Part shown: in pieces, positions 1-64,000 of the stretch
Layout of the letters: each line of letters opens with the position of its first letter
How positions within the stretch are numbered: position 1 is the stretch's first letter
DNA from: Hemileia vastatrix
Taxonomy: Eukaryota > Basidiomycota > Pucciniomycetes > Pucciniales > Zaghouaniaceae
Assembly (NCBI GenBank): GCA_030280995.1
Contig: JASXTE010000010.1
Coordinates: 27,272,823-27,336,822, forward strand
Reading direction: 5' to 3'
Length of the DNA: 64,000 bases
The notes under the pieces: model-generated
Told to the model about the DNA's origin: nothing
Seen by the model: the letters and a program-made list of their open reading frames with translations, nothing else
Database searches by the model: none
Made by a program: the position numbers and the translations under genes

Positions 1-1112
1 CAAACTTCTATTTTACACCAAAACCAAACAACCAGGTTTCAAGGGATTCCTGAGTCTATGAGCCAACTTCTTGTCCCAGTATCTGACTGATTGATTCCTA
101 ATCTTCATCATTCTAGAGTATGCCTTCTCTTGACATTCCTCTCTACATTCCAACTGTTGCATCCTGGCACAGAGCAAATCTTCTGTTGAGTGCACGTCAT
201 CCCAATCAATTCCAAGATAAGAGACAGCTTCCAAGTCCACTGGTAGAACGGCTTTTTGACCAAACATTAACTCATAAGGAGAATAGCCAGTTTTCCTCTT
301 CACAGTGACCCTATCAGCAAATAAAACCAAGGGTAAATAATGCCTCCACTTTTAGGCACTATCTCCGCACATCTTCACCAAAGCATTCTTGATAACTTGA
401 TGGCCTCTTTCAACCATGCCTTCAGCTTCAGGATAATACGGTGTAGCCACTCTAACCCTAGAACCAACACTAGCCACAGCTTCTTTAAATTCGGCACCGA
501 ACTCTGGCCCACCATCAACAGTGACCAACTTCATCAACCCATACCTATAAATCCACTCCTTCTTCAAAAACTCTGCCACATTCTTGGCAGTCAAATTAAC
601 CAGAGGCACTGCCTCAACCCAACCAGACAAATCATCCCTAGCAACAATCAAGTATTTATACATGCCCTCTTTAATATGGACAGCATCCAGACTGACCCTT
701 CCAAAAACAGTTGATTCACCAGTAGCACAGCCCACCTCTTTAGGTTTCAAGTGACTTCTTCTTTGACATTCTTCACAAGATTGAACCCAACCCTGCACAG
801 CCAACTTCATTCCTGGCCACCAAAATCTATCTGCTACTCTTCTATAAGTCTCCCCAAAGCCTCTATGACCAAGTCTTCATGCAAAGACTTCAAAACCAAT
901 TCTTGACCCTTCTTCTGAGTCACCACCACTTGAGGATTAGGATTTCTCCTTCTCATCAATTGCCTTCCTGACACATAAAATCCAGGACTCTTCTTCTTGA
1001 TTGCTAACCAAGTATCATCATCACAACTATCTGGCCTCTCCAAGCTCAACAGATATTCCACCAGGATAAAATAAAACCCAGACTGACCCCAGGTCTCATC
1101 TTCAAAATCCAA
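1..1112 (-). pseudogene. Element A integrase, broken
   Basis: Encodes the HHCC zinc region (HEDL followed by a CEEC pair), the catalytic core (first Asp in LDAVHI, second in TVDGGPEFG, Glu in EAEGMVERG) and part of the C-terminal domain. Breaks seen by comparison with B: a one-base deletion after HEDL near 865, GAA changed to TAA before KWRHYLP near 351, and TAT changed to TAA at 13-15. The upstream end is also out of frame with the RNase H part, through an extra base in a T run near 1110. It cannot make active integrase as it stands. The C-terminal end runs off the window. Confidence 0.88.
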
Positions 1113-2452
1113 AAAACAACATCCAAGGGTACAACTCTGTCATCAAAATCACCAGTGTGAACATGAGCCAATTGAGCAGCCCAACCAGGACACCAATCCT
1201 TAAATTTTGGCACGTCCTTCTCTTTCCACTGAACCTTGTGAGAGTCCAGTTCACTAACAAAAACACCCCTTTCCAATTTCGAGCTGTCCCAAACAACAAC
1301 TCCATCTTCATCAACAAAAACATCCTGATCACCAGAATCAAGATCAGATCCAGCCAGTTTAGCCTCTTGGGGGAGGTCAGAACAATCATCCAGTTTAGCC
1401 TCATGGGGGAGGAAAGAAAAATCCTCAGCACCCTTTGTGCTGGCCCTAATCACTGGAACATCTTCGTCAAACTCTTCGGAATCAGAATCCTCATCTGCAG
1501 GTGGCCTCCTTGATAATCCATCAGGCATAGTAAAAGTTTTACCTGGTTTGTGTACCAGGTCAAAAGAAAAATGTTGAATAAATGCCACCCACCTAGTCAT
1601 TGGAGCATTTGGAAGACTAGGTGTATTGATCATCTGAACCAAAGATTTTGCATCCACCTGCAGCTCAAAATGTGGCCCCCACAAAACCGCCTGTAGCTTC
1701 TTTAAAATTTTAGCTACGCCACACAATTCCAACTTAGGTTGAGAATACCTAGATTCCACCTCATTAAACACCACAGACTCATACCTTACTGGCCTGAACC
1801 TCCCAGTCTTATCCTCCTGAGACAAAGCAGCACCAGCAGCAATATAACTTGAGTCCACTGCCAGATAAATTTTTCCAGCACCAACACCATAATCCAACTT
1901 GTGAAGAACAATATCTTCACCAACAACCTTTTTCAACTTCTGAAAAGCCTCTTCACACTCTTCAGTCCATTCCCAATCTGCATCTTTTATGGTCAACCTC
2001 CTTAAAGGTGAAGCCAACAAAGAAAAATCCTTAATAAAAATCCTGACATATACACATACACCCAAAAATCCCCTGACTTCAGTAGTATTTTTAGGCCTTG
2101 GCCATGACTGGATTTTATTAATCTTCTTCTTTGCCATAATCCTTCCCTCTTTACATACCACATGACCCAGAATTTCTAAAGCAGGAACACAACAACAGAA
2201 TTTTGACCCTGAAATGGTCAGACCAGCCTCTTCAATCCTGAACAACACTCTCTCTAGAGTTATTGCATATTCCCAAACAAACCTCCTTATTCCAGGGCTC
2301 TCCGATAACACCTCATTACCATAATCAGTGGATGGTCCTTTAATTCCACCATCATCAATAAAAATACCAGCATGAGTAGGAACCTCATCCTGCAAAATCC
2401 AAGTCATCTGTGCTTGATAAACTGCCACTGAATTAGTTGCTCCTTGAGGCAA
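1046..2452 (-). pseudogene. Element A RT C-terminal half, RNase H and linker
   Basis: Begins at the LPQGATNS motif of RT. It contains the catalytic FIDDGG box and the thumb (LGHVVCKEGRI), then an RNase H domain (YLAVDSSYIAAGAALSQ, KLELCGVAKIL, LQVDAKSLVQMI and HKPGKTFTMPDGLSR). An acidic linker follows in which two hairpin repeats are translated as PHEAKLDD and PQEAKLAG. A one-base deletion near 2450 separates it from the N-terminal RT, and a one-base insertion near 1110 shifts it out of the integrase frame. Confidence 0.88.
1355..1412 (-). repeat. Two hairpin repeats inside element A linker
   Basis: Two units at 1355-1378 and 1390-1412 read, on the plus strand, CCAGTTTAG followed by CCTC, a 6-nt loop and GAGG. 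They are in frame on the minus strand and encode EAKL-containing peptides. They belong to the family seen throughout B and E. Confidence 0.8.
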
Positions 2453-3225
2453 CCTAGTGAGCTGAAATCTTCCAAAGGAGTCTCAAAAGTTGTGAGAGGC
2501 ATTGAATCCGTATGTAGTTCCCTCTCATCATAACCACCCATAATATCACCCAAAACATAACACACCCTTCCAGCAAAAGCTTCAACAAAATCTTCTGCAC
2601 TTGGCGGCATACCAGCGTCCTTTATAGTGACTCTATTTAAGGCTCTAAGATCATGAACCACCCTCAACTTTCCATTCTGCTTCTTTACACAGAACACCGG
2701 ACTTGAGTAACTGGATGTTGATTGTTCATATAACCCAGTCCTGACTCTTTCCCTAACAATCTCTACAAAATCCTCTCGAATAGCGGCTGGAATCGGAATA
2801 GGTTTGATTTGCCAAGGTTCATGACAAACAACAGGAATCAAGTAAGGTTCCCCATAAGAGTGCTTCAATACACCCCATTCCTCCTCAACAAATGCCACCG
2901 CTTTTTCCCTTAGCACAATAACGTGCAACAACAACTTCTTTTCTTCCTCAGACAACCACCCATCAGGACCAAAATTAACAACTTTCAATCTTTCCACGGT
3001 CACCCTAGCCGTCTCTACAAATTCTGGAGGATTCTTCACCAAAGGAGTACAGTACGGATCTCTTGACAAAGGAGGTCTTTTCAAAGGCGGATTCAAACCC
3101 ACAGGCATAGGCTCATTGACAGGTCTAATCTTCTGCGCTACCTTCTTATACTTTGCTGCTACACCTTCAACTTGAGGGATCTTCAGGAAATCTTCACCAC
3201 CAGACCTGGAACAAAAACCAAGGGT

Positions 3226-3800
3226 TTCCCCATTGCTCACATGTGTGGCCAAGGTAATTTTTTTGAAAGGTGTAGAAGAAACCCTAGCGGTGCACAATTG
3301 GGAGGACTTACTTTTACACCCCAATCTCACCACTCCAAAACTTTTCCGCAATTCCACATCTTCATCCTCACTTCCAACTTCCAAATCTTCAAATCTTGAT
3401 TCATCTTCTGAATCCCATCTTCTAAAATTGTGCAGTTTATCCTCATGCTGGAGGTCCAAAAATAGATCTTGATGATCTTCTCTCTTCAAAATTTTCTGCA
3501 GTTTAACCTCATGCTGGAGGCCCAAAAATAGATCTTGACGATCTTCACAAAAATATTTTGCATCTTCTTTCTTCATTATCTTCAGATTTTTTTCTTGATT
3601 TTCTTGAATTATCTTGAAATTTTTATCTTCTTTTCTTGATTTTTCTTCTGTCCTACAAAAATAACCAGGGGTTTCCCCAATGCTCACAGGTGTGGCCCAG
3701 GTAATGTTTTTGAAATGTGTAGAAGAAACCCTAGCGGTGCACAATTGGGAGGACTTACTTTTAGACCCCAATCTCACCGCCCCAAAACTTTTCCACATAT
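3226..3800 (-). repeat. Direct duplication within element A spacer
   Basis: A segment of about 130 bp at roughly 3226-3355 recurs at 3660-3795 with few differences, in the same orientation and frame. On the minus strand both copies encode a peptide containing KSKSSQLCTARVSST. Hairpin repeats at 3432-3455 and 3498-3520 lie between the copies. Confidence 0.85.
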
Positions 3801-4037
3801 CTTTCAATAAAGATATATAACCAATCTTCTTCTTTGAACTTGAATTAAAAATAATTAAGAATCTTGAGAGAGAACAGAGACTTGATAAAAAACTTGATGA
3901 ATACTTGCAGAGAAGAGAAACATTAAAAAGAGAAATTTGAAAATCCACTTGGTATATCTCCAAGGGAGCTGACCCACTACAACCTGGGATTTCCTCATGT
4001 TGGGGAGAGGTTTTAGCACTAGGGTGATCAGCCCTTA

Positions 4038-6449
4038 TTACTCTAAAAAAGACAGACTCTCAATAGAGCCTGAGCCACACTCCAAAAAACCATAGGCAGC
4101 ACCCACTTCCTTCCTTCTCCTGCAGCAGTCCATGCACTGGCACATTGAAGATAAACCAGGCCTGGTCTCCCAACCATCCTCTCCAGGGGATGATAACCTC
4201 ATGTGAAGCTTCCTTTCGTCTTCACCAGTCAACTCCAAACTGATTCCCAAATCAAATTGATAACCAATACTTGCCTGAAAATCCATCAAGAATGGCCCAC
4301 CCAAAACTGCTTTTACATTACCTTTAGCAATGTAAAAATGAACCTTCCCTGAGGCTCTGCCAACATCTCACTTCACAAACTCTGAAGTTCCAACCAATTC
4401 AGTGACATGTCCACCAATCCCTCTCAAATTCCCACCAATACCAGTTTTGATGGGGAGGCCCATATGAGTTGCCTCAAACAAAGAAATCAGGTTTATCTGA
4501 GAACCTGAATCCACCAATGCCCTTGCCTCCCTGCCATTCAGAGTGACATTGAAATACCCCAGAGGAGCAGAAAAATGAGTTTCCAACCCCTCACCAAACT
4601 TTTCAGCAGAATCACAAATGTATTCTACTTCACCAGAAGAAACTCTTCTCCTGGTCAACAACTTTTTTTGTCTATCAGCCAACCCTGGACTAATAGCATA
4701 CAATTCCCCATAAGATAGGGAAACCTGACCCTGATTCATCCTTTCCAGGACAGAGTCCATAACATTAACATGACCAGACACTACTGGCCTCTCAAAGTGA
4801 GCTCTTTGCTTCACCACCTTGGTCCTAGAAGCTTCTTGAGGACCAGCACCACCAACAGATTTACCATTAACAGGAACCAAACCAGATCCCTCACCAGAAC
4901 CTCTGACTCTAACAGGCTTTGGCAATGAAGCCAAAGGGACATCCTCCTCAGAGTCAGAATCCACCTCCATTGGCATTGGCTCACCATTCATATCCAATGC
5001 GCTAAAACTAGGGGGGCCCATATCAGCCATACCCTTCTGAATCTTGTACAGCTCTTCTTTTCTGTACCTCTTCCTAGCTGCACTCAGCTTAGGATCCACC
5101 TTTGAAGCATTTGGCTTTTGTTGGGCCTGAGAACTTCTCTTAGGCCTACCCACCTTTCCTGCTTCCACATCATAAACACCAGCCAAGCATTCACCACTTG
5201 ACTGTCCACCACAAGAATACAACTCCAAACCACCAAAGGAAGTAGAAAAAGAGACCTTATTGACCTCCTTCCCCTTTCCCTTGACGTCCTCATCTACCTT
5301 AACAGAAGACTTCCCCTGATCAGGAATCTCCTCAAACCTTGGCATCCTTTGATTGAAACCACCCCTTCTCCTGACCAAATCAACAGGAGCCTGCCCCTCA
5401 CTGGGATTCACAAAAGAACCTTCAGGGAACTTAAAAACCCTGCCATCACACTCAACGTTTCCTTCAGACACATCTCTGTTCAGTGCCCAACAATCATTGG
5501 ACCTGTGCCCCCTCCTACTGCAATAAGAGCAAACCCAAGGATCACTCCTACCAGCCCTCCTTTCAAAATCTCTTGGCTGAGAAGGTGCCTTATTAACCTT
5601 CTTGGCCTCCTGGACAAAAATGTGCAGCTGTTTTGTCAGATCAGCCAGCTGCTCCACCATTGGGTTTCTCTCCTGTTTGGGAGCCTGCACCAAATTTTTC
5701 TCCTCCTTCTTCTCCCTAACTTCCTCTTCAGCCAAAGCCTCACTGACTTTGCTGACATACTTGGCACACCCCTCCTGATAGGTGTCCACAGCCAATAACT
5801 TTAAATGGGCCTCAACAGCCTCCTTCACCTTATCCAAGGCAGGTAACTTCTGGTCCCTATTAGAAAGAGTCTTCATCAATTCCTTTCTTGACAACTCCTT
5901 CAACACATCCATCCTGACATCTCTAGCCAGGGAAGACCAAAAAACATCCTTGGCAGCATTTTCATGTGCCAACTCCTCCACTTCCACCAAATATTCCACC
6001 ACAGGATCAAACTGTAGCAGAAACTTCCTGTAAATATGTAAGTTACCAACACCACCATAAGATTGTCATTCACTGACAACCTTGTTCAGATCCACCATAG
6101 TGAACCTGACACCCCATCTATCCACCATCTCCCTACACAACAATTTCAAATCCCTCTTCTTGTAGCCAGACGTGGCCACAATCTCCTTCTCCACTGACCT
6201 ATCACCAATGAAGAAGATAATCTTCTTCACCATGTCCAGGTAGGAAGCACCATCCACCCCAGCAGCAGTTTCATATTTCTCTAGAAACCACTTGACATCC
6301 TCCCCATTAAACTTGGTACCATCCCAAGTTTTAATCCTCACACACTCCCTAACCATCACACAAGGAGGTCCATCCCCCCCACTGACAGTCACCACAGGAA
6401 TAGCAGAACCAGAAGTCATTCCTCCTGACCAAAACACCAAAAAGAGCAA
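4038..6449 (-). pseudogene. Element A gag and protease
   Basis: Gag N-terminal domain (VRIKTWDGTKFNGEDVKWF, then MVDRWGVRFTMVDLNKVV) followed by an in-frame TGA at 6066-6068. The same frame then continues through a helical region, a CX2CX4HX4C knuckle (CSYCSRRGHRSNDC), a charged linker and a retropepsin-type aspartic protease (ALVDSGSQINLI; flap-side LRGIGG; LGGPFLMDF). A second in-frame TGA at 4368-4370 lies in the protease, where E has a sense codon, so this one is probably a true inactivating mutation. The first TGA is shared with E. The frame ends in TAA at 4038-4040, directly after a slippery heptamer. Confidence 0.87.
4044..4050 (-). promoter_or_regulatory. Candidate -1 ribosomal frameshift heptamer TTTTTTA, element A
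   Basis: In the gag-PR frame the codons read TCT TTT TTA GAG TAA, so the T TTT TTA heptamer fits the X XXY YYZ rule and lies one codon before the stop. A -1 slip enters the frame that carries ADHP and the rest of pol, which aligns with ADHS in E and ADRS in B. This heptamer is a well-known slippery sequence. No downstream stimulatory structure was established. Confidence 0.7.
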
Positions 6450-6489
6450 ACCAAAGAAAACAGAGATTCCAAAGAACTAGCAAGTTCTT

Positions 6490-6506
6490 CCCCACGTTGG
6501 GTGCCA
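6490..6506 (-). other. Primer-binding site, tRNA-Lys type, element A
   Basis: The plus strand reads CCCCACGTTGGGTGCCA, which looks like the 3' end of tRNA-Lys including CCA. It is four bases from the proposed LTR edge, as expected for a minus-strand element. The same site occurs in B and E. Confidence 0.75.
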
Positions 6507-6510
6507 GAAA

Positions 6511-7403
6511 TGTAGACAATCCTATAGTACTAGCTATAGGCCTTGACCAAGGGAGTTGGAGAAAAACCAGAGAGAAAATCCCCTGTCCCTTTAGAAAAAT
6601 AGAGTGAGATTTACTTGCTAAAGTAAGTTGGTTCCTGTTTTTCTAAAGCCCCTTTTTAACACACTTGACTGCTTTATGAGCCAAGAAAGTAGTCCCCAGA
6701 TAGACTACCAGACCAAAGAACTGAAATGTAGAACAAAGTCCACACCAGAGACAGCAAAGATACTTGATGTAGGCTGCAAATCCACACCAGAGACAGCAAT
6801 AATACTTTCTATAGCTTGCAATACTATAACAGAGAAAAAAGTTGCTAAAGTTAAGTTAAATGAAGAACTCACTTGCAACAAACACAGCCAATTGTGGCCA
6901 GAAAACAGTGAAAACTGAGTGAGGAACAATGAGATCACCTCCGGATGGTTGTATGATGATTAAGGTTGCCCCAAACTGTCTTATTCACTATGTACACACA
7001 GACCACTAACTAAGAGCCCATGTGCACCCACCAATCTGGCGCCTGAACCTGCCAAATTACATAAAAAACTCTCCTGGAGCGCTCCCCAACCTCCTAAAAC
7101 AGAGGCGGGCGGGCCGCCTGAAGCGGCCCGGCCTCCCTGAAGCCAGAAAACCAATAAAAACCACTAATCTACTTAGAAAAATTAGCTACAACTACTAAAA
7201 CCTTTAAAACACGGAATTTCACTATAACAACATTGAGACATGAAATATAGAGAAAATTAGCTCTATCCAATGGTACTAAGCACTTAACCCTAAGACTTAA
7301 GGTTAGCCCGTAAAACACAAAAAACAAAATTAAACAGCAATCTTTTATAAATGAAAAATGAGGAAATAACCCCTTAAAACTCAGAATATGAAAAATGTCT
7401 ACA
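6511..7403 (-). repeat. Proposed 5' LTR of element A
   Basis: Starts TGTAGACA next to the primer-binding site. The next matching inverted terminus, TGTCTACA, ends at 7403, giving an 893-bp LTR with perfect 8-bp inverted ends. The partner LTR is outside the window, so the right end is a proposal. Internal features: a short direct repeat with the core AAATATAGAGAAAA near 7244 and 7408 (the second copy just outside the proposed end), and a GC-rich hairpin at 7102-7135. Confidence 0.5.
7102..7135. other. GC-rich stem-loop in element A LTR
   Basis: CGGGCCGC at 7110-7117 pairs perfectly with GCGGCCCG at 7123-7130 around a CTGAA loop. GAGGC (7102-7106) and GCCTC (7131-7135) extend the stem across a 3-base bulge. 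It stands out in an AT-rich region. It could sit in transcribed leader RNA or mark a terminator; nothing here decides that. Confidence 0.7.
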
Positions 7404-7577
7404 AGACATAAAATATAGAGAAAAACCAGGGCTATCCAATGATAGTACCCACATAGCCGCAGACCCAATATCTACGGGATAAAACCAGAAAAATACCAAA
7501 TTTCTTAACAGATGTCAATTAAGACATGCACAAACAGCGCCAAATCACACAACAAAGGCCCCTGCCAATGTTGGAAG
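7404..7577. other. Unassigned spacer between A and C
   Basis: No gene, LTR terminus or clear repeat was found, apart from the second copy of the short AAATATAGAGAAAA repeat near 7408. It may belong to a longer A LTR than the one proposed. Confidence 0.4.
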
Positions 7578-8692
7578 ACCACACCGGTTGTCTAGAAGAA
7601 GGGGAAAAAGAAGAGGAAACAGAGAGGAGGAGAAAAAGGTAATATAAAGGAAATTGAATAAAATAATAAAGTGGTATAATTATTTTAAAAGAGAGGCAAG
7701 GAGTAGACTCTAGGGACTTTATACAACAGTGAGGTTTAATAAATTTAAATATAATTATTTAATAAGTAATTATTTTCAATGCGCGGCAGACACTTGTTAT
7801 TAATGATAGACTTAAGGCAACCTTCGATTATTTATTTACTTTTTAAATTAGATTATTAATGCTAAAGAAAAAAATATAATAAATGTAATAAAATGAAATT
7901 GAGTTGAGTGTAAAATAAGTGATGATGCTACAGGGGATTTCCCAAAGCATTAAATAGGCAAAGTACCCTATGAAGCGTCACAAATGAGTACTGAAAAAAG
8001 AGTAATAAAATGAAACAAGAATATAAAAGAATAGAACTAAACATAGAGATTGAAAGGAAAATAATGAGACAATCAACTAAACCCATGAGTAAATAACCGA
8101 TTTTCCAACCATAACTTCCCAAAATAATTAGTAACCAAGTAAGTCTGAAACAAGAGAACAGTGAGTAAAATAACCCAAGCAGATATTACAGTGAGATGTA
8201 AAGGGTTTAATTTAAACAATTAGAATTATTTTCACACCAAAATCCATGTAATCAATTCAACCTAGTATAAAGCAATTTTAATTAATTGTTTTAACTATGT
8301 AACTAATTCAATAATTAGTTTAAATGAAACATATAATTAATTTAATCATATATCTAATTTAAAGTGAGGATTTTAATACTATCTTATTAATTAAGTGTTA
8401 TAATTTATTTACTAATTTTACTGACCCAATTAAGGGTAAAAAAGGTGCCCAATATTATTGTTTAAAAAGATATGCATGGCCTTATTTAATATATGATTTT
8501 AATTAATTAATTTAATTACATTATAAGTTAATTTTTTATTTATAATTTATAATATATGTTTGTAATTAATTAATTATAAATTTGTATATATTATATACAT
8601 AAAATTGGCGCCATAATTTATAGAATATATATTATGGTTAATTTAATTTATAAATAATTTATATAATAATAAATTTAATATAATACTTATAT
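7578..8692 (-). repeat. Element C 3' LTR, distal part, interrupted by D
   Basis: Matches 36750-37862 closely, starting around the CCGGTTGTCTAGAAGAAGG motif. It stops exactly at 8692, where D begins, and resumes at 17841 with TATATATTCAATAAAATAAT as in the uninterrupted copy near 37859. The short ORFs inside are AT-rich noise. Confidence 0.9.
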
Positions 8693-9822
8693 TGTTGGTC
8701 AGTCGTCTAGAAGAGGGAAAGAAAAGGGGCAAAAAAGAAGAGAAACAAATAGGAAAAGGTACTAAAGGTAAATAGAAAGATAAAAGTAATAATAGAAACA
8801 ATTTATTTAAAATGAAGCAACGACGAGTGAGTTGGGAGATGAACAAGTTGAGGTTTTATTTAATATTAATATTATTTAAGTAAGAGTTTTGCGCGGCAAA
8901 CACTATAATTCCTATCAGACTTAAGGCAACCTTTAATTTGTTATTGAGAATTTTTAATTAGATTGTAGTACTAAATAAAAATAATAATAAACGTGATAAA
9001 GTTATCTTTTAAATTGTTGAGTGTATAGTAAGTGATGGGGCTACAGGGGATTATCCAAGGCCCTTTTATAGGCAATGGGTCCTCTGAAGCGCTACTATAT
9101 TTGTAAATAAAAGAAACATAATAGAATAAAACATGAATTTAAAAAGAATAAGTGAAACATAACAATGTAGAGAAAAATATGAAACAAATAATTAAAAACC
9201 CCAATTAAGAATCCAAATTTCCCGCCATTAATTCCCAAATCAGTAAGTAAAAATAGTGAATAACTAAACAAGCCTGGAACATAGGAACTATGAGAAAAAT
9301 CATTCAAAACAGATGGTACAGTCTGATTTAAGGATTTTTAAGTGAAACAAAAAATATTCTGACGCAACAAATATGTAATTTATTTCAATTCAGTATTAAT
9401 TAGTTTTTTCCTGACACAATTATAGGTCAAAAGAAGCGTCATTATTTATTGTTTAATATTATAAGAAATGATATTTAATATATAAATATAATTAATTAAT
9501 TTAATTATATTATAAGTAAATTTTACACTTATAATTATAATATATGTTTTTAATTAATTAAATATAAATTCATAATTATTAAATACATAAAAAATGCGTC
9601 ATTATTTGTAGAATATATTATATTATGTTAAATTTAGATGTATATAAAAAATTTATATAACCAATAAAATTAATATAACACTTGTATGTAATAAAATACT
9701 TATATAATTTTATTATGCAATAAAATATTAATTTATATACATTAAATACAATTCTTACCCCCTCTTTCAGGTCTTATAAGTTACATATCATTTACTGCAC
9801 TCCTGGAATAGCCTGGCTGACA
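8693..9822 (-). repeat. Element D 3' LTR
   Basis: On the plus strand it runs from TGTTGGTCAG to GGCTGACA, 1130 bp, equal in length to the 5' LTR at 16711-17840. Beside it, CTCCCTCACTC at 9823-9833 is the purine-rich tract on the minus strand. Confidence 0.92.
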
Positions 9823-9855
9823 CTCCCTCACTCTAAAAAAACAATAAAAAAAATG

Positions 9856-12222
9856 CTAATATTTTTTCTTTTTGTACTTTTTCAACAGAGTAGGCAGATT
9901 TGAAATCTCTTTGCCAGGTATCCATGCATCAAGTTCCGATGATTTGTTCTTATATCTCAATAAATATTCAGTACCTTTTTCAGAAGTGATAATTCTATCA
10001 TTGAGAATTTTATCAATTTCTGCTGTTTCTGTGACTTCCTGAGGGCTTTTCTTAGGTCTTCCTCTTCTTTTTGGAAATAAGTCACTGTTGGAAGTATAAG
10101 GCTTAAGCAAAGAAATGGGAAAGACAGGATGTTTCCTATCATATGGAGAATACAATACAACTTCAACTGCATTATCACCAACCATTCTTTTAACAACAAA
10201 TGGTCCTACAAAAGGATCTTTTAATTTGTGGTTACCTTGTAAATTGAAATGGACAGTAGAAATCAACACTTCATCATCCTTGTTAAATGTGTATTCTTTA
10301 TGGGATTTATCCCATCTTTTCTTTTCATATTCAAATGCTTTATCAATACAACTCTGAGCATGTTTTCTGCATAGCTGTTGCATTTGCATAAAAGATTTTA
10401 AACCAGGGTGTAGTTCCAACTTAGGTAATTTATTATTGAGAATTCGAGCAGGAGTGTTTGAGACATAACCTAACCAAAGCTCAAAGGGCTTTTTCTCAGT
10501 GACAGAATGAACAGTGCTATTATATGCAAATTCAAGACCAGGCAAAAGAGCTACCCAATCATGAGTAAATCTGTCATTGTCTTTATATTCTAAACCAAAG
10601 GCACAATACCTTCTAATCATATCTTCCAGAGTTTGAATCATTATTTCAGCTAGACCATCAGTCTGAGGATGATGAGCTGTAGACAACTTTAACTCACAGC
10701 CACAAATATCCATCAAAGAGGTCCAAAACTCAGAAGTGAATTTTGCATCCCTATCAGAGATAATGGCTTTTGGAAAACCAATAATATTAAACATGTAAGA
10801 CCACCATAAGAAAGCTAATTCTTTGGTGGATACATCTTTGTGGGTTGGAATAAATTTGCACATTTTTGTGAATCTATCTACTATTACCCAACAAGAGTTA
10901 AAGCTGTCTTTACCTGCAACAGGAAGACCAGTGACAAAATCCATATTAATGATTTGCCAGGGAGCACTAGGTTCTTCAATATGTTGTAATAACCCTGCTC
11001 TCTTACCTGTTAACCTTTTAGATTTTTGGCAGGAATCACAAGATTCAACATATAATTTTGTGTCTTCAGACATATTAGCCCACCATGCAGTGTTTTTGAT
11101 TCTAATCAATGTTTTTTCAAGATCAAAATGAACAGCTAATATGTCATCATGACAAAGTTTGAGGATAGTTTCTTTCATTGAACGAGGAATTACAATTACA
11201 TTGGTAAGCTTCCTTCTATAATATATATAACCATCTTCAATAGAGAACTTTCCTTTATTTAAAGCATTTTGGTACTTTGCAGGAAGAGTTTTTATTAATG
11301 CTTGAATTGAAGCATTCTTAGGATCATTTAAGATAGTAACCAATTTATTTAAATCAGAATCTTTATCATATGAATCCAGTATTAATTGTAATAAATCCTC
11401 TTCCATATCAACTATAAATATACCATGGATATGAACAGTATCATCTTCAGGTACATAAGCAGGATTTGAGTCATTATTTGGCAGATGCAATCTGGAGAGC
11501 ATATCAAAATTAGAGTGAACATTTCCAGCTCTATGGATAATTGTCATCCTTCCTTTGTATTCTTGAACAGCAAGTTGCCACCTGAACATATGTCTGTTAG
11601 GTGTCTTTAGGTTTAAGAGGGACTTCACAGCACTACAGTCAGTTACCAACTCAAATTTTTGGTCATCCAAATAGTAATGAAGTTTCTCAAGAGCCCAACC
11701 AACTGCTAGGCACTCCAATTGAGTGGAACCATATTTCAATTCACTTTTTCTTAAGGTTCTTGAAATATAACAAATTACAACCTCTGAGGATTTATCATTA
11801 ATAATTTGCTTTTGGTGAAGGGCAGCACACAGACCAATAAAGCTAGCATCTGTATAAAGGACAAATGGCTTGTTAAAATCTGGAAGAGCCAATATAGGGG
11901 CTGTCATTAAGCAACTTTTTAATGTATCAAAAGCTTTTTGACAGTCATTATTCCAGAGAAAAGCAACATCTTTTCTGGTCAGTTTTGTAAGAGGCAAGGC
12001 TATGACCTGATAATTTTTAATATATTGTCTATAATAGTCACACATACCCAAAAAACTTTGGATTTCTCTTACAGAAGTTGGTGCTTTCACATTTTGAATG
12101 GCAGCAACTTTGTTATGGTCTACACAAATTTGTAAGCCTGACACAACATGGCCAAGGACTTTCAAAGATTGAAAACCAAATTTACACTTTTTTAAAGATA
12201 AGGTCATATTGATTTCATCCAT
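9856..12222 (-). CDS. Element D pol: RT thumb, RNase H, integrase, chromodomain
   Basis: Open for 788 codons. Residues 1-60 are the end of RT (KKCKFGFQSLKVLGHVVSG). RNase H follows (VLYTDASFIGLCAAL, TQLECLAVGWALEKL, ELVTDCSAVKSLL, HRAGNVHSNFDMLSR), then the integrase zinc region (HDDILAVHFD with a CDSC pair) and the core with D, D and E in INMDFVTG, ISDRDAKFTSEF and DGLAEIMIQTLEDM. The last 60 residues resemble a chromodomain (EIDKILNDRI, YLLRYKNKSSELDAWIP, EISNLPTLLKKY), which in other chromoviruses guides integration to marked chromatin. The apparent ATG start is only the first Met after the TAA at 12226-12228. C has CAA there, so this is one half of a broken polyprotein. Confidence 0.92.
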   Translation of the reverse strand: MDEINMTLSLKKCKFGFQSLKVLGHVVSGLQICVDHNKVAAIQNVKAPTSVREIQSFLGMCDYYRQYIKNYQVIALPLTKLTRKDVAFLWNNDCQKAFDTLKSCLMTAPILALPDFNKPFVLYTDASFIGLCAALHQKQIINDKSSEVVICYISRTLRKSELKYGSTQLECLAVGWALEKLHYYLDDQKFELVTDCSAVKSLLNLKTPNRHMFRWQLAVQEYKGRMTIIHRAGNVHSNFDMLSRLHLPNNDSNPAYVPEDDTVHIHGIFIVDMEEDLLQLILDSYDKDSDLNKLVTILNDPKNASIQALIKTLPAKYQNALNKGKFSIEDGYIYYRRKLTNVIVIPRSMKETILKLCHDDILAVHFDLEKTLIRIKNTAWWANMSEDTKLYVESCDSCQKSKRLTGKRAGLLQHIEEPSAPWQIINMDFVTGLPVAGKDSFNSCWVIVDRFTKMCKFIPTHKDVSTKELAFLWWSYMFNIIGFPKAIISDRDAKFTSEFWTSLMDICGCELKLSTAHHPQTDGLAEIMIQTLEDMIRRYCAFGLEYKDNDRFTHDWVALLPGLEFAYNSTVHSVTEKKPFELWLGYVSNTPARILNNKLPKLELHPGLKSFMQMQQLCRKHAQSCIDKAFEYEKKRWDKSHKEYTFNKDDEVLISTVHFNLQGNHKLKDPFVGPFVVKRMVGDNAVEVVLYSPYDRKHPVFPISLLKPYTSNSDLFPKRRGRPKKSPQEVTETAEIDKILNDRIITSEKGTEYLLRYKNKSSELDAWIPGKEISNLPTLLKKYKKKKY

Positions 12223-12225
12223 TTT

Positions 12226-14175
12226 TTAGAAAACTCTATTCAAGTGAATCATATGTTCATCAAAAGTTTTAGAAAAAACAATAATATCATCAATATAAAC
12301 CATGAGCCAACCTTCAATAATTTCTTGATGGAAAGTATTATCCATAACTTTCTGGAAAACTGAAGGAGCATTTTTAGGGCCAAATGGCATCCTAACATAC
12401 TTATATATTCCCATATGAGTAGCAATAAGCAAAAAATTTTGAGAATTTTTCTCAACTGGAACTTGATGATAACCTTTATTACCATCCAGAGAACTAATAA
12501 ATTTTGCACCTTGCAAGGTAGCATGTATTGAATTAATTCTGAGTAAAGGATAAATATCATCAACAGTATAAGTATTTAAAGCTCTGTAATCTCCACATAA
12601 TCTAGCTTTATCTTTTTCATAAGAAATCAAGACTGGGGAGATGACACAATATTTGGGGGTGACATCCACTTTCTCAATGATTTTCATTTTCAATAATGTT
12701 TCAATATTATCTTCAATATCTTTTCTTTTTGATGGAGAAGCAGAATATGGTTTTTTCTTAAGGGTAGGAGGAATATCACTCAAATTACAGGATAAGGTAA
12801 TTTTCATCTCTTCCTGAACAATTCCCAAGACATGAGAACCATGAGCAAAAGCCATAGGGAAAGAGGTAATAGAGGCAACAATAGAATCCTTTTGTTCACT
12901 AGTCAACAGATCACCAAAAGAAGCGGTATTTATTTCATGTAATAAATCATCCATTTCAGTTGTTGTTCTACCTTTACACTGGATCAGTGAGTTACAAGAT
13001 TTCAATAAATGCCCAGAAGTTCTAGGAGAGGAAATTTTGAATTTCCTTTTCCCATTCATTCCTAAGGTAAAGCAATTATTTGCTGGGTCCAGTTTCACAC
13101 CAAACATGGTTAAAATATCATTTCCCATAATAAACCAATTGCTCAAATTATCATTTTTCATGAAAACAAACTCACCAATAGCTCTGACAAAACCATTATT
13201 ATATTTGAAGAAAACAGAGGTTTTGTATTTGCCAATAGGAAATAAGGTAGAACCATACCCTCTCCATTTTTCAGAAATTATAGGTAATAATTTACTCAAA
13301 TATTCCTTATCCACTGAAGCCAAAGCTTTTTCAGATACTACACTTCCTCCAGCACCAGAATCAAGAACTACATCAACATTTTTACCATTAATGATAACAG
13401 GTGCCTTTAAAGGGGATATAGGAATAGAATTGTTGGTAATATCTTTAATTATCTCAGCATTTTCTACTGAAGATAAATTCAATACACAATCTTCAGATAT
13501 ATTATTTAAATAATGGACATCATGTTCCAACATTAAAACATCTTTAACAGATTCATTGTCATAGGAGATATTACTTTCACAGTCACTGGAAGAATTATTG
13601 ACATCAAGTTCAACTTCATCAGTGTCTTCATTTTGTTCAACAAGATGAATTTTCTTGTCACAAACATGACCCTTCTGCCATGGTTTGTTACACTTATAAT
13701 TAGTATTTGTTGCATATTTTTTAGGTGCAACTGGGGCAGAGGGTTTACTAGATTTCTCTGGGAGCTTTGTAGAAGTTTTATTCTGATCATTATAAGATTT
13801 ACCATGGTAATTCTTTGGTTCATATCTATGGTTGAGCAGTACTTCATTACAGATATTAATGAAAGAAGAATTTTCCCTTACATGCTCAGTTCTAGCCACA
13901 ATCAAATCCCTAAGAGAATTTGGTAATTTATACAAGATTTTATCTCTCCAAATATCATAATCCATCTTTGGATCAATTGCTCTAAGGATTTTTGTTATTT
14001 TCATCAGAAAAACAATGGGCTTTTCAACAGAGGAGGATACATATTTAGTATTTTCATACAGTCTCTGTTGAGCTAACCTGAATTTTGAACCACCAAACTG
14101 ATTCTCAATCAAGCATTTCCAATCATTCCATGTATAATGACTCTTATCTAAAAGAACAGATTCATACCACATCAA
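12226..14175 (-). CDS. Element D gag C-terminal part, protease and RT N-terminal half
   Basis: 649 codons. Residues 1-150 are capsid-like Gag. Around 158-172 is a degenerate chromovirus zinc knuckle, NYKCNKPWQKGHVC, whose first Cys is Asn. A retropepsin-like protease has its DSGA motif at about 272. RT motifs follow: LCGDYRALN, FISSLDGNKGYHQVP, MPFGPKNAPSVFQKVMD and VYIDDIIVFSK with the catalytic Asp pair. The ORF stops at TAA inside RT. Its start is artificial: the Gag frame continues upstream across a TAA near 14192, where C reads SLFAN. Confidence 0.9.
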   Translation of the reverse strand: MMWYESVLLDKSHYTWNDWKCLIENQFGGSKFRLAQQRLYENTKYVSSSVEKPIVFLMKITKILRAIDPKMDYDIWRDKILYKLPNSLRDLIVARTEHVRENSSFINICNEVLLNHRYEPKNYHGKSYNDQNKTSTKLPEKSSKPSAPVAPKKYATNTNYKCNKPWQKGHVCDKKIHLVEQNEDTDEVELDVNNSSSDCESNISYDNESVKDVLMLEHDVHYLNNISEDCVLNLSSVENAEIIKDITNNSIPISPLKAPVIINGKNVDVVLDSGAGGSVVSEKALASVDKEYLSKLLPIISEKWRGYGSTLFPIGKYKTSVFFKYNNGFVRAIGEFVFMKNDNLSNWFIMGNDILTMFGVKLDPANNCFTLGMNGKRKFKISSPRTSGHLLKSCNSLIQCKGRTTTEMDDLLHEINTASFGDLLTSEQKDSIVASITSFPMAFAHGSHVLGIVQEEMKITLSCNLSDIPPTLKKKPYSASPSKRKDIEDNIETLLKMKIIEKVDVTPKYCVISPVLISYEKDKARLCGDYRALNTYTVDDIYPLLRINSIHATLQGAKFISSLDGNKGYHQVPVEKNSQNFLLIATHMGIYKYVRMPFGPKNAPSVFQKVMDNTFHQEIIEGWLMVYIDDIIVFSKTFDEHMIHLNRVF

Positions 14176-14190
14176 GGCTACATTGGAAAA

Positions 14191-14610
14191 TTAAGAAATT
14201 AGCTTAGAAACAATTTCCTCATCCGGTAGTTTATAAGATCTCTTTAAATTATCAATTCTTTGGATAAAGTGTTGCCAATCAGATGAAGAATCACCATCAA
14301 AGGTAGGATATTGGTCTAACTTAGGCCAATTTTTCTGACTACTGGGATGGTCCACTTTTTGGTTTGAATTATTCATTATTAATAATTTCTGAAGTTTAGC
14401 CAGGTGTTCAGAAATTTCATTATTTACAGAAACAGCTGGTGCATGACCATCACAAGATTTTTTGCTAGTAGCAAAAGATTTTACAGACTCATTGTCAGTT
14501 TGTTTAATGGTTGAAATATGAGGAAGAAAGGATGAACTTTGCTCAGGTTTTTTCCCTTTATTTTTAAGCAGCTTATTGACAGCAATCTAATTTAATTCAT
14601 TATTGATGGT
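14191..14610 (-). pseudogene. Element D gag N-terminal segment
   Basis: Encodes a Gag segment (LDQYPTFDGDSSSDWQHFIQ, then SYKLPDEEIVSKLIS) ending at a TAA that replaces a Leu codon of C. It is joined in frame to the Gag of the downstream ORF. Upstream sequence in the same frame is lysine- and serine-rich and reaches toward the end of the coiled-coil ORF. Confidence 0.75.
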
Positions 14611-16023
14611 TTAGGTTGAGAACTTTTCCTGCAGGTCAGACACATAGTTTCTTATTCTTGGAATTTCAGACATCTGGTCATTTACTTTTTCATGAGATAG
14701 AACATTTCTGTCCTCAGAAACTGAGTGTTTGGTACTTAGTGCATGGAAATCATTTTTTAGCTTTTTAAACTCATTTTGCAGAGATTTTATTTCATTTTTG
14801 AATGAATAATTTTCTTCAATAAGGGGTTTAAATTCACTCAAGGTCTTATGTGGACTGATATTTCTATCTGAGATAGCTCTATGGTCACTTCTTATTTGCT
14901 TTTGTTGACTAAGAACAATATTCAAGGTTTCTTTGATTTTTAAATAAGCTGTATCTTGTACAGAAGAACTCACTTTAAATTGCAAGTGTAAATTATTTAA
15001 TCTATCATTTTCATGGATTAACACATCTCTCACATGTTTGTCTTTCACAACATTAAAATCAAGGGTATCTTTCAATATTTCCTCAGAAGTTTTTTCAAAT
15101 AAGGTATAGATTTCAGGGGGAACAGAATCATTTTTAATTGCAAGAGAAGGATTAATTAAAGAAGTAGAAGTTAAATGTAAAGGTTCATCAAATGACAATT
15201 TGCTAATTACATAAATAGGGCTACTAGTTACAGGAAGCTGTCTTTTAACAGGTTTAACTGTTCTTTCACCATGTTCAATAATATTACCTGCAGAAGAAGA
15301 TTTATTAAAAAACATACCCAAGTGACTATCAACCAAATTACTTACCATGGCAGAGGAGGAAACTTCCCCTGAGACTGGGTTTGGGATTGTGCTTGGGCCT
15401 TCTTTCTCCTGCCTTGTTGGTAGGGATGAGGAGGTGGATGGAAATTGGGTGTTCTGGATGGGCCAGGCTGATGATGAGGAGTGTGTTGCACATTCTGTTG
15501 GTAGTGACTCATTAGATAATCCCATTTCCATTGCTCTACTTCCATAGTATTTGGATTTTGGATGGTTGAGCTGGGTGGCTGTGAAGGTTGAGCCTGAAAC
15601 TGAGGCTGATTGGGAGGCAACTGAGGAGGGGCCTGGGCCTGAATCTGGTTCCTGAGTTCTTGAACCTGATCCCACAAGGTGTCTACTTTTGCTTTGTACG
15701 TCATATTTTCTGTCTTCAACTCTTTTATATGACTGGACAGTTTGCTGATTTGTTGTGGCAGAGGAAGCTTTTTTATTTTGAATCCTTTTGGAAGACCTTC
15801 TTGAGGTACTAGAGGCTTTACTTCCTTCTGTGGTGCTGGGGGAAGGGGGTTTGGTTTGTTTACATTTCCTGTCATTTCCACATCCTGCAGCATGTGAATT
15901 CTTTGTGTTAGCATAAGATTTTTTATGTCCAACTTTAGAAGAACTTACAGTGTCAGCATCATAGTCAATTTCAATTTCATCCACTTGCATGTTATCCATT
16001 TTTTCAGCCAAATTGTTGGACAT
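14611..16023 (-). CDS. Element D coiled-coil ORF, 470 codons
   Basis: Starts MSNNLAEKMDNMQVDEIEI, matching MSSSLANSMDNLHVNEIEV of element C, so the start at 16023 is well supported. The C-terminal half (about residues 270-470) is helical and charged with coiled-coil character (SFKNEIKSLQNEFKKLKNDF). The middle (about 55-225) is Ser/Thr-rich, and over the same stretch a second frame is open (15342-15932) that matches C better. A frameshift near 15850-15890 therefore separates the true N-terminus from its expected continuation. It occupies the place of a Gag-associated protein; function not recognised. Confidence 0.7.
   Translation of the reverse strand: MSNNLAEKMDNMQVDEIEIDYDADTVSSSKVGHKKSYANTKNSHAAGCGNDRKCKQTKPPSPSTTEGSKASSTSRRSSKRIQNKKASSATTNQQTVQSYKRVEDRKYDVQSKSRHLVGSGSRTQEPDSGPGPSSVASQSASVSGSTFTATQLNHPKSKYYGSRAMEMGLSNESLPTECATHSSSSAWPIQNTQFPSTSSSLPTRQEKEGPSTIPNPVSGEVSSSAMVSNLVDSHLGMFFNKSSSAGNIIEHGERTVKPVKRQLPVTSSPIYVISKLSFDEPLHLTSTSLINPSLAIKNDSVPPEIYTLFEKTSEEILKDTLDFNVVKDKHVRDVLIHENDRLNNLHLQFKVSSSVQDTAYLKIKETLNIVLSQQKQIRSDHRAISDRNISPHKTLSEFKPLIEENYSFKNEIKSLQNEFKKLKNDFHALSTKHSVSEDRNVLSHEKVNDQMSEIPRIRNYVSDLQEKFST
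15342..15932 (-). CDS. Element D ORF1 C-terminal part in the +1 frame
   Basis: This frame encodes KIKKLPLPQQISKLSSHIKE, a short coiled coil (TLWDQVQELRNQIQAQ), a Pro/Gln-rich region and a basic tail (GRRKKAQ) ending in PLPW. It aligns through its length with the 214-aa ORF of C, which is joined to the MSSSLAN start. It is therefore real coding sequence displaced by a one-base shift in D, or entered by recoding. Confidence 0.7.
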   Translation of the reverse strand: MDIKNLMLTQRIHMLQDVEMTGNVNKPNPLPPAPQKEVKPLVPQEGLPKGFKIKKLPLPQQISKLSSHIKELKTENMTYKAKVDTLWDQVQELRNQIQAQAPPQLPPNQPQFQAQPSQPPSSTIQNPNTMEVEQWKWDYLMSHYQQNVQHTPHHQPGPSRTPNFHPPPHPYQQGRRKKAQAQSQTQSQGKFPPLPW

Positions 16024-16710
16024 AATAGTGGGAGGATTTTAATTTACTTCTTATTTTTTTAAAAAAAATAATAAAAGTTAGTTAATAATTGCTCCAAATA
16101 ATAAAAAAAAACTTTATTAATTAAATTATAGAAAAAAAAATTTCAATATAAAGTAATAATTAAAAAAATTAATTTTTAAAAAATGGATTGCAAGGTTAAA
16201 TTGGGAATAAACAATCAAGTTAATTCAACCAATTAATTACCAATATTAAATATGGCAATATATTTGGGACTAAGCACAAAGTACTTTTAAGTCAACCAAA
16301 ATTAACAATAATTAATAATAATAAAAATTAAATTAATAATTCAATTTGTATTAATAAAAAATGTCAATTCTTCTTAGACTAAGAGGATTTAACACTCTAT
16401 AATGGTCAACTAGGAAAAATTTTTTTTAGTAATTGAACACTTACACTCAGTGAATCAGCAATTAAGCCACAATCACTGTTATTGCAGTAAAAATATAGTA
16501 ATATGAGTGAGAGGTGCAAAGGGGAACTTACTATAGTGATTGAAAAATCACTTCAAAATAATATAAGAATTAATATAATATAAACCTAAGAAATTGAACC
16601 CAAGTTTGAAACACAGTCGCGGCAAAAGTTTTGTTTTTTGCTAGGTGGTCCGTGCGTTTGTCGTTCGTCCCCAGGCTTGATCGTCGTCGTTGTTTGGAAA
16701 GGCCCTCAGT
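16024..16710 (-). other. Element D leader
   Basis: AT-rich untranslated leader between ORF1 and the 5' LTR, similar to 36060-36749 of C. Shared blocks include ACACTTACACTCAGTGAATC and GTGAGAGGTGCAAAGG. The LTR-adjacent bases (GGCCCTCAGT) do not end in CCA, so no ordinary tRNA primer site was identified. Confidence 0.7.
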
Positions 16711-17840
16711 TGTCGGTCAGTTGTCTAGAAGAGGGAAATAAAAGGGGCAAAAAAGAAGAGAAACAAATAGGAAAAGGTACTAAAGGTAAATAGAAAGATA
16801 AAAGTAATAATAGAAACAATTTCTTTAAAATGAAGCAACGACGAGTGAGTTGGGAGATGAACAAGTTGAGGTTTTATTTAATATTAATATTATTTAAGTA
16901 AGAGTTCTGCGCGGAAAACACTATAATTCCTATCAGACTTAAGGCAACCTTTAATTTGTTATTGAGAATTTTTAATTAGATTGTAGTACTAAATAAAAAT
17001 AATAATAAACGTGATAAAGTTATCTTTTAAATTGTTGAGTGTATAGTAAGTGATGGGGCTACAGGGGATTATCCAAGGCCCTTTTATAGGCAATGGGTCC
17101 TCTGAAGCGCTACTATATTTTTAAATACAAGAAACATAATAGAATAAAACAAGAATTTAAAAAGAATAAGTGAAACATAACAATGTAGAGAAAAATATGA
17201 AACAAATAATTAAAAACCCCAATTAAGAATCCAAATTTCCCGCCATTAATTCCCAAATCAGTAAGTAAAAATAGTGAATAACTAAACAAGCCTGGAACAT
17301 AGGAACTATGAGAAAAATCATTCAAAACAGATGGTACAGTCTGATTTAAGGATTTTTAAGTGAAACAAAAAATATTCTGACGCAACAAATATGTAATTTA
17401 TTTCAATTCAGTATTAATTAGTTTTTTCCTGACACAATTATAGGTCAAAAGAAGCGTCATTATTTATTGTTTAATATTATAAGAAATGATATTTAATATA
17501 TAAATATAATTAATTAATTTAATTATATTATAAGTAAATTTTACACTTATAATTATAATATATGTTTTTAATTAATTAAATATAAATTTATAATTATTAA
17601 ATACATAAAAAATGCGCCATTATTTGTAGAATATATTATATTATGTTAAATTTAAATGTATATAAAAAATTTATATAACCAATAAAATTAATATAACACT
17701 TGTATGTAATAAAATACTTATATAATTTTATTATGCAATAAAATATTAATTTATATACATTAAATACAATTCTTACCCCCTCTTTCAGGTCTTATAAGTT
17801 ACATATCATTTACTGGACTCCTGGAATAGCCTGGCTGACA
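16711..17840 (-). repeat. Element D 5' LTR
   Basis: From TGTCGGTCAG to GGCTGACA on the plus strand, 1130 bp, followed by the TATAT duplication. Confidence 0.93.
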
Positions 17841-17984
17841 TATATATTCAATAAAATAATTATTTCGTTTCATTATGCAATATAAGATTAATTTATATAC
17901 ATAATAAGCAAATTTTTACACCCTCTTTTAGTTACAGTAAATTAACATAAAATTTACTGGGCTCCTGGTATATCCTGGCTGAGA
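17841..17984 (-). repeat. Element C 3' LTR, proximal part
   Basis: Continues the LTR interrupted at 8692 and ends near TATCCTGGCTGAGA. It is followed by a CTCCCTCAC tract, the polypurine tract on the minus strand. Confidence 0.88.
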
Positions 17985-18004
17985 CTCCCTCACTTTAAAA
18001 AAAC

Positions 18005-20843
18005 AAAAAAAAATGCGAAGATTTTTTCTTTTGTACTTCTTTAAAAGAGTAGAAAGATTTGAAATTTCCTTGCCAGGTATCCATGCATCATTTTCAGATG
18101 ATTTGCTCTTATATTTAATAAATATTCAGTACCTCTTTCAGAAGTGATAATTCTATCATTGAGAAATTTATCAATTTCTGCAGTTTCTGTTACTTCCTGA
18201 GGGTTTTTCTTAGGTCTTCCCCTTCTTTTGGGAAATAAGTTACTGTTGGAAGTATAAGGTTTAAGCAAAGAAATGGGAACAACAGGATGTTTCCTATCAT
18301 ATGGAGAAAACAATACAAATTCTACTGAATTATCACCAACTATTCTTCTAACAACAAATGGTCCTACAAAAGGATATTTTAATTTGTTGCTACCTTGTAG
18401 ATTGAAACGGACAGTAGAAATCAACACTTCATCACCCTTTTTAAATGTGTATCTTTTATGGGATTTATCCCATCTCTTCTTTTCATATTCAAAAGCTTTA
18501 TCAATACAGCTTTGAGCATGTTTTCTACATAGCTGTTGCATTTTCATAAAAGATTTTACACCAGGGTGCAGTTCCATTTTAGGTAATTTATTATTGGGAA
18601 TTTGAGCAGGAGTGTTTGGGACATAACCTAACCAAAGCTCAAAAGGATTTTTCTCATTGACAGAATGAACAGTGATATCATATGCAAATTCAAGACCAGG
18701 TAATAGAGTGACCCAGTCATGAGTAAATCTGTCATTGTCTTTATATTCTTATCCAAAGGAACAATACCTTTCTATCATATCTTTTAGAGTTTGAATCATT
18801 CTTTCAGCTAGACCATCAGTCTGAGGATGATGAGCTGTAGACAACTTTAACTCACAGCCACAAATATCCATCTAAGAGGTCCAAAACTCAGAAATAAATT
18901 TTGGATCTCTATCAGAGATAATGGCTTTTGGAAATCCAATAATATTAAAAATGTAAGTCCACCATAAGAAAGCTAATTCCTTTGTGGATACATCTTTGTG
19001 GGTGGGAATAGACTTGCACATTTTTGTGAATCTATCCACTATTATCCAACATGAGTTATAACTGTTTTTACCTGCTACAGGAAGACCATTGACTTAATCC
19101 ATGTTAATTATTTGCCAGGGAGCATCAGGTGCTTCAATTTGCTGTAATAAACCTGCTCTCTTACCAGTCATTCTTTTGGATTTCTGGCATGAATCACAAG
19201 ATTCAACATATAATTTTGCATTTTCAGACATATTAGCACACCAAGCAGTGTTTTTGAGTCTAATCAGTGTCTTCTCAAGATCAAAATGACCAGCTATTAT
19301 GTCATTGTGACAAAGTTTGAGGATAGTTTATTTCATAGAAGGAGGAATTACAATTACCTTAGTAAGCTTTCTTCTATAATATATATAACCATCTTCAATA
19401 GAAAGTTTTCCCTTAATCAAAGCATTTTGATACTTTTCAGGAAGAGTTTTAATCAATGCTTGAATTAAAGAATTCTTAGGATGATTTAAGATAGTAACTA
19501 ATTTATTTAAATCAGAATCTTTATCATATGAATCCAGAATTAATTGTAATAATTTATCTTCTATATCAACTATAAATATACCATGGATATGAATAGTATC
19601 ATCTTCAGGTACATAAGCAGGATTGGAGTCATTATTTTGCAGAGGAAATCTGGACAGCATATCAACATTGCAATGAATATTTCCTGCCCTATGAATAATT
19701 GTCATTCTACCTCTGTACTATTGAACAGCAAGCTTCCACATAAACATGTGTCTATTTGGTGTTTTTAGGTTTTTAAGGGACTTCACAGCACTATAGTCAG
19801 TTACCAATTCAAACTTTTGGTTATCCAGGTAGTAATGAAGCTTCTCAAAAGCCCAAACAGCTGCTAAGCACTCTAATTTGGTGGCAACATATTTCAATTC
19901 ACCATTTCTCAAGGTTCTTGAAATATAACAAATTACAACCTCTGAGGATTTATCATTAATAATTTGTTTCTGGTGAAGGGCAGTGCCCAGACCAACAAAG
20001 CTAGCATCTGTTTACAAGACAAAAGGTTTCTTGAAATCAGGAAGAGCTAAGATAGGGGTTGTCATTAAACAACATTTCAATGTATCAAAAGCTTTTTAGC
20101 AGTCAATATTCCAGATGAATGCAACATCTTTCCTTGTTAGTTTGGTAAGAGGCAAGGCTATGATCTGATGATTCTTAATATATTGTTTTTAATAGCCACA
20201 CATACCCAAAAAACTTCGTATTTCTCTTACAGAATTGTGCCTTTACATTTTGAATTGCAGAAACTTTGTTGTGGTCGACACAAATTTTTAGGCCTTACAC
20301 AAAATGGCCAAGGACTTTTAAAGATTGAAAGCCAAATTTACACTTTTTTAAGGACAAGGTGATATTTATTTCATCCATTCTTTGAAAAACTCTATTTGAA
20401 TGAATCATATGTTCATGAAAGGTTTTAGAAAAAACTATGATATCATCAATATACACCATAAGTCATCCTTCAATTATTTCCTGATGGAAAGTGTTATCCA
20501 TGACTTTTTGGAAAAATAAAGGTGAATTTTTAGGGCTAAATGGCATTCTAACATACTTATATATTCTCAAATGAGTAGCAATAAGTAAAAAATTCTGGGA
20601 ATCTTTCACAACTGGAACTTGATCATACCCTTCATTACTTTCCAGACAACTAATAAATTTTGCACCTTGCAAGGTAGCATGTATTGCATTAATTTTGGGT
20701 AAAGGATAAATATCATCAACAGTATAAGTGTTTAATTCTCTGTAATCACCACATAATCTAGCCTTATCCTTTTCTGAAGAAATCAAGACTGGGGAGATGA
20801 CACAATATTTAGGGGTGACACCCACTTTCTCAATGATATTCAT
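18005..20843 (-). pseudogene. Element C pol (RT, RNase H, integrase, chromodomain), decayed
   Basis: Homologous to D throughout. Recognisable pieces: integrase C-terminus and start of the chromodomain (18041-18577), integrase core with several stops (18578-19330), zinc region and linker (19328-19705), RNase H (19718-19912) and RT (20463-20843, with ISPVLISSEKDKARLCGDYR and ISCLESNEGYDQVP). A one-base deletion near 18116 shifts the chromodomain out of frame. In RT the first catalytic Asp is lost: SCLESN where D has SSLDGN. Confidence 0.88.
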
Positions 20844-20879
20844 TTTTAATAATGTGGAAATATTATCTTCAATATCCTT

Positions 20880-22600
20880 TTATTTTGTTGGAGAAGCAGG
20901 ATATGGTTTCTTCTTAAAACTAGGAGGAATATCACTCAAGTTACAAGATAAGGTAATTTTCATTTCTTCCTGAACACTTCCTAAGACATGAGAACCATGA
21001 GAAAAAGCCATAGGGAAAAAGGTAATTGAGGCAATTATAGAATCCTTTTGTTCACTAATTAACTGATCACCAAAAGAAGAAGTATTTATTTCATTTAATA
21101 AATCATCCATCTCAATTGTTGGTCTGCCTTTACACTTGATCAGTTAGTTACAAAACTTGAACAGATGCCCAGAAGGTTTTCTAGGGGAGGAAATTTTGAA
21201 TTTTCTTTTGCTATTCAATCCCAAGGTAAAACAATTATTTGCTGGGTCCAATTTTACAACAAACATGTTAAAACATCATTACCCATAATAAACCAATTGC
21301 TTAACTTATCATCTTTCATGACAAAAAATTCACAAATAGCTCTGACAAAACCACCATTATATTTGAAGAATACAGAGGTTTTGTATTTGCCAATAGGATT
21401 CATGGTAGAACCATACCCTCTCCATTTTTCAGAAGTTATAGGTAATAATTTACTCAAAAATCCTTATCCACTGAAGCTAAAGCTCTATCAGACACTACAC
21501 TTCCTCCAGCACCAGAGTCAAGAACTAAATCAACATTTTTACCATTAATGATAACAGGTGCCTTCAAAGGGGATATGGCTATAGAATTTTTAGTAATATC
21601 TTTAATTATTTCAGCATTTTCTACTGAAGATAAATCCAATACACATTATTCAGATATATTATCTAAATAATGGACATCCTTTTCCAAAATTAAAACATCT
21701 TTAACAGATTCATTGTCATAGGAGATATTACTTTTACAGTCACTTGAAGAATTATTGATATCACTTTCAGCCTCATCAGTGTCTTCATTTTGTTCAACAA
21801 GATGAATTTTCTTGTCACAAACATGACCTTTTTGCCATGATTTGTTAAATTTATAACAAGTATTTGTTGCATATTTTTAAGGTGCAAGTGAGGCAGAAGG
21901 TTTACCAGATTTTTCTGGGAGCTTTGTAGAGGGTTTAATTAGATCATGATAAGATTTTCGAAGGTAATTATTTGGTTCATATCTATGGTTGAGTAGTACC
22001 TCATTACAGATATTAATGAAAGAAGAATGTTCCGTCATATGCTCAGTTCTAGCTACAATTAAATTTATAAGAGATATTGGTAATTTATACAAGATTTTAT
22101 CTCTCCAAATATCATAATCCATCTTTGGATCAATTGCTCTCAGGATCTTTGTTATTTTCATAAGAAAAACAATGGGTTTTTCAACAGAGGAGAATACATA
22201 TCTTGTATTCTCATACAGTCTTTGCTGAGCCAACCTGAATTTTGAACCACCGAACTGATTCTCAATCAAGGATATCCAATCATTCCATGTATAATTGTTG
22301 TTATCTAATAGAACAGATTCATACCACATCAAGGCTATATTGGCAAATAAAGAAATTAGCATAGAAACAATTTCCTCATCAGGTAGTTTATAAGATCTCT
22401 TTAAATTATCAATTCTTTGGATCAAGTGTTCCCAATCAGATGAAGAATCACCATCAAAGGTAGGATATTGGTCCAATTCAGGCAAATTTTTCTGATTACT
22501 GGGATGTTTTATCTTTTGGTTTTAATTATTTATCATTAATAATTCCTGAAGCTTAGGCAGGTGTTCAGAAATTTCATTATTTACAGAAACAGCTGGTACA
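20880..22600 (-). pseudogene. Element C gag and protease, decayed
   Basis: Includes the Gag capsid-like region (21877-22485), a knuckle reading CYKFNKSWQKGHVC in which the second Cys is Phe, and a protease with DSGAGGSVVS (21454-21639, continuing 21254-21457). Stops and shifts separate the pieces. The frame order is as in D. Confidence 0.85.
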
Positions 22601-22749
22601 TGACCATTACATGATTTTTTTCTAGTAGCAAAAGATTTTACAGACTCATTGTCAGTTTGTTTAATGGCCGAAATATGGGGAAGAAAAGAGCTTCTCTGTT
22701 CAGGTTCCTTTCCCTTATTTTTATGCAGCTTATTAGCAGCACCCCATTT

Positions 22750-23170
22750 ACACCATAATTATTGATGGTTAAGGCTGAAAATTCTTACCTGCAGGTCAGA
22801 CACATAGTTTCTTATCCTTGGAATTTCAGACATCTGGTCATTCATTTTTGCAAGGGATAAAACATTTTTGTCCTCAAAAACTGTGTGTTTGGTACTTAGT
22901 GCATGGAAATTTTTTTTAGATTTTTCAACTCAGTGTGTAGAGATTTAATTCCACCTTTTAATGAATAATAATCCTCAATATGATTTTCAATTCACTCAAG
23001 GTTTTATGCAGATTGATATTCTTATCTGAGATAGATCTATGGTCACTCCTTATATGTTTTTGTTGGCTTAGAACAATATTCAAGGTTACTTTGACTTTAA
23101 AATAAGCTTTATCTTGTACAGAAGAAATTACTTTAAAATTCAAGTTCAAATTATTTAATCTATCACTCTC
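22750..23170 (-). pseudogene. Element C coiled-coil ORF, C-terminal part
   Basis: Matches the end of D's 470-codon ORF (for example NIVLSQQKHIRSDHRSISD). The match stops at 23170, where B is inserted, and resumes at 35093 beyond B. It is broken by shifts near 22915 and 22985. Confidence 0.8.
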
Positions 23171-23174
23171 ATGT

Positions 23175-24316
23175 TATGGTAAGGTAAACTCTTACAGTCG
23201 CCTTGCTGTAAGCAGAATCCGGAGGAGATATATGGATTTAGCTGAAAACCCCGTCCTTCCAATAAAAATAACAAAGTAGGTGTTCTAAATCACTAAGCTA
23301 ACCAATCTACTTGGATCTGATTGATAAAAATAATGAAACTCTAAAATAATTAACGCTTATTGAGATTTAAAGAAAGTGGCTGTTGATAAAGAAATACTGA
23401 TAACAACAATTAAGGTGTACCAGTGAAAGATCTGAAAAGATTGACTTTTATGTTTTTATAATAATTTGAATTTTTATGAGACAGCAATAATCAAGTCCCA
23501 GCGATGAAGACCTTTCTAAAGATACCCTATATGAAGTGTGATTTAAATTGTTGAATTGTATTTCTAAAATGTTATGTAAAAATAATAAATGTTATAAGGG
23601 TATTACAAATTTATTTAATTTGTTGAGTAATAAAAAATGAGACTGTGGTGGTTAATGATTAAGCTGTATGATGTGTCCCCTCTCAATTTTGAGTTTGAGA
23701 AGCGCTTAAGTATTCCTAGTCACGTGCCTAAGTTTTCCCCTCCAGAGCTCTTCCAGAGTCAATCCGGAGTCCGTACGGAGTCGAAACGGAGTCCGTACGG
23801 AGTCGAAACGGAGTCCGTACGGAGTCGAAACGGAGTCCGTCCGGACTTCCGGACTCAATTTAGAACCTTAAAACTATAATAAAAAATCTAGAAAAATTAC
23901 ACATAATAGAGCTACTTCCCTTTTACATACCAAACTAATTTTCGTAGTCTGCGTAGCTCTAATTACCCCGTGAAAATTCATCAAAGTTAAGTAATTTTTG
24001 AAAACGTAAATATTTCTATAAAACTTTAAAATTCATTTAAAAATATAAGAAAAATAGTAAAAATTCTGGGAAAATTTCCCAAGGTTCTTGAGTGACTCGA
24101 CTTAATACTTATAAATTTTTCAGACTGTAAAAATAAGTTTTCTCCGTAAAATAAATTGTTTTCGTGTAGGCATTTGCTCGTGACCAATTTCTTCATATTT
24201 AAAACTCAAATAAATTAAATAAAACCCTTTTTATAAAAAATAATAACGCCAATCTTGCTCGCTGTAATAACTCCATTTACATATTTAGGTGCCGTACTAA
24301 ACTTTAGGCTACCACA
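23175..24316 (-). repeat. Element B 3' LTR (1142 bp)
   Basis: Identical in plan to the 5' LTR at 34013-35088 but 66 bp longer, owing to three extra 22-bp units in the CGG array at 23763-23855. Most other differences that I read between the two LTRs are CG versus TG. Confidence 0.93.
23763..23855. repeat. CGG/CCG triplet array in element B 3' LTR
   Basis: Three 22-bp units of AGTCCGTACGGAGTCGAAAC type expand a core that ends GTCCGTCCGGACTTCCGG. The 5' LTR has only the core (34602-34626). E has intermediate arrays at about 41689-41745 and 53938-53996. Spaced CGG triplets in direct and inverted orientation are the usual targets of Zn2Cys6 proteins, and such proteins are encoded next to the LTR. 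The link is inference. Confidence 0.8.
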
Positions 24317-24330
24317 TCCTCCCTCCAATC
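24317..24330 (-). other. Polypurine tract, element B
   Basis: Plus-strand TCCTCCCTCC directly abuts the LTR. On the minus strand this is GGAGGGAGGA, the expected primer for plus-strand DNA synthesis. It fixes the boundary between the LTR and the region carrying the antisense gene, and so places that gene inside the element. Confidence 0.8.
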
Positions 24331-24439
24331 GAGAATGTCCCCATTCTTAAAACTTTGCATAAGTGGTTGAACACAATATTCATCTTTAACCTTCAACCAC
24401 CATCTTCTTTAATCAACTATAAAATTCATCTTCATCAAT

Positions 24440-25131
24440 ATGTCTTCCAAAGAACTTGTCGCTCCATGTGAACTCTGCGCTCGATACCAGGTACCTTGTT
24501 TAATGTCCAACCCTAATCTTCCTGGCAGAACAGCTTGCGACTTATGCCGTGTGAAAAAAGTCAAATGCAACCGACCAATAGTTCCTTCTAAAACAAACGT
24601 ATATTTAGGACCAGCAGCTCTCCCTGATCCCTCAACTTCTAAAAAGCGATCCAAAATTCCTGTCTTCTTAAAACGAATAAGATCAAAAACAGCTTCAAAA
24701 GTTCAATCTTCATCAACGGATCCCGGCCTAATTTTGCCTTCACAAGATCCTAATCCTATAACGCCAGTACCCCCAACTAACTTTGCTGAGACTATGTTTC
24801 CTGGCTCTAAATGTAAGACCCTATTTATCTTACTAAAAAAACTTTTAATCAAAATTGACTAAACCTATGACTTAATAACATATTTGAACTTCTAGCTGTC
24901 GAAATAACCAACACTGATGATGTTGGTAGAGTGAAGACGGACTATATCAATCATTACCCAAATTTTCATCACTATCTTTTTCTTGACTTTACTAATGAGT
25001 TGAAACGAAAAATGCTGGCCTATTTTCAAGAAACTCCAGCTAATAACCATGAAGACCTCATGAAAAGAAGAATTTTAATGCAAAGCTTTGATAATGATGT
25101 TGAACAATTTCAAAGAAATTATCTTTTCTAA
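24440..25131 (+). CDS. Zn2Cys6-like protein gene, two exons, antisense within B
   Basis: Exons 24440-24812 and 24896-25131, with an 83-nt intron (GTAAGA...TTCTAG, phase 1), give 202 residues. Six cysteines, C10-X2-C13-X6-C20-X12-C33-X2-C36-X6-C43, match the Zn2Cys6 spacing, with a basic run RVKKVKCNR in the second half as in DNA-binding clusters. A Ser/Pro-rich linker leads to a helical C-terminus (LKRKMLAYFQETP). The start is 124 bp from the LTR, so an antisense LTR promoter is possible. The copy in E (42330-43020) keeps both exon lengths while the intron differs by one base. Role unknown: either a regulator of the element or a captured host gene. Confidence 0.8.
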
Positions 25132-25718
25132 CAGTATAACTTGATAAAATTTTGTTTTTGCTTGGTCTTCTTAAACTTTCAACATAAATGATGTTTTCTT
25201 TCTTCTCTGGGTTGATATAACATAAAATATAATAAATCTTGTGATGATTCCACTACTGAGAGCAAGGTTTGAATCCCTTCAGACTCCCATATACCAGTCT
25301 TCCTTCTTGTCACAGCATTGAGAGAGTGGATCTTCCTATGAGCCGAATACTCCTGATTCCAACCTCATAGGGCCCCCCACTGAGCCGAATTCTATGATTC
25401 CAATCTCGCCATAAGGTCCTCCAAGCTTCACACCAAAAAAAATGGCCTAACTATGAGGCACTAAAAAAAATCATTCCCTAAAATCCAACTACCATCCTAA
25501 CTTCTGATTCCTTCATCACAATTTTCAAACTTTGCTATACAGCAAACCCATAAAATACTTTTGCCAGGCTTCCAATAATAATATTAACTTTAGACCATGT
25601 TAAAGCGCCACAAATTTCACCTAATTAACCATTATGCTTTCCATAGCATCATCACCACCTAAAATTTTAACCTCCTAAAGCTTATCAGCACCCAATTCCA
25701 GAAATAATTGAATAACCA
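25132..25718. other. Non-coding part of element B 3' region
   Basis: No ORF of note. It contains a short repeated motif, GAGCCGAAT...GATTCCAA, at about 25340 and 25383. The same stretch is present almost unchanged in E (43021-43603). Confidence 0.7.
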
Positions 25719-26941
25719 GTTTAGAGTCTTAGTGGACAGTGATAAATTAAAAGATTGAATTGAGTTATCCAAACAAGATTGACATTCCAATTTAAAGTCT
25801 TGGTAGACCAAACATATAATCGATTGCCAGTTTATGGTCTTGGTGGACCAAAGATCGTTTAAGTGCATAAATATCTTGATATATTCCTAAGTAAGGCCTA
25901 GGCTTGACCAAAGATTGAATAAATTTGATAATCCAGTTTAATGTCATAGTGGACCAAACATTTGATCGACAAGTAATCCAGTATAGGGCCATAGTGGTCC
26001 AATGAATGTTGAATTATCCTGCAGATATTAATTTTCCAGTTTAAAGTCATAGTGGACTAAACAATGAATGAACTACCAGTTTAAAGTCATGGTGGACCAA
26101 ACATTTAATCGATAAGAAATCCAGTTTAAGGTCATGGTGGACCCAACAGCTTGATAACAGTCCAGTTTAAGGTCTTGGTGGACCTAACATTTGATTTATA
26201 AGAAAAAATCCGTCTCCAAAAATATCCATAAATCTTGAACATCCTTGAAATTCAGTTTAAAGTCTTGAAGGACTAACAGCTCCAATATAAAATATTTAAT
26301 GACAGTCTTGAAAATTAGCCAGTTTAAAGTCTTGGAGGACTAACAGCTCCAAAATTCGTATATAAAAAAAACCTTAAAGAACGTCTTGAACAGTAGCCAG
26401 TTTAAAGTCTTGGAGGACTAACAGATCCAAAATTCGTATAAAAAAACATAAAGAATGTTTTGAACAGTAGCCAGTTTAAAGTCTTGGAGGACTAACAGCT
26501 CCAATATAAAATCTTTAATGACAGTCTTGAAAATTAGCCAGTTTTAAGTCTTGGAGGACTAACAGATCCAAAATACGTGTAAAAAAAACCTTAAAGAACG
26601 TCTTGAACAGTAGCCAGTTTAAAGTCTTTGAGGACTAACAGCTCCAAAATTCGTATAAAAAACCTTAAAGAACGTTATGAACAGTAGCCAGTTTAAAGTC
26701 TTGGAGGACTAACAGCTCCAAAATATGTATAAAAAAACTTTAAAGAACGTCTTGAACAGTAGCCAGTTTAAAGTCTTGGAGGACTAACAGATCCAAAATA
26801 CGTATATAAAAAAACTTTAAAGAACGTCTTGAACAGTAGCCAGTTTAAAGTCTAGGAGGACTAACAGATCCAAAGTACGTATAAAATACCTTAAAGAACG
26901 TCTTGAAGAGTGGCCAGTTTAAAGTCTTGGAGGACTAACAG
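25719..26941 (+). repeat. Array of about 19 covarying hairpin repeats, element B
   Basis: Each unit reads CCAGTTTAA, a 4-nt arm, a 6-nt loop and the complementary arm. Arms seen are AGTC/GACT and GGTC/GACC, for example AGTC-TTGGAG-GACT and GGTC-ATGGTG-GACC. The first nine units match the nine in E in order. The last ten (about 26252-26941) form a tighter tandem array with spacing near 70-77 bp, linked by motifs such as AACAGCTCCAAAATTCGTAT. That array lies where E has its second Zn-cluster gene. Confidence 0.88.
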
Positions 26942-28077
26942 ATATCTTGAAGTAAAATCCCATTGGTATTGAGTTCTCCTAGACCCTGTTTCCTGTCTAA
27001 ACTAAATGAATAAAACTAAAAAGAATGAAAACTAAAAAAATAAAACTAAGAAATATAATAATGATTTTGATTTAATTAATAAATTTTAATTTTAATTTTA
27101 ATTTTTTTTTTTTATTATTATTATTTTTTTTTTTTTTTTATTTATTTTATTTTTATTTTATTTTTATTTTATTTTATTTTATTTTATTTTATTTTTTTTT
27201 TTATTTTTATTTTTTTTATTTTTATTTTTTTTTTTTTTTATTTTATTTTTTTTTTTATTTTTTTTATTTTTTTTAAATTTAAAATAAAAGATTTAGAAAA
27301 GATAGTTTTGAAATAAAAGTTAAAATTTAATTTTAAAGAAAGATAAATGAATGTGAAAAGAAAGATAAAAAAAAGTACTAAAAAAATTTTTTTAAATAAA
27401 ATTTTAAAAGATGCCCCCCGGCCATTTGATGAGCCGTACCCTCGACATCATACCCACATCCAAGTGCAACTTGATGTGGTTACACAATTTTGAGAAATTG
27501 AAAAGAAAAGAAAATAAATGAAAGTTTTTAGAAGATAATTTTTATAATGATGATCACTGGGTGGGCTCCCTCCAATTTATAAAAATGATTAGAGACCACC
27601 AGTGAGCATCACCTTTACATTAATTCATAATATATATTAAAGAAAAGAAATCACAATCTAACATAAAAAATCAAAAACAAAATAAAAAAAATCTTGAATC
27701 CGGCGTTGAGAGCGGTGTCTCTTGATTTGTTCCAGTTTATAGTCTTAGTGGACTTCCTAAAATTAAAAGACAAAGACAGGATTCAACTAGAAACAGGGAA
27801 AATTTTGGAAACGAACATTATGGGGTAATTGTGTATAGAGCAGCCAGCCCATCAATTACCCCCACACTTGCCAATATTAAATTAAGAAGGTTCCCCTGTG
27901 AACACTTCTTCCAATAAATTTTAAAAATTTTCCAACACTATCTTCACCCATATTTTAAGAATTTTAAGTTTTCGAAAATTTCAAAGAAGGTCCTCTTGCA
28001 TTTCGTTAAGTTTCATCACAGTTTCGTTGTCCATATACAGTGTAACGATAGTAAAGTATTTTGATAAAAAAAAAGAA
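26942..28077. other. AT-rich, low-complexity non-coding stretch, element B
   Basis: Includes a long T/A run of TTTTA type (about 27080-27290), a conserved block also found in E (27410-27980 versus 45460-46060), and one isolated hairpin unit near 27735 (AGTC-TTAGTG-GACT). No coding region is supported. Confidence 0.7.
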
Positions 28078-28292
28078 GATAGTTTATCCTCATTGCGGAG
28101 GTATCCATAAAATTTCGTAGATATCATAGTTTATCCTCATTTCGGAGGTATAAATTTAATAAAAGTCATTAAAATTGTAGTTTATCCTCATTTCGGAGTT
28201 GATAAAATTTAAGAAATTTCATAGTTTATCCTCATTGCGGAGGTATCCATAAAGTTTCATTGATATCATAGTTTATCCTCATTGCGGAGGTT
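28078..28292 (-). repeat. Five CCTC-type hairpin repeats at the end of element B pol
   Basis: Units AGTTTATCCTC-(6 nt)-GAGG near 28080, 28129, 28181, 28225 and 28270. The last supplies the final codons of pol (LRNEDKL and the stop), so the pol terminus is made of a repeat unit. E has five equivalents at 46134-46345. Confidence 0.87.
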
Positions 28293-31200
28293 GACTTCGG
28301 CACTCCTGGTGCCTCTAGGATAGAACCGTTTCACTTGATCGGCCGCTACCCTCTTCTTCAATACTACTCCATCCAACTCTTCTAGCACATATGAACCGCC
28401 GGAAACTTGCTCCTTGATTTTATACGGTCCATTCCACCTATCTGCAAACATTTTTCCCCACTGACTTTCCAAACTCCTATTATACACCAGGACCATATCT
28501 CCTGGGTTCAAAGGTTTCCTTAATCGATGTGCCAACCGCTCATCCCAATATCTAACTGATTGATTTCGGATCTTCATCATCCGCGAATATGCCTTTTCTA
28601 AATATTCTTCTTTCTTTTCTAGCTGCATCATTCTTGCACACAATAATTCTTCAGTAGTTTTGACCGTGTCCCAGTCAACTCCAAGATATGATTCAGCTTC
28701 TAAATCAACCGGTAAAACTGCTTTCTGTCCAAAAACAAGTTCATAAGGTGAAAATCCGGTCGTCCTTTTGGCAGTGATTCGATCAGCAAATAAAACTAAA
28801 GGTAAATAGTGCCTCCACTTTTCGGCACTTGTCCCACAGATTTTAACTAAAGCATCCTTAATAACTTGATGCCCTCTTTCAACCATGCCTTCAGCTTCAG
28901 GATAATATGGGTTTGCTACCCTAACCTTTGATCCAACTTTCAATACGGCCTCTTTAAACTCTGTCCCAAATTCAGGACCTCCATCTACCGTCACCAACTT
29001 CATCACCCCATACCTATATACCCAATTATTCAAAAAAAATTCTGCCACATTTTTGGCAGTTAAATTAATAAGAGGGGCTGCCTCTACCCAACCAGATAAA
29101 TCATCTCTGGCCACAATTAAATATTTATACCGTCCCTCTTTTATATGAACGGCATCTAAACTAACTCTCCCAAAGAGCGTATATTCACCGGTCGCGCGTC
29201 CAGGTTCTTTTGGCCTTAAATAGCTTTGTCTTTGACATTCTTCGCATGACTGAACCCACTGTTTAACAGCCATCTTCATGCCAGGCCACCAAAATCGATC
29301 AGAAATTCTTCTAAACGTTTCTCCAACGCCTCTATGCCCGAGATCTTCATGCAGTGATTTCAAAACTAATTCTTGCCCCTTCTGTTGAGTTATAACTACT
29401 TGAGGATTTGGATACCTCCTCCTCATTAAACGTCGACCAGATAGGTAAAACGTAGATGACTTCCTCTTGATAGCCACCCATTCATCGTCTTCACAATCTT
29501 CTGGCCTCTCTAAAGTCAACAAATATTTGACTAACAAAAAATAAAAACCAGTCTGACCCCAGACTTCATCTTGAAAATCGATTAATATAACATCAATAGG
29601 GACTTCTCTATCACCAATATCACCTGCACATGAATGAGCCAATAATCGTTGACCCCTAAATAAATTTTTAATCAAGCTATGTCGACGTTTTTCTTCTGAA
29701 CCTTTGGATCCTTCGAAAACTGTATTTGAAAATACCTCTTTCTCTTTATCCACCTTTTTATTTAAATTCTCTAATTCTCCAACATATACACCATTCCTTA
29801 ATTTACTACTATCCCACACTACCAATCCATTTTCCTCTACATACACCACATCTTCTTCTACCTCCTCTCTGCCGAATTTATCTACACCTTTTCCAACACC
29901 TTTATTAACATAAAAACTATTTTCCAGTTTATCCTCTTGGTGGAGGTCATCATCATCATAATCTAAACACAATAGTCCTGCCAGTTTAACCTCATGGGGG
30001 AGGTATGGAAAGTCTTCAGCTCCTTTAGTGCTGGCTTTGATAATAGGTATATCTTCATCGAACTCTTCTGAGTCTGAATCTTCTTCAGTGGGTGGTCTCC
30101 TTGATAAACCATCTGGCATAGTAAAAGTTTTGCCAGGCTTATGAACTAAATCAAACGAAAAATGTTGAATAAAAGCTACCCATCTCGTCATGGGTGCGTT
30201 CGGTAAACTTGGGGAATTAATCATCTGGATTAACGATTTTGCATCCACTTGCAACTCAAAATGTTGCCCCCACAAAATATGCTGAAGTTTCTTCAGTATT
30301 TTTGCCACACCACATAATTCCAATTTTGGTTGAGAATATCTTGATTCGACCTCAGTAAATACTACAGATTCATACCTAACTGGCCTGATGTAACCAGCTT
30401 TATCCATCTGAGACAGAGCCGCCCCAGCTGCAACCTGACTTGAATCTACTGCTAAATAAATTCTACCAGCATCTTTTCCATAATCCAACTTGTGCAGGAC
30501 TAAATCCTTCCCCACAACCTCCTTCAACTTCACAAACGCCTTCTCACACTCTTCATCCCACTCCCAGTCTGCATCCTTTCTCGTTAACCGTCTCAATGGA
30601 GCTGCCAATGAAGAAAAGTCCTTGATAAACATTCTAACATATACGCAAACGCCTAAAAACCCTCTGACTTTGGTCGTATTCTTGGGTCTTGGCCAGGACT
30701 GAATTTTGTTAACTTTCTTCTTGGACATAATCCTACCCTCTCTACATACCACATGGCCTAACATTTCTAAAGCTGGCACACAACATGAAAATTTTGAACC
30801 TGAAATAGTTAAACCAGCCTCTTCAATTCGAAACAAGATTCTTTCTAAAGTAATTGCAAACTCCCAAATGAATTTGCGTATCCCGGGATTCTCTTCCAAC
30901 ACCTGGTTATCATAGTCGGTTGTTGGTCCCTTAATTCCTCCATCATCTATAAAGATTCCAGCATATTGTGGAATTTCATCTTGAAGGATCCAAGCCATCT
31001 GAGCTTGATAAACTGCAACCGAATTTGTTGCTCCTTGAGGTAATCTTGTTAACTGTAAACGTCCTAGTGGTGTATCGAATGTAGTGAGAGGCCTTGAGTC
31101 CGGATGTAACTCTCTCTCATCATATCCACCCATAATATCTCCCAAACCATAACACACTCTCCCTGCAAATGCTTCAACAAACTCCTCAGCACTAGGCGGT

Positions 31201-31634
31201 ATCCCAGCATCCTTTATTGTAACCCTATTTAATTCCCTAAGATCATGAACAACTCTAAGCTTGCCATTCGGTTTCTTGATACAAAATACAGGACTAGAAT
31301 AACTTGATGTTGATTGCTCATACAGTCCAGTGCGTATCCGTTCTCTGACAACTTCAATATAGGCTTCTTTTAATGCAGCCGGAATAGGAATCGGTTTCTG
31401 CTGCCACGGTTCATGACATACCACAGGAATCTTGTAAGGCTCCCCATAGGAATGCTTCAACACACCCCTCTCCTCTTCTACAAAAGCAATGGCCTTCTCT
31501 CGCTTGACCATCACATCCAACAACAACTTCTTCTCTTCACCAGACAACCAACCATCAGGTCCAAAATTAACAACACCCAGTCTCTCAAAAGTGATTCTTG
31601 ACGTCTCAGAAAATTCAGGCGGATTCTTTACCAA
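28266..31634 (-). CDS. Element B pol: RT, RNase H, integrase
   Basis: Uninterrupted for 1122 codons. RT lies in about residues 90-330 (KPNGKLRVVHDLRELN, LGDIMGGYDERELHPD, LTRLPQGATNS, GIFIDDGG). RNase H follows (YLAVDSSQVAAGAALSQ, PKLELCGVAKIL, LQVDAKSLIQMI, HKPGKTFTMPDGLSRR). Next is an acidic linker with hairpin-coded peptides (PHEVKLAG, HQEDKLEN). The integrase zinc region (HEDLGHRG...CEEC) and core (LDAVHI, TVDGGPEFG, EGMVERGHQ) keep D, D and E. The only break is upstream: TAA at 31641-31643 where E has GAA, so translation from the spacer would stop there. No chromodomain at the C-terminus. Confidence 0.92.
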   Translation of the reverse strand: MVKNPPEFSETSRITFERLGVVNFGPDGWLSGEEKKLLLDVMVKREKAIAFVEEERGVLKHSYGEPYKIPVVCHEPWQQKPIPIPAALKEAYIEVVRERIRTGLYEQSTSSYSSPVFCIKKPNGKLRVVHDLRELNRVTIKDAGIPPSAEEFVEAFAGRVCYGLGDIMGGYDERELHPDSRPLTTFDTPLGRLQLTRLPQGATNSVAVYQAQMAWILQDEIPQYAGIFIDDGGIKGPTTDYDNQVLEENPGIRKFIWEFAITLERILFRIEEAGLTISGSKFSCCVPALEMLGHVVCREGRIMSKKKVNKIQSWPRPKNTTKVRGFLGVCVYVRMFIKDFSSLAAPLRRLTRKDADWEWDEECEKAFVKLKEVVGKDLVLHKLDYGKDAGRIYLAVDSSQVAAGAALSQMDKAGYIRPVRYESVVFTEVESRYSQPKLELCGVAKILKKLQHILWGQHFELQVDAKSLIQMINSPSLPNAPMTRWVAFIQHFSFDLVHKPGKTFTMPDGLSRRPPTEEDSDSEEFDEDIPIIKASTKGAEDFPYLPHEVKLAGLLCLDYDDDDLHQEDKLENSFYVNKGVGKGVDKFGREEVEEDVVYVEENGLVVWDSSKLRNGVYVGELENLNKKVDKEKEVFSNTVFEGSKGSEEKRRHSLIKNLFRGQRLLAHSCAGDIGDREVPIDVILIDFQDEVWGQTGFYFLLVKYLLTLERPEDCEDDEWVAIKRKSSTFYLSGRRLMRRRYPNPQVVITQQKGQELVLKSLHEDLGHRGVGETFRRISDRFWWPGMKMAVKQWVQSCEECQRQSYLRPKEPGRATGEYTLFGRVSLDAVHIKEGRYKYLIVARDDLSGWVEAAPLINLTAKNVAEFFLNNWVYRYGVMKLVTVDGGPEFGTEFKEAVLKVGSKVRVANPYYPEAEGMVERGHQVIKDALVKICGTSAEKWRHYLPLVLFADRITAKRTTGFSPYELVFGQKAVLPVDLEAESYLGVDWDTVKTTEELLCARMMQLEKKEEYLEKAYSRMMKIRNQSVRYWDERLAHRLRKPLNPGDMVLVYNRSLESQWGKMFADRWNGPYKIKEQVSGGSYVLEELDGVVLKKRVAADQVKRFYPRGTRSAEVNLRNEDKL

Positions 31635-31640
31635 GGGACT

Positions 31641-32576
31641 TTAATAAGGATCTCTTGATAACCTTGGTCTTCTCAAGGGTGGATTTAATTCTGCAGGTAG
31701 CGGTTCATTAATAGGTCGAACTTTATTTGCTACTTTCTTATATTTGGCTGCGTCCACATCTAAATAAACTTGAGGTAAATCATTTACTTTTGTATCGCCA
31801 TTAAAACTTTCATCAAATGAATCTTCTTCATCGCCAGAATCAGAATAAGAAAAATTAGAAAAATATTTTATTTCATTTTTAAATTTTACCCTTTTCTCCT
31901 TTCCCTCGTCTAATTTATAAACAGATTTTCCAACACCTTTGCTTCCCTTATCCAACAGTAAATCACCTGTAAAGAAAGTTGGCAGTTTAACCTCTTGCTG
32001 GAGGACCGGAATTGAATTTTCACAAAAATTATTTTTTTGGGTTTTAATTATACTGAGATTTTTTATCGGATTTTGATGTGATATTTGCAGTTTACCCTCT
32101 TGCTGGAGGTCCAAAATAGAAGGAGATAATTGCAGTTTAACCTCTTGCTGGAGGTCCGGAAACGAATTTTCACAAAAATTATTTTTTTGTGTTTTAATTA
32201 TACCGAGATTTTTTATTGAGTTTTGATGAGTTAATTTTTGCAGTTTACCCTCTTGCTGGAGGTCATAAAACATACCCTTCCAATTTTTATCCAACCTAAT
32301 TTGGCCCATTTTGCCTTTTTTACCATTTTTAAATTTAATAGAAAAACCGGGTAAATCCAATAAACATATAGAAAAGTCCAAAACGTATTTGCACTCCAAA
32401 GTAATATTAACAGAAAATAATTGAGAATCCACTTGAATTATCTCCAAGTGAGCTGACCTATTGCAATCCGGGATCTCATCCTGAGGAGAGATTACAACAT
32501 TTGAGCGATCAGCCCCTGCTACCCCAAAAAATGTGGGCAACCATAATAATTTGAATCCTGAATAAATTGAAGACAT
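31641..32576 (-). CDS. Element B pol N-terminal spacer, 311 codons
   Basis: The same frame as pol, ended by a single TAA. It starts at an ATG at 32576 and includes TFFGVAGADRS, which corresponds to the residues right after the frameshift site in A and E. A segment of about 60 residues is shared closely with E (HLEIIQVDSQLFSVNITLEC). Four hairpin units follow, translated as DLQQEGKLQ, DLQQEVKLQ, DLQQEGKLQ and LQQEVKLP. The end enters the RT region (NPPLRRPRLSRDPY). Function of the spacer unknown. Confidence 0.75.
   Translation of the reverse strand: MSSIYSGFKLLWLPTFFGVAGADRSNVVISPQDEIPDCNRSAHLEIIQVDSQLFSVNITLECKYVLDFSICLLDLPGFSIKFKNGKKGKMGQIRLDKNWKGMFYDLQQEGKLQKLTHQNSIKNLGIIKTQKNNFCENSFPDLQQEVKLQLSPSILDLQQEGKLQISHQNPIKNLSIIKTQKNNFCENSIPVLQQEVKLPTFFTGDLLLDKGSKGVGKSVYKLDEGKEKRVKFKNEIKYFSNFSYSDSGDEEDSFDESFNGDTKVNDLPQVYLDVDAAKYKKVANKVRPINEPLPAELNPPLRRPRLSRDPY
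31981..32263 (-). repeat. Four in-frame CCTC hairpins in element B spacer
   Basis: Units at 31981-32004, 32088-32110, 32132-32154 and 32241-32263 read CAGTTTAACCTC or CAGTTTACCCTC, then TTGCTG, then GAGG. All are in one orientation and one reading phase, so each adds the same peptide. Confidence 0.85.
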
Positions 32577-32632
32577 AACGAAAAAAAAAAATTTCAGCCG
32601 AGTTTAGGTAGTTTATCCTCATTTCGGAGGAA

Positions 32633-33838
32633 TTAAATTCTTGATATCCCCTGGAGATAATCCTTAATTTTTCCCCAAGGGCTTATCCACCGATTCCATA
32701 AAACCCAAAAATAAACCCCCATAATTTGTCCTACCATTGGACATAAAAAATAAACAACCCTTTTCCAAAATATGAGTGCATCCAATTTATGCACTCTATT
32801 ATCAAATTCCACTACACTCTTTATTAGTGCAGGGAAAACCATATCCTCCATAAAAATCTCTTCCTGAGATTGAAACAAATCCACCATACATATACCAGAT
32901 TCATAAACCATATCCACATCTGAATTGCAGACAGTCTCCGCTTTTGAAGACAAAACCTGAGGTAAATATTCCTCTAAATCAAATTCCAAATTATCCAAAA
33001 CAAAATTATCCCCAACATCCAAATTTTCTTCATCAGTGACAATAATATCTTCATCTTCAGAAACCTCTTCTTTCCTAACAGAAGAGTCAACAAAAATAAT
33101 ATCTTCAGGCTGGACAAAATCTTCAGGAATGGCTGAATCCGAAATTTCATCAGTAACTAGTTCTTTTAAACCATCCTCTTCTATCTCTTGAGCGACCTCA
33201 GTGTCTTCTCCAGAGTCCAAATCAACAGAGTTATGAGTATCCAGATGTTCCAAAATAACCTTCTTTAGCACCTCCATACCAGGAATCCTAGTTTCTCCAT
33301 CTGGGCAATCCTTCATTAAATTCGCATTAATAAGCACCATCAAAACATCTTTCTTAACCTTTTCCCCCATAGCATCCCAAAAAATATACTTTGATGCATT
33401 ATCATGAAATAAAATTTCATACTCCAACAAATAATCAAGAACCACCTGAAATTCAACCATAAACTGATGATACTGATGCAGAGATGTTACACCACCTTTT
33501 GATTCCCATTTCCTAGCTATATCCTTTAGATCCTCCAATGAATAAACTTTTGGCCACCTTTTTCCCATTTCCATCTTGAGCTTTCTCCAATCTTGATCTT
33601 TATAACCATCCATAGAAATAACCTCCTTTTCCACCTCTCTGTCCAAAATAAAGAACCTAATCTGCTTCACCATATCCAAAGGTAAAGCACCATCAATTGC
33701 AGCTGCAGTTTCATACCTATGTAAAAATCCTTCTAAATCATCTCCAGAAAACTTGGGCCCAACCCAAGATACAATCCTTACTGATGCCCTAACAGGTACA
33801 CCAGCAGCCAACACAGCAGTTCCACTAGTAGAAGACAT
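32633..33838 (-). CDS. Element B Gag-like protein without zinc knuckle or protease
   Basis: The ORF is open from 33865, but the start is placed at 33838 (MSSTSGTAV) because E begins MSSSAVASG at the matching point. Residues 1-190 align with the Gag N-terminus of A and E (VRIVSWVGPKFSGDDLEGF, LDMVKQIRFFILDREVEKEV). The remainder is strongly acidic (SEDEDIIVTDEENLD) and ends in a hydrophobic, Trp-rich segment (FWKRVVYFLCPMVGQIMGVY) that could span a membrane. B has TGG where A and E have an in-frame TGA. The stop is followed by a hairpin unit (32608-32632) and then the pol spacer. Confidence 0.82.
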   Translation of the reverse strand: MSSTSGTAVLAAGVPVRASVRIVSWVGPKFSGDDLEGFLHRYETAAAIDGALPLDMVKQIRFFILDREVEKEVISMDGYKDQDWRKLKMEMGKRWPKVYSLEDLKDIARKWESKGGVTSLHQYHQFMVEFQVVLDYLLEYEILFHDNASKYIFWDAMGEKVKKDVLMVLINANLMKDCPDGETRIPGMEVLKKVILEHLDTHNSVDLDSGEDTEVAQEIEEDGLKELVTDEISDSAIPEDFVQPEDIIFVDSSVRKEEVSEDEDIIVTDEENLDVGDNFVLDNLEFDLEEYLPQVLSSKAETVCNSDVDMVYESGICMVDLFQSQEEIFMEDMVFPALIKSVVEFDNRVHKLDALIFWKRVVYFLCPMVGQIMGVYFWVLWNRWISPWGKIKDYLQGISRI

Positions 33839-33988
33839 CCCAAAACATAAGAAAAGCGTTAACAACCGTTAAATTAACAAGCCTCTTGCAGGCCAATAAC
33901 AAAATCCAATTAGAGTTCCAGAGAATAAGCCTCTTGCAGGCTAAGAAAGTCCTAGATCCAAGTAAGTCTTTAAAGAAAGCTAGAGAAA

Positions 33989-34010
33989 TCGAACCCCACG
34001 TTGGGCGCTA
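33989..34010 (-). other. Primer-binding site, tRNA-Lys type, element B
   Basis: Plus-strand TCGAACCCCACGTTGGGCGCTA matches the tRNA-Lys 3' end, including part of the T arm, except that the final CCA reads CTA, a mutation since insertion. Two bases separate it from the LTR. Confidence 0.8.
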
Positions 34011-34012
34011 AC

Positions 34013-35088
34013 TATGGTAAGGTAAACTCTTACAGTCGCCTTGCTGTAAGCAGAATCCGGAGGAGATATATGGATTTAGCTGAAAACCCCGTCCTTCCAA
34101 TAAAAATAACAAAGTAGGTGTTCTAAATCACTAAGCTAACCAATCTACTTGGATCTGATTGATAAAAATAATGAAACTCTAAAATAATTAACGCTTATTG
34201 AGATTTAAAGAAAGTGGCTGTTGATAAAGAAATACTGATAACAACAATTAAGGTGTACCAGTGAAAGATCTGAAAAGATTGACTTTTATGTTTTTATAAT
34301 AATTTGAATTTTTATGAGACAGAAATAATCAAGTCCCAGTGATGAATACCTTTCTAAAGATACCCTATATGAAGTGTGATTTAAATTGTTGAATTGTATT
34401 TCTAAAATGTTATGTAAAAATAATAAATGTTATAAGGGTATTACAAATTTATTTAATTTGTTGAGTAATAAAAAATGAGACTGTGGTGGTTAATGATTAA
34501 GCTGTATGATGTGTCCCCTCTCAATTTCGAGTTTGAGAAGCGCTTAAGTATTCCTAGTCACGTGCCTAAGTTTTCCCCTCCAGAGCTCTTCCAGAGTCAA
34601 TCCGGAGTCCGTCCGGACTTCCGGACTCAATTTAGAACCTTAAAACTATAATAAAAAATCTAGAAAAATTACACATAATAGAGCTACTTCCCTTTTACAT
34701 ACCAAACTAATTTTCGTAGTCTGCGCAGCTCTAATTACCCCGTGAAAATTCATCAAAGTTAAGTAATTTTTGAAAACGTAAATATTTCTATAAAACTTTA
34801 AAATTCATTTAAAAATATAAGAAAAATAGTAAAAATTCTGGGAAAATTTCCCAAGGTTCTTGAGTGACTCGACTTAATACTTATAAATTTTTCAGACCGT
34901 AAAAATAAGTTTTCTCCGTAAAATAAATTGTTTTCGTGTAGGCATTCGCTCGTGACCAATTTCTTCATATTTAAAACTCAAATAAATTAAATAAAACCCT
35001 TTTTATAAAAAATAATAACGCCAATCTTGCTCGCCGTAATAACTCCATTTACATATTTAGGTGCCGTACTTAACTTTAGGCTACCACA
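34013..35088 (-). repeat. Element B 5' LTR (1076 bp)
   Basis: Plus-strand TATGGTAAGG to GGCTACCACA, followed by the ATGT duplication. It carries only the short form of the CGG/CCG cluster near 34602-34626. Confidence 0.93.
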
Positions 35089-35092
35089 ATGT

Positions 35093-35414
35093 ATTAACAC
35101 ATCTCTTAAATTTATGTCTTTTACAACATTAAAATCAAGGGTATCTTTCAATATTTCTTCAGAAGTTTTCTCAATTAAAGTATAGACTTCAGGGGAAACA
35201 GAATCATTTTTAATTTCAAGAGAATGATTAATTAAAGAAGTGGAAGTCAAATGTAAAGGTTCATCAAATTATAATTTTATAATTACATCATAGGGGCTAC
35301 TCATTAAAGGAAGTTGTCTTTTTAAGGGTTTAACTGTTCTTTCACCAGGATCCCCAATATTACTTGAAGAAGATTTGATATTATACATACCAACATGTTT
35401 ATAAAACACATTAC
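35093..35414 (-). pseudogene. Element C coiled-coil ORF, N-terminal part
   Basis: The piece of C's coiled-coil ORF on the far side of B. Residues such as LTSTSLINHSLEIKNDSVSP match D. The frame has a stop upstream near 35270. Confidence 0.78.
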
Positions 35415-36059
35415 TTACCATTGCAAAGTATGAAACTTCCCCTGTGCCTTCTTTCTTCTGCCTCCCCTATAAGGATGGGGCTGAGGAGATGGATTGTAGT
35501 TCGGTGTCCTGGATGGGCCAGGTTGTTGAGTTTTAGATTGCTGAACATTCTGTTGGTAATGGTTCATCAAGACATCCCATTTCCTCTGCTCCACCTGCAG
35601 GGTGCTTTGATTTTGAGTAAAGGAGCTGGGTACCTGATTGGACTGAGGTTGAGGCTGAGGCTGGGAGGCTGGGAAATGAGGAGGTTGAGCCTGTTTGGGA
35701 TTAAATAACTCCTGCATCTGCTGCCAGAGTGTGTCTACTCTCGCCTTGTACTTCATACTTTCTGCTTTCAGTTCTTTGATGTGACTGGACAGGTTTTTTA
35801 CTTGCTGGGTCAGTGATATTTTTTTTATTTTTATACATTTGAGTGGATTTTGCTGATTTATTAGAGATTTTACTTCTTTCAGAGGTGTTTGGTGAGGGGG
35901 GTTTCCACTTCTCCTGCCATTTCCACGTCCTGAAGGCTTTTTGTCAGCTGAATAATTTTTATAAGTTAATTTAGAAGAACCTACAGATTCAGTGTCAACA
36001 TCCACTTCAATCTCATTCACATGTAAGTTATCCATGCTGTTAGCCAAACTACTGGACAT
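35415..36059 (-). CDS. Element C ORF1, 214 aa, coiled coil with basic tail
   Basis: Starts MSSSLANSMDNLHVNEIEV and runs uninterrupted. It has a short coiled coil (TLWQQMQELFNPKQ), a Pro/Gln-rich stretch (PQPQPQSNQ) and a basic tail GGRRKKAQGKF. The D copy needs a frameshift to give the same protein, so C preserves the ancestral form. It lies first after the leader, where gag would be expected; the tail may bind nucleic acid. No known domain recognised. Confidence 0.78.
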   Translation of the reverse strand: MSSSLANSMDNLHVNEIEVDVDTESVGSSKLTYKNYSADKKPSGRGNGRRSGNPPHQTPLKEVKSLINQQNPLKCIKIKKISLTQQVKNLSSHIKELKAESMKYKARVDTLWQQMQELFNPKQAQPPHFPASQPQPQPQSNQVPSSFTQNQSTLQVEQRKWDVLMNHYQQNVQQSKTQQPGPSRTPNYNPSPQPHPYRGGRRKKAQGKFHTLQW

Positions 36060-36749
36060 TTAAACTGTGAAAAAATAATTAAAATTATTTTAATGATTCA
36101 AATTGATATTTTTAAAATAAAATATATATTATTGAATTTTTAACAAAAAATAATTTTTAAATTTATATCAAAAATCAATTAATTAACAAAAAATGTAATA
36201 TAAATAAATGTAATTACAATTTTTTAATTAAGAAATAACAATAATTAATATGGGACCAACCATCAAAGGTTTTATAAGTCAACCAAAATAATTTTATACC
36301 AAAAATATTATATTGGCAATATTGGGACTAAGTACTGAGTACTATTATGGTCAAAAAATAAAAAAATATTTAATAAAATTAATTTATTAAAAATTAATTG
36401 TCTATTACAACTAAGAGTCTTACTCTATTATGTTCAACTAGGAAAAATAAAAAACATTAAAAAATAATGAACACTTACACTCAGTGAATCATCAATTAAG
36501 CCACAAACACTGTTATTGCAGTAAAAATGTAATAATATGAGTGAGAGGTGCAAAGGTTAACTTACTATAGTGATTGTGAAATCACTTCAAAATAATATTT
36601 GATTTAGTTTATCATAAACCTAAATGATTGAACCCAAGTTCGAAACACAGTGGTGGCAAAAATTTTACTTTTTGGTTTGGGTGGTCCATGCGCTATGTCG
36701 TTTGTCGCAAGTATTGTATTTGTTGTTGTCGTTTGGAAAAGCCCCCAAT
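36060..36749 (-). other. Element C leader
   Basis: AT-rich leader similar to that of D. The LTR-adjacent sequence GCCCCCAAT contains CCA but no convincing tRNA match. Confidence 0.7.
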
Positions 36750-38003
36750 TATCAGCCGGTTGTCTAGAAGAAGGGGAAAAAGAAGAGGAAATGGAGAGGA
36801 GGAGAAAAAGGTAATATAAAGGGAATTGAATAAAATAATATAGTGGTATAATTATTTTAAAAGAGAGGCAACAAGTAGACTCTAGGGACTTTATATGACA
36901 GTGAGGTTTAATAAATTTTAATATAATTAATTAAAAAGTATTTATTTTCAATGCGCGGTAGACACTTGTTATTATTGATAGACTTAAGGCAACCTTGGAT
37001 TATTTATTTACTTTTTAAATTAGATTACTAATGCTAAATAAAAAAATATAATAAATGTAAAAAAATGAAATTGAGTTGGGTGTAAAATAAATGATGCAGA
37101 TGCAGGGGATTATCCAAAGCCTTTTATAGGCAAAGGACCCTCTGAAGTGTCGCAAATTAGTACTTACAAAAGAGTAATAAAATGAAACAAGAATATAAAA
37201 GAATAGAACTAAACATAGAGATTGAAAGGAAAACAATGAGACAATCAACTAAACCCGTGAGTAAATAACCGATTTTCCAACCATAACTTCCCAAAATAAT
37301 TAGTAACCAAGTAAGTCTGAAACAAGAGAACAGTGAGTAAAATAACCCAAGCAGATATTACAGTGAGATGGAAAGGGTTTAATTTAAACAATTAGAATTA
37401 TTTTCACACCAAAATCCATGTAATCAATTCAACCTAGTATAAAGCAATTTTAATTAATTGTTTTAACTATGTAATTAATTCAATAATTAGTTTAAATGAA
37501 ACATATAATTAATTTAATCATATTTCTAATTTACAGTGAGGATTTTAATACTATCTTATTAATTAAGTGTTATAATTTATTTACTAATTTTACTGACCCA
37601 ATTAAGGGTAAAAAAGGTGCCCAATATTATTGTTTAAAAAGATATGCATGGCCTTATTTAATATATAATTTTAATTAATTAATTTAATTACATTATAAGT
37701 TAATTTTTTATTTATAATTTATAATATATGTTTATAATTAATTAATTATAAATTTTTATATATTATATACATAAAATGTGCGCCATAATTTATAGAATAT
37801 ATATTATGCTTAATTTAATTTATAAATTATTTATATAATAATAAATTTAATATAATACTTATATATTCAATAAAATAATTATTTTGTTTCATTATGCAAT
37901 ATAAGATTAATTTATATACATAATAAGCAAATTTTTACGCCCTTTTTTAGTTACAGTGAATTGACATAAAATTTACTGGGCTCCTGGTATAGCCTGGCTG
38001 AAA
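36750..38003 (-). repeat. Element C 5' LTR
   Basis: Plus-strand TATCAGCCGGTTG to CCTGGCTGAAA, 1254 bp. It is the uninterrupted counterpart of 7578-8692 plus 17841-17984. Confidence 0.88.
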
Positions 38004-38958
38004 ATTTGTCAACTAAAACAATAATATAAAATTCTAATTATCAGGACAAAATTCAACTGAAATAATTAAAAAAAAATTAATATAATTAATTTAATCACTT
38101 CTAGGATTAAGAACAAACGAGTTCTATCTTTTTCAACTAGGAAAATAAAAATTCTACTTTACCAGACACCTCCCCCCGTAAAATGAGTAAATTAATGCCA
38201 CTTACAGAGTGCTGAGTAAAAATAAATACATTAACTATGAAAAGTGCAAAGTGACTCACAAATAGTAATCAATATAATTACCACAAATATATATGACTAT
38301 TGTCAGTATATAAGCTTAATTTTTTGAGCACGGTTTGATTCCCATTTGCAGGAAAAAATATGTCACGTGACTAATGATGTTTGTGCTTTTTGTCATCCAC
38401 TCGCCCTATAGGTACCTTGATGGTGATGGTCCTACCATCTCCGGCCTCAAGATATTGATGCAATGTCGATGATTAGGAAAGGGTCCCAACTTTTTATGGA
38501 TATCTTAGTCTAGAAGGTTTATCTGAAGGTTCTACGAGGATTCTAAGTAACTTTTTGGACTTTCAAAGGCCAGGTACATATTTCTTTATCTTTTTGATTA
38601 TTTTACTCAAGTTAAAAGAGGTAGTGCTTCAAATATTAATTTAAATTATATCTTTAGAATTATGGGATTGTAAATACTAATGGTATAAAGAATAGTAATA
38701 AATTTAATTTAAGTCATGTGTTATATAAATTGGTAAGTAAGTAAGGAATGATTCGAAAAGCACAAAAATGGAGGGCCTATTATAGGCAAAATGTGAGAGA
38801 TAAAAACACGGAGTTAACACCACCTAATAAAAGGGTGTGAGAGGAAAAAACTAAATATAAAGAGAGTATGTGAAATATAATAAGATATACTAAATGGTGT
38901 GTCAATAAAAGGTATCATTTTTATTTGAAATAAAACTTGAGTTCCCTTAGATTGTCAC
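38004..38958 (-). repeat. Older chromovirus leader and LTR fragment, left part
   Basis: 38004-38480 resembles the C/D leader (TTTTTCAACTAGGAAAA and GTGCAAAG blocks). From about 38500 it resembles an LTR (GTCTAGAAGG, then CCTATTATAGGCAAA, compare CCTTTTATAGGCAA in D). The match continues beyond the solo LTR at 40255-40595, which ends in a CCTGGCTGAAA terminus. No coding region. Confidence 0.65.
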
Positions 38959-40249
38959 TGTCAGCCAGGCTATACCAGGAGCCCAGTAAATGATATTTTG
39001 ATTTATTTGACCTGAAAGAGGGCGTAAGAATTGCATTTGATGTATATAAATTAATATTTTATTGCATAATAAAATTATATAAGTATCTAATTAATTATAA
39101 GTGTTATATTAATTCTATTGTTATATTAGTTCTATTGTTATATAAATTTTTTATAAATTTAAATTAAGCATAATATATTTTATATTTTGCAAATAATGGT
39201 TCCTTTTTTTGTATTTAATAATTATAAATTAATAATTTATTGATTACAAACATATATTATAATTATATGTGTACAATTGACTTATAATGTAATTAAATTA
39301 ATTAATTAAATTTATATATTAAATAAAACTTTTCATATACTATAAAATAATAATATTGGGCGCTTTTTCGACCCATAATTGTGTCAGAAAAATTATTAAA
39401 TAAATTATAACACTTATTTAATAATATGGTATTAAAATTCTCACTTTAAATTAGAAATATCATTAAATTAATTATATCTTTCATTTAAACTAATTATTAA
39501 ATTAATTACATAGTTAAAAAAATTAATTAAAATTGCTTTACAATGGATTGAATTGATTACATGGATTTTTGTGCGAAAATAAATTTAATTTTTTTAATTA
39601 AACCCTTTACCTCCTACTGTAATGTCTGTTTTGGATTCCTTTTCTCAAAGCTCTTATGTTTCAAGCTTACTTAGTTACTACTATTTTAATTAACTGGTTT
39701 GGGAACTTATAGTGGGAAAATTAGTTACTTATTCTTGGGTTTAGTTAATTGTTTCATGTTTTTCTGTTAATATCTATGTTTCATTTCTATTCTTTTATAT
39801 TCATGTTTTAGATTATTACTATTTTGTATATACTGATTTGTGGCGCTTCAGAGGTCCCCTGGTCTATAAAAGGGCCTTGGGTGATCCCCTTTAGCCCATC
39901 ACTTATTACACTCAACTTTTTTAACATATTTTTAAAATATAACACATTTACTTTATTTTTATTAGTATTATAATTCTACTTTAAAGGTAAATAATTATTC
40001 TAAGGTTGCAATAAGTTTCTTAATAATAGTAATTGTTTGTCGTGCATTGATTATAGTACTTACTTAAATAAATATATTATAAATAAATAAAACCTTACTG
40101 TTGTGTCAATCTTATAAATCATTGTTGCAACTTTTTTAATTAACTCAATTATTTTATTAATTTCATTTCCCTAAAACTTTTCCCATTTTTCTCTTCCTCA
40201 TCTCTCTTTTCTCCACCTTCTTCTCCCTCTTCTAGACAACCGGCTCACA
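38959..40249 (+). repeat. Solo chromovirus LTR 1
   Basis: Begins TGTCAGCCAGG and ends CCGGCTCACA, 1291 bp, opposite in orientation to C and D, with a perfect GTCAC duplication (38954-38958 and 40250-40254). With no internal element, this is the expected product of recombination between two LTRs. Confidence 0.92.
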
Positions 40250-40254
40250 GTCAC

Positions 40255-40595
40255 ACTTAGTATAAAACAGTTGATTTAAAATGTTGTTTTAACAGAAATT
40301 TGAATTTCTTAATAAAGGAATTTGAATTTTTTTTTGATTTTATTATATTTTTAATACATTTTTTATTCCCTTCTCAACTGTATTATTGATCACGGTGTTA
40401 GGGAGTAAAAATTTATGGGACATTTCTTTTTATTAATTATTAAATTTACTTAATGTAGTTAGCTAGTTAATTGTAAGTAATACATAAGTAAGCAATAAAT
40501 ATTAAACTATTAATAAGGATTTATAAGGTGTGTCTTCATCTCAGTAAGATAATTAATTATTTTACTGGATAAGTCTAGTATCCTGGCTGAAAAAA
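40255..40595 (-). repeat. Older chromovirus LTR, right part
   Basis: Continuation of the LTR interrupted by solo LTR 1. It ends with TTTACTGGATAAG...TCCTGGCTGAAA, a diverged version of the C terminus at 37973-38003. Confidence 0.6.
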
Positions 40596-41099
40596 ATACA
40601 ACATCTATATAAATATATATATATGTATATAAAGATATATCTATTTATTTAAAAAATACTTCAACATATTTTAGGCCTAGCTTGTTTCCAATACAAACCT
40701 ATAAATTATTGGGAAGTACAAAAGATTGCAACATTTATTTGTTTAACACCATCTTTTGTTTCTCACCAATCATTATAAGGTAACACCACGTTTTTTTATA
40801 AGTCTCTTTACACTCATTATATTTATTTTAGTAATATTTGAAATTAATCATCTTTTATTGCTCACCAATCATTATAAGCCCTGATATCCATTGCCCCTTT
40901 GCCCACTCTGCTAAACCATCCAATTCTGGCCTTTGTCCCAGCATTATCATTTAATTTGGGCCATAGTTTCCCTGCATCATTCATGACTGACCATCGCCTC
41001 AGCACCATCCTTAAGACCAGCCAATAGTCCCAGAACCATCACATTAAGTCAGACTTTTTCCTCTCCACCATCGTCAAGACCAGCCATTGTCTCTGCACC
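40596..41099. repeat. Degenerate minisatellite flanking element E, left side
   Basis: From about 40880, units of roughly 30-40 bp with the theme ACCAGCCATTGTCCCAGCACCA repeat imperfectly, and they continue beyond E to about 54560. Also a short duplication, CACCAATCATTATAAG, near 40760 and 40863. No gene. Confidence 0.6.
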
Positions 41100-41103
41100 A
41101 CGT

Positions 41104-42206
41104 TATGGTAAGGTAAACTCTTACAGTCGCCTTGCTGTAAGAAGAATCCAGAGATATGTGGATTTAGCTGAAAACCCCGTCCTTCCAATAAAAATAACAA
41201 AATGGGAATTCTAAATCACTAAGCTAACCAGTCTACTTGGATCTGATTGATAAAAATAATGAAACTCTAAAATATTTAACGCTTATTGATATTTAAATAA
41301 AAGTGGCTGTTGAGAAAAGAAATACTGATAACAACAATTAAGGTGTACCAGTGAAAGATCTGAAAAGATTGACTTTTAGGTTTTTATAATAATTTGAATT
41401 TTTATGAGACAGCAATAATCAAGTCCCAGTGATGAATACCTTTCTAAAGATACCCTGTATGAATTGTGATTTAAATTGTTGAGTAGTATTTCTAAAATGT
41501 TATATATAAAATATAAAGTTATAAGGGTATTACAATTTATTTAATTTGTTGAGTAATAAAAAATGAGACTGTGGTGGTCAATGATTAAGCTGTATGTTGT
41601 GTCCCCCTCAATTTCGAGTTTGAGAGGCTCTTAAGTATACCTAGTCACGTGTCTAAGTTTTCCCCTCCAGAGCTCTCCCAGAGTCAATCCGGAGCCCATA
41701 CGGAGTCCGTACGGAGTCGAAGCGGAGTCCATCCGGACTTCCGGACTCAATTAGAACCTTAAAAACTATAATAAAAAATCTAGAAAAATTACACATGATA
41801 GAGCTACTTCCCCTTTATATTCCAAACTAATTTTCGTAGTCTGCGCAGCTCTAATTACCCCGTGAAAATTCATCAAAGTTAAGTAATTTCTGAAAACGTA
41901 AATATTTCTATAAAACTTTAAAATTCATTTAAAAATATAAGAAAAATAGTAAAAATTCTGGGAAAATTTCCCAAGGTTCTTGAGTGACTCGACTTGATAC
42001 TTATAAATTCTTCAGACCGTAAAAATAAGTTTTCTCCGTAAAATAAATTGTTTTCGCGTAGGCATTTGTTTTTAATCAAATTTCTTTATATTTAAGACTC
42101 AAATAAATTTAATAAAACCCTTTTATAAAATAATAACACCAATCTTGCACGCCATAATAACTCAATTTAGGTACTTAGGTACCATACTAAACTTTAGGCT
42201 ACCACA
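41104..42206 (-). repeat. Element E 3' LTR (1103 bp)
   Basis: TATGGTAAGG to GGCTACCACA. It contains a CGG/CCG cluster at about 41689-41745. Plus-strand TCCTTCCTCC at 42207-42216 is the adjacent polypurine tract. Confidence 0.93.
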
Positions 42207-42329
42207 TCCTTCCTCCAATTGAGAATGTCCCCATTCTTAAGACTTTGCATAAGTGGCCGAACACAATATTCATCTTTAACCTTCAACCACCACCTTCTTT
42301 AATCAACTTTAAAATTCATCTTCTTCAAT

Positions 42330-43020
42330 ATGTCTTTCAAAGAACTTGTCGCTCCATGTGAACTCTGCGCTCGATACCAGGTACCTTGTTTAATGTCCAA
42401 CCCTAATCTTCCTGGCAGGACAGCTTGCGACTTATGCCGTGTAAAAAAAGTCAAATGTAACCGGCCAATAGTTCCTTCTAAAACAAACGTATATTTAGGA
42501 CCAGCAGCTCTCCCTGATCCCTCAACTTCTAAAAAACAATCAAAGATTCCTGTCTTCTTAAAACGAATAAGATCAAAAACAGCTTCAAAAGTTCAATCTT
42601 CATCAGCGGATCCCGGCCTAATTTTTCCCTCACAAGATCCTAATCCTATAACGCCAGTGCCCCCAACCAACTTTGCTGAGACTATGTTTCCTGGCTCTAA
42701 ATGTAAGACCCTATTATCTTACTACAAAAACTTTTAATCAAAATTCACTAAACCTATGACTTAATAACATATTTGAACTTCTAGCTGTCGAAATAACCAA
42801 CACTGATGATGTTGGTAGAGTGAAGACGGACTATATCAATCATTATCCAAATTTTCATCGCTATCTTTTTCTTGACTTTACTAATGAGTTGAAACGAAAA
42901 ATGCTGGCCTATTTTCAAGAAACTCCAGCTAATAACCATGAAGACCTCATGAAAAGAAGAATTTTAATGCAAAGCTTTGATAATGATGTTGAACAATTTC
43001 AAAGAAATTATCTTTTCTAA
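42330..43020 (+). CDS. Zn2Cys6-like protein gene 1, two exons, antisense within E
   Basis: Exons 42330-42702 and 42785-43020, with an 82-nt phase-1 intron (GTAAGA...TTCTAG), give 202 residues. The cysteine pattern C10-X2-C-X6-C-X12-C-X2-C-X6-C43 and the C-terminal LKRKMLAYFQETP region are the same as in B. A few residues differ from B, for example Phe for Ser at position 3 and Gln for Arg in KKQSKIP. It begins 124 bp from the LTR, pointing away from it and against pol. Its product is probably nuclear if it binds DNA; that is inference from the motif. Confidence 0.8.
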
Positions 43021-43603
43021 CAGTATAACTTGATAAAATTTTGTTTTTGCTTGGTCTTCTTTAACTTTCAACATAAATGTTGTTTTCTTTCTTCTCTGTC
43101 TTAACATAAAATAATAAATAATAAATCTTGTGATAATTCCACTACTGAGAGCAAGGTTTGAATCCCTTCAGACTCCCATATACCAGTCTTCCTTCTTGTC
43201 ACAGCATTGAGAGAGTGGATCTTCCTATGAGCCGAATACTCCTGATTCCAACCTCATAGGGCCCCCCACTGAGCCGAATTCTATGATTCCAATCTCGCCA
43301 TAAGGTCCTCCAAGCTTCACACCAAAAAAAATGGCCTAACTATGAGGCACTAAAAAAAATCATTCCCTAAAATCCAACTACCATCCTAACTTCTGATTCC
43401 TTCATCACAATTTTAAAACTTTGCTATGCAGCAAACCCATAAAATACTTTTTCCAGGCTTCCAATAATAATATTAACTTTAGACCATGTTAAAGCGCCAC
43501 AAATTTCACCTAATTAACCATTATGCTTTCCTTAGCATCATCACCACCTAAAATTTTAACCTCCTAAAGCTTATCAGCACCCAATTCCAGAAATAATTGA
43601 GTA
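43021..43603. other. Non-coding part of element E 3' region
   Basis: Same sequence as 25132-25718 of B with few changes. No coding region supported. Confidence 0.7.
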
Positions 43604-44075
43604 ACCAGTTTAGAGTCTTAGTGGACAGTGATAAATTAAAAGATTGAATTGAGTTATCCAAACAAGATTGACATTCCAGTTTTAAGTCTTGGTGGACCAA
43701 ACATATAATTGATTGCCAGTTTATGGTCTTGGTGGACCAAAGATTGTTTAGGTGCATAAATAACTTGATATATTCTTAAATAAGGCCTAGGCTTGACCAA
43801 AGATTGAATAAATTTGATAATCCAGTTTAATGTCATAGTGGACCAAACATTTGATCGACAAGTAATCCAGTATAAGGCCATAGTGGACCAATGAATGTTG
43901 AATTATCCTGCAGATATTAATTTTCCAGTTTAAAGTCATAGTGTACTAAACAATGAATGAACTACCAGTTTAAAGTCATGGTGGACCAAACATTTGATCG
44001 ATAAGAAATCCAGTTTAAGGTCATGGTGGACCCAACAGCTTGATAACAGCCCAGTTTAAGGTCTTGGTGGACCTA
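43604..44075 (+). repeat. Nine covarying hairpin repeats, element E
   Basis: Units CCAGTTTA + arm + loop + complementary arm, such as GGTC-TTGGTG-GACC and GGTC-ATGGTG-GACC. They match the first nine units of B in order and spacing. A unit near 43867 shows a partly decayed stem. The array ends just before the second Zn-cluster gene. Confidence 0.87.
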
Positions 44076-44167
44076 ACAACTTCTCTATCCTTGAACCCAG
44101 ATTTTGCCACCAGCTTTCTTCATCCTAGTTTCAAGTTTTCTTCTTCAAAAAAATATCTCCTATCAAG

Positions 44168-45181
44168 ATGAAACCTTCTGACTTCATTGCTTCAGCTGAT
44201 CAATCTTGCAAATATTGTGCTTTCACCCATAGGGAATGTATCTTCACTTTCAACTGGCAAAAGCACACTTATAACAGGGCCTGTTTATCCTGTTATGAGA
44301 AGAAAAGAAAATGTTCTGGCTTGAACTGTGGTTCTTTCCCCATTACTGCTACTAGCTTCGCCGCCTTCTGCAAACCTGCTCCTTCTTCTTCACCTTCTAC
44401 TCCACCCCCTATTCCATCAACCTCTAAAGATCCCATCCCTTTTTCTCCATCAGCCTATTTAAATCTTTCTCCATCACCTAATCCTCTGTGTCCTTCTCTC
44501 CAATCTAGACTTGCTGCTACTCCCCCAAGAACTCTTGCTGCTCTCAGGGCCATGCTTCAACCTTCTAACAATTCTTCTCCTACTTCCAACATCTTGAAGC
44601 ACAAAAGGTCCTATAATAGCCAGCAATCTTCATCTTCTCTTGTTTCATCCAAAAGGCCCAGAACATCTACTTCAAACACCAAATCCAACACCTGTCCTCC
44701 TCATCTATCAAAAATAAAAAATCCTTTTTTAAACATAAAAAATTCCACTCCATTACCAAGTAAGCCGTTTATCTATGATCATGATAGTGTTGACACAGGT
44801 TAGTTGTCTCTTTTTATTTTCTTAATCTTCAGGTTTTAATTTGCTGATATTTTAATTTGATAAGCGTCCACCGGCTCTCCAATTTCATATTCAGCTTATG
44901 AACTAACAGAACCTAATCCAAGCTTCCCTAGAGTTCCAATTCACCTAGTGTCTGAAAAGCTCTTTGCTAATTTTAATAACCTTATCGCTTATTTCCAACA
45001 ATACCCGCCCTCTGATAGATCAGAATCTTGGATGAGAGAGCAACTGTTAAGAGACCTTTTCAAAATAGCCAACTGGCTTCAACACTATCGTGACCGTGAA
45101 ATAAGATTTGAATCCCAGGAAATCGATCAAGGTCCTTATAAATTTTCTAATTTCAATTCTTCAAAAGATAACAACCCTTGA
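44168..45181 (+). CDS. Zn2Cys6-like protein gene 2, two exons, antisense within E
   Basis: Exons 44168-44798 and 44895-45181, with a 96-nt phase-1 intron (GTTAGT...TTCAG), give 305 residues. Cysteines C14-X2-C17-X6-C24-X14-C39-X2-C42-X6-C49 with the basic run YEKKRKCSG. A long Ser/Pro-rich middle (about 55-205) is followed by a helical C-terminus with NLIAYFQQYPP, which parallels MLAYFQETP of gene 1. The same architecture, intron position and phase as gene 1 show the two are paralogs. B lacks this gene and has extra hairpin repeats there. An alternative splice acceptor at TCTTCAG (44826-44832) would break the frame. Confidence 0.75.
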
Positions 45182-46133
45182 TGGTGTTCTTCCTGGTATG
45201 TAGCTTTCTTGAATAATGTTTGAAAAATAAAAATATAAACATCTAAACTACCTAAAACTAAAATGACTTTTATTTTTTTTATTTTTTTTTTTTTTAGTTA
45301 TTTTATTATTTTTTTTTACCCTTTAAAATAAAAGATTTTTTTTTAAAAAAAAAGATAGTTTTGAAATAAAAGTTAAAATTTAATTTTTAAAGAAAGATAA
45401 ACGAACGTGAAAAGAAAGATAAAAAAAGTAATAAAATTTTTTTTTTAAAATAAAATTTTAAAAGATGCCCCCCAACCATTTGATGAGCTGTACCCTCGAC
45501 ATCATACCCACATCCAAGTGCAACTTGATGTGGTTACACAATTTTGAGAAATTGAAAGGAAAAGAAAATAAATGAAAGTTTTTGGAAAATAATTTTTATA
45601 ATGATGATCACTGGGTGGGCTCCCTCCAATTCATAAAAATGATTAGAGACCACCAGTGAGCATCACCTTTACAATAATTCATAATATATATTAAAGAAAA
45701 GAAATCACAATCTAACATAAAAAAATCAAAAACAAATTAAAATAAAAAGAATCTTGAATCCGGCGTTGAGAGCGGTGTCTCTTGATTCGTTCCAGTTTAT
45801 AATCTTAGGGGACTTCCTATAATTAAAAGACAAAGCCAGGATTCAACTAGAAACAGGAAAATTTTGGAAATGAACATTATGGGGTAATTGTGTATAGATC
45901 AGCCAGCCCATCAATTACCCCCACACTTGCCAATATTAAATTAAGAAGTTTCCCCTGTGAACACTTCTTCCAATAAATTTTTAAAATTTTCCAACACTAT
46001 CTTCACCCATATTTTAAGAATTTTAAATTTCAAAAATTTCAAAGAAGATTTTCTTGCATTTTGTTAAGTTTCATCACAGTTCCGTTGCCCATATGCAGTG
46101 TAACGACAGTAAAGTATTTTGATAAAAAGAAGA
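45182..46133. other. AT-rich non-coding stretch, element E
   Basis: T-rich run (45265-45345), then a block conserved with B (27410-27980), and a single hairpin unit near 45792 with a decayed stem. No gene supported. Confidence 0.7.
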
Positions 46134-46345
46134 TAGTTTATCCTCTTTGCGGAGGTCGATAAGGTTTTTATAAACATCATAGTTTATCCTCATTGCGGAG
46201 GGATCCATAAAATTTGGTCGATATCATAGTTTATCCTCACTGCGGAGGTATCCATAAAATTTCATTGATATCATAGTTTATCCTCATTGCGGAGGTTAAT
46301 AAAATTTAATAAATGTCATAGTTTATCCTCATTGCGGAGGGAGAC
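46134..46345 (-). repeat. Five CCTC-type hairpin repeats at the end of element E pol
   Basis: AGTTTATCCTC-(6 nt)-GAGG units. The loops vary (TTTGCG, ATTGCG, ACTGCG) while the stem is constant. The last unit encodes LRNEDKL and the pol stop, as in B. Confidence 0.86.
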
Positions 46346-49300
46346 TTCGGCACTCCTGGTGCCTCTAGGATAGAACCGTTTCACTTGATCGGCCGCTACC
46401 CTCTTCTTCAATACTACTCCATCCAACTCTTCTAACACATATGAACCGCCAGAAACTTGCTCATTGATTTTATAAGGTCCATTCCACCTATCTGCAAACA
46501 TCTTTCCCCACTGAATTTCCAAACTCCTATTATACACCAAGACCATATCTCCTGGGTTCAAAGGTTTCCTTAATCGATGTGCCAACCGCTCATCCCAATA
46601 TCTAACTGATTGATTTCGGATCTTCATCATCCGCGAATATGCCTTTTCTAAATATTCTTCTTTCTTTTCTAGCTGCATCATTCTTGCACACAATAATTCT
46701 TCAGTAGTTTTGAACGTGTCCCAGTCAACTCCAAGATATGATTCAGCTTCTAAATCAACCGGTAAAACTGCTTTCTGTCCAAAAACAAGTTCATAAGGTG
46801 AAAATCGGGTCGTCCTTTTGGCAGTGATTCAATCAGCAAATAAAACTAAAGGTAAATAGTGCCTCCACTTTTGGGCACTTGTCCCACACATTTTAACTAA
46901 AGCATCCTTAATAACTTGATGCCCTCTTTCAACCATGCCTTCAGCTTCAGGATAATATGGTGTTGCTACCCTAACCTTTGATCCAACTTTCAATACTGAC
47001 TCTTTAAACTCTGTCCCAAATTCAGGACCTCCATCTACTGTTACCAACTTCATCACCCCATACCTATATACCCAATTATTCAACAAAAATTCTGCCACAT
47101 TTTTGGAAGTTAAATTAATAAGAGGCGCTGCCTCTACCCATCCAGATAAATCATCTCTGGCCACTATTAAATATTTATACCGTCCCTCTTTGATATGAAC
47201 GGCATCTAAACTAACTCTTCCAAAGAGCGTATATTCACCGGTCGCACGCCCAGGTTCTTTTGGCCTTAAATAACTTCGTCTTTGACATTCTTTGCATGAC
47301 TGAACCCACTGTTTAACAGCCATCTTCATGCCAGGCCACCAAAATCGATCAGAAATTCTTCTAAATGTTTCTCCAATGCCTCTATGCCCGAGATCCTCAT
47401 GCAGTGATTTCAAAACTAATTCTTGCCCCTTCTCTTGAATTATAACTACTTGAGGATTTGGATACCTTCTCCTCATTAAACGATGACCAGATAGGTAAAA
47501 CATAGATGACTTCCTCTTGATAGCCACCCATTCATCGTCTTCACAATCTTCTGGCCTCTCTAAAGTCAACAAATATTTGACTAACAAAAAATAAATACCA
47601 GTATGACCCCAGACTTCATCTTGAAAATCGATTAATATAACATCAATAGGGACTTCTCTATCACCAATATCACCTGCACATGAATGAGCCAATAATTGTT
47701 GACCCCTAAATAAATCTTTAATCGAGCTATGTCAACGTTTTTCTTCTGAACCTTTGGATCCTTCGTAAACCGTATTTGAAAATACCTCTTTCTCTTTATC
47801 CACCCTTTTATTTAAATTCTCTAATTCTCCAACATATACACCATTCCTTAACTTACTACTATCCCACACTACCAATCCATCTTCTTCTACATACACCACA
47901 TCTTCTTCTACCTCCTTTCTACCGAATTTATCTACACCTTTTCCAACACCTTTATTAACATAAAAACTATTTTCCAGTTTATTCTCTTGGTGGAGGCCAT
48001 CATCACCATAATCTAAACACAATAGTCCTGCCAGTTTAACCTCATGGAGGAGGTATGGAAAGTCTTCAGCTCCTTTAGTTCTGGCTTTGATAATAGGTAT
48101 ATCTTCATCGAACTCTTCTGAGTCTGAATCTTCTTCAGTGGGTGGTCTCCTTGATAAACCATCTGGCATAGTAAAAGTCTTGCCAGGCTTATGAACTAAA
48201 TCGAATGAAAAATGTTGAATTAAAGCTACCCATCTCGTCATGGGTGCGTTCGGTAAACTTGGGGAATTAATCATCTGGATTAACAATTTCGCATCCACTT
48301 GCAACTCAAAATGTTTCCCCCACAAAATATGCTGAAGTTTCTTCAGTATTTTTGCCACACCACATAACTCCAATTTTGTTTGTGAATATCTTGATTCGGC
48401 CTCAGTAAATACTACAGATTCATACCTAACTGGCCTGATGTAACCAGCTTTATCCATCTGAGACAAAACCACCCCAGCTGCAACCTGACTTGAATCAACT
48501 GCTAAATAAATTCTACCAGCATCTTTTCCGTAATCCAACTTGTGCAGGACTAAATCCTTCCCCACAACCTCCTTCAACTTCACAAACGCCTTCTCACACT
48601 CTTCATCCCACTCCCAGTCTGCATCCTTTCTTGTTAACCGTCTCAATGGAGCTGCCAATGAAGAAAATTCCTTGATAAACATTCTAACATATACACAAAC
48701 ACCTAAAAACCCTCTAACTTTGGTCGTATTCTTGGGTCTTGGCCAGGACTGAATTTTGTTAACTTTCTTCTTGGACATAATCCTACCCTCTCTACATACC
48801 ACATGGCCTAATATTTCTAAGGCTGGCACACAACATGAAAATTTTGAACCTGAAATAGTTAAACCAGCCTCTTCAATTCAAAACAAGATTCTTTCTAATG
48901 TAATTGCAAACTCCCAAATGAATTTGCATATCCCGGGACTCTCTTCCAACACCTGGTTATCATAGTCCGTTGTTGGTCCCTTAATTCCTCCATCATCTAT
49001 AAAGATTCCAGCATATTTTGGAATTTTGTCTTGAAGGATCCAAGCCATCTGAGCTTGACAAACTGCAACCGAATTTGTTGCTCCTTGAGGTAATCTTGTT
49101 AACTGTAAACGTCCAAGTGGCGTATCGAATGTAGTTAGAGGCCTTGAGTCCGGATGTAACTCTCTCTCATCATATCCACCCATAATATCTCCCAAACCAT
49201 AACACACTCTCCCTGCAAACGCTTCAACAAACTCCTCAGCACTAGGCGGTATCCCAGCATCCTTTATTGTAACCCTAATTAATTCCCTAAGATCATGAAC

Positions 49301-50608
49301 AACTCTAAGCTTGCTATTCGGTTTCTTGATACAAAATACCGGACTAGAATAACTTGACGTTGATTGCTCATACAGTCCAGTGCGTATCCGTTCTCTGACA
49401 ACTTCAATATAGGCTTCTTTTAATGCAGCCGGAATAGGAATCGGTTTCTGCTGCCACGGTTCATGACATACCACAGGAATCTTGTAAGGCTCCCCATAGG
49501 AATGCTTCAACACACCCCTCTCCTCTTCTACAAAAGCAATGGCCTTCTCTCACTTGACCATCACATCCAACAACAACTTCTTCTCTTCTCCAGACAACCA
49601 ACCATCAGGTCCAAAATTAACAACACCCAGTCTCTCAAAAGTGATTCTTGACGTCTCAGAAAATTCAGGCGGATTCTTTACCAAGGGACTTTCATAAGGA
49701 TCTCTTGATAACCTTGGTCTTCTCAAAGGTGGATTTAATTCAGCAGGTAGCGGTTCATTAATTGGTCGAAATTTATTTGCTACTTTCTTATATTTGGCTG
49801 CGTCCACATCTAAATAAACTTGAGGTAAAACTTTTACTTTTGTATCGCCGTTAAAAATTTCATCAAATGAATCTTCTTCATCGCCAGAATCGGAATAAGA
49901 AAAATTAGAAAAATATTTTATTTCATTTTTAAATTTTACCCTTTTCTCCTTTCCCTCGTCTAATTTATAAACAGATTTTCCAACACCTTTGCTTCCCTTA
50001 TCCAACAGTAAATCACCTGTAAAGAAAGTTGGCAGTTTAACCTCTTGCTGGAGGACCGGAATTGAATTTTCACAAAAATTATTTTTTTGTGTTTTAATTA
50101 TACTGAGATTTTTAATCGGGTTTTGATGTGATTTTTGCAGTTTACCCTCTTGCTGGAGGTCCATAATAGAAGGAGATACTTGCAGTTTAACCTCTTGCTG
50201 GAGGTCCGGAATAACATTTTCACATAAGTTATTTTTTTGTGTTTTACTTATACTGAGATTTTTAATTTGGTTTTGATAAGTTTTTCGCTGTTTACCCTCT
50301 TTCTGGAGGTCATAAAACATACCTTTCCAATTTTTATCCAACCTAATTTGGCCCATTTTGCCTTTTTCACCATTTTTAAATTTAATAGAAAAACAGGGTA
50401 AATCCAATAAACATATAGAAAAGTCCAAAACGTTTTTGCACTCCAAAGTAATATTAACAGAAAATAATTGAGAATCCACTTGAATTATCTCCAAGTGAGC
50501 TGACCTATTGCAATCCGGGATCTCATCCTGAGGAGAGATTACACCATTAGAGTGATCAGCCCCTGCTACCCCAAAATATGAGGGCATCCATCCCTTTCCA
50601 ACAAACAT
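46316..50608 (-). pseudogene. Element E pol, closed by four TGA codons
   Basis: A single frame of 1431 codons from the frameshift region to the terminal LRNEDKL. It is interrupted only by TGA at 49550-49552, 48878-48880, 47732-47734 and 46829-46831. At each, B has CGA (Arg). The N-terminal spacer shares SAHLEIIQVDSQLFSVNI with B and has hairpin-coded DLQQEVKLQ-type peptides. RT, RNase H and integrase motifs are as in B (FIDDGG, HKPGKTFTMPDGLSRR, TVDGGPEFG, EGMVERGHQ). Outside the stops there is no frameshift, so loss of function is recent. Confidence 0.92.
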
Positions 50609-53175
50609 AATTCACCAGAAGCTGTCCGTTTAATATGCCGCTTCTTGGTGCAAACACAACACTGGCACAGAGTAGTAATCCCTGGCCGTGTTTCCCAACC
50701 TTCATCTCCAGGAGGCGCTAACCGCATATGTAACCTCCGCATATCTTCACCAGTGATCTCCAAACTAATCCCCATGCCAGCTTGATACCCTATCCTGGCC
50801 TCAAAATCCATCAAAAAATGACCTCCAAGAACAGTTTTGACTGCTCCTCTGGCCACATAAAAGTGAACCTTACCAACAGATCCACCAATGCCTAACCTGA
50901 CATGCTCAGCTGTGCCCATCAGCTCTGTTGCATACCCTCCAATACCTCTGAGGTTTCCCCCAGTCCCACTTTTAATTGGCAAGCCTATACTCGTCGCTTG
51001 CTCCAATGAAATTAAATTAATTTGAGACCCTGAATCGACCAATGCCTTTACTTCTTTACCATTTAGAGTTACCACCAGGTAACCCAGGGGAGCGGAAAAA
51101 TGCGTATCTACATCTTCCCCAAACTTTTCAGCATTTTCACAAATATATTCCACCTCTCCAGTGGAAACCCGACGCCTTGTCAAATGCTTCTTTTGCTTTT
51201 CAGCAAGCGCCGGACTAATCGTAAATAACTCCCCCAAAGATAAGGGAATCTGCAGTTGATTCACCCTATTCAAAACTGCGTCCATCGCATTAGCTTGACC
51301 AGAAACTACTGGCCGCTCATACTGGACCTTTGATTTAACAACCTTGGCCCTGGGTACCTCTTGAGGTCCAACCGAGCCATCTTCACCCCCCATTATAACA
51401 TCTTCACTTTCTATAACCCTAACTCCGTCACCAGCTTCTTGCACTAATCCTGATCCATTGCTAGTCCTTCTTACTCCCTCCATTGGGATGGGACCGCTAA
51501 AACTTGGTCTGGGTAGAGTCACCAACGGTACGTCCTCCTCAGAATCCAAATCATCCTCTGGCATAGGCTCACCATTTAAATCAAACTTGCCGTAACTAGG
51601 GGGCCCCATATCAGCAATCCCCTTCTGAATTTTATATAATTCGTCCTTAGAGTAAGGGTTCAATTTGTTGGCGGCAGTTTGAGCACTAGAATTTTTGTCC
51701 TTCGAGTAAGGGTTCACTTTGTTATTGGCCTTGCCAGGATTAGCCCTCAATTGGCTCTGAATGCTACTCTTCGCCTTAGTAGCAGCTGCTCTTCTAGCAG
51801 CATTAACATCGTATTCGCCAGCCATACAGCTACCCTCCACCTGGGCAACCGTCGCCAGATCTAAACCTCCAAAAGAAGTAGAAAATGTGGCTTTACTGAC
51901 CTCTTTCTCTTTACCTTTGTCAGCTTTTCCACCATTACCATTACCATTTTTTCCACCCTTGGCATTAACATCTTCCTCCGTCACCTCTTCAAATCTGGCT
52001 CTCCTTTCAGCCGTTAAACTTCTTCTGACCAAATCAGAAGGAGACTGTCCATCACTGGGCTTGATGAACAAACCATCAGGAAATTTATAAACTTTACCAT
52101 CAAATAAAACTCGCCCAGCATCCATATCCTTATCAAAAGCAAAACAAACTGTTTCTCTATGCCCCCTCCTATTACAATAGGAGCACACCTTTGGCTCATC
52201 ATAGCCACCTCTATATCCATTACCACCATTGCCACCATTTCTCCCATTTCCTGGGAAGCGGCTACCATTATTATTGCCATTATAATTTCGACGTTCATAA
52301 CCTCTGGACTGATAAGAAGTCAACGTCGACGAAGAAGCGATTGGGGCCTTGTTGGCCTTCTGAGTCTCTTGAACAAATATTTTTAATTGTTTCGTTAAAT
52401 CAGCCAAGTGATTGACCATCTTATTATCTACATTGCCCTCAACTTTTGCAGCTTGTAATCCCATTTGTGCCTTCTTGGCCTCCTGGGCTTTGACCATGAT
52501 ATTGTTATTTTCAGCCAAAAATTCACTAACCTTGCTAACATATTGAGTGCATGACTCTTGATATTTGTCCAACGCCAATAACTTTAGATGGGCTTGAATG
52601 TTGTCTTTGATAACCTCCAGAGCTGGCAGTTTCTGCTCACCATTAGGAAGTTCCTTCATCAAATCTTTTCTTGAAAGATCCTTCAAGACATCCATTTGAA
52701 TATCCCTGCTGCATTCTGACCAAAACAAATCTTTTGCTTGGTTCTCATGCACTAACTCGTCCACCAGTATGAGATATTCCACCACTTCATCAAACTGAAC
52801 ACAGAGATTTTTAAAGTCAGCCATAGAGGAAACTCCACCTTTTGCTTGTCAGTCTCCAACAATTTTATTGAGGTCCATCATAGTAAACCTAACACCCCAT
52901 CTATCAACCATAGCTTTAGAAAGCTTAACCCAATCCTTGTCCTTGAATGCCTGCATAGCAATAACCTCTTTTTCAACCTCCCTATCAGCAATAAAAAATC
53001 TAACTTGCTTCACCATGTCCACATGAGAAGCACCATCAACAGCAGCAGCAGCTTCATACCTGCTAATGAACCATTTAACCTCCTCCCCATCAAACTTTGG
53101 GCCATCCCAAGAAACAATTCTAACTGAGGGAGTAAGAGGGTTAGAAGATCCAGAAGCAACAGCAGAAGAAGACAT
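50566..53175 (-). CDS. Element E gag and protease, with one internal TGA
   Basis: The frame starts MSSSAVASG at 53175. Gag N-terminus (VRIVSWDGPKFDGEEVKWF, HVDMVKQVRFFIADREVEKE) is followed by TGA at 52849-52851, then an open frame of 752 codons from the next Met at 52824. Residues 214-227 of that part form a CCHC knuckle (CSYCNRRGHRETVC), preceded by a Gly/Asn/Arg-rich stretch. A linker with GPPSYGKFDLNGEPMP follows. The protease is near residue 575 (KALVDSGSQINLISL, LRGIGG, LGGHFLMDFEARIGYQ). After a Cys-rich tail (CQCCVCTKK) the frame stops at the slippery site. The TGA is shared with A. Confidence 0.9.
50569..50575 (-). promoter_or_regulatory. Candidate -1 frameshift heptamer TTTGGGG, element E
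   Basis: The gag-PR frame reads ATT TTG GGG TAG, so T TTG GGG fits X XXY YYZ and abuts the stop at 50566-50568. A -1 slip gives TTT GGG GTA GCA, which enters the pol frame at FGVAGADHS. The position is the same as the TTTTTTA site in A. A G-rich slippery site is less common than A/T types, so this needs a test. Confidence 0.65.
52849..52851 (-). other. In-frame TGA in gag shared by E and A
   Basis: E reads GTT GGA GAC TGA CAA and A reads GTT GTC AGT GAA TGA CAA at the aligned position, and both continue in the same frame. B has TGG GAA. The match extends to the following CAA codon. It may be a readthrough stop or a shared old mutation. Confidence 0.7.
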
Positions 53176-53327
53176 CCCAATAAGTAATGAAATGCGTTAA
53201 CAATCGATAAAATAACAAGCCTCTTGCAGCCCAATAACAAAAATCCAATTAGAATTCCAGAAAATAAGCCTCTTGCAGGCTAAGAACGTTCTTGATCCAA
53301 GTAAGTCTTTAAAGAAAGCTAGTGAAA

Positions 53328-53349
53328 TCGAACCCCACGTTGGGCACCA
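53328..53349 (-). other. Primer-binding site, tRNA-Lys type, element E
   Basis: Plus-strand TCGAACCCCACGTTGGGCACCA corresponds to the 3' 22 nt of a tRNA-Lys, from the T loop to CCA. It lies two bases from the LTR. The site is intact, unlike that of B. Confidence 0.85.
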
Positions 53350-53351
53350 AC

Positions 53352-54457
53352 TATGGTAAGGTAAACTCTTACAGTTGCCTTGCTGTAAGCAGAATCCGGA
53401 GGAGATATGTGGATTTAGCTGAAAACCCCGTCCTTTCAATAAAAATAACAAAATGGGAATTCTAAATCACTAAGCTAACCAGTCTACTTGGATCTGATTG
53501 ATAAAAATAATGAAACTCTAAAATAATTAACGCTTATTGAGATTTAAATAAAAGTGGCTGTTGAGAAAAGAAATTCTGATAACAACAATTAAGGTGTACC
53601 AGTGAAAGATCTGAAAAGATTGACTTTTATGTTTTTATAATAATTTAAATTTTTATGAGACAGCAATAATCAAGTCCCAGTGATGAAGACCTTTCTAAAG
53701 ATACCCTGTATGAAGTGTGATTTAAATTGTTGAGTAGTATTTCTAAAATGTTATATATAAAATATAAAGTTATAAGGGTATTACAATTTATTTAATTTGT
53801 TGAGTAATAAAAAATGAGACTGTGGTGGTCAATGATTAAGCTGTATGTTGTGTCCCCCTCAATTTCGAGTTTGAGAGGCTCTTAAGTATACCTAGTCACG
53901 TGCCTAAGTTTTCCCCTCCAGAGCTCTCCCAGAGTCAATCCGGAGCCCGTACGGAGTCCGTATGGAGTCGAAGCGGAGTCCATCCGGACTTCCGGACTTA
54001 ATTAGAACCTTAAAAACTATAATAAAGAATCTAGAAAAATTACACATGATAGAGCTACTTCCCCTTTATATTCCAAACTAATTTTCGTAGTCTGCGCAGC
54101 TCTAATTACCCCGTGAAAATTCATCAAAGTTAAGTATTTTCTGAAAACGTAAATATTTCTATAAAACTTTAAAATTCATTTAAAAATATAAGAAAAATAG
54201 TAAAAATTCTGGGAAAATTTCCCAAAGTTCTTGAGTGACTCGACTTGATACTTATAAATTCTTCAGACCGTAAAAATAAGTTTTCTCCGTAAAATAAATT
54301 GTTTTCGCGTAGGCATTTGTTTTTAACCAAATTTCTTTATATTTAAGACTCAAATAAATTTAATAAAACCCTTTTATAAAATAATAACGCCAATCTTGCA
54401 CGCCGTAATAACTCCATTTAGGTACTTAGGTGCCATACTAAACTTTAGGCTACCACA
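53352..54457 (-). repeat. Element E 5' LTR (1106 bp)
   Basis: TATGGTAAGG to GGCTACCACA, followed by the ACGT duplication. CGG/CCG cluster at about 53938-53996. It is very similar to the 3' LTR. Confidence 0.93.
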
Positions 54458-54461
54458 ACGT

Positions 54462-54839
54462 TTATACAGGCCTTTGTCCCGGCAACACTATATTTACACC
54501 AGCCTTTTTTTCCTGCTGCCACATTAACACTGGCCATTGTCCCAGAATCATTATCAGTCAACTTTTTAGTTAGACCATTTCCTCCATCTCACAATCATCA
54601 TTCTATTGGGCCTTTTCCCCCCCATTAATCTTATTATTAAATTTATTATTTCATTGCCCATATTTTCCATCTTATTTATCTTAACTAAATTATTTAACAT
54701 AAAATCTAATAATTCTTTCATACAAGGCAAAACCTCTCTATCATTGGCCATTCTTCTGCCAAAAACATCCACTATATAGCAACCTCAGGTTGGGGCATAC
54801 CCTTCCACCAATGTAACATTCTCATCTCATTTTTAATTC
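54462..54839. other. Right side of the split minisatellite and unassigned sequence
   Basis: 54462-54560 continues the ACCAGCC...TTGTCCC theme seen left of E. The rest to 54839 shows no gene or clear repeat. Confidence 0.55.
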
Positions 54840-55732
54840 ACTTTCAAACTAGCTATGCCTCTAGTGTCTCTCATCAACCAAAGAGAGCCTCATAGATGCA
54901 ACCAAAATGCTCCAGGTGGTTGGAAATAGAGCTAATTGAAGAGAGATTGGTTGCTTCCTCACTACCCCAGTATGTACCCTCCTTCATGACTCAGATTCAT
55001 TAACATGTCTTCAAAGATTAGCTCTCAGAACACCCAAGACCTAGATCCAACTACTATCTATCCACCCAAGTAACATTATAGCTAAACTAGACAGAATCCT
55101 CATTTCACAACCCTCCCTCAAGGCCCATCACCACCAGCTTGACAACCCTTCCTCCTTTTCCCTTGATAATCTAAACACAAGATGTTCATACCAAATCCCC
55201 ATTGACCCCTCCACTCTTCAGTAGCAACATATTGACTTATAAAAATTTTGCAAAAAGAGAAGTATTCTCCTCTACTTCTTCCTCCCCTCTTTCATCATAT
55301 TTCATCTACACTTATGGTTCAAAGTTCTCTTCAGGTCCTTTTGCTGTGGTATTTTACCTCAGTCTCACTTTTTCATATGTTACCCAATAGGGAGACACAT
55401 TAGCAAATATGGTTTGTAAAGCTGAATTTATTGGCATTTTACTAGGGCTGGTTCCAATTATTTCTCTCTAATCCCTTTCACCCCCACCTAGAATCTCTCA
55501 CCCTACTGGTTGAAAGCCAGGCTACAATCAAATTCCTTTTGCCTCCCCTCCTCTCCCCATCCACATCCAACATATTCACCCTCCACTTTATTTTCCTCAA
55601 AATATCTCATCTTAAAAGTGTCAACCCTTCCATTTCTATCTCCCTTCAGTGATTCCCTGGACAATCTGGAATCCCAGATAATATAATGGAGGACACACTA
55701 GCCAATAGTTCTCACCCCCTAGCCTTACTTTC
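54840..55732 (+). pseudogene. Fossil of non-LTR retrotransposon C-terminal RNase H
   Basis: Across several frames and stops the plus strand reads YTYGSKFSSGPFAVVFY, GDTLANMVCKAEFIGILLGL, LLVESQATIKFLLPPL and FPGQSGIPDNIMEDTLANS. This is the motif series of RNase H in LINE-type elements (TDGSK..G, AE..gi..L, DSQa.i, W.PGH.gi.GNe.AD.lA), with TGA in place of the Trp. The weaker upstream part (54985-55200) could be the RT-RNase H linker. Old and non-functional. It ends where solo LTR 2 is inserted. Confidence 0.6.
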
Positions 55733-56869
55733 TGTCAGCCAGGCTATTCCAGGAGTCCAGTAAATGATATATAAATTATAAAACCTTAAAGAATGGGTAA
55801 GACTTGTATTTAATGAATATAACTTAATATTTTATTGCACAATGAAATTATATAAGAATTTTATTATATACAAATGTTACATTAAATTTATTGGTTATAT
55901 ATATTTTTATATACAATTAAATTGAGCATAATATAATATATTCTACAAATAATGGCGCATTTTTATGTATTTAATAATTATAAATTTATATTTAATTAAT
56001 TAAAAAACATATATTATAATTACAAGTGTAAATTTGATTTATAATATATTTAAATTAATTACTTAAATTTATATATTAAATAATACCTCTCATATGATAC
56101 TAAACAATAATTAAGGACGCTTCTTTTGACCCTTAATTGTGTTAGAAAAAACAAATAAATTAATTTGGACTAAATTGAGATTAATTGCTTGTTTTGTTGC
56201 GTCAAATTATTTTTTGTTTCACTTAAAATGTCCTCTAATCAGAATGTACCATCTGTTGGGATTTATATTTCTCATAGTTCCTATGTTTCCAATCTTGTTT
56301 AGTTATTCACTATTGTCACTTACTGATTTGGGGATTAATGGCGGGGAAATTGGATTCTTAATTGGGCTTTTAATTATTTGTTTCATGTTTTTCTCTATAG
56401 TGTTATGTTTCATTTACTCTTTTGATATGTTTGTTTTATTCCATTCTAATCATTGTATTTACAAATATAGTAGCGCTTCAGAGGACCCATTGCCTATAAA
56501 AGGGCCTTGGATAATCCCCTGTAGCCTTATCACTTATTATACACTCAACAAATTAAAAACTATTTTACTACGTTTATATTTTTTTTTATTAGTAATACAA
56601 TTCTAATTAAAAGTCTATATAACAAATTAAAGGTTGCCTTAAGTCTGATAGTAACTATATTGTTTGCCGCGCAGAACTCTTACTTAAATAATAATAATAT
56701 TTATAAAACCAATTTGTTGTCTCTTCTCAGCTCACTCATCGTTGCCTTCTCTAAATAAATTAAATAATTTTATTAAATTTTATTTCTTTTATTATCCATA
56801 CTCCTTTCCTCCTTCTCCTCCTCTCATTTCTTCCCTCTTTTCTTATCTCTTCTAGACAACTGACCGACA
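55733..56869 (+). repeat. Solo chromovirus LTR 2
   Basis: TGTCAGCCAGG to TGACCGACA, 1137 bp, with a perfect CTTTC duplication (55728-55732 and 56870-56874). Closest to the LTRs of D, but in the opposite orientation. The 155-codon hydrophobic ORF within it is treated as chance. Confidence 0.93.
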
Positions 56870-56874
56870 CTTTC

Positions 56875-57736
56875 CATCTCTTCTGCTCTGTTTTCTCCCC
56901 TTCCTCCATCTTCCACATCACTCAAAACACTTTTTAAACTATACTATAAATCTCTCCTTGCTTCCCCTAGCTCTGACTCCCTCCAAAAGCTAAGAGGCAG
57001 GTTTTCTCTGCTTGTCATTTTCTATCAACTACCCATGCTCACACACACTCATGCAACTGATTTTTCACAGTTCTAATCTGGATATTTTCCCCTTAAAAAC
57101 TACTTATTCCATTTCAAGATAGTTGACTCCCAACATTGCCCCATGTTTGCCTCCAAAAGTAAAGACAAACCCATGAATTTGTTGCTCTTTTTTTCTGATC
57201 ACACAGACATCAGAACCACACATATCCAAGCTGCTAATCACCACAAAGTCCCACTTAAAACTTCTTCCATTCTCTCTCCCTGACCAATTATCTTGGAGTT
57301 TGAAAATTACTTATTAAACACAAAACAATTCACCAACAACTTTCCTCTTTTTAGTTAACCAATTTTATTTCTTAATCCCTGTTTTCTCCTTATTTTTCTG
57401 TCACCTCCTATGTAAATATATTTGAATGTCATATTCCTTCTTTACCCTTTTTGAGTGAGATTGTAAAAAAATTAAGAAAAAAACTTGGTGTTGTGAAGAT
57501 TAATGTGAATCTATACTTCTCTTTTACTAAAAGGTAAAAATATTTAGGCCTCTAATTACATATAAAAAGCTGATATATTAATTAGGATGGTTAAATCATC
57601 TCTTAAGCTGTAATGATTAAATGATTGAAAAACTCCATTATCAAAAACAAAATTTGGCACTTCCTGTTGAGATTTAACACTCTACTCAGTTTCTTCAACC
57701 TAGTTTCTCCTTTTATAAGTTTCCATCCACTTTATA
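56875..57736. other. Upstream region of copia element F
   Basis: Pyrimidine-rich then AT-rich sequence with no gene. TTGGCACTTCCTGTTGAG near 57654 could be a primer-binding site, but no 5' LTR resembling the sequence at 62582 was found, so the left end of F is unresolved. Confidence 0.5.
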
Positions 57737-60262
57737 ATGAGTCTATCTGACTTCAAACCATTTCGACTCCGTAAAAAAAAGGCTGCTGGATATATTACCC
57801 AATTCATGAACTCTTATCATCTGCAAGTCTTTGTTACTGCTGAAAATAAAAACGAACCTCATAAGCTCTGGAAAAAACTAGCCGACCATTATAAATCATC
57901 CAGAAAAACTAACCAAATGCGCGTTTTCCAGAAGTTTGCTCTAGTTACCTACCCTGGAGATATCCCAAGATATATCGAATTAATTAAAACTATCAAATCT
58001 GAATTAGGGGCTGTAAAAATCAAACTCAAGGAACACCTGCTTGCCTCATACTTTTTATATCAACTGCCAAATGAGTTTAACTCTCTTCGGGAATCACTAC
58101 TTCATAATGCTCAAGCCAGAAAAGAATCAATCACCATTGAAAATCTCATCCAAGCTCTTGATAATTATATTCTCAAAAATACCATCAACCAAACAGAACA
58201 ACCCAAGGCATTCAAAGTCTCAGGTAAAAAACCTTACAAAATCTGCACTGGAGGAAAACACAACCCCAAAACTAAACATGACGAAAAAGATTGTTTTCAA
58301 CTCCACCCTCATTTACGTACCAAGAAAGCAGAAACCGCTAAAGCCAATGTCGCAATTGATCTTTCTCAGGTTCAACCATCTATCCCCAGATTCCTATCTA
58401 CATTCACAAACCCCATCGAGGACACCTATATTTTAGACAGTGGAGCAACTAAGCATATGTTCAATTCCATGGAACATTTCTGCTCTCTCAACAATGTTCA
58501 ATCAACAATCGCATTTGGTGATGACTCCACAGCTCCATCCAAAGGAAGCGGCTCTGTCATTCTAGCCTCAGACAACCAACAAATGATACTCGACAACTGT
58601 CTCTTTGTTCCTTCACTAAAAATCAACCTTATCAGTCTAGGCGCTTTAAGAAAGAAACATAGTAGTATGGAGCTCACCATCACTGGGGATTCATTCCTCC
58701 TCACCACTAAATCTGGATTCAGAGTAGTAGGAGATTTTGTGGATGATTTATTCGTACTCAAAAATGTATTCACTGGTAAGTCTCCTCCTACTAATGTTTC
58801 TCTTCTTTCAGTAGCTAACAGCTCTGCCATTTGGCATAACAGACTAGGTCACCCCGGAAAAGCTGTCATGGATCATTTAAGAAAACACCACTATATTAGA
58901 CCCTCAGACTCACTTGATCCCTTTTTCGAGAGCTGTGTTGATGCCAAACATCATGCCCTTCCTTTTCCTGGAACTTTACCCAAAGCAACACGACCCCTGG
59001 AATACATTCATTCTGATTTGGGCAAAAAAATATTCCCCCCTTCCTTAGGAGGATGTCTATACTATTTTCAATTAACAGATTTTTATACCTCCTATCGCTT
59101 TATCTATATTTTAAAAAATAAAAATGATACCTTCTCTACATTTCTACACTTTAAGAAAACCATTGAACTAGCGCTTAACACAAAAATCTGTAACCTAGTA
59201 AATGATGGTGGTGGAGAATACTGTAATAAAGAGTTTAAAGATTATTTATATAAAGAGGGAATACAAATGCATATCACTGCACCCTATACTCCAAAACAAA
59301 ACACAGTTGCCGAAAGAGCTAACAGGACCACGACAGAAAAGGCCAAAGCCCTCTTATTTCAGGCCAACCTTCCTCCAGAACTCTGGGCCGAAGCTGTCAC
59401 TACAGCAGTTTACCTTTACAACAGGACTCCAACCAAAAGTCAACAAATGATCTCACCTTATGAAAAATTATTCGGTTCCCCACCTAAACTTACCCATCTT
59501 CGAACTTTTGGTTGTAGCGCATACTCATTAATTCCAAAGAAACTAAGAAAAGGAAAATTTAATTCTTCAGCTCGGCATTTAATACTAGTTGGGTATGATG
59601 AAAAATTGAGTTCCTATAGATTACTAGATCCAACCAATCACTCCATCTCTTACTCTCATGACGTTGTATTCAATGAAGAAAGCTTTCCTTACCTAAAGCT
59701 GAGACAGGCTCAGTTAACTGAGAATATTGTTCCTTTTCCAACGCTGAGAGAAGAGAGTATGGACACTAATCTCACTGACTCACAGATTTCCCCGAGTGAA
59801 TCAGAAGAAAATTCAAATTTACCTTTTTCTGCGTCACCTGAACCAGACTCTTCAATCTCAGTTTCAGATTCTTCTGAATCAAATGACCTTGAAGATGAAG
59901 AAGTACAAGGCTTAATTGGTCCTAAAACTATTCCAGTATCTAAACGGTTTACCTACGTCCCAATTGACCAACCCCCACCAAAAGAAATCAACTCCGATAT
60001 AAATCCCAATAACATCCTTAATCATCCACGACAAAGACAACCACCTAATCAACTTCTTCATATTAACTCTCTCCCATTAGCATCCAAAGTACCTATACCT
60101 CCTACTTACCAACAAGCAGTGTCTGGAGAAAATGCAGATGCTTGGTCAGAAGCTATCACAGCTGAACTAGACAACATGGCCAAACATCAAGTCTGGGATA
60201 TTGTGGAGAAACCCAATGATGGAAAAGCTATTGGTAACAAATGGGTATTCACTGTAAAATAA
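57737..60262 (+). CDS. Element F Gag, protease, integrase and start of RT
   Basis: 841 codons. Gag of the copia type (residues 1-160, with LWKKLADHYKSS and FLYQLPNEFNSLRESLL), shorter at the N-terminus than usual, so the start may be internal. The knuckle is atypical (C170, H175, H181 and C186 in CTGGKHNPKTKHDEKDC). Protease YILDSGATKHMF, with the Asp at 234. Gag-pre-integrase IWHNRLGHPGK. Integrase core: HSDLGKK, VNDGGGEYCNKEF and AERANRTTTEK carry D, D and E. RT begins ADAWSEAITAELDNM and is cut by TAA at 60260-60262 after NKWVFTVK, where elements of this type continue. Confidence 0.92.
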   Translation: MSLSDFKPFRLRKKKAAGYITQFMNSYHLQVFVTAENKNEPHKLWKKLADHYKSSRKTNQMRVFQKFALVTYPGDIPRYIELIKTIKSELGAVKIKLKEHLLASYFLYQLPNEFNSLRESLLHNAQARKESITIENLIQALDNYILKNTINQTEQPKAFKVSGKKPYKICTGGKHNPKTKHDEKDCFQLHPHLRTKKAETAKANVAIDLSQVQPSIPRFLSTFTNPIEDTYILDSGATKHMFNSMEHFCSLNNVQSTIAFGDDSTAPSKGSGSVILASDNQQMILDNCLFVPSLKINLISLGALRKKHSSMELTITGDSFLLTTKSGFRVVGDFVDDLFVLKNVFTGKSPPTNVSLLSVANSSAIWHNRLGHPGKAVMDHLRKHHYIRPSDSLDPFFESCVDAKHHALPFPGTLPKATRPLEYIHSDLGKKIFPPSLGGCLYYFQLTDFYTSYRFIYILKNKNDTFSTFLHFKKTIELALNTKICNLVNDGGGEYCNKEFKDYLYKEGIQMHITAPYTPKQNTVAERANRTTTEKAKALLFQANLPPELWAEAVTTAVYLYNRTPTKSQQMISPYEKLFGSPPKLTHLRTFGCSAYSLIPKKLRKGKFNSSARHLILVGYDEKLSSYRLLDPTNHSISYSHDVVFNEESFPYLKLRQAQLTENIVPFPTLREESMDTNLTDSQISPSESEENSNLPFSASPEPDSSISVSDSSESNDLEDEEVQGLIGPKTIPVSKRFTYVPIDQPPPKEINSDINPNNILNHPRQRQPPNQLLHINSLPLASKVPIPPTYQQAVSGENADAWSEAITAELDNMAKHQVWDIVEKPNDGKAIGNKWVFTVK

Positions 60263-61701
60263 AATGAATCAGGAGGCATCTCAAAGTTTAAAGCCCAACT
60301 ATGCGCTCAGGGGTTCCACCAAAAAGAAGGAATTGATTACTTTAAAACCTTTTTCCCCACCGGCCGGCTTACCACCTTCAGGACCCTTCTTGCACTTGCG
60401 GCTCAACACCACTATGAGATGGAACACATGGATGTAAAGGGAGAATTTCTTCATGGTTCTCTCAAAGAATATGTTTACATGAAAATACCTCCTGGTGTGA
60501 ATGTTACCGAAAAACTCAACAATCCTGTCCTTAAACTCAAGCGCTCCATCTATGGTCTTAAACAATCACCTTGCTGTTGGTCAAAAGAAATCAAGAATTT
60601 TTTCAATCTATAAATCTATCTCCATCTCCAGCAGATCCCTGCCTATTCACCTTGATAGACAAGGAAAAGCCTCTCTTTGTTTACCTACATGTGGACGACT
60701 TAGCAGTTTTTGGTAAAGACTTATCTGTGTTCAAACTTCAAATTAAGGCTAGACTCAATATGGAATTTTTAGGGCCTCTTAAATATTTCCTGGGAATGAA
60801 GATTGATAACGATTCATCAACAAATACTGTTCAATTGTCACAGCCAACTTATATATCTAACCTCTTGACCAAATACAACATGGCGTCCTGCAAAACTGTT
60901 GTCACTCCTCTATTACCACACTGCCAGTTACTCCCTGCCACTCCAATTGAAATAGAACATTTCAATAACTTGAAGATCAATTACAGAAGCGCTGTTGGGT
61001 CCCTGAACTATCTGGTCCAATGTTCTCGACCATATCTGGTATTTGCTGTCAGTCAACTATCCCAATACCTAGAAAACCCTGGGATTGCTCACTGGATAGC
61101 CTACAAACATATTCTTCGGTAACTGGCAGGTACAGTCCATTTAGCGTTAAGATTCTCAAAAAATCCAACAATTCAGCAACCTCTTGAACATCATTCTTGG
61201 TCACTTCCTGTTGGTTATGCTGACGCAGATTGGGCAGGATGTCCCAGTACTAGACGATCTACAACAGGGTATCTTTTCTTTCTCAATGGTGGTGCTATCT
61301 CCTGACAAGCAAAGAAACAACACACGGTTTCCCTATCATCATCAGAGGCGGAATAAAGATCATGTACTTCAGCTGGACAAGAGGCAATCTGGCTTATCTC
61401 CCTCCTCGAATCACTAAATTATACTATCTCTCTCCCTATCACTATATTTGGCGACAATCAAGGAGCAATTTCACTTTCACAAAACCCCATATTTCAAGCA
61501 TGAACCAAGCATATTGAAGTAAAGTACCACTGGATTTTCAAACAAGTCCTGACTGGAAAAATCAATATACCATACACTCCTACTACTTCCATGCTAGCTG
61601 ATTGTCTCACAAAGGCAACTCCTGGAAAGGTGCTCTCATCTTTTCTCAGGTCTTGTGGTCTACTGCCTGCAGTCTCCCAAGACAGGAGGGTATTAGAATA
61701 A
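60263..61701 (+). pseudogene. Element F RT and RNase H, broken
   Basis: Continues in frame after the TAA (FKAQLCAQGFHQKEGIDYF, MDVKGEFLHG, KLKRSIYGLKQSP). It shifts frame in a T run near 60600, then reads ADPCLFTLIDKEKPLFVYLH, VDDLAVFG, FLGPLKYFLGMKI and YRSAVGSLNYLV. The RT box is HVDD rather than YVDD. After a stop near 61120, RNase H is recognisable: GYADADWAGCPSTRRSTTGY, VSLSSSEAE, IFGDNQGAISLSQNPIF and ADCLTKAT. At least three further stops. Ends at TAA 61699-61701. Confidence 0.88.
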
Positions 61702-62110
61702 AAGACTCGACTTTACACACGTAATCTATTACCTCTTCATGATAGCATAATCAGAATGTCATTTACTAGACTCAGTCATATTAATCAGCATCTCACCATT
61801 ACTCTATCACATTACATCACGTACTTGATTCTGTCTTACTACTTAGTCTCCTAGATATAATTGCATTTTTTCGTGTATCTACACCTCCTTTAATTACTCT
61901 ACATCTGTATTTACACTTCTTTCATCATACAAGTTACATTTGTACCTATACTTACCTGCAGCTGTAAACAGTCCAGTAATGAGATAAAAAGGACCAGTTC
62001 TTAGTCCAGTATTCCTCAGTTAACTGTTTTCTGCTGCAGGCAATGTTGCCTTCCCTCCTTCACTTATTTATCCTTTTTACTACTGTTAACATTAGATTGA
62101 TTTACCTTTA

Positions 62111-62403
62111 GGTGACTAGAGTTGATTCCTTGAGCTAATTCGCACTATTTCTTACTTGGAATTCTGCATTTCCCTAAAAGGTACCTATACTTTTATACTA
62201 CTACTTATTTTTCTCTTAATGATACTTCACGTGAAATACTCAGTTAACTGGTTTCTGCTGCAGGTGACTAGAGTTTATTCCTTGAGCTAATTCGCGCTAT
62301 TGCTTACTTGGAATTCTGCATTTCCCTAAAAGGTGACTAGAGTTGATTCCTTGAGCTAATTTGCGCTATTGCTTACTTGGAATTCTGCATTTCCCTAAAA
62401 GGT
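62111..62403 (+). repeat. Three copies of a 70-bp repeat downstream of F
   Basis: GGTGACTAGAGTTGATTCCT...TTCCCTAAAA at 62111-62182, 62263-62331 and 62332-62403, the last two in tandem. A block, CAGTTAACTG.TTTCTGCTGCAGG, precedes the second copy and also occurs near 62019. Non-coding. Confidence 0.85.
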
Positions 62404-62570
62404 GTCCTACCTTACAGCAACCTACTGTTACAATCGTGAGTAGGTTGGCTTAATCATCATTGCCCGCTATCAGAGATGTTTTAACTGACAAAATCTAATT
62501 ATTAAAATCATAATTCCATCCTTTTTTGCTTAATAAATCTGTTTTTCTAATTTTATTCACCACAAAATAT

Positions 62571-62700
62571 TAGGGGGGACTTGTTAGAAAATCAATACAC
62601 TACCAAATTTGTTTGTTACGCCACACGGGGTAACAGTTGCGTAACGGTTGTGTAACAAATACATTACAATTATTGTTGATTGCCAGGGGACATAAAGATT
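62571..62700 (+). repeat. Polypurine tract and start of 3' LTR of F
   Basis: TTAGGGGGGACT followed by TGTTAGAAAATCAATACA. The polypurine tract and TG start fit a copia 3' LTR. Its end is not evident; 62701-63040 is AT-rich with a TA run at 62882-62910. Confidence 0.6.
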
Positions 62701-63042
62701 GTTATGTATTTATTATGCAATTGTTACACAACTGTTACGAATGGTGTTGGAAGTGATATTTTTTGGTGATTTATTTTCAAAACTTTATTTATTAAGAATC
62801 AATTTTCACCTCATCATATTTCTTAAATTTGAGATTTTTAAATTTAGATTTCTTATAATTTTTATATTTATATACATATTCATATATATATATATATATG
62901 TATATATATGTATTGAGATGCTGCTTACTAGCACTTATTCTTAATTTTTCATTTTAATAGGTTCAAGTGTCACTGAACTTCAAGAATATATATGGGAGCA
63001 AGACTACCAGTAGCAAAGTAAGATGCATTGAAACATATGAAG

Positions 63043-63462
63043 TCTTTTAAGAGATGAATAAGATCTCGTAAGTTACAAGATCAGAGAGTTGGCGAGTGTT
63101 AATGAGCCAACCTATGGATGGTTGTAACAGGTTATTAAAAGCGGCGCAAATAGTCAGATATGGAAAGGTGGTTATTGATTGTAATGCGATAACGATCAAT
63201 GGGTGCATATTACTATGTAAAAATAAGACTCTAACCTTTTAATAGATGAATAAGATCTCGTAAGTTACAAGATCAGAAAGAGTTGGCGAGTGTTAATGAG
63301 CCAACCTAATGGATGTTAAATGTAAGTGTCTGGTGAAAGTGATAAAGCAGGATAGTGATCAAAGAATACCTATGGACGGTTGTAACAGGTTATTACAAGC
63401 GGCGCAAATAGTTAGATATGGAAAGTTGGTTATTGATTGTAATGCAATAACAATAAATGGAA
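63043..63462. repeat. Imperfect direct repeat, 155 and 218 bp
   Basis: GAGATGAATAAGATCTCGTA...TGTAATGCGATAACGATCAA at about 63050-63202 recurs at 63244-63462. The second copy has about 60 extra bases after GAGCCAACCTA. No coding function seen. It may be part of the LTR of F or G. Confidence 0.8.
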
Positions 63463-63539
63463 GCATCATTATCACATTAAGGGGATATATATATGTGTGT
63501 AATAATTTATCATCACTGTGTAACCTATTTCACTAACCT

Positions 63540-63674
63540 ATTACGCAAAAGAAATTTCTAGTATGTTATCAACATAGGTATCTATCTAATAGTATGGCTA
63601 TGCAGGCTGGTAGAGAGTAAATCAACCAGTATCTAAGTAATGAGTTAGGAAGCACAAGCAGTAGAAGTTTGACA
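63540..63674 (-). repeat. Start of element G 3' LTR
   Basis: The minus strand reads AAGGGAGAG (plus strand 63675-63683) followed by TGTCAAACTTC, a polypurine tract and LTR start. The coding frame stops about 30 bases inside the LTR. The far end of the LTR was not found; 63540 is only a nominal limit. Confidence 0.55.
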
Positions 63675-64000
63675 CTCTCCCTTGCTGAGTAACTCATGGG
63701 ATATATGAAGTGTGTCGAGGTGCGTTCTCAGCTTGACGTGGTTGAGAGCTTTGGTGAGCATGTTGGCAGGCATTCTGTCTGTTGGCATATATGGGACGAT
63801 GAATATGTCGCTGTCGACTTGTTCTCGGATCCAGTGGAGAAAGATATCTAAGTGCTTAGTCCTGGCATGATATAGTGGATTTTTAGTGAGTGAAATGCAC
63901 CCCTGATTGTCGTTGAAGATTTGGATCGGCTTGGAGCATTGGTATTTTGGAATGTTGAGGTCTTGCAATAGGTGATTCAACCAAATTGCTTCCTGTCCAG
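63645..64000 (-). pseudogene. Element G, Ty1/copia RNase H C-terminus
   Basis: The minus strand encodes FNDNQGCISLTKNPLYHART, KHLDIFLHWIREQVDSD, VPYMPTDRMPANMLTKAL and a final helix, matching the last third of copia RNase H. It is open to the right window edge, where the rest of the element lies. The final residues (GECQTSTACAS) run past a purine tract into the LTR. Too little is visible to say whether it is functional. Confidence 0.85.

What the first reader, a model, noticed from the sequence alone, without database searches (positions are those of the whole stretch)
24317..46315. LTR retrotransposons carrying spliced, antisense Zn2Cys6-like genes between pol and the 3' LTR
Seen: in both B and E the space between the pol stop and the polypurine tract holds plus-strand two-exon genes (24440-25131; 42330-43020; 44168-45181), opposite to gag-pol. 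All have CX2CX6CX12-14CX2CX6C, a Ser/Pro-rich linker, a phase-1 intron at the same place and a C-terminal AYFQ helix region. E's two genes are divergent paralogs that are both open. Known: antisense or extra ORFs occur at this position in some plant and fungal gypsy elements, but I know of none described as a Zn2Cys6 family. Introns on the antisense strand survive retrotransposition because they are not spliced from the genomic RNA. Inference: an element-borne transcription regulator.
Basis: partly seen in the sequence, partly recalled or inferred. Interest (0 to 1): 0.88.

Follow-up and report, generated by a model that had tools for sequence, protein, structure and literature searches.

The report
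Retrotransposons with antisense zinc-cluster genes
Two related jumping elements in a probably rust-like fungal genome carry, on the strand opposite to their usual genes, predicted two-exon genes for small zinc-cluster-like proteins, which likely act as the element's own DNA-binding regulators and would be a fungal counterpart of the unexplained antisense genes of plant elements.

Summary
Ty3/gypsy insertions B (LTRs 23175-24316, 34013-35088) and E (41104-42206, 53352-54457) have plus-strand two-exon gene models between pol and the 3' LTR, opposite to gag-pol: gene 1 in both, gene 2 in E only. Coordinates, phase-1 introns (83/82/96 nt) and C6 motifs are as stated. Between B and E, gene 1 differs by 11 synonymous and 5 nonsynonymous changes (dN/dS 0.12). 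First, gene 1's C6 motif is not a canonical Zn2Cys6 cluster: the half that Pfam and PPR1/GAL4 place first comes second. Second, a 26-nt palindromic motif with covarying stem pairs has 55 model hits, all on the plus strand and inside elements A, B and E; it flanks the antisense genes and is expanded where B lacks gene 2. Host by Pol relatives: Pucciniomycotina, species unknown. No protein relatives of either gene were found. Antisense genes at this place are known in plants (Grande, RIRE2, Retand), and Botrytis elements carry an antisense gene (brtn), so this is a new variant of a known kind. Splicing, expression and DNA binding are untested; the genome search did not complete, so copy number is unknown.

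The parts
23175..24316 (-). 3' LTR of element B; element reads on the minus strand; target duplication ATGT at 23171-23174 and 35089-35092
   Evidence: Self-BLAST; termini and flanks read directly; LTR pair 9 mismatches in 1076 aligned
24317..24439 (.). Junction segment of B: complement of the purine-rich tract next to the 3' LTR and 5' flank of gene 1, with a TATAAAA string upstream of the ATG
   Evidence: Sequence; purine tract printed; promoter role is inference
24440..25131 (+). Gene 1 of B, two exons (24440-24812, 24896-25131), 202 aa predicted
   Evidence: Pfam Zn_clus 24.0 bits; dN/dS against E 0.12
25716..26187 (+). Eight copies of the dispersed palindromic motif downstream of gene 1 in B
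   Evidence: Covariance model R1 hits
26252..26943 (+). Tandem array, 74-nt period, 10 motif copies; lies where E has gene 2
   Evidence: TRF; R1 hits
28269..31640 (-). Pol frame of B with reverse transcriptase, RNase H and integrase domains, uninterrupted
   Evidence: Pfam on 28266-31634; frame
31641..32603 (-). Linker frame of B with four motif copies read in one frame (DLQQEVKL-like peptides)
34013..35088 (-). 5' LTR of B
41104..42206 (-). 3' LTR of element E; target duplication ACGT at 41100-41103 and 54458-54461
   Evidence: LTR pair 23 mismatches in 1103 aligned
42330..43020 (+). Gene 1 of E, two exons (42330-42702, 42785-43020), 202 aa predicted
43605..44076 (+). Eight motif copies between gene 1 and gene 2 of E
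44168..45181 (+). Gene 2 of E, two exons (44168-44798, 44895-45181), 305 aa predicted; no counterpart found in B
45792..46343 (+). Six motif copies around the end of pol of E
46319..52848 (-). Protease-bearing gag-side frame and pol of E; pol is broken by four in-frame stops
53352..54457 (-). 5' LTR of E

Best explanation
Two related Ty3/gypsy elements carry, between pol and the 3' LTR and on the opposite strand, predicted two-exon genes whose products likely are element-borne DNA-binding regulators built from an apparently half-swapped zinc cluster plus a predicted helical hairpin that would serve for dimer formation. Proposed working: an antisense promoter at the LTR/internal junction makes the plus-strand mRNA (inferred). 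The genomic RNA is the other strand, so the antisense intron is not removed from it and survives each round of retrotransposition (follows from the mechanism). The protein enters the nucleus and binds the element's own dispersed palindromes (NNTC-N6-GANN beside AGTTTA), which fill the space around the antisense genes (inferred; only the motif itself is shown). It thereby keeps the element open against host silencing, as VANC proteins do for VANDAL transposons (inferred by analogy; HBZ-like repression of sense transcription is the mirror option). Shown: open gene models, purifying selection on gene 1, order of the cysteine halves in gene 1, the motif and its covariation.
For: Gene models and motif. 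dN/dS of gene 1 0.12, codon-position differences 1/3/12, P 0.0026 with a transition-aware null. No indels in either exon of gene 1 between B and E. Zn_clus Pfam match of gene 1, 24.0 bits against cut-off 21, on the basic half that PPR1 and GAL4 have first (its DNA-contact role is recalled). C-terminal exon of gene 1 predicted as a helical hairpin with pLDDT about 90 over residues 31-70 of the model; gene 2 aligns to it in sequence. Motif: 55 hits, all plus strand, all in the internal parts of A, B and E, none in LTRs; both-sides-changed cells 24 against 8.6 in shuffles, 0/500. Between B and E pol, CpG-type transitions hit 29 of 174 CpG-context sites against 13 of 240 GpC-context control sites, as expected if the host methylates CG, which is reported for TEs of a Puccinia (abstract of PMC8444563). 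Motif arrays differ between related copies, as reported for VANC targets (section 9 of PMC5735166).
Against: No expression, splicing, localisation or binding data. Only two copies of gene 1 and one of gene 2 could be compared. Pol is also constrained (0.27), and over exon 1 one minus-strand frame shows a similar 9:4 synonymous excess, though it holds a stop. Exon 2 by itself has one change of each kind. The covariation rests mainly on two motif classes (CCTC/GAGG and RGTC/GACY), so independent double changes may be only two or three, and a +1 slide of the partner still gives 17 such cells. No motif lies in the LTRs or in the 123-nt 5' flank of gene 1, where a promoter-binding factor would be expected. 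The fixed orientation of AGTTTA suits an RNA signal as well as a DNA site. The CpG excess is clear in pol only: against the GpC control it is 5/52 vs 2/50 and 5/53 vs 3/50 in the LTR pairs, 6/52 vs 9/116 over gene 1 and its flank, 9/61 vs 9/56 between the left LTRs, so the case for host methylation, and with it for anti-silencing, is thin. The zinc-cluster model has low confidence (pLDDT 55) and only chance-level fold matches. Pfam counted two matching stretches in whole gene 1 at E up to 10; the place of the second was not printed.
Confidence: 0.37

Rival explanations
1. The protein is an RNA-binding accessory factor: it binds the repeated hairpin in the unspliced genomic RNA and helps its export, packaging or dimerisation.
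For: The 55 motif hits lie inside the internal region, none in LTRs, all in one orientation, several inside coding linkers; stem pairs covary. Cer1's CERV protein is required for export of genomic RNA (title and abstract start in search listings).
Against: The closest domain is a DNA-binding one. The stem has only four pairs. Nothing links the hairpin to the proteins except position.
Confidence: 0.18
2. The antisense transcript, not the protein, is what matters: it pairs with genomic RNA and feeds or titrates RNA silencing.
For: Antisense TE transcripts are common in another biotrophic fungus, 823 lncRNAs (abstract of PMC10648671); the plant review names dsRNA silencing as an option (passages of PMC7264820).
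Against: Synonymous excess, open frames in both copies of gene 1 and the retained cysteine motif point to a protein.
Confidence: 0.14
3. The genes are passengers: host or foreign genes captured once, amplified with the element and of no use to it.
For: Gene 2 is present in E and not found in B; the stretch differs between the two copies.
Against: Purifying selection between B and E on gene 1. No relative was found in 5.8 billion proteins with either gene, although that search misses relatives without shared 5-residue words.
Confidence: 0.19
4. The two-exon models are chance open frames.
For: Ser/Pro-rich linkers; no homologs found.
Against: Openness above Markov nulls, Pfam match of gene 1, codon-position pattern.
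Confidence: 0.03

Closest known systems
Retand/Grande/RIRE2 antisense accessory ORFs of plant Ty3/gypsy elements (TRP28; PMC11963269 parts 1 and 3 of 5 read plus a term search; PMC7264820 passages read)
   Same: Same place (pol to 3' LTR), opposite strand, predicted DNA binding, tandem arrays in the same region; regulatory role suggested by the authors
   Different: Host is fungal; no TRP28 domain, a zinc-cluster-like motif instead; a predicted phase-1 intron (the words intron and zinc do not occur in PMC11963269); motif spread into pol linkers as well
brtn of Boty-like elements of Botrytis cinerea (Zhao et al. 2011; only the title in reference lists and a methods passage of PMC8365987 seen)
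   Same: Additional antisense gene in a fungal LTR element
   Different: Its place and domain content were not seen here; no relation could be tested
VANC anti-silencing proteins of Arabidopsis VANDAL transposons (PMC5735166, abstract and section 9 read)
   Same: Element-encoded protein; target motifs in tandem arrays that differ between related copies
   Different: Not an LTR retrotransposon (recalled), other protein domains; here binding and loss of methylation are untested
HBZ of HTLV-1 (named in PMC11963269, rest recalled)
   Same: Antisense gene near the 3' LTR that encodes a nuclear regulator
   Different: bZIP protein of a retrovirus (recalled); no sequence relation claimed
Zn2Cys6 fungal transcription factors (GAL4, PPR1; PF00172)
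   Same: Six cysteines in CX2CX6C halves; one half matches the half that comes first in GAL4 and PPR1
   Different: Order of halves swapped, loop of 12-14 residues, predicted helical hairpin at the C-terminus

Membership tests
Zn2Cys6 (PF00172) | Score above Pfam's cut-off | tested here: inconclusive
   Gene 1 24.0 bits against 21; gene 2 8.4
Zn2Cys6 (PF00172) | Six cysteines CX2CX6C, loop, CX2CX6C | tested here: met
   loop 12 in gene 1, 14 in gene 2, against 6 in PPR1
Zn2Cys6 (PF00172) | Basic half first, second half after it | tested here: not met
   In both genes profile positions 1-15 match the second triad. Gene 1's first triad fits PPR1's second half (score 16, P 0.0036) and none of three first halves (P 0.27); for gene 2 the same trend is not significant
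Zn2Cys6 (PF00172) | Zinc and DNA binding | not testable with these tools
   AF2 model of the N-terminus has pLDDT 55; 7 fold matches, all at E 6 or worse
Antisense accessory ORF between pol and 3' LTR | Position and strand | tested here: met
Antisense accessory ORF between pol and 3' LTR | Present in many copies of the family | tested here: inconclusive
   Gene 1 in 2 of 2 copies whose region lies in the window, gene 2 in 1 of 2; element A's region is cut off by the window edge; genome search unanswered in 18 tries
Retand lineage (TRP28) | TRP28 domain PF04195 | tested here: not met
   Pfam scan at E up to 10 listed only Zn_clus for both proteins
Retand lineage (TRP28) | Reverse transcriptase in the plant Retand clade | not tested
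   No tree made; the named hits at the top of the Pol list are Puccinia, Phenoliferia and Austropuccinia
VANC-type anti-silencing system | Motif arrays that vary between related copies | tested here: met
   74-nt array with 10 motifs in B, absent from E; that the motifs are targets is inference
VANC-type anti-silencing system | VANC domains DUF1985 and DUF287 | tested here: not met
   Pfam scan listed only Zn_clus
VANC-type anti-silencing system | Loss of DNA methylation at targets | not testable with these tools

The most novel reading that the evidence does not exclude
A fungal retrotransposon family has built its own sequence-specific control system: antisense genes for a circularly permuted Zn2Cys6 protein and, spread through the same element, a covarying palindromic motif in two classes that the paralogous proteins read, together keeping the element open against host silencing and turning over as a matched set (gene 2 in E, expanded motif array in B).
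Probability: 0.12. Interest if true: 0.88.

Novelty: new variant of a known kind. Interest (0 to 1): 0.6.

Why it matters
The role of antisense genes between pol and the 3' LTR is still called unknown in the plant literature (PMC7264820 passages, PMC11963269). A fungal case with a recognisable DNA-binding-type motif, selection on the protein and a candidate target motif inside the same element would make that question directly testable. A natural half-swapped zinc cluster would also tell how tolerant this fungal DNA-binding fold is to permutation.

Tried and rejected
Protein relatives of gene 1 and gene 2: none at E up to 1 (24 and 1310 candidates scored). Loci by Pol or gene 1 in viral contigs and by an 11-row Pol alignment in genome contigs: stretches matched but no relative was confirmed. 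The motif as a DNA pattern: 16 single matches in viral contigs, about what chance gives for such a pattern in so large a collection by my own rough estimate, not read further; 0 in genome contigs. Rfam at gathering scores: no match. tRNA: none. Fold search of the C-terminal hairpin: 56 matches at E up to 10, none under 0.001. A protein-level trace of the motif in Pol relatives: L..E.KL occurs 15 times in the 120 listed of 357 hits, against 5.9 (maximum 10) in shuffles, but 10 of the 15 are a shared LPEE-type stretch; only P0005 (twice) and P0017 (once) have it between protease and reverse transcriptase, so this is a lead only. A weak tblastn match of gene 1 at 25322-25582 and 43211-43471 (E 0.001-0.002, composition correction off) was not pursued. 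Literature: ten answered searches; none of the papers listed deals, by title or abstract start, with antisense Zn2Cys6 genes in retrotransposons, but most lists were cut (for example 20 of 301, 12 of 502, 12 of 303). Zn2Cys6 with 'circularly permuted' gave 0 papers. Only open-licence PMC text is covered.

Considered and rejected: canonical Zn2Cys6 membership (order of halves); sense-strand coding as the sole cause of conservation (stops in each minus frame over exon 1).
Full report
What is there. The window holds nested LTR elements. Two related Ty3/gypsy insertions on the minus strand, B and E, have LTRs at 23175-24316/34013-35088 and 41104-42206/53352-54457. They are flanked by 4-bp duplications ATGT and ACGT, and the segment next to each 5' LTR matches the 3' end of a lysine tRNA (recalled, read). 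B sits inside a copy (17850-23173) of a chromodomain-type element, which resumes at 35089 (Chromo found in the sister copy 9856-12222). LTR pairs differ at 9 of 1076 (B) and 23 of 1103 (E) aligned sites, so both insertions are fairly young. B's pol is uninterrupted; E's is broken by four in-frame stops. A third relative, A, runs off the left edge of the window, so its pol-to-3'-LTR part cannot be seen.

The antisense genes. Between pol and the 3' LTR, on the plus strand, B has gene 1 and E has genes 1 and 2, each of two predicted exons with a phase-1 intron. The frames are longer than Markov nulls give. Gene 1 differs between B and E by 16 substitutions, 12 at third codon positions, 11 synonymous; dN 0.011, dS 0.087, ratio 0.12, against 0.27 for pol. 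Because 14 of the 16 are transitions I used a transition-aware null: P 0.0026. Exon 2 alone has one change of each kind, so it carries no such test by itself. Over exon 1 one minus-strand frame shows 9 synonymous to 4 nonsynonymous codon differences, but it holds a stop in both copies. Genes 1 and 2 resemble each other in the C-terminal exon (P 0.0015), each with an AYFQ stretch after an intron at a matching place; the N-terminal resemblance does not exceed what the shared cysteines give (P 0.20).

The zinc cluster. Pfam finds Zn_clus in gene 1 above cut-off and in gene 2 far below it. When the halves are scanned apart, only the second cysteine triad matches in either gene, and to profile positions 1-15; the scan of whole gene 1 counted two stretches at E up to 10, the second of unprinted place. 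PPR1 and GAL4 align to gene 1 in the same way. In gene 1 the first triad resembles PPR1's second half (score 16, P 0.0036), not any first half (P 0.27); gene 2 shows the same trend without significance. The comparison set was three yeast proteins. I read this as a half-swapped, possibly circularly permuted, cluster. A model of this part from three sequences is weak (pLDDT 55), with only chance-level fold matches. The C-terminal exon of gene 1 is predicted as a helical hairpin (mean pLDDT 76.9, about 90 in the core), also without a clear fold match.

The motif. Repeats near the genes share CCAGTTTAN-NNTC-N6-GANN. Of 64 plus-strand AGTTTA sites 42 are followed by a full four-pair stem; of 33 minus-strand sites none is. 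From 51 copies in A, B and E, 36 distinct sequences were aligned; two further pattern matches outside these elements were left out. The stem is paired in 95.8% of cells, with 24 both-sides-changed cells against 8.6 in shuffles (0/500); slid controls give 1 to 17. A covariance model built on them finds 55 hits at E up to 1 in the window, all on the plus strand: 4 in A, 31 in B, 20 in E, none in LTRs or elsewhere. The model was built from most of these, so the count is not independent evidence; the strand pattern is. Copies lie between genes 1 and 2 of E (8), downstream of gene 1 in B (8), in B's 74-nt array (10), around the end of pol, inside pol, and in the linker frame before reverse transcriptase. 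The 16 coding copies printed all read in one frame as L..E.KL peptides such as DLQQEVKL. Coding and non-coding copies differ by double changes that keep the stem, which speaks for a nucleic-acid-level function; but two sequence classes carry most of this, so the number of independent events is small.

Host. The named proteins at the top of the Pol list are from Puccinia striiformis, P. coronata, Phenoliferia and Austropuccinia, besides two labelled as a Sphingobacteriaceae metagenome bin (120 of 357 listed); hence Pucciniomycotina. The species is not known. CpG-type transitions between B and E pol hit 29 of 174 CpG-context sites, against 13 of 240 at GpC; in the LTR pairs, the gene 1 region and between the left LTRs the excess over GpC is small or absent. 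CG methylation of young TEs is reported for Puccinia graminis (abstract).

How it likely works. I commit to an element-borne DNA-binding regulator made from the antisense strand, with the palindromes as the most economical candidate sites and anti-silencing as the most likely direction, by analogy with VANC. Binding, direction, promoter, splicing and nuclear entry are all inferred. The absence of motifs from the LTRs and the fixed orientation are real points against promoter binding and leave room for an RNA-level role.

What is known. Antisense accessory genes at this place, with predicted DNA binding, and tandem arrays characterise plant Retand elements; an antisense gene occurs in Boty-like elements of Botrytis (title only). 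Not met in what I saw of that literature are the zinc-cluster-like, half-swapped motif, the predicted intron, two paralogs in one element, and the dispersed covarying motif. I therefore file it as a new variant of a known kind.

Limits. The genome search did not complete (18 calls), so copy number and wider distribution are unknown, and no RNA data were at hand; all selection evidence rests on two copies.

Noticed in passing
55 sites in 1354-3523, 25716-32633 and 43605-50312: 26-nt plus-strand palindromic motif with covarying stem, found only in three related gypsy elements of the window and present in coding and non-coding parts
   Followed up: yes
32544-33611 against 50591-52954: B and E are collinear from pol up to here but differ on the gag side: E has a protease-bearing frame partly alike to A (70% over 713 nt), B shorter frames without any Pfam domain, suggesting recombination or a non-autonomous variant
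   Followed up: partly
3213-3347 and 3659-3794 (element A): Second repeated segment (136 nt, 93% alike) in the frame before reverse transcriptase, near SSQLCTARVSST peptides; Pol relatives P0005 and P0017 show loosely similar repeated peptides by eye
   Followed up: no
pol of B and E (28266-31634, 46316-49674): Differences between the copies are denser at CpG (29 of 174) than at GpC (13 of 240) sites, a possible trace of cytosine methylation; not clear in the LTRs
   Followed up: partly
23171-35092: B is inserted in a chromodomain-type gypsy copy (17850-23173, resuming at 35089) with a 4-bp duplication
   Followed up: yes
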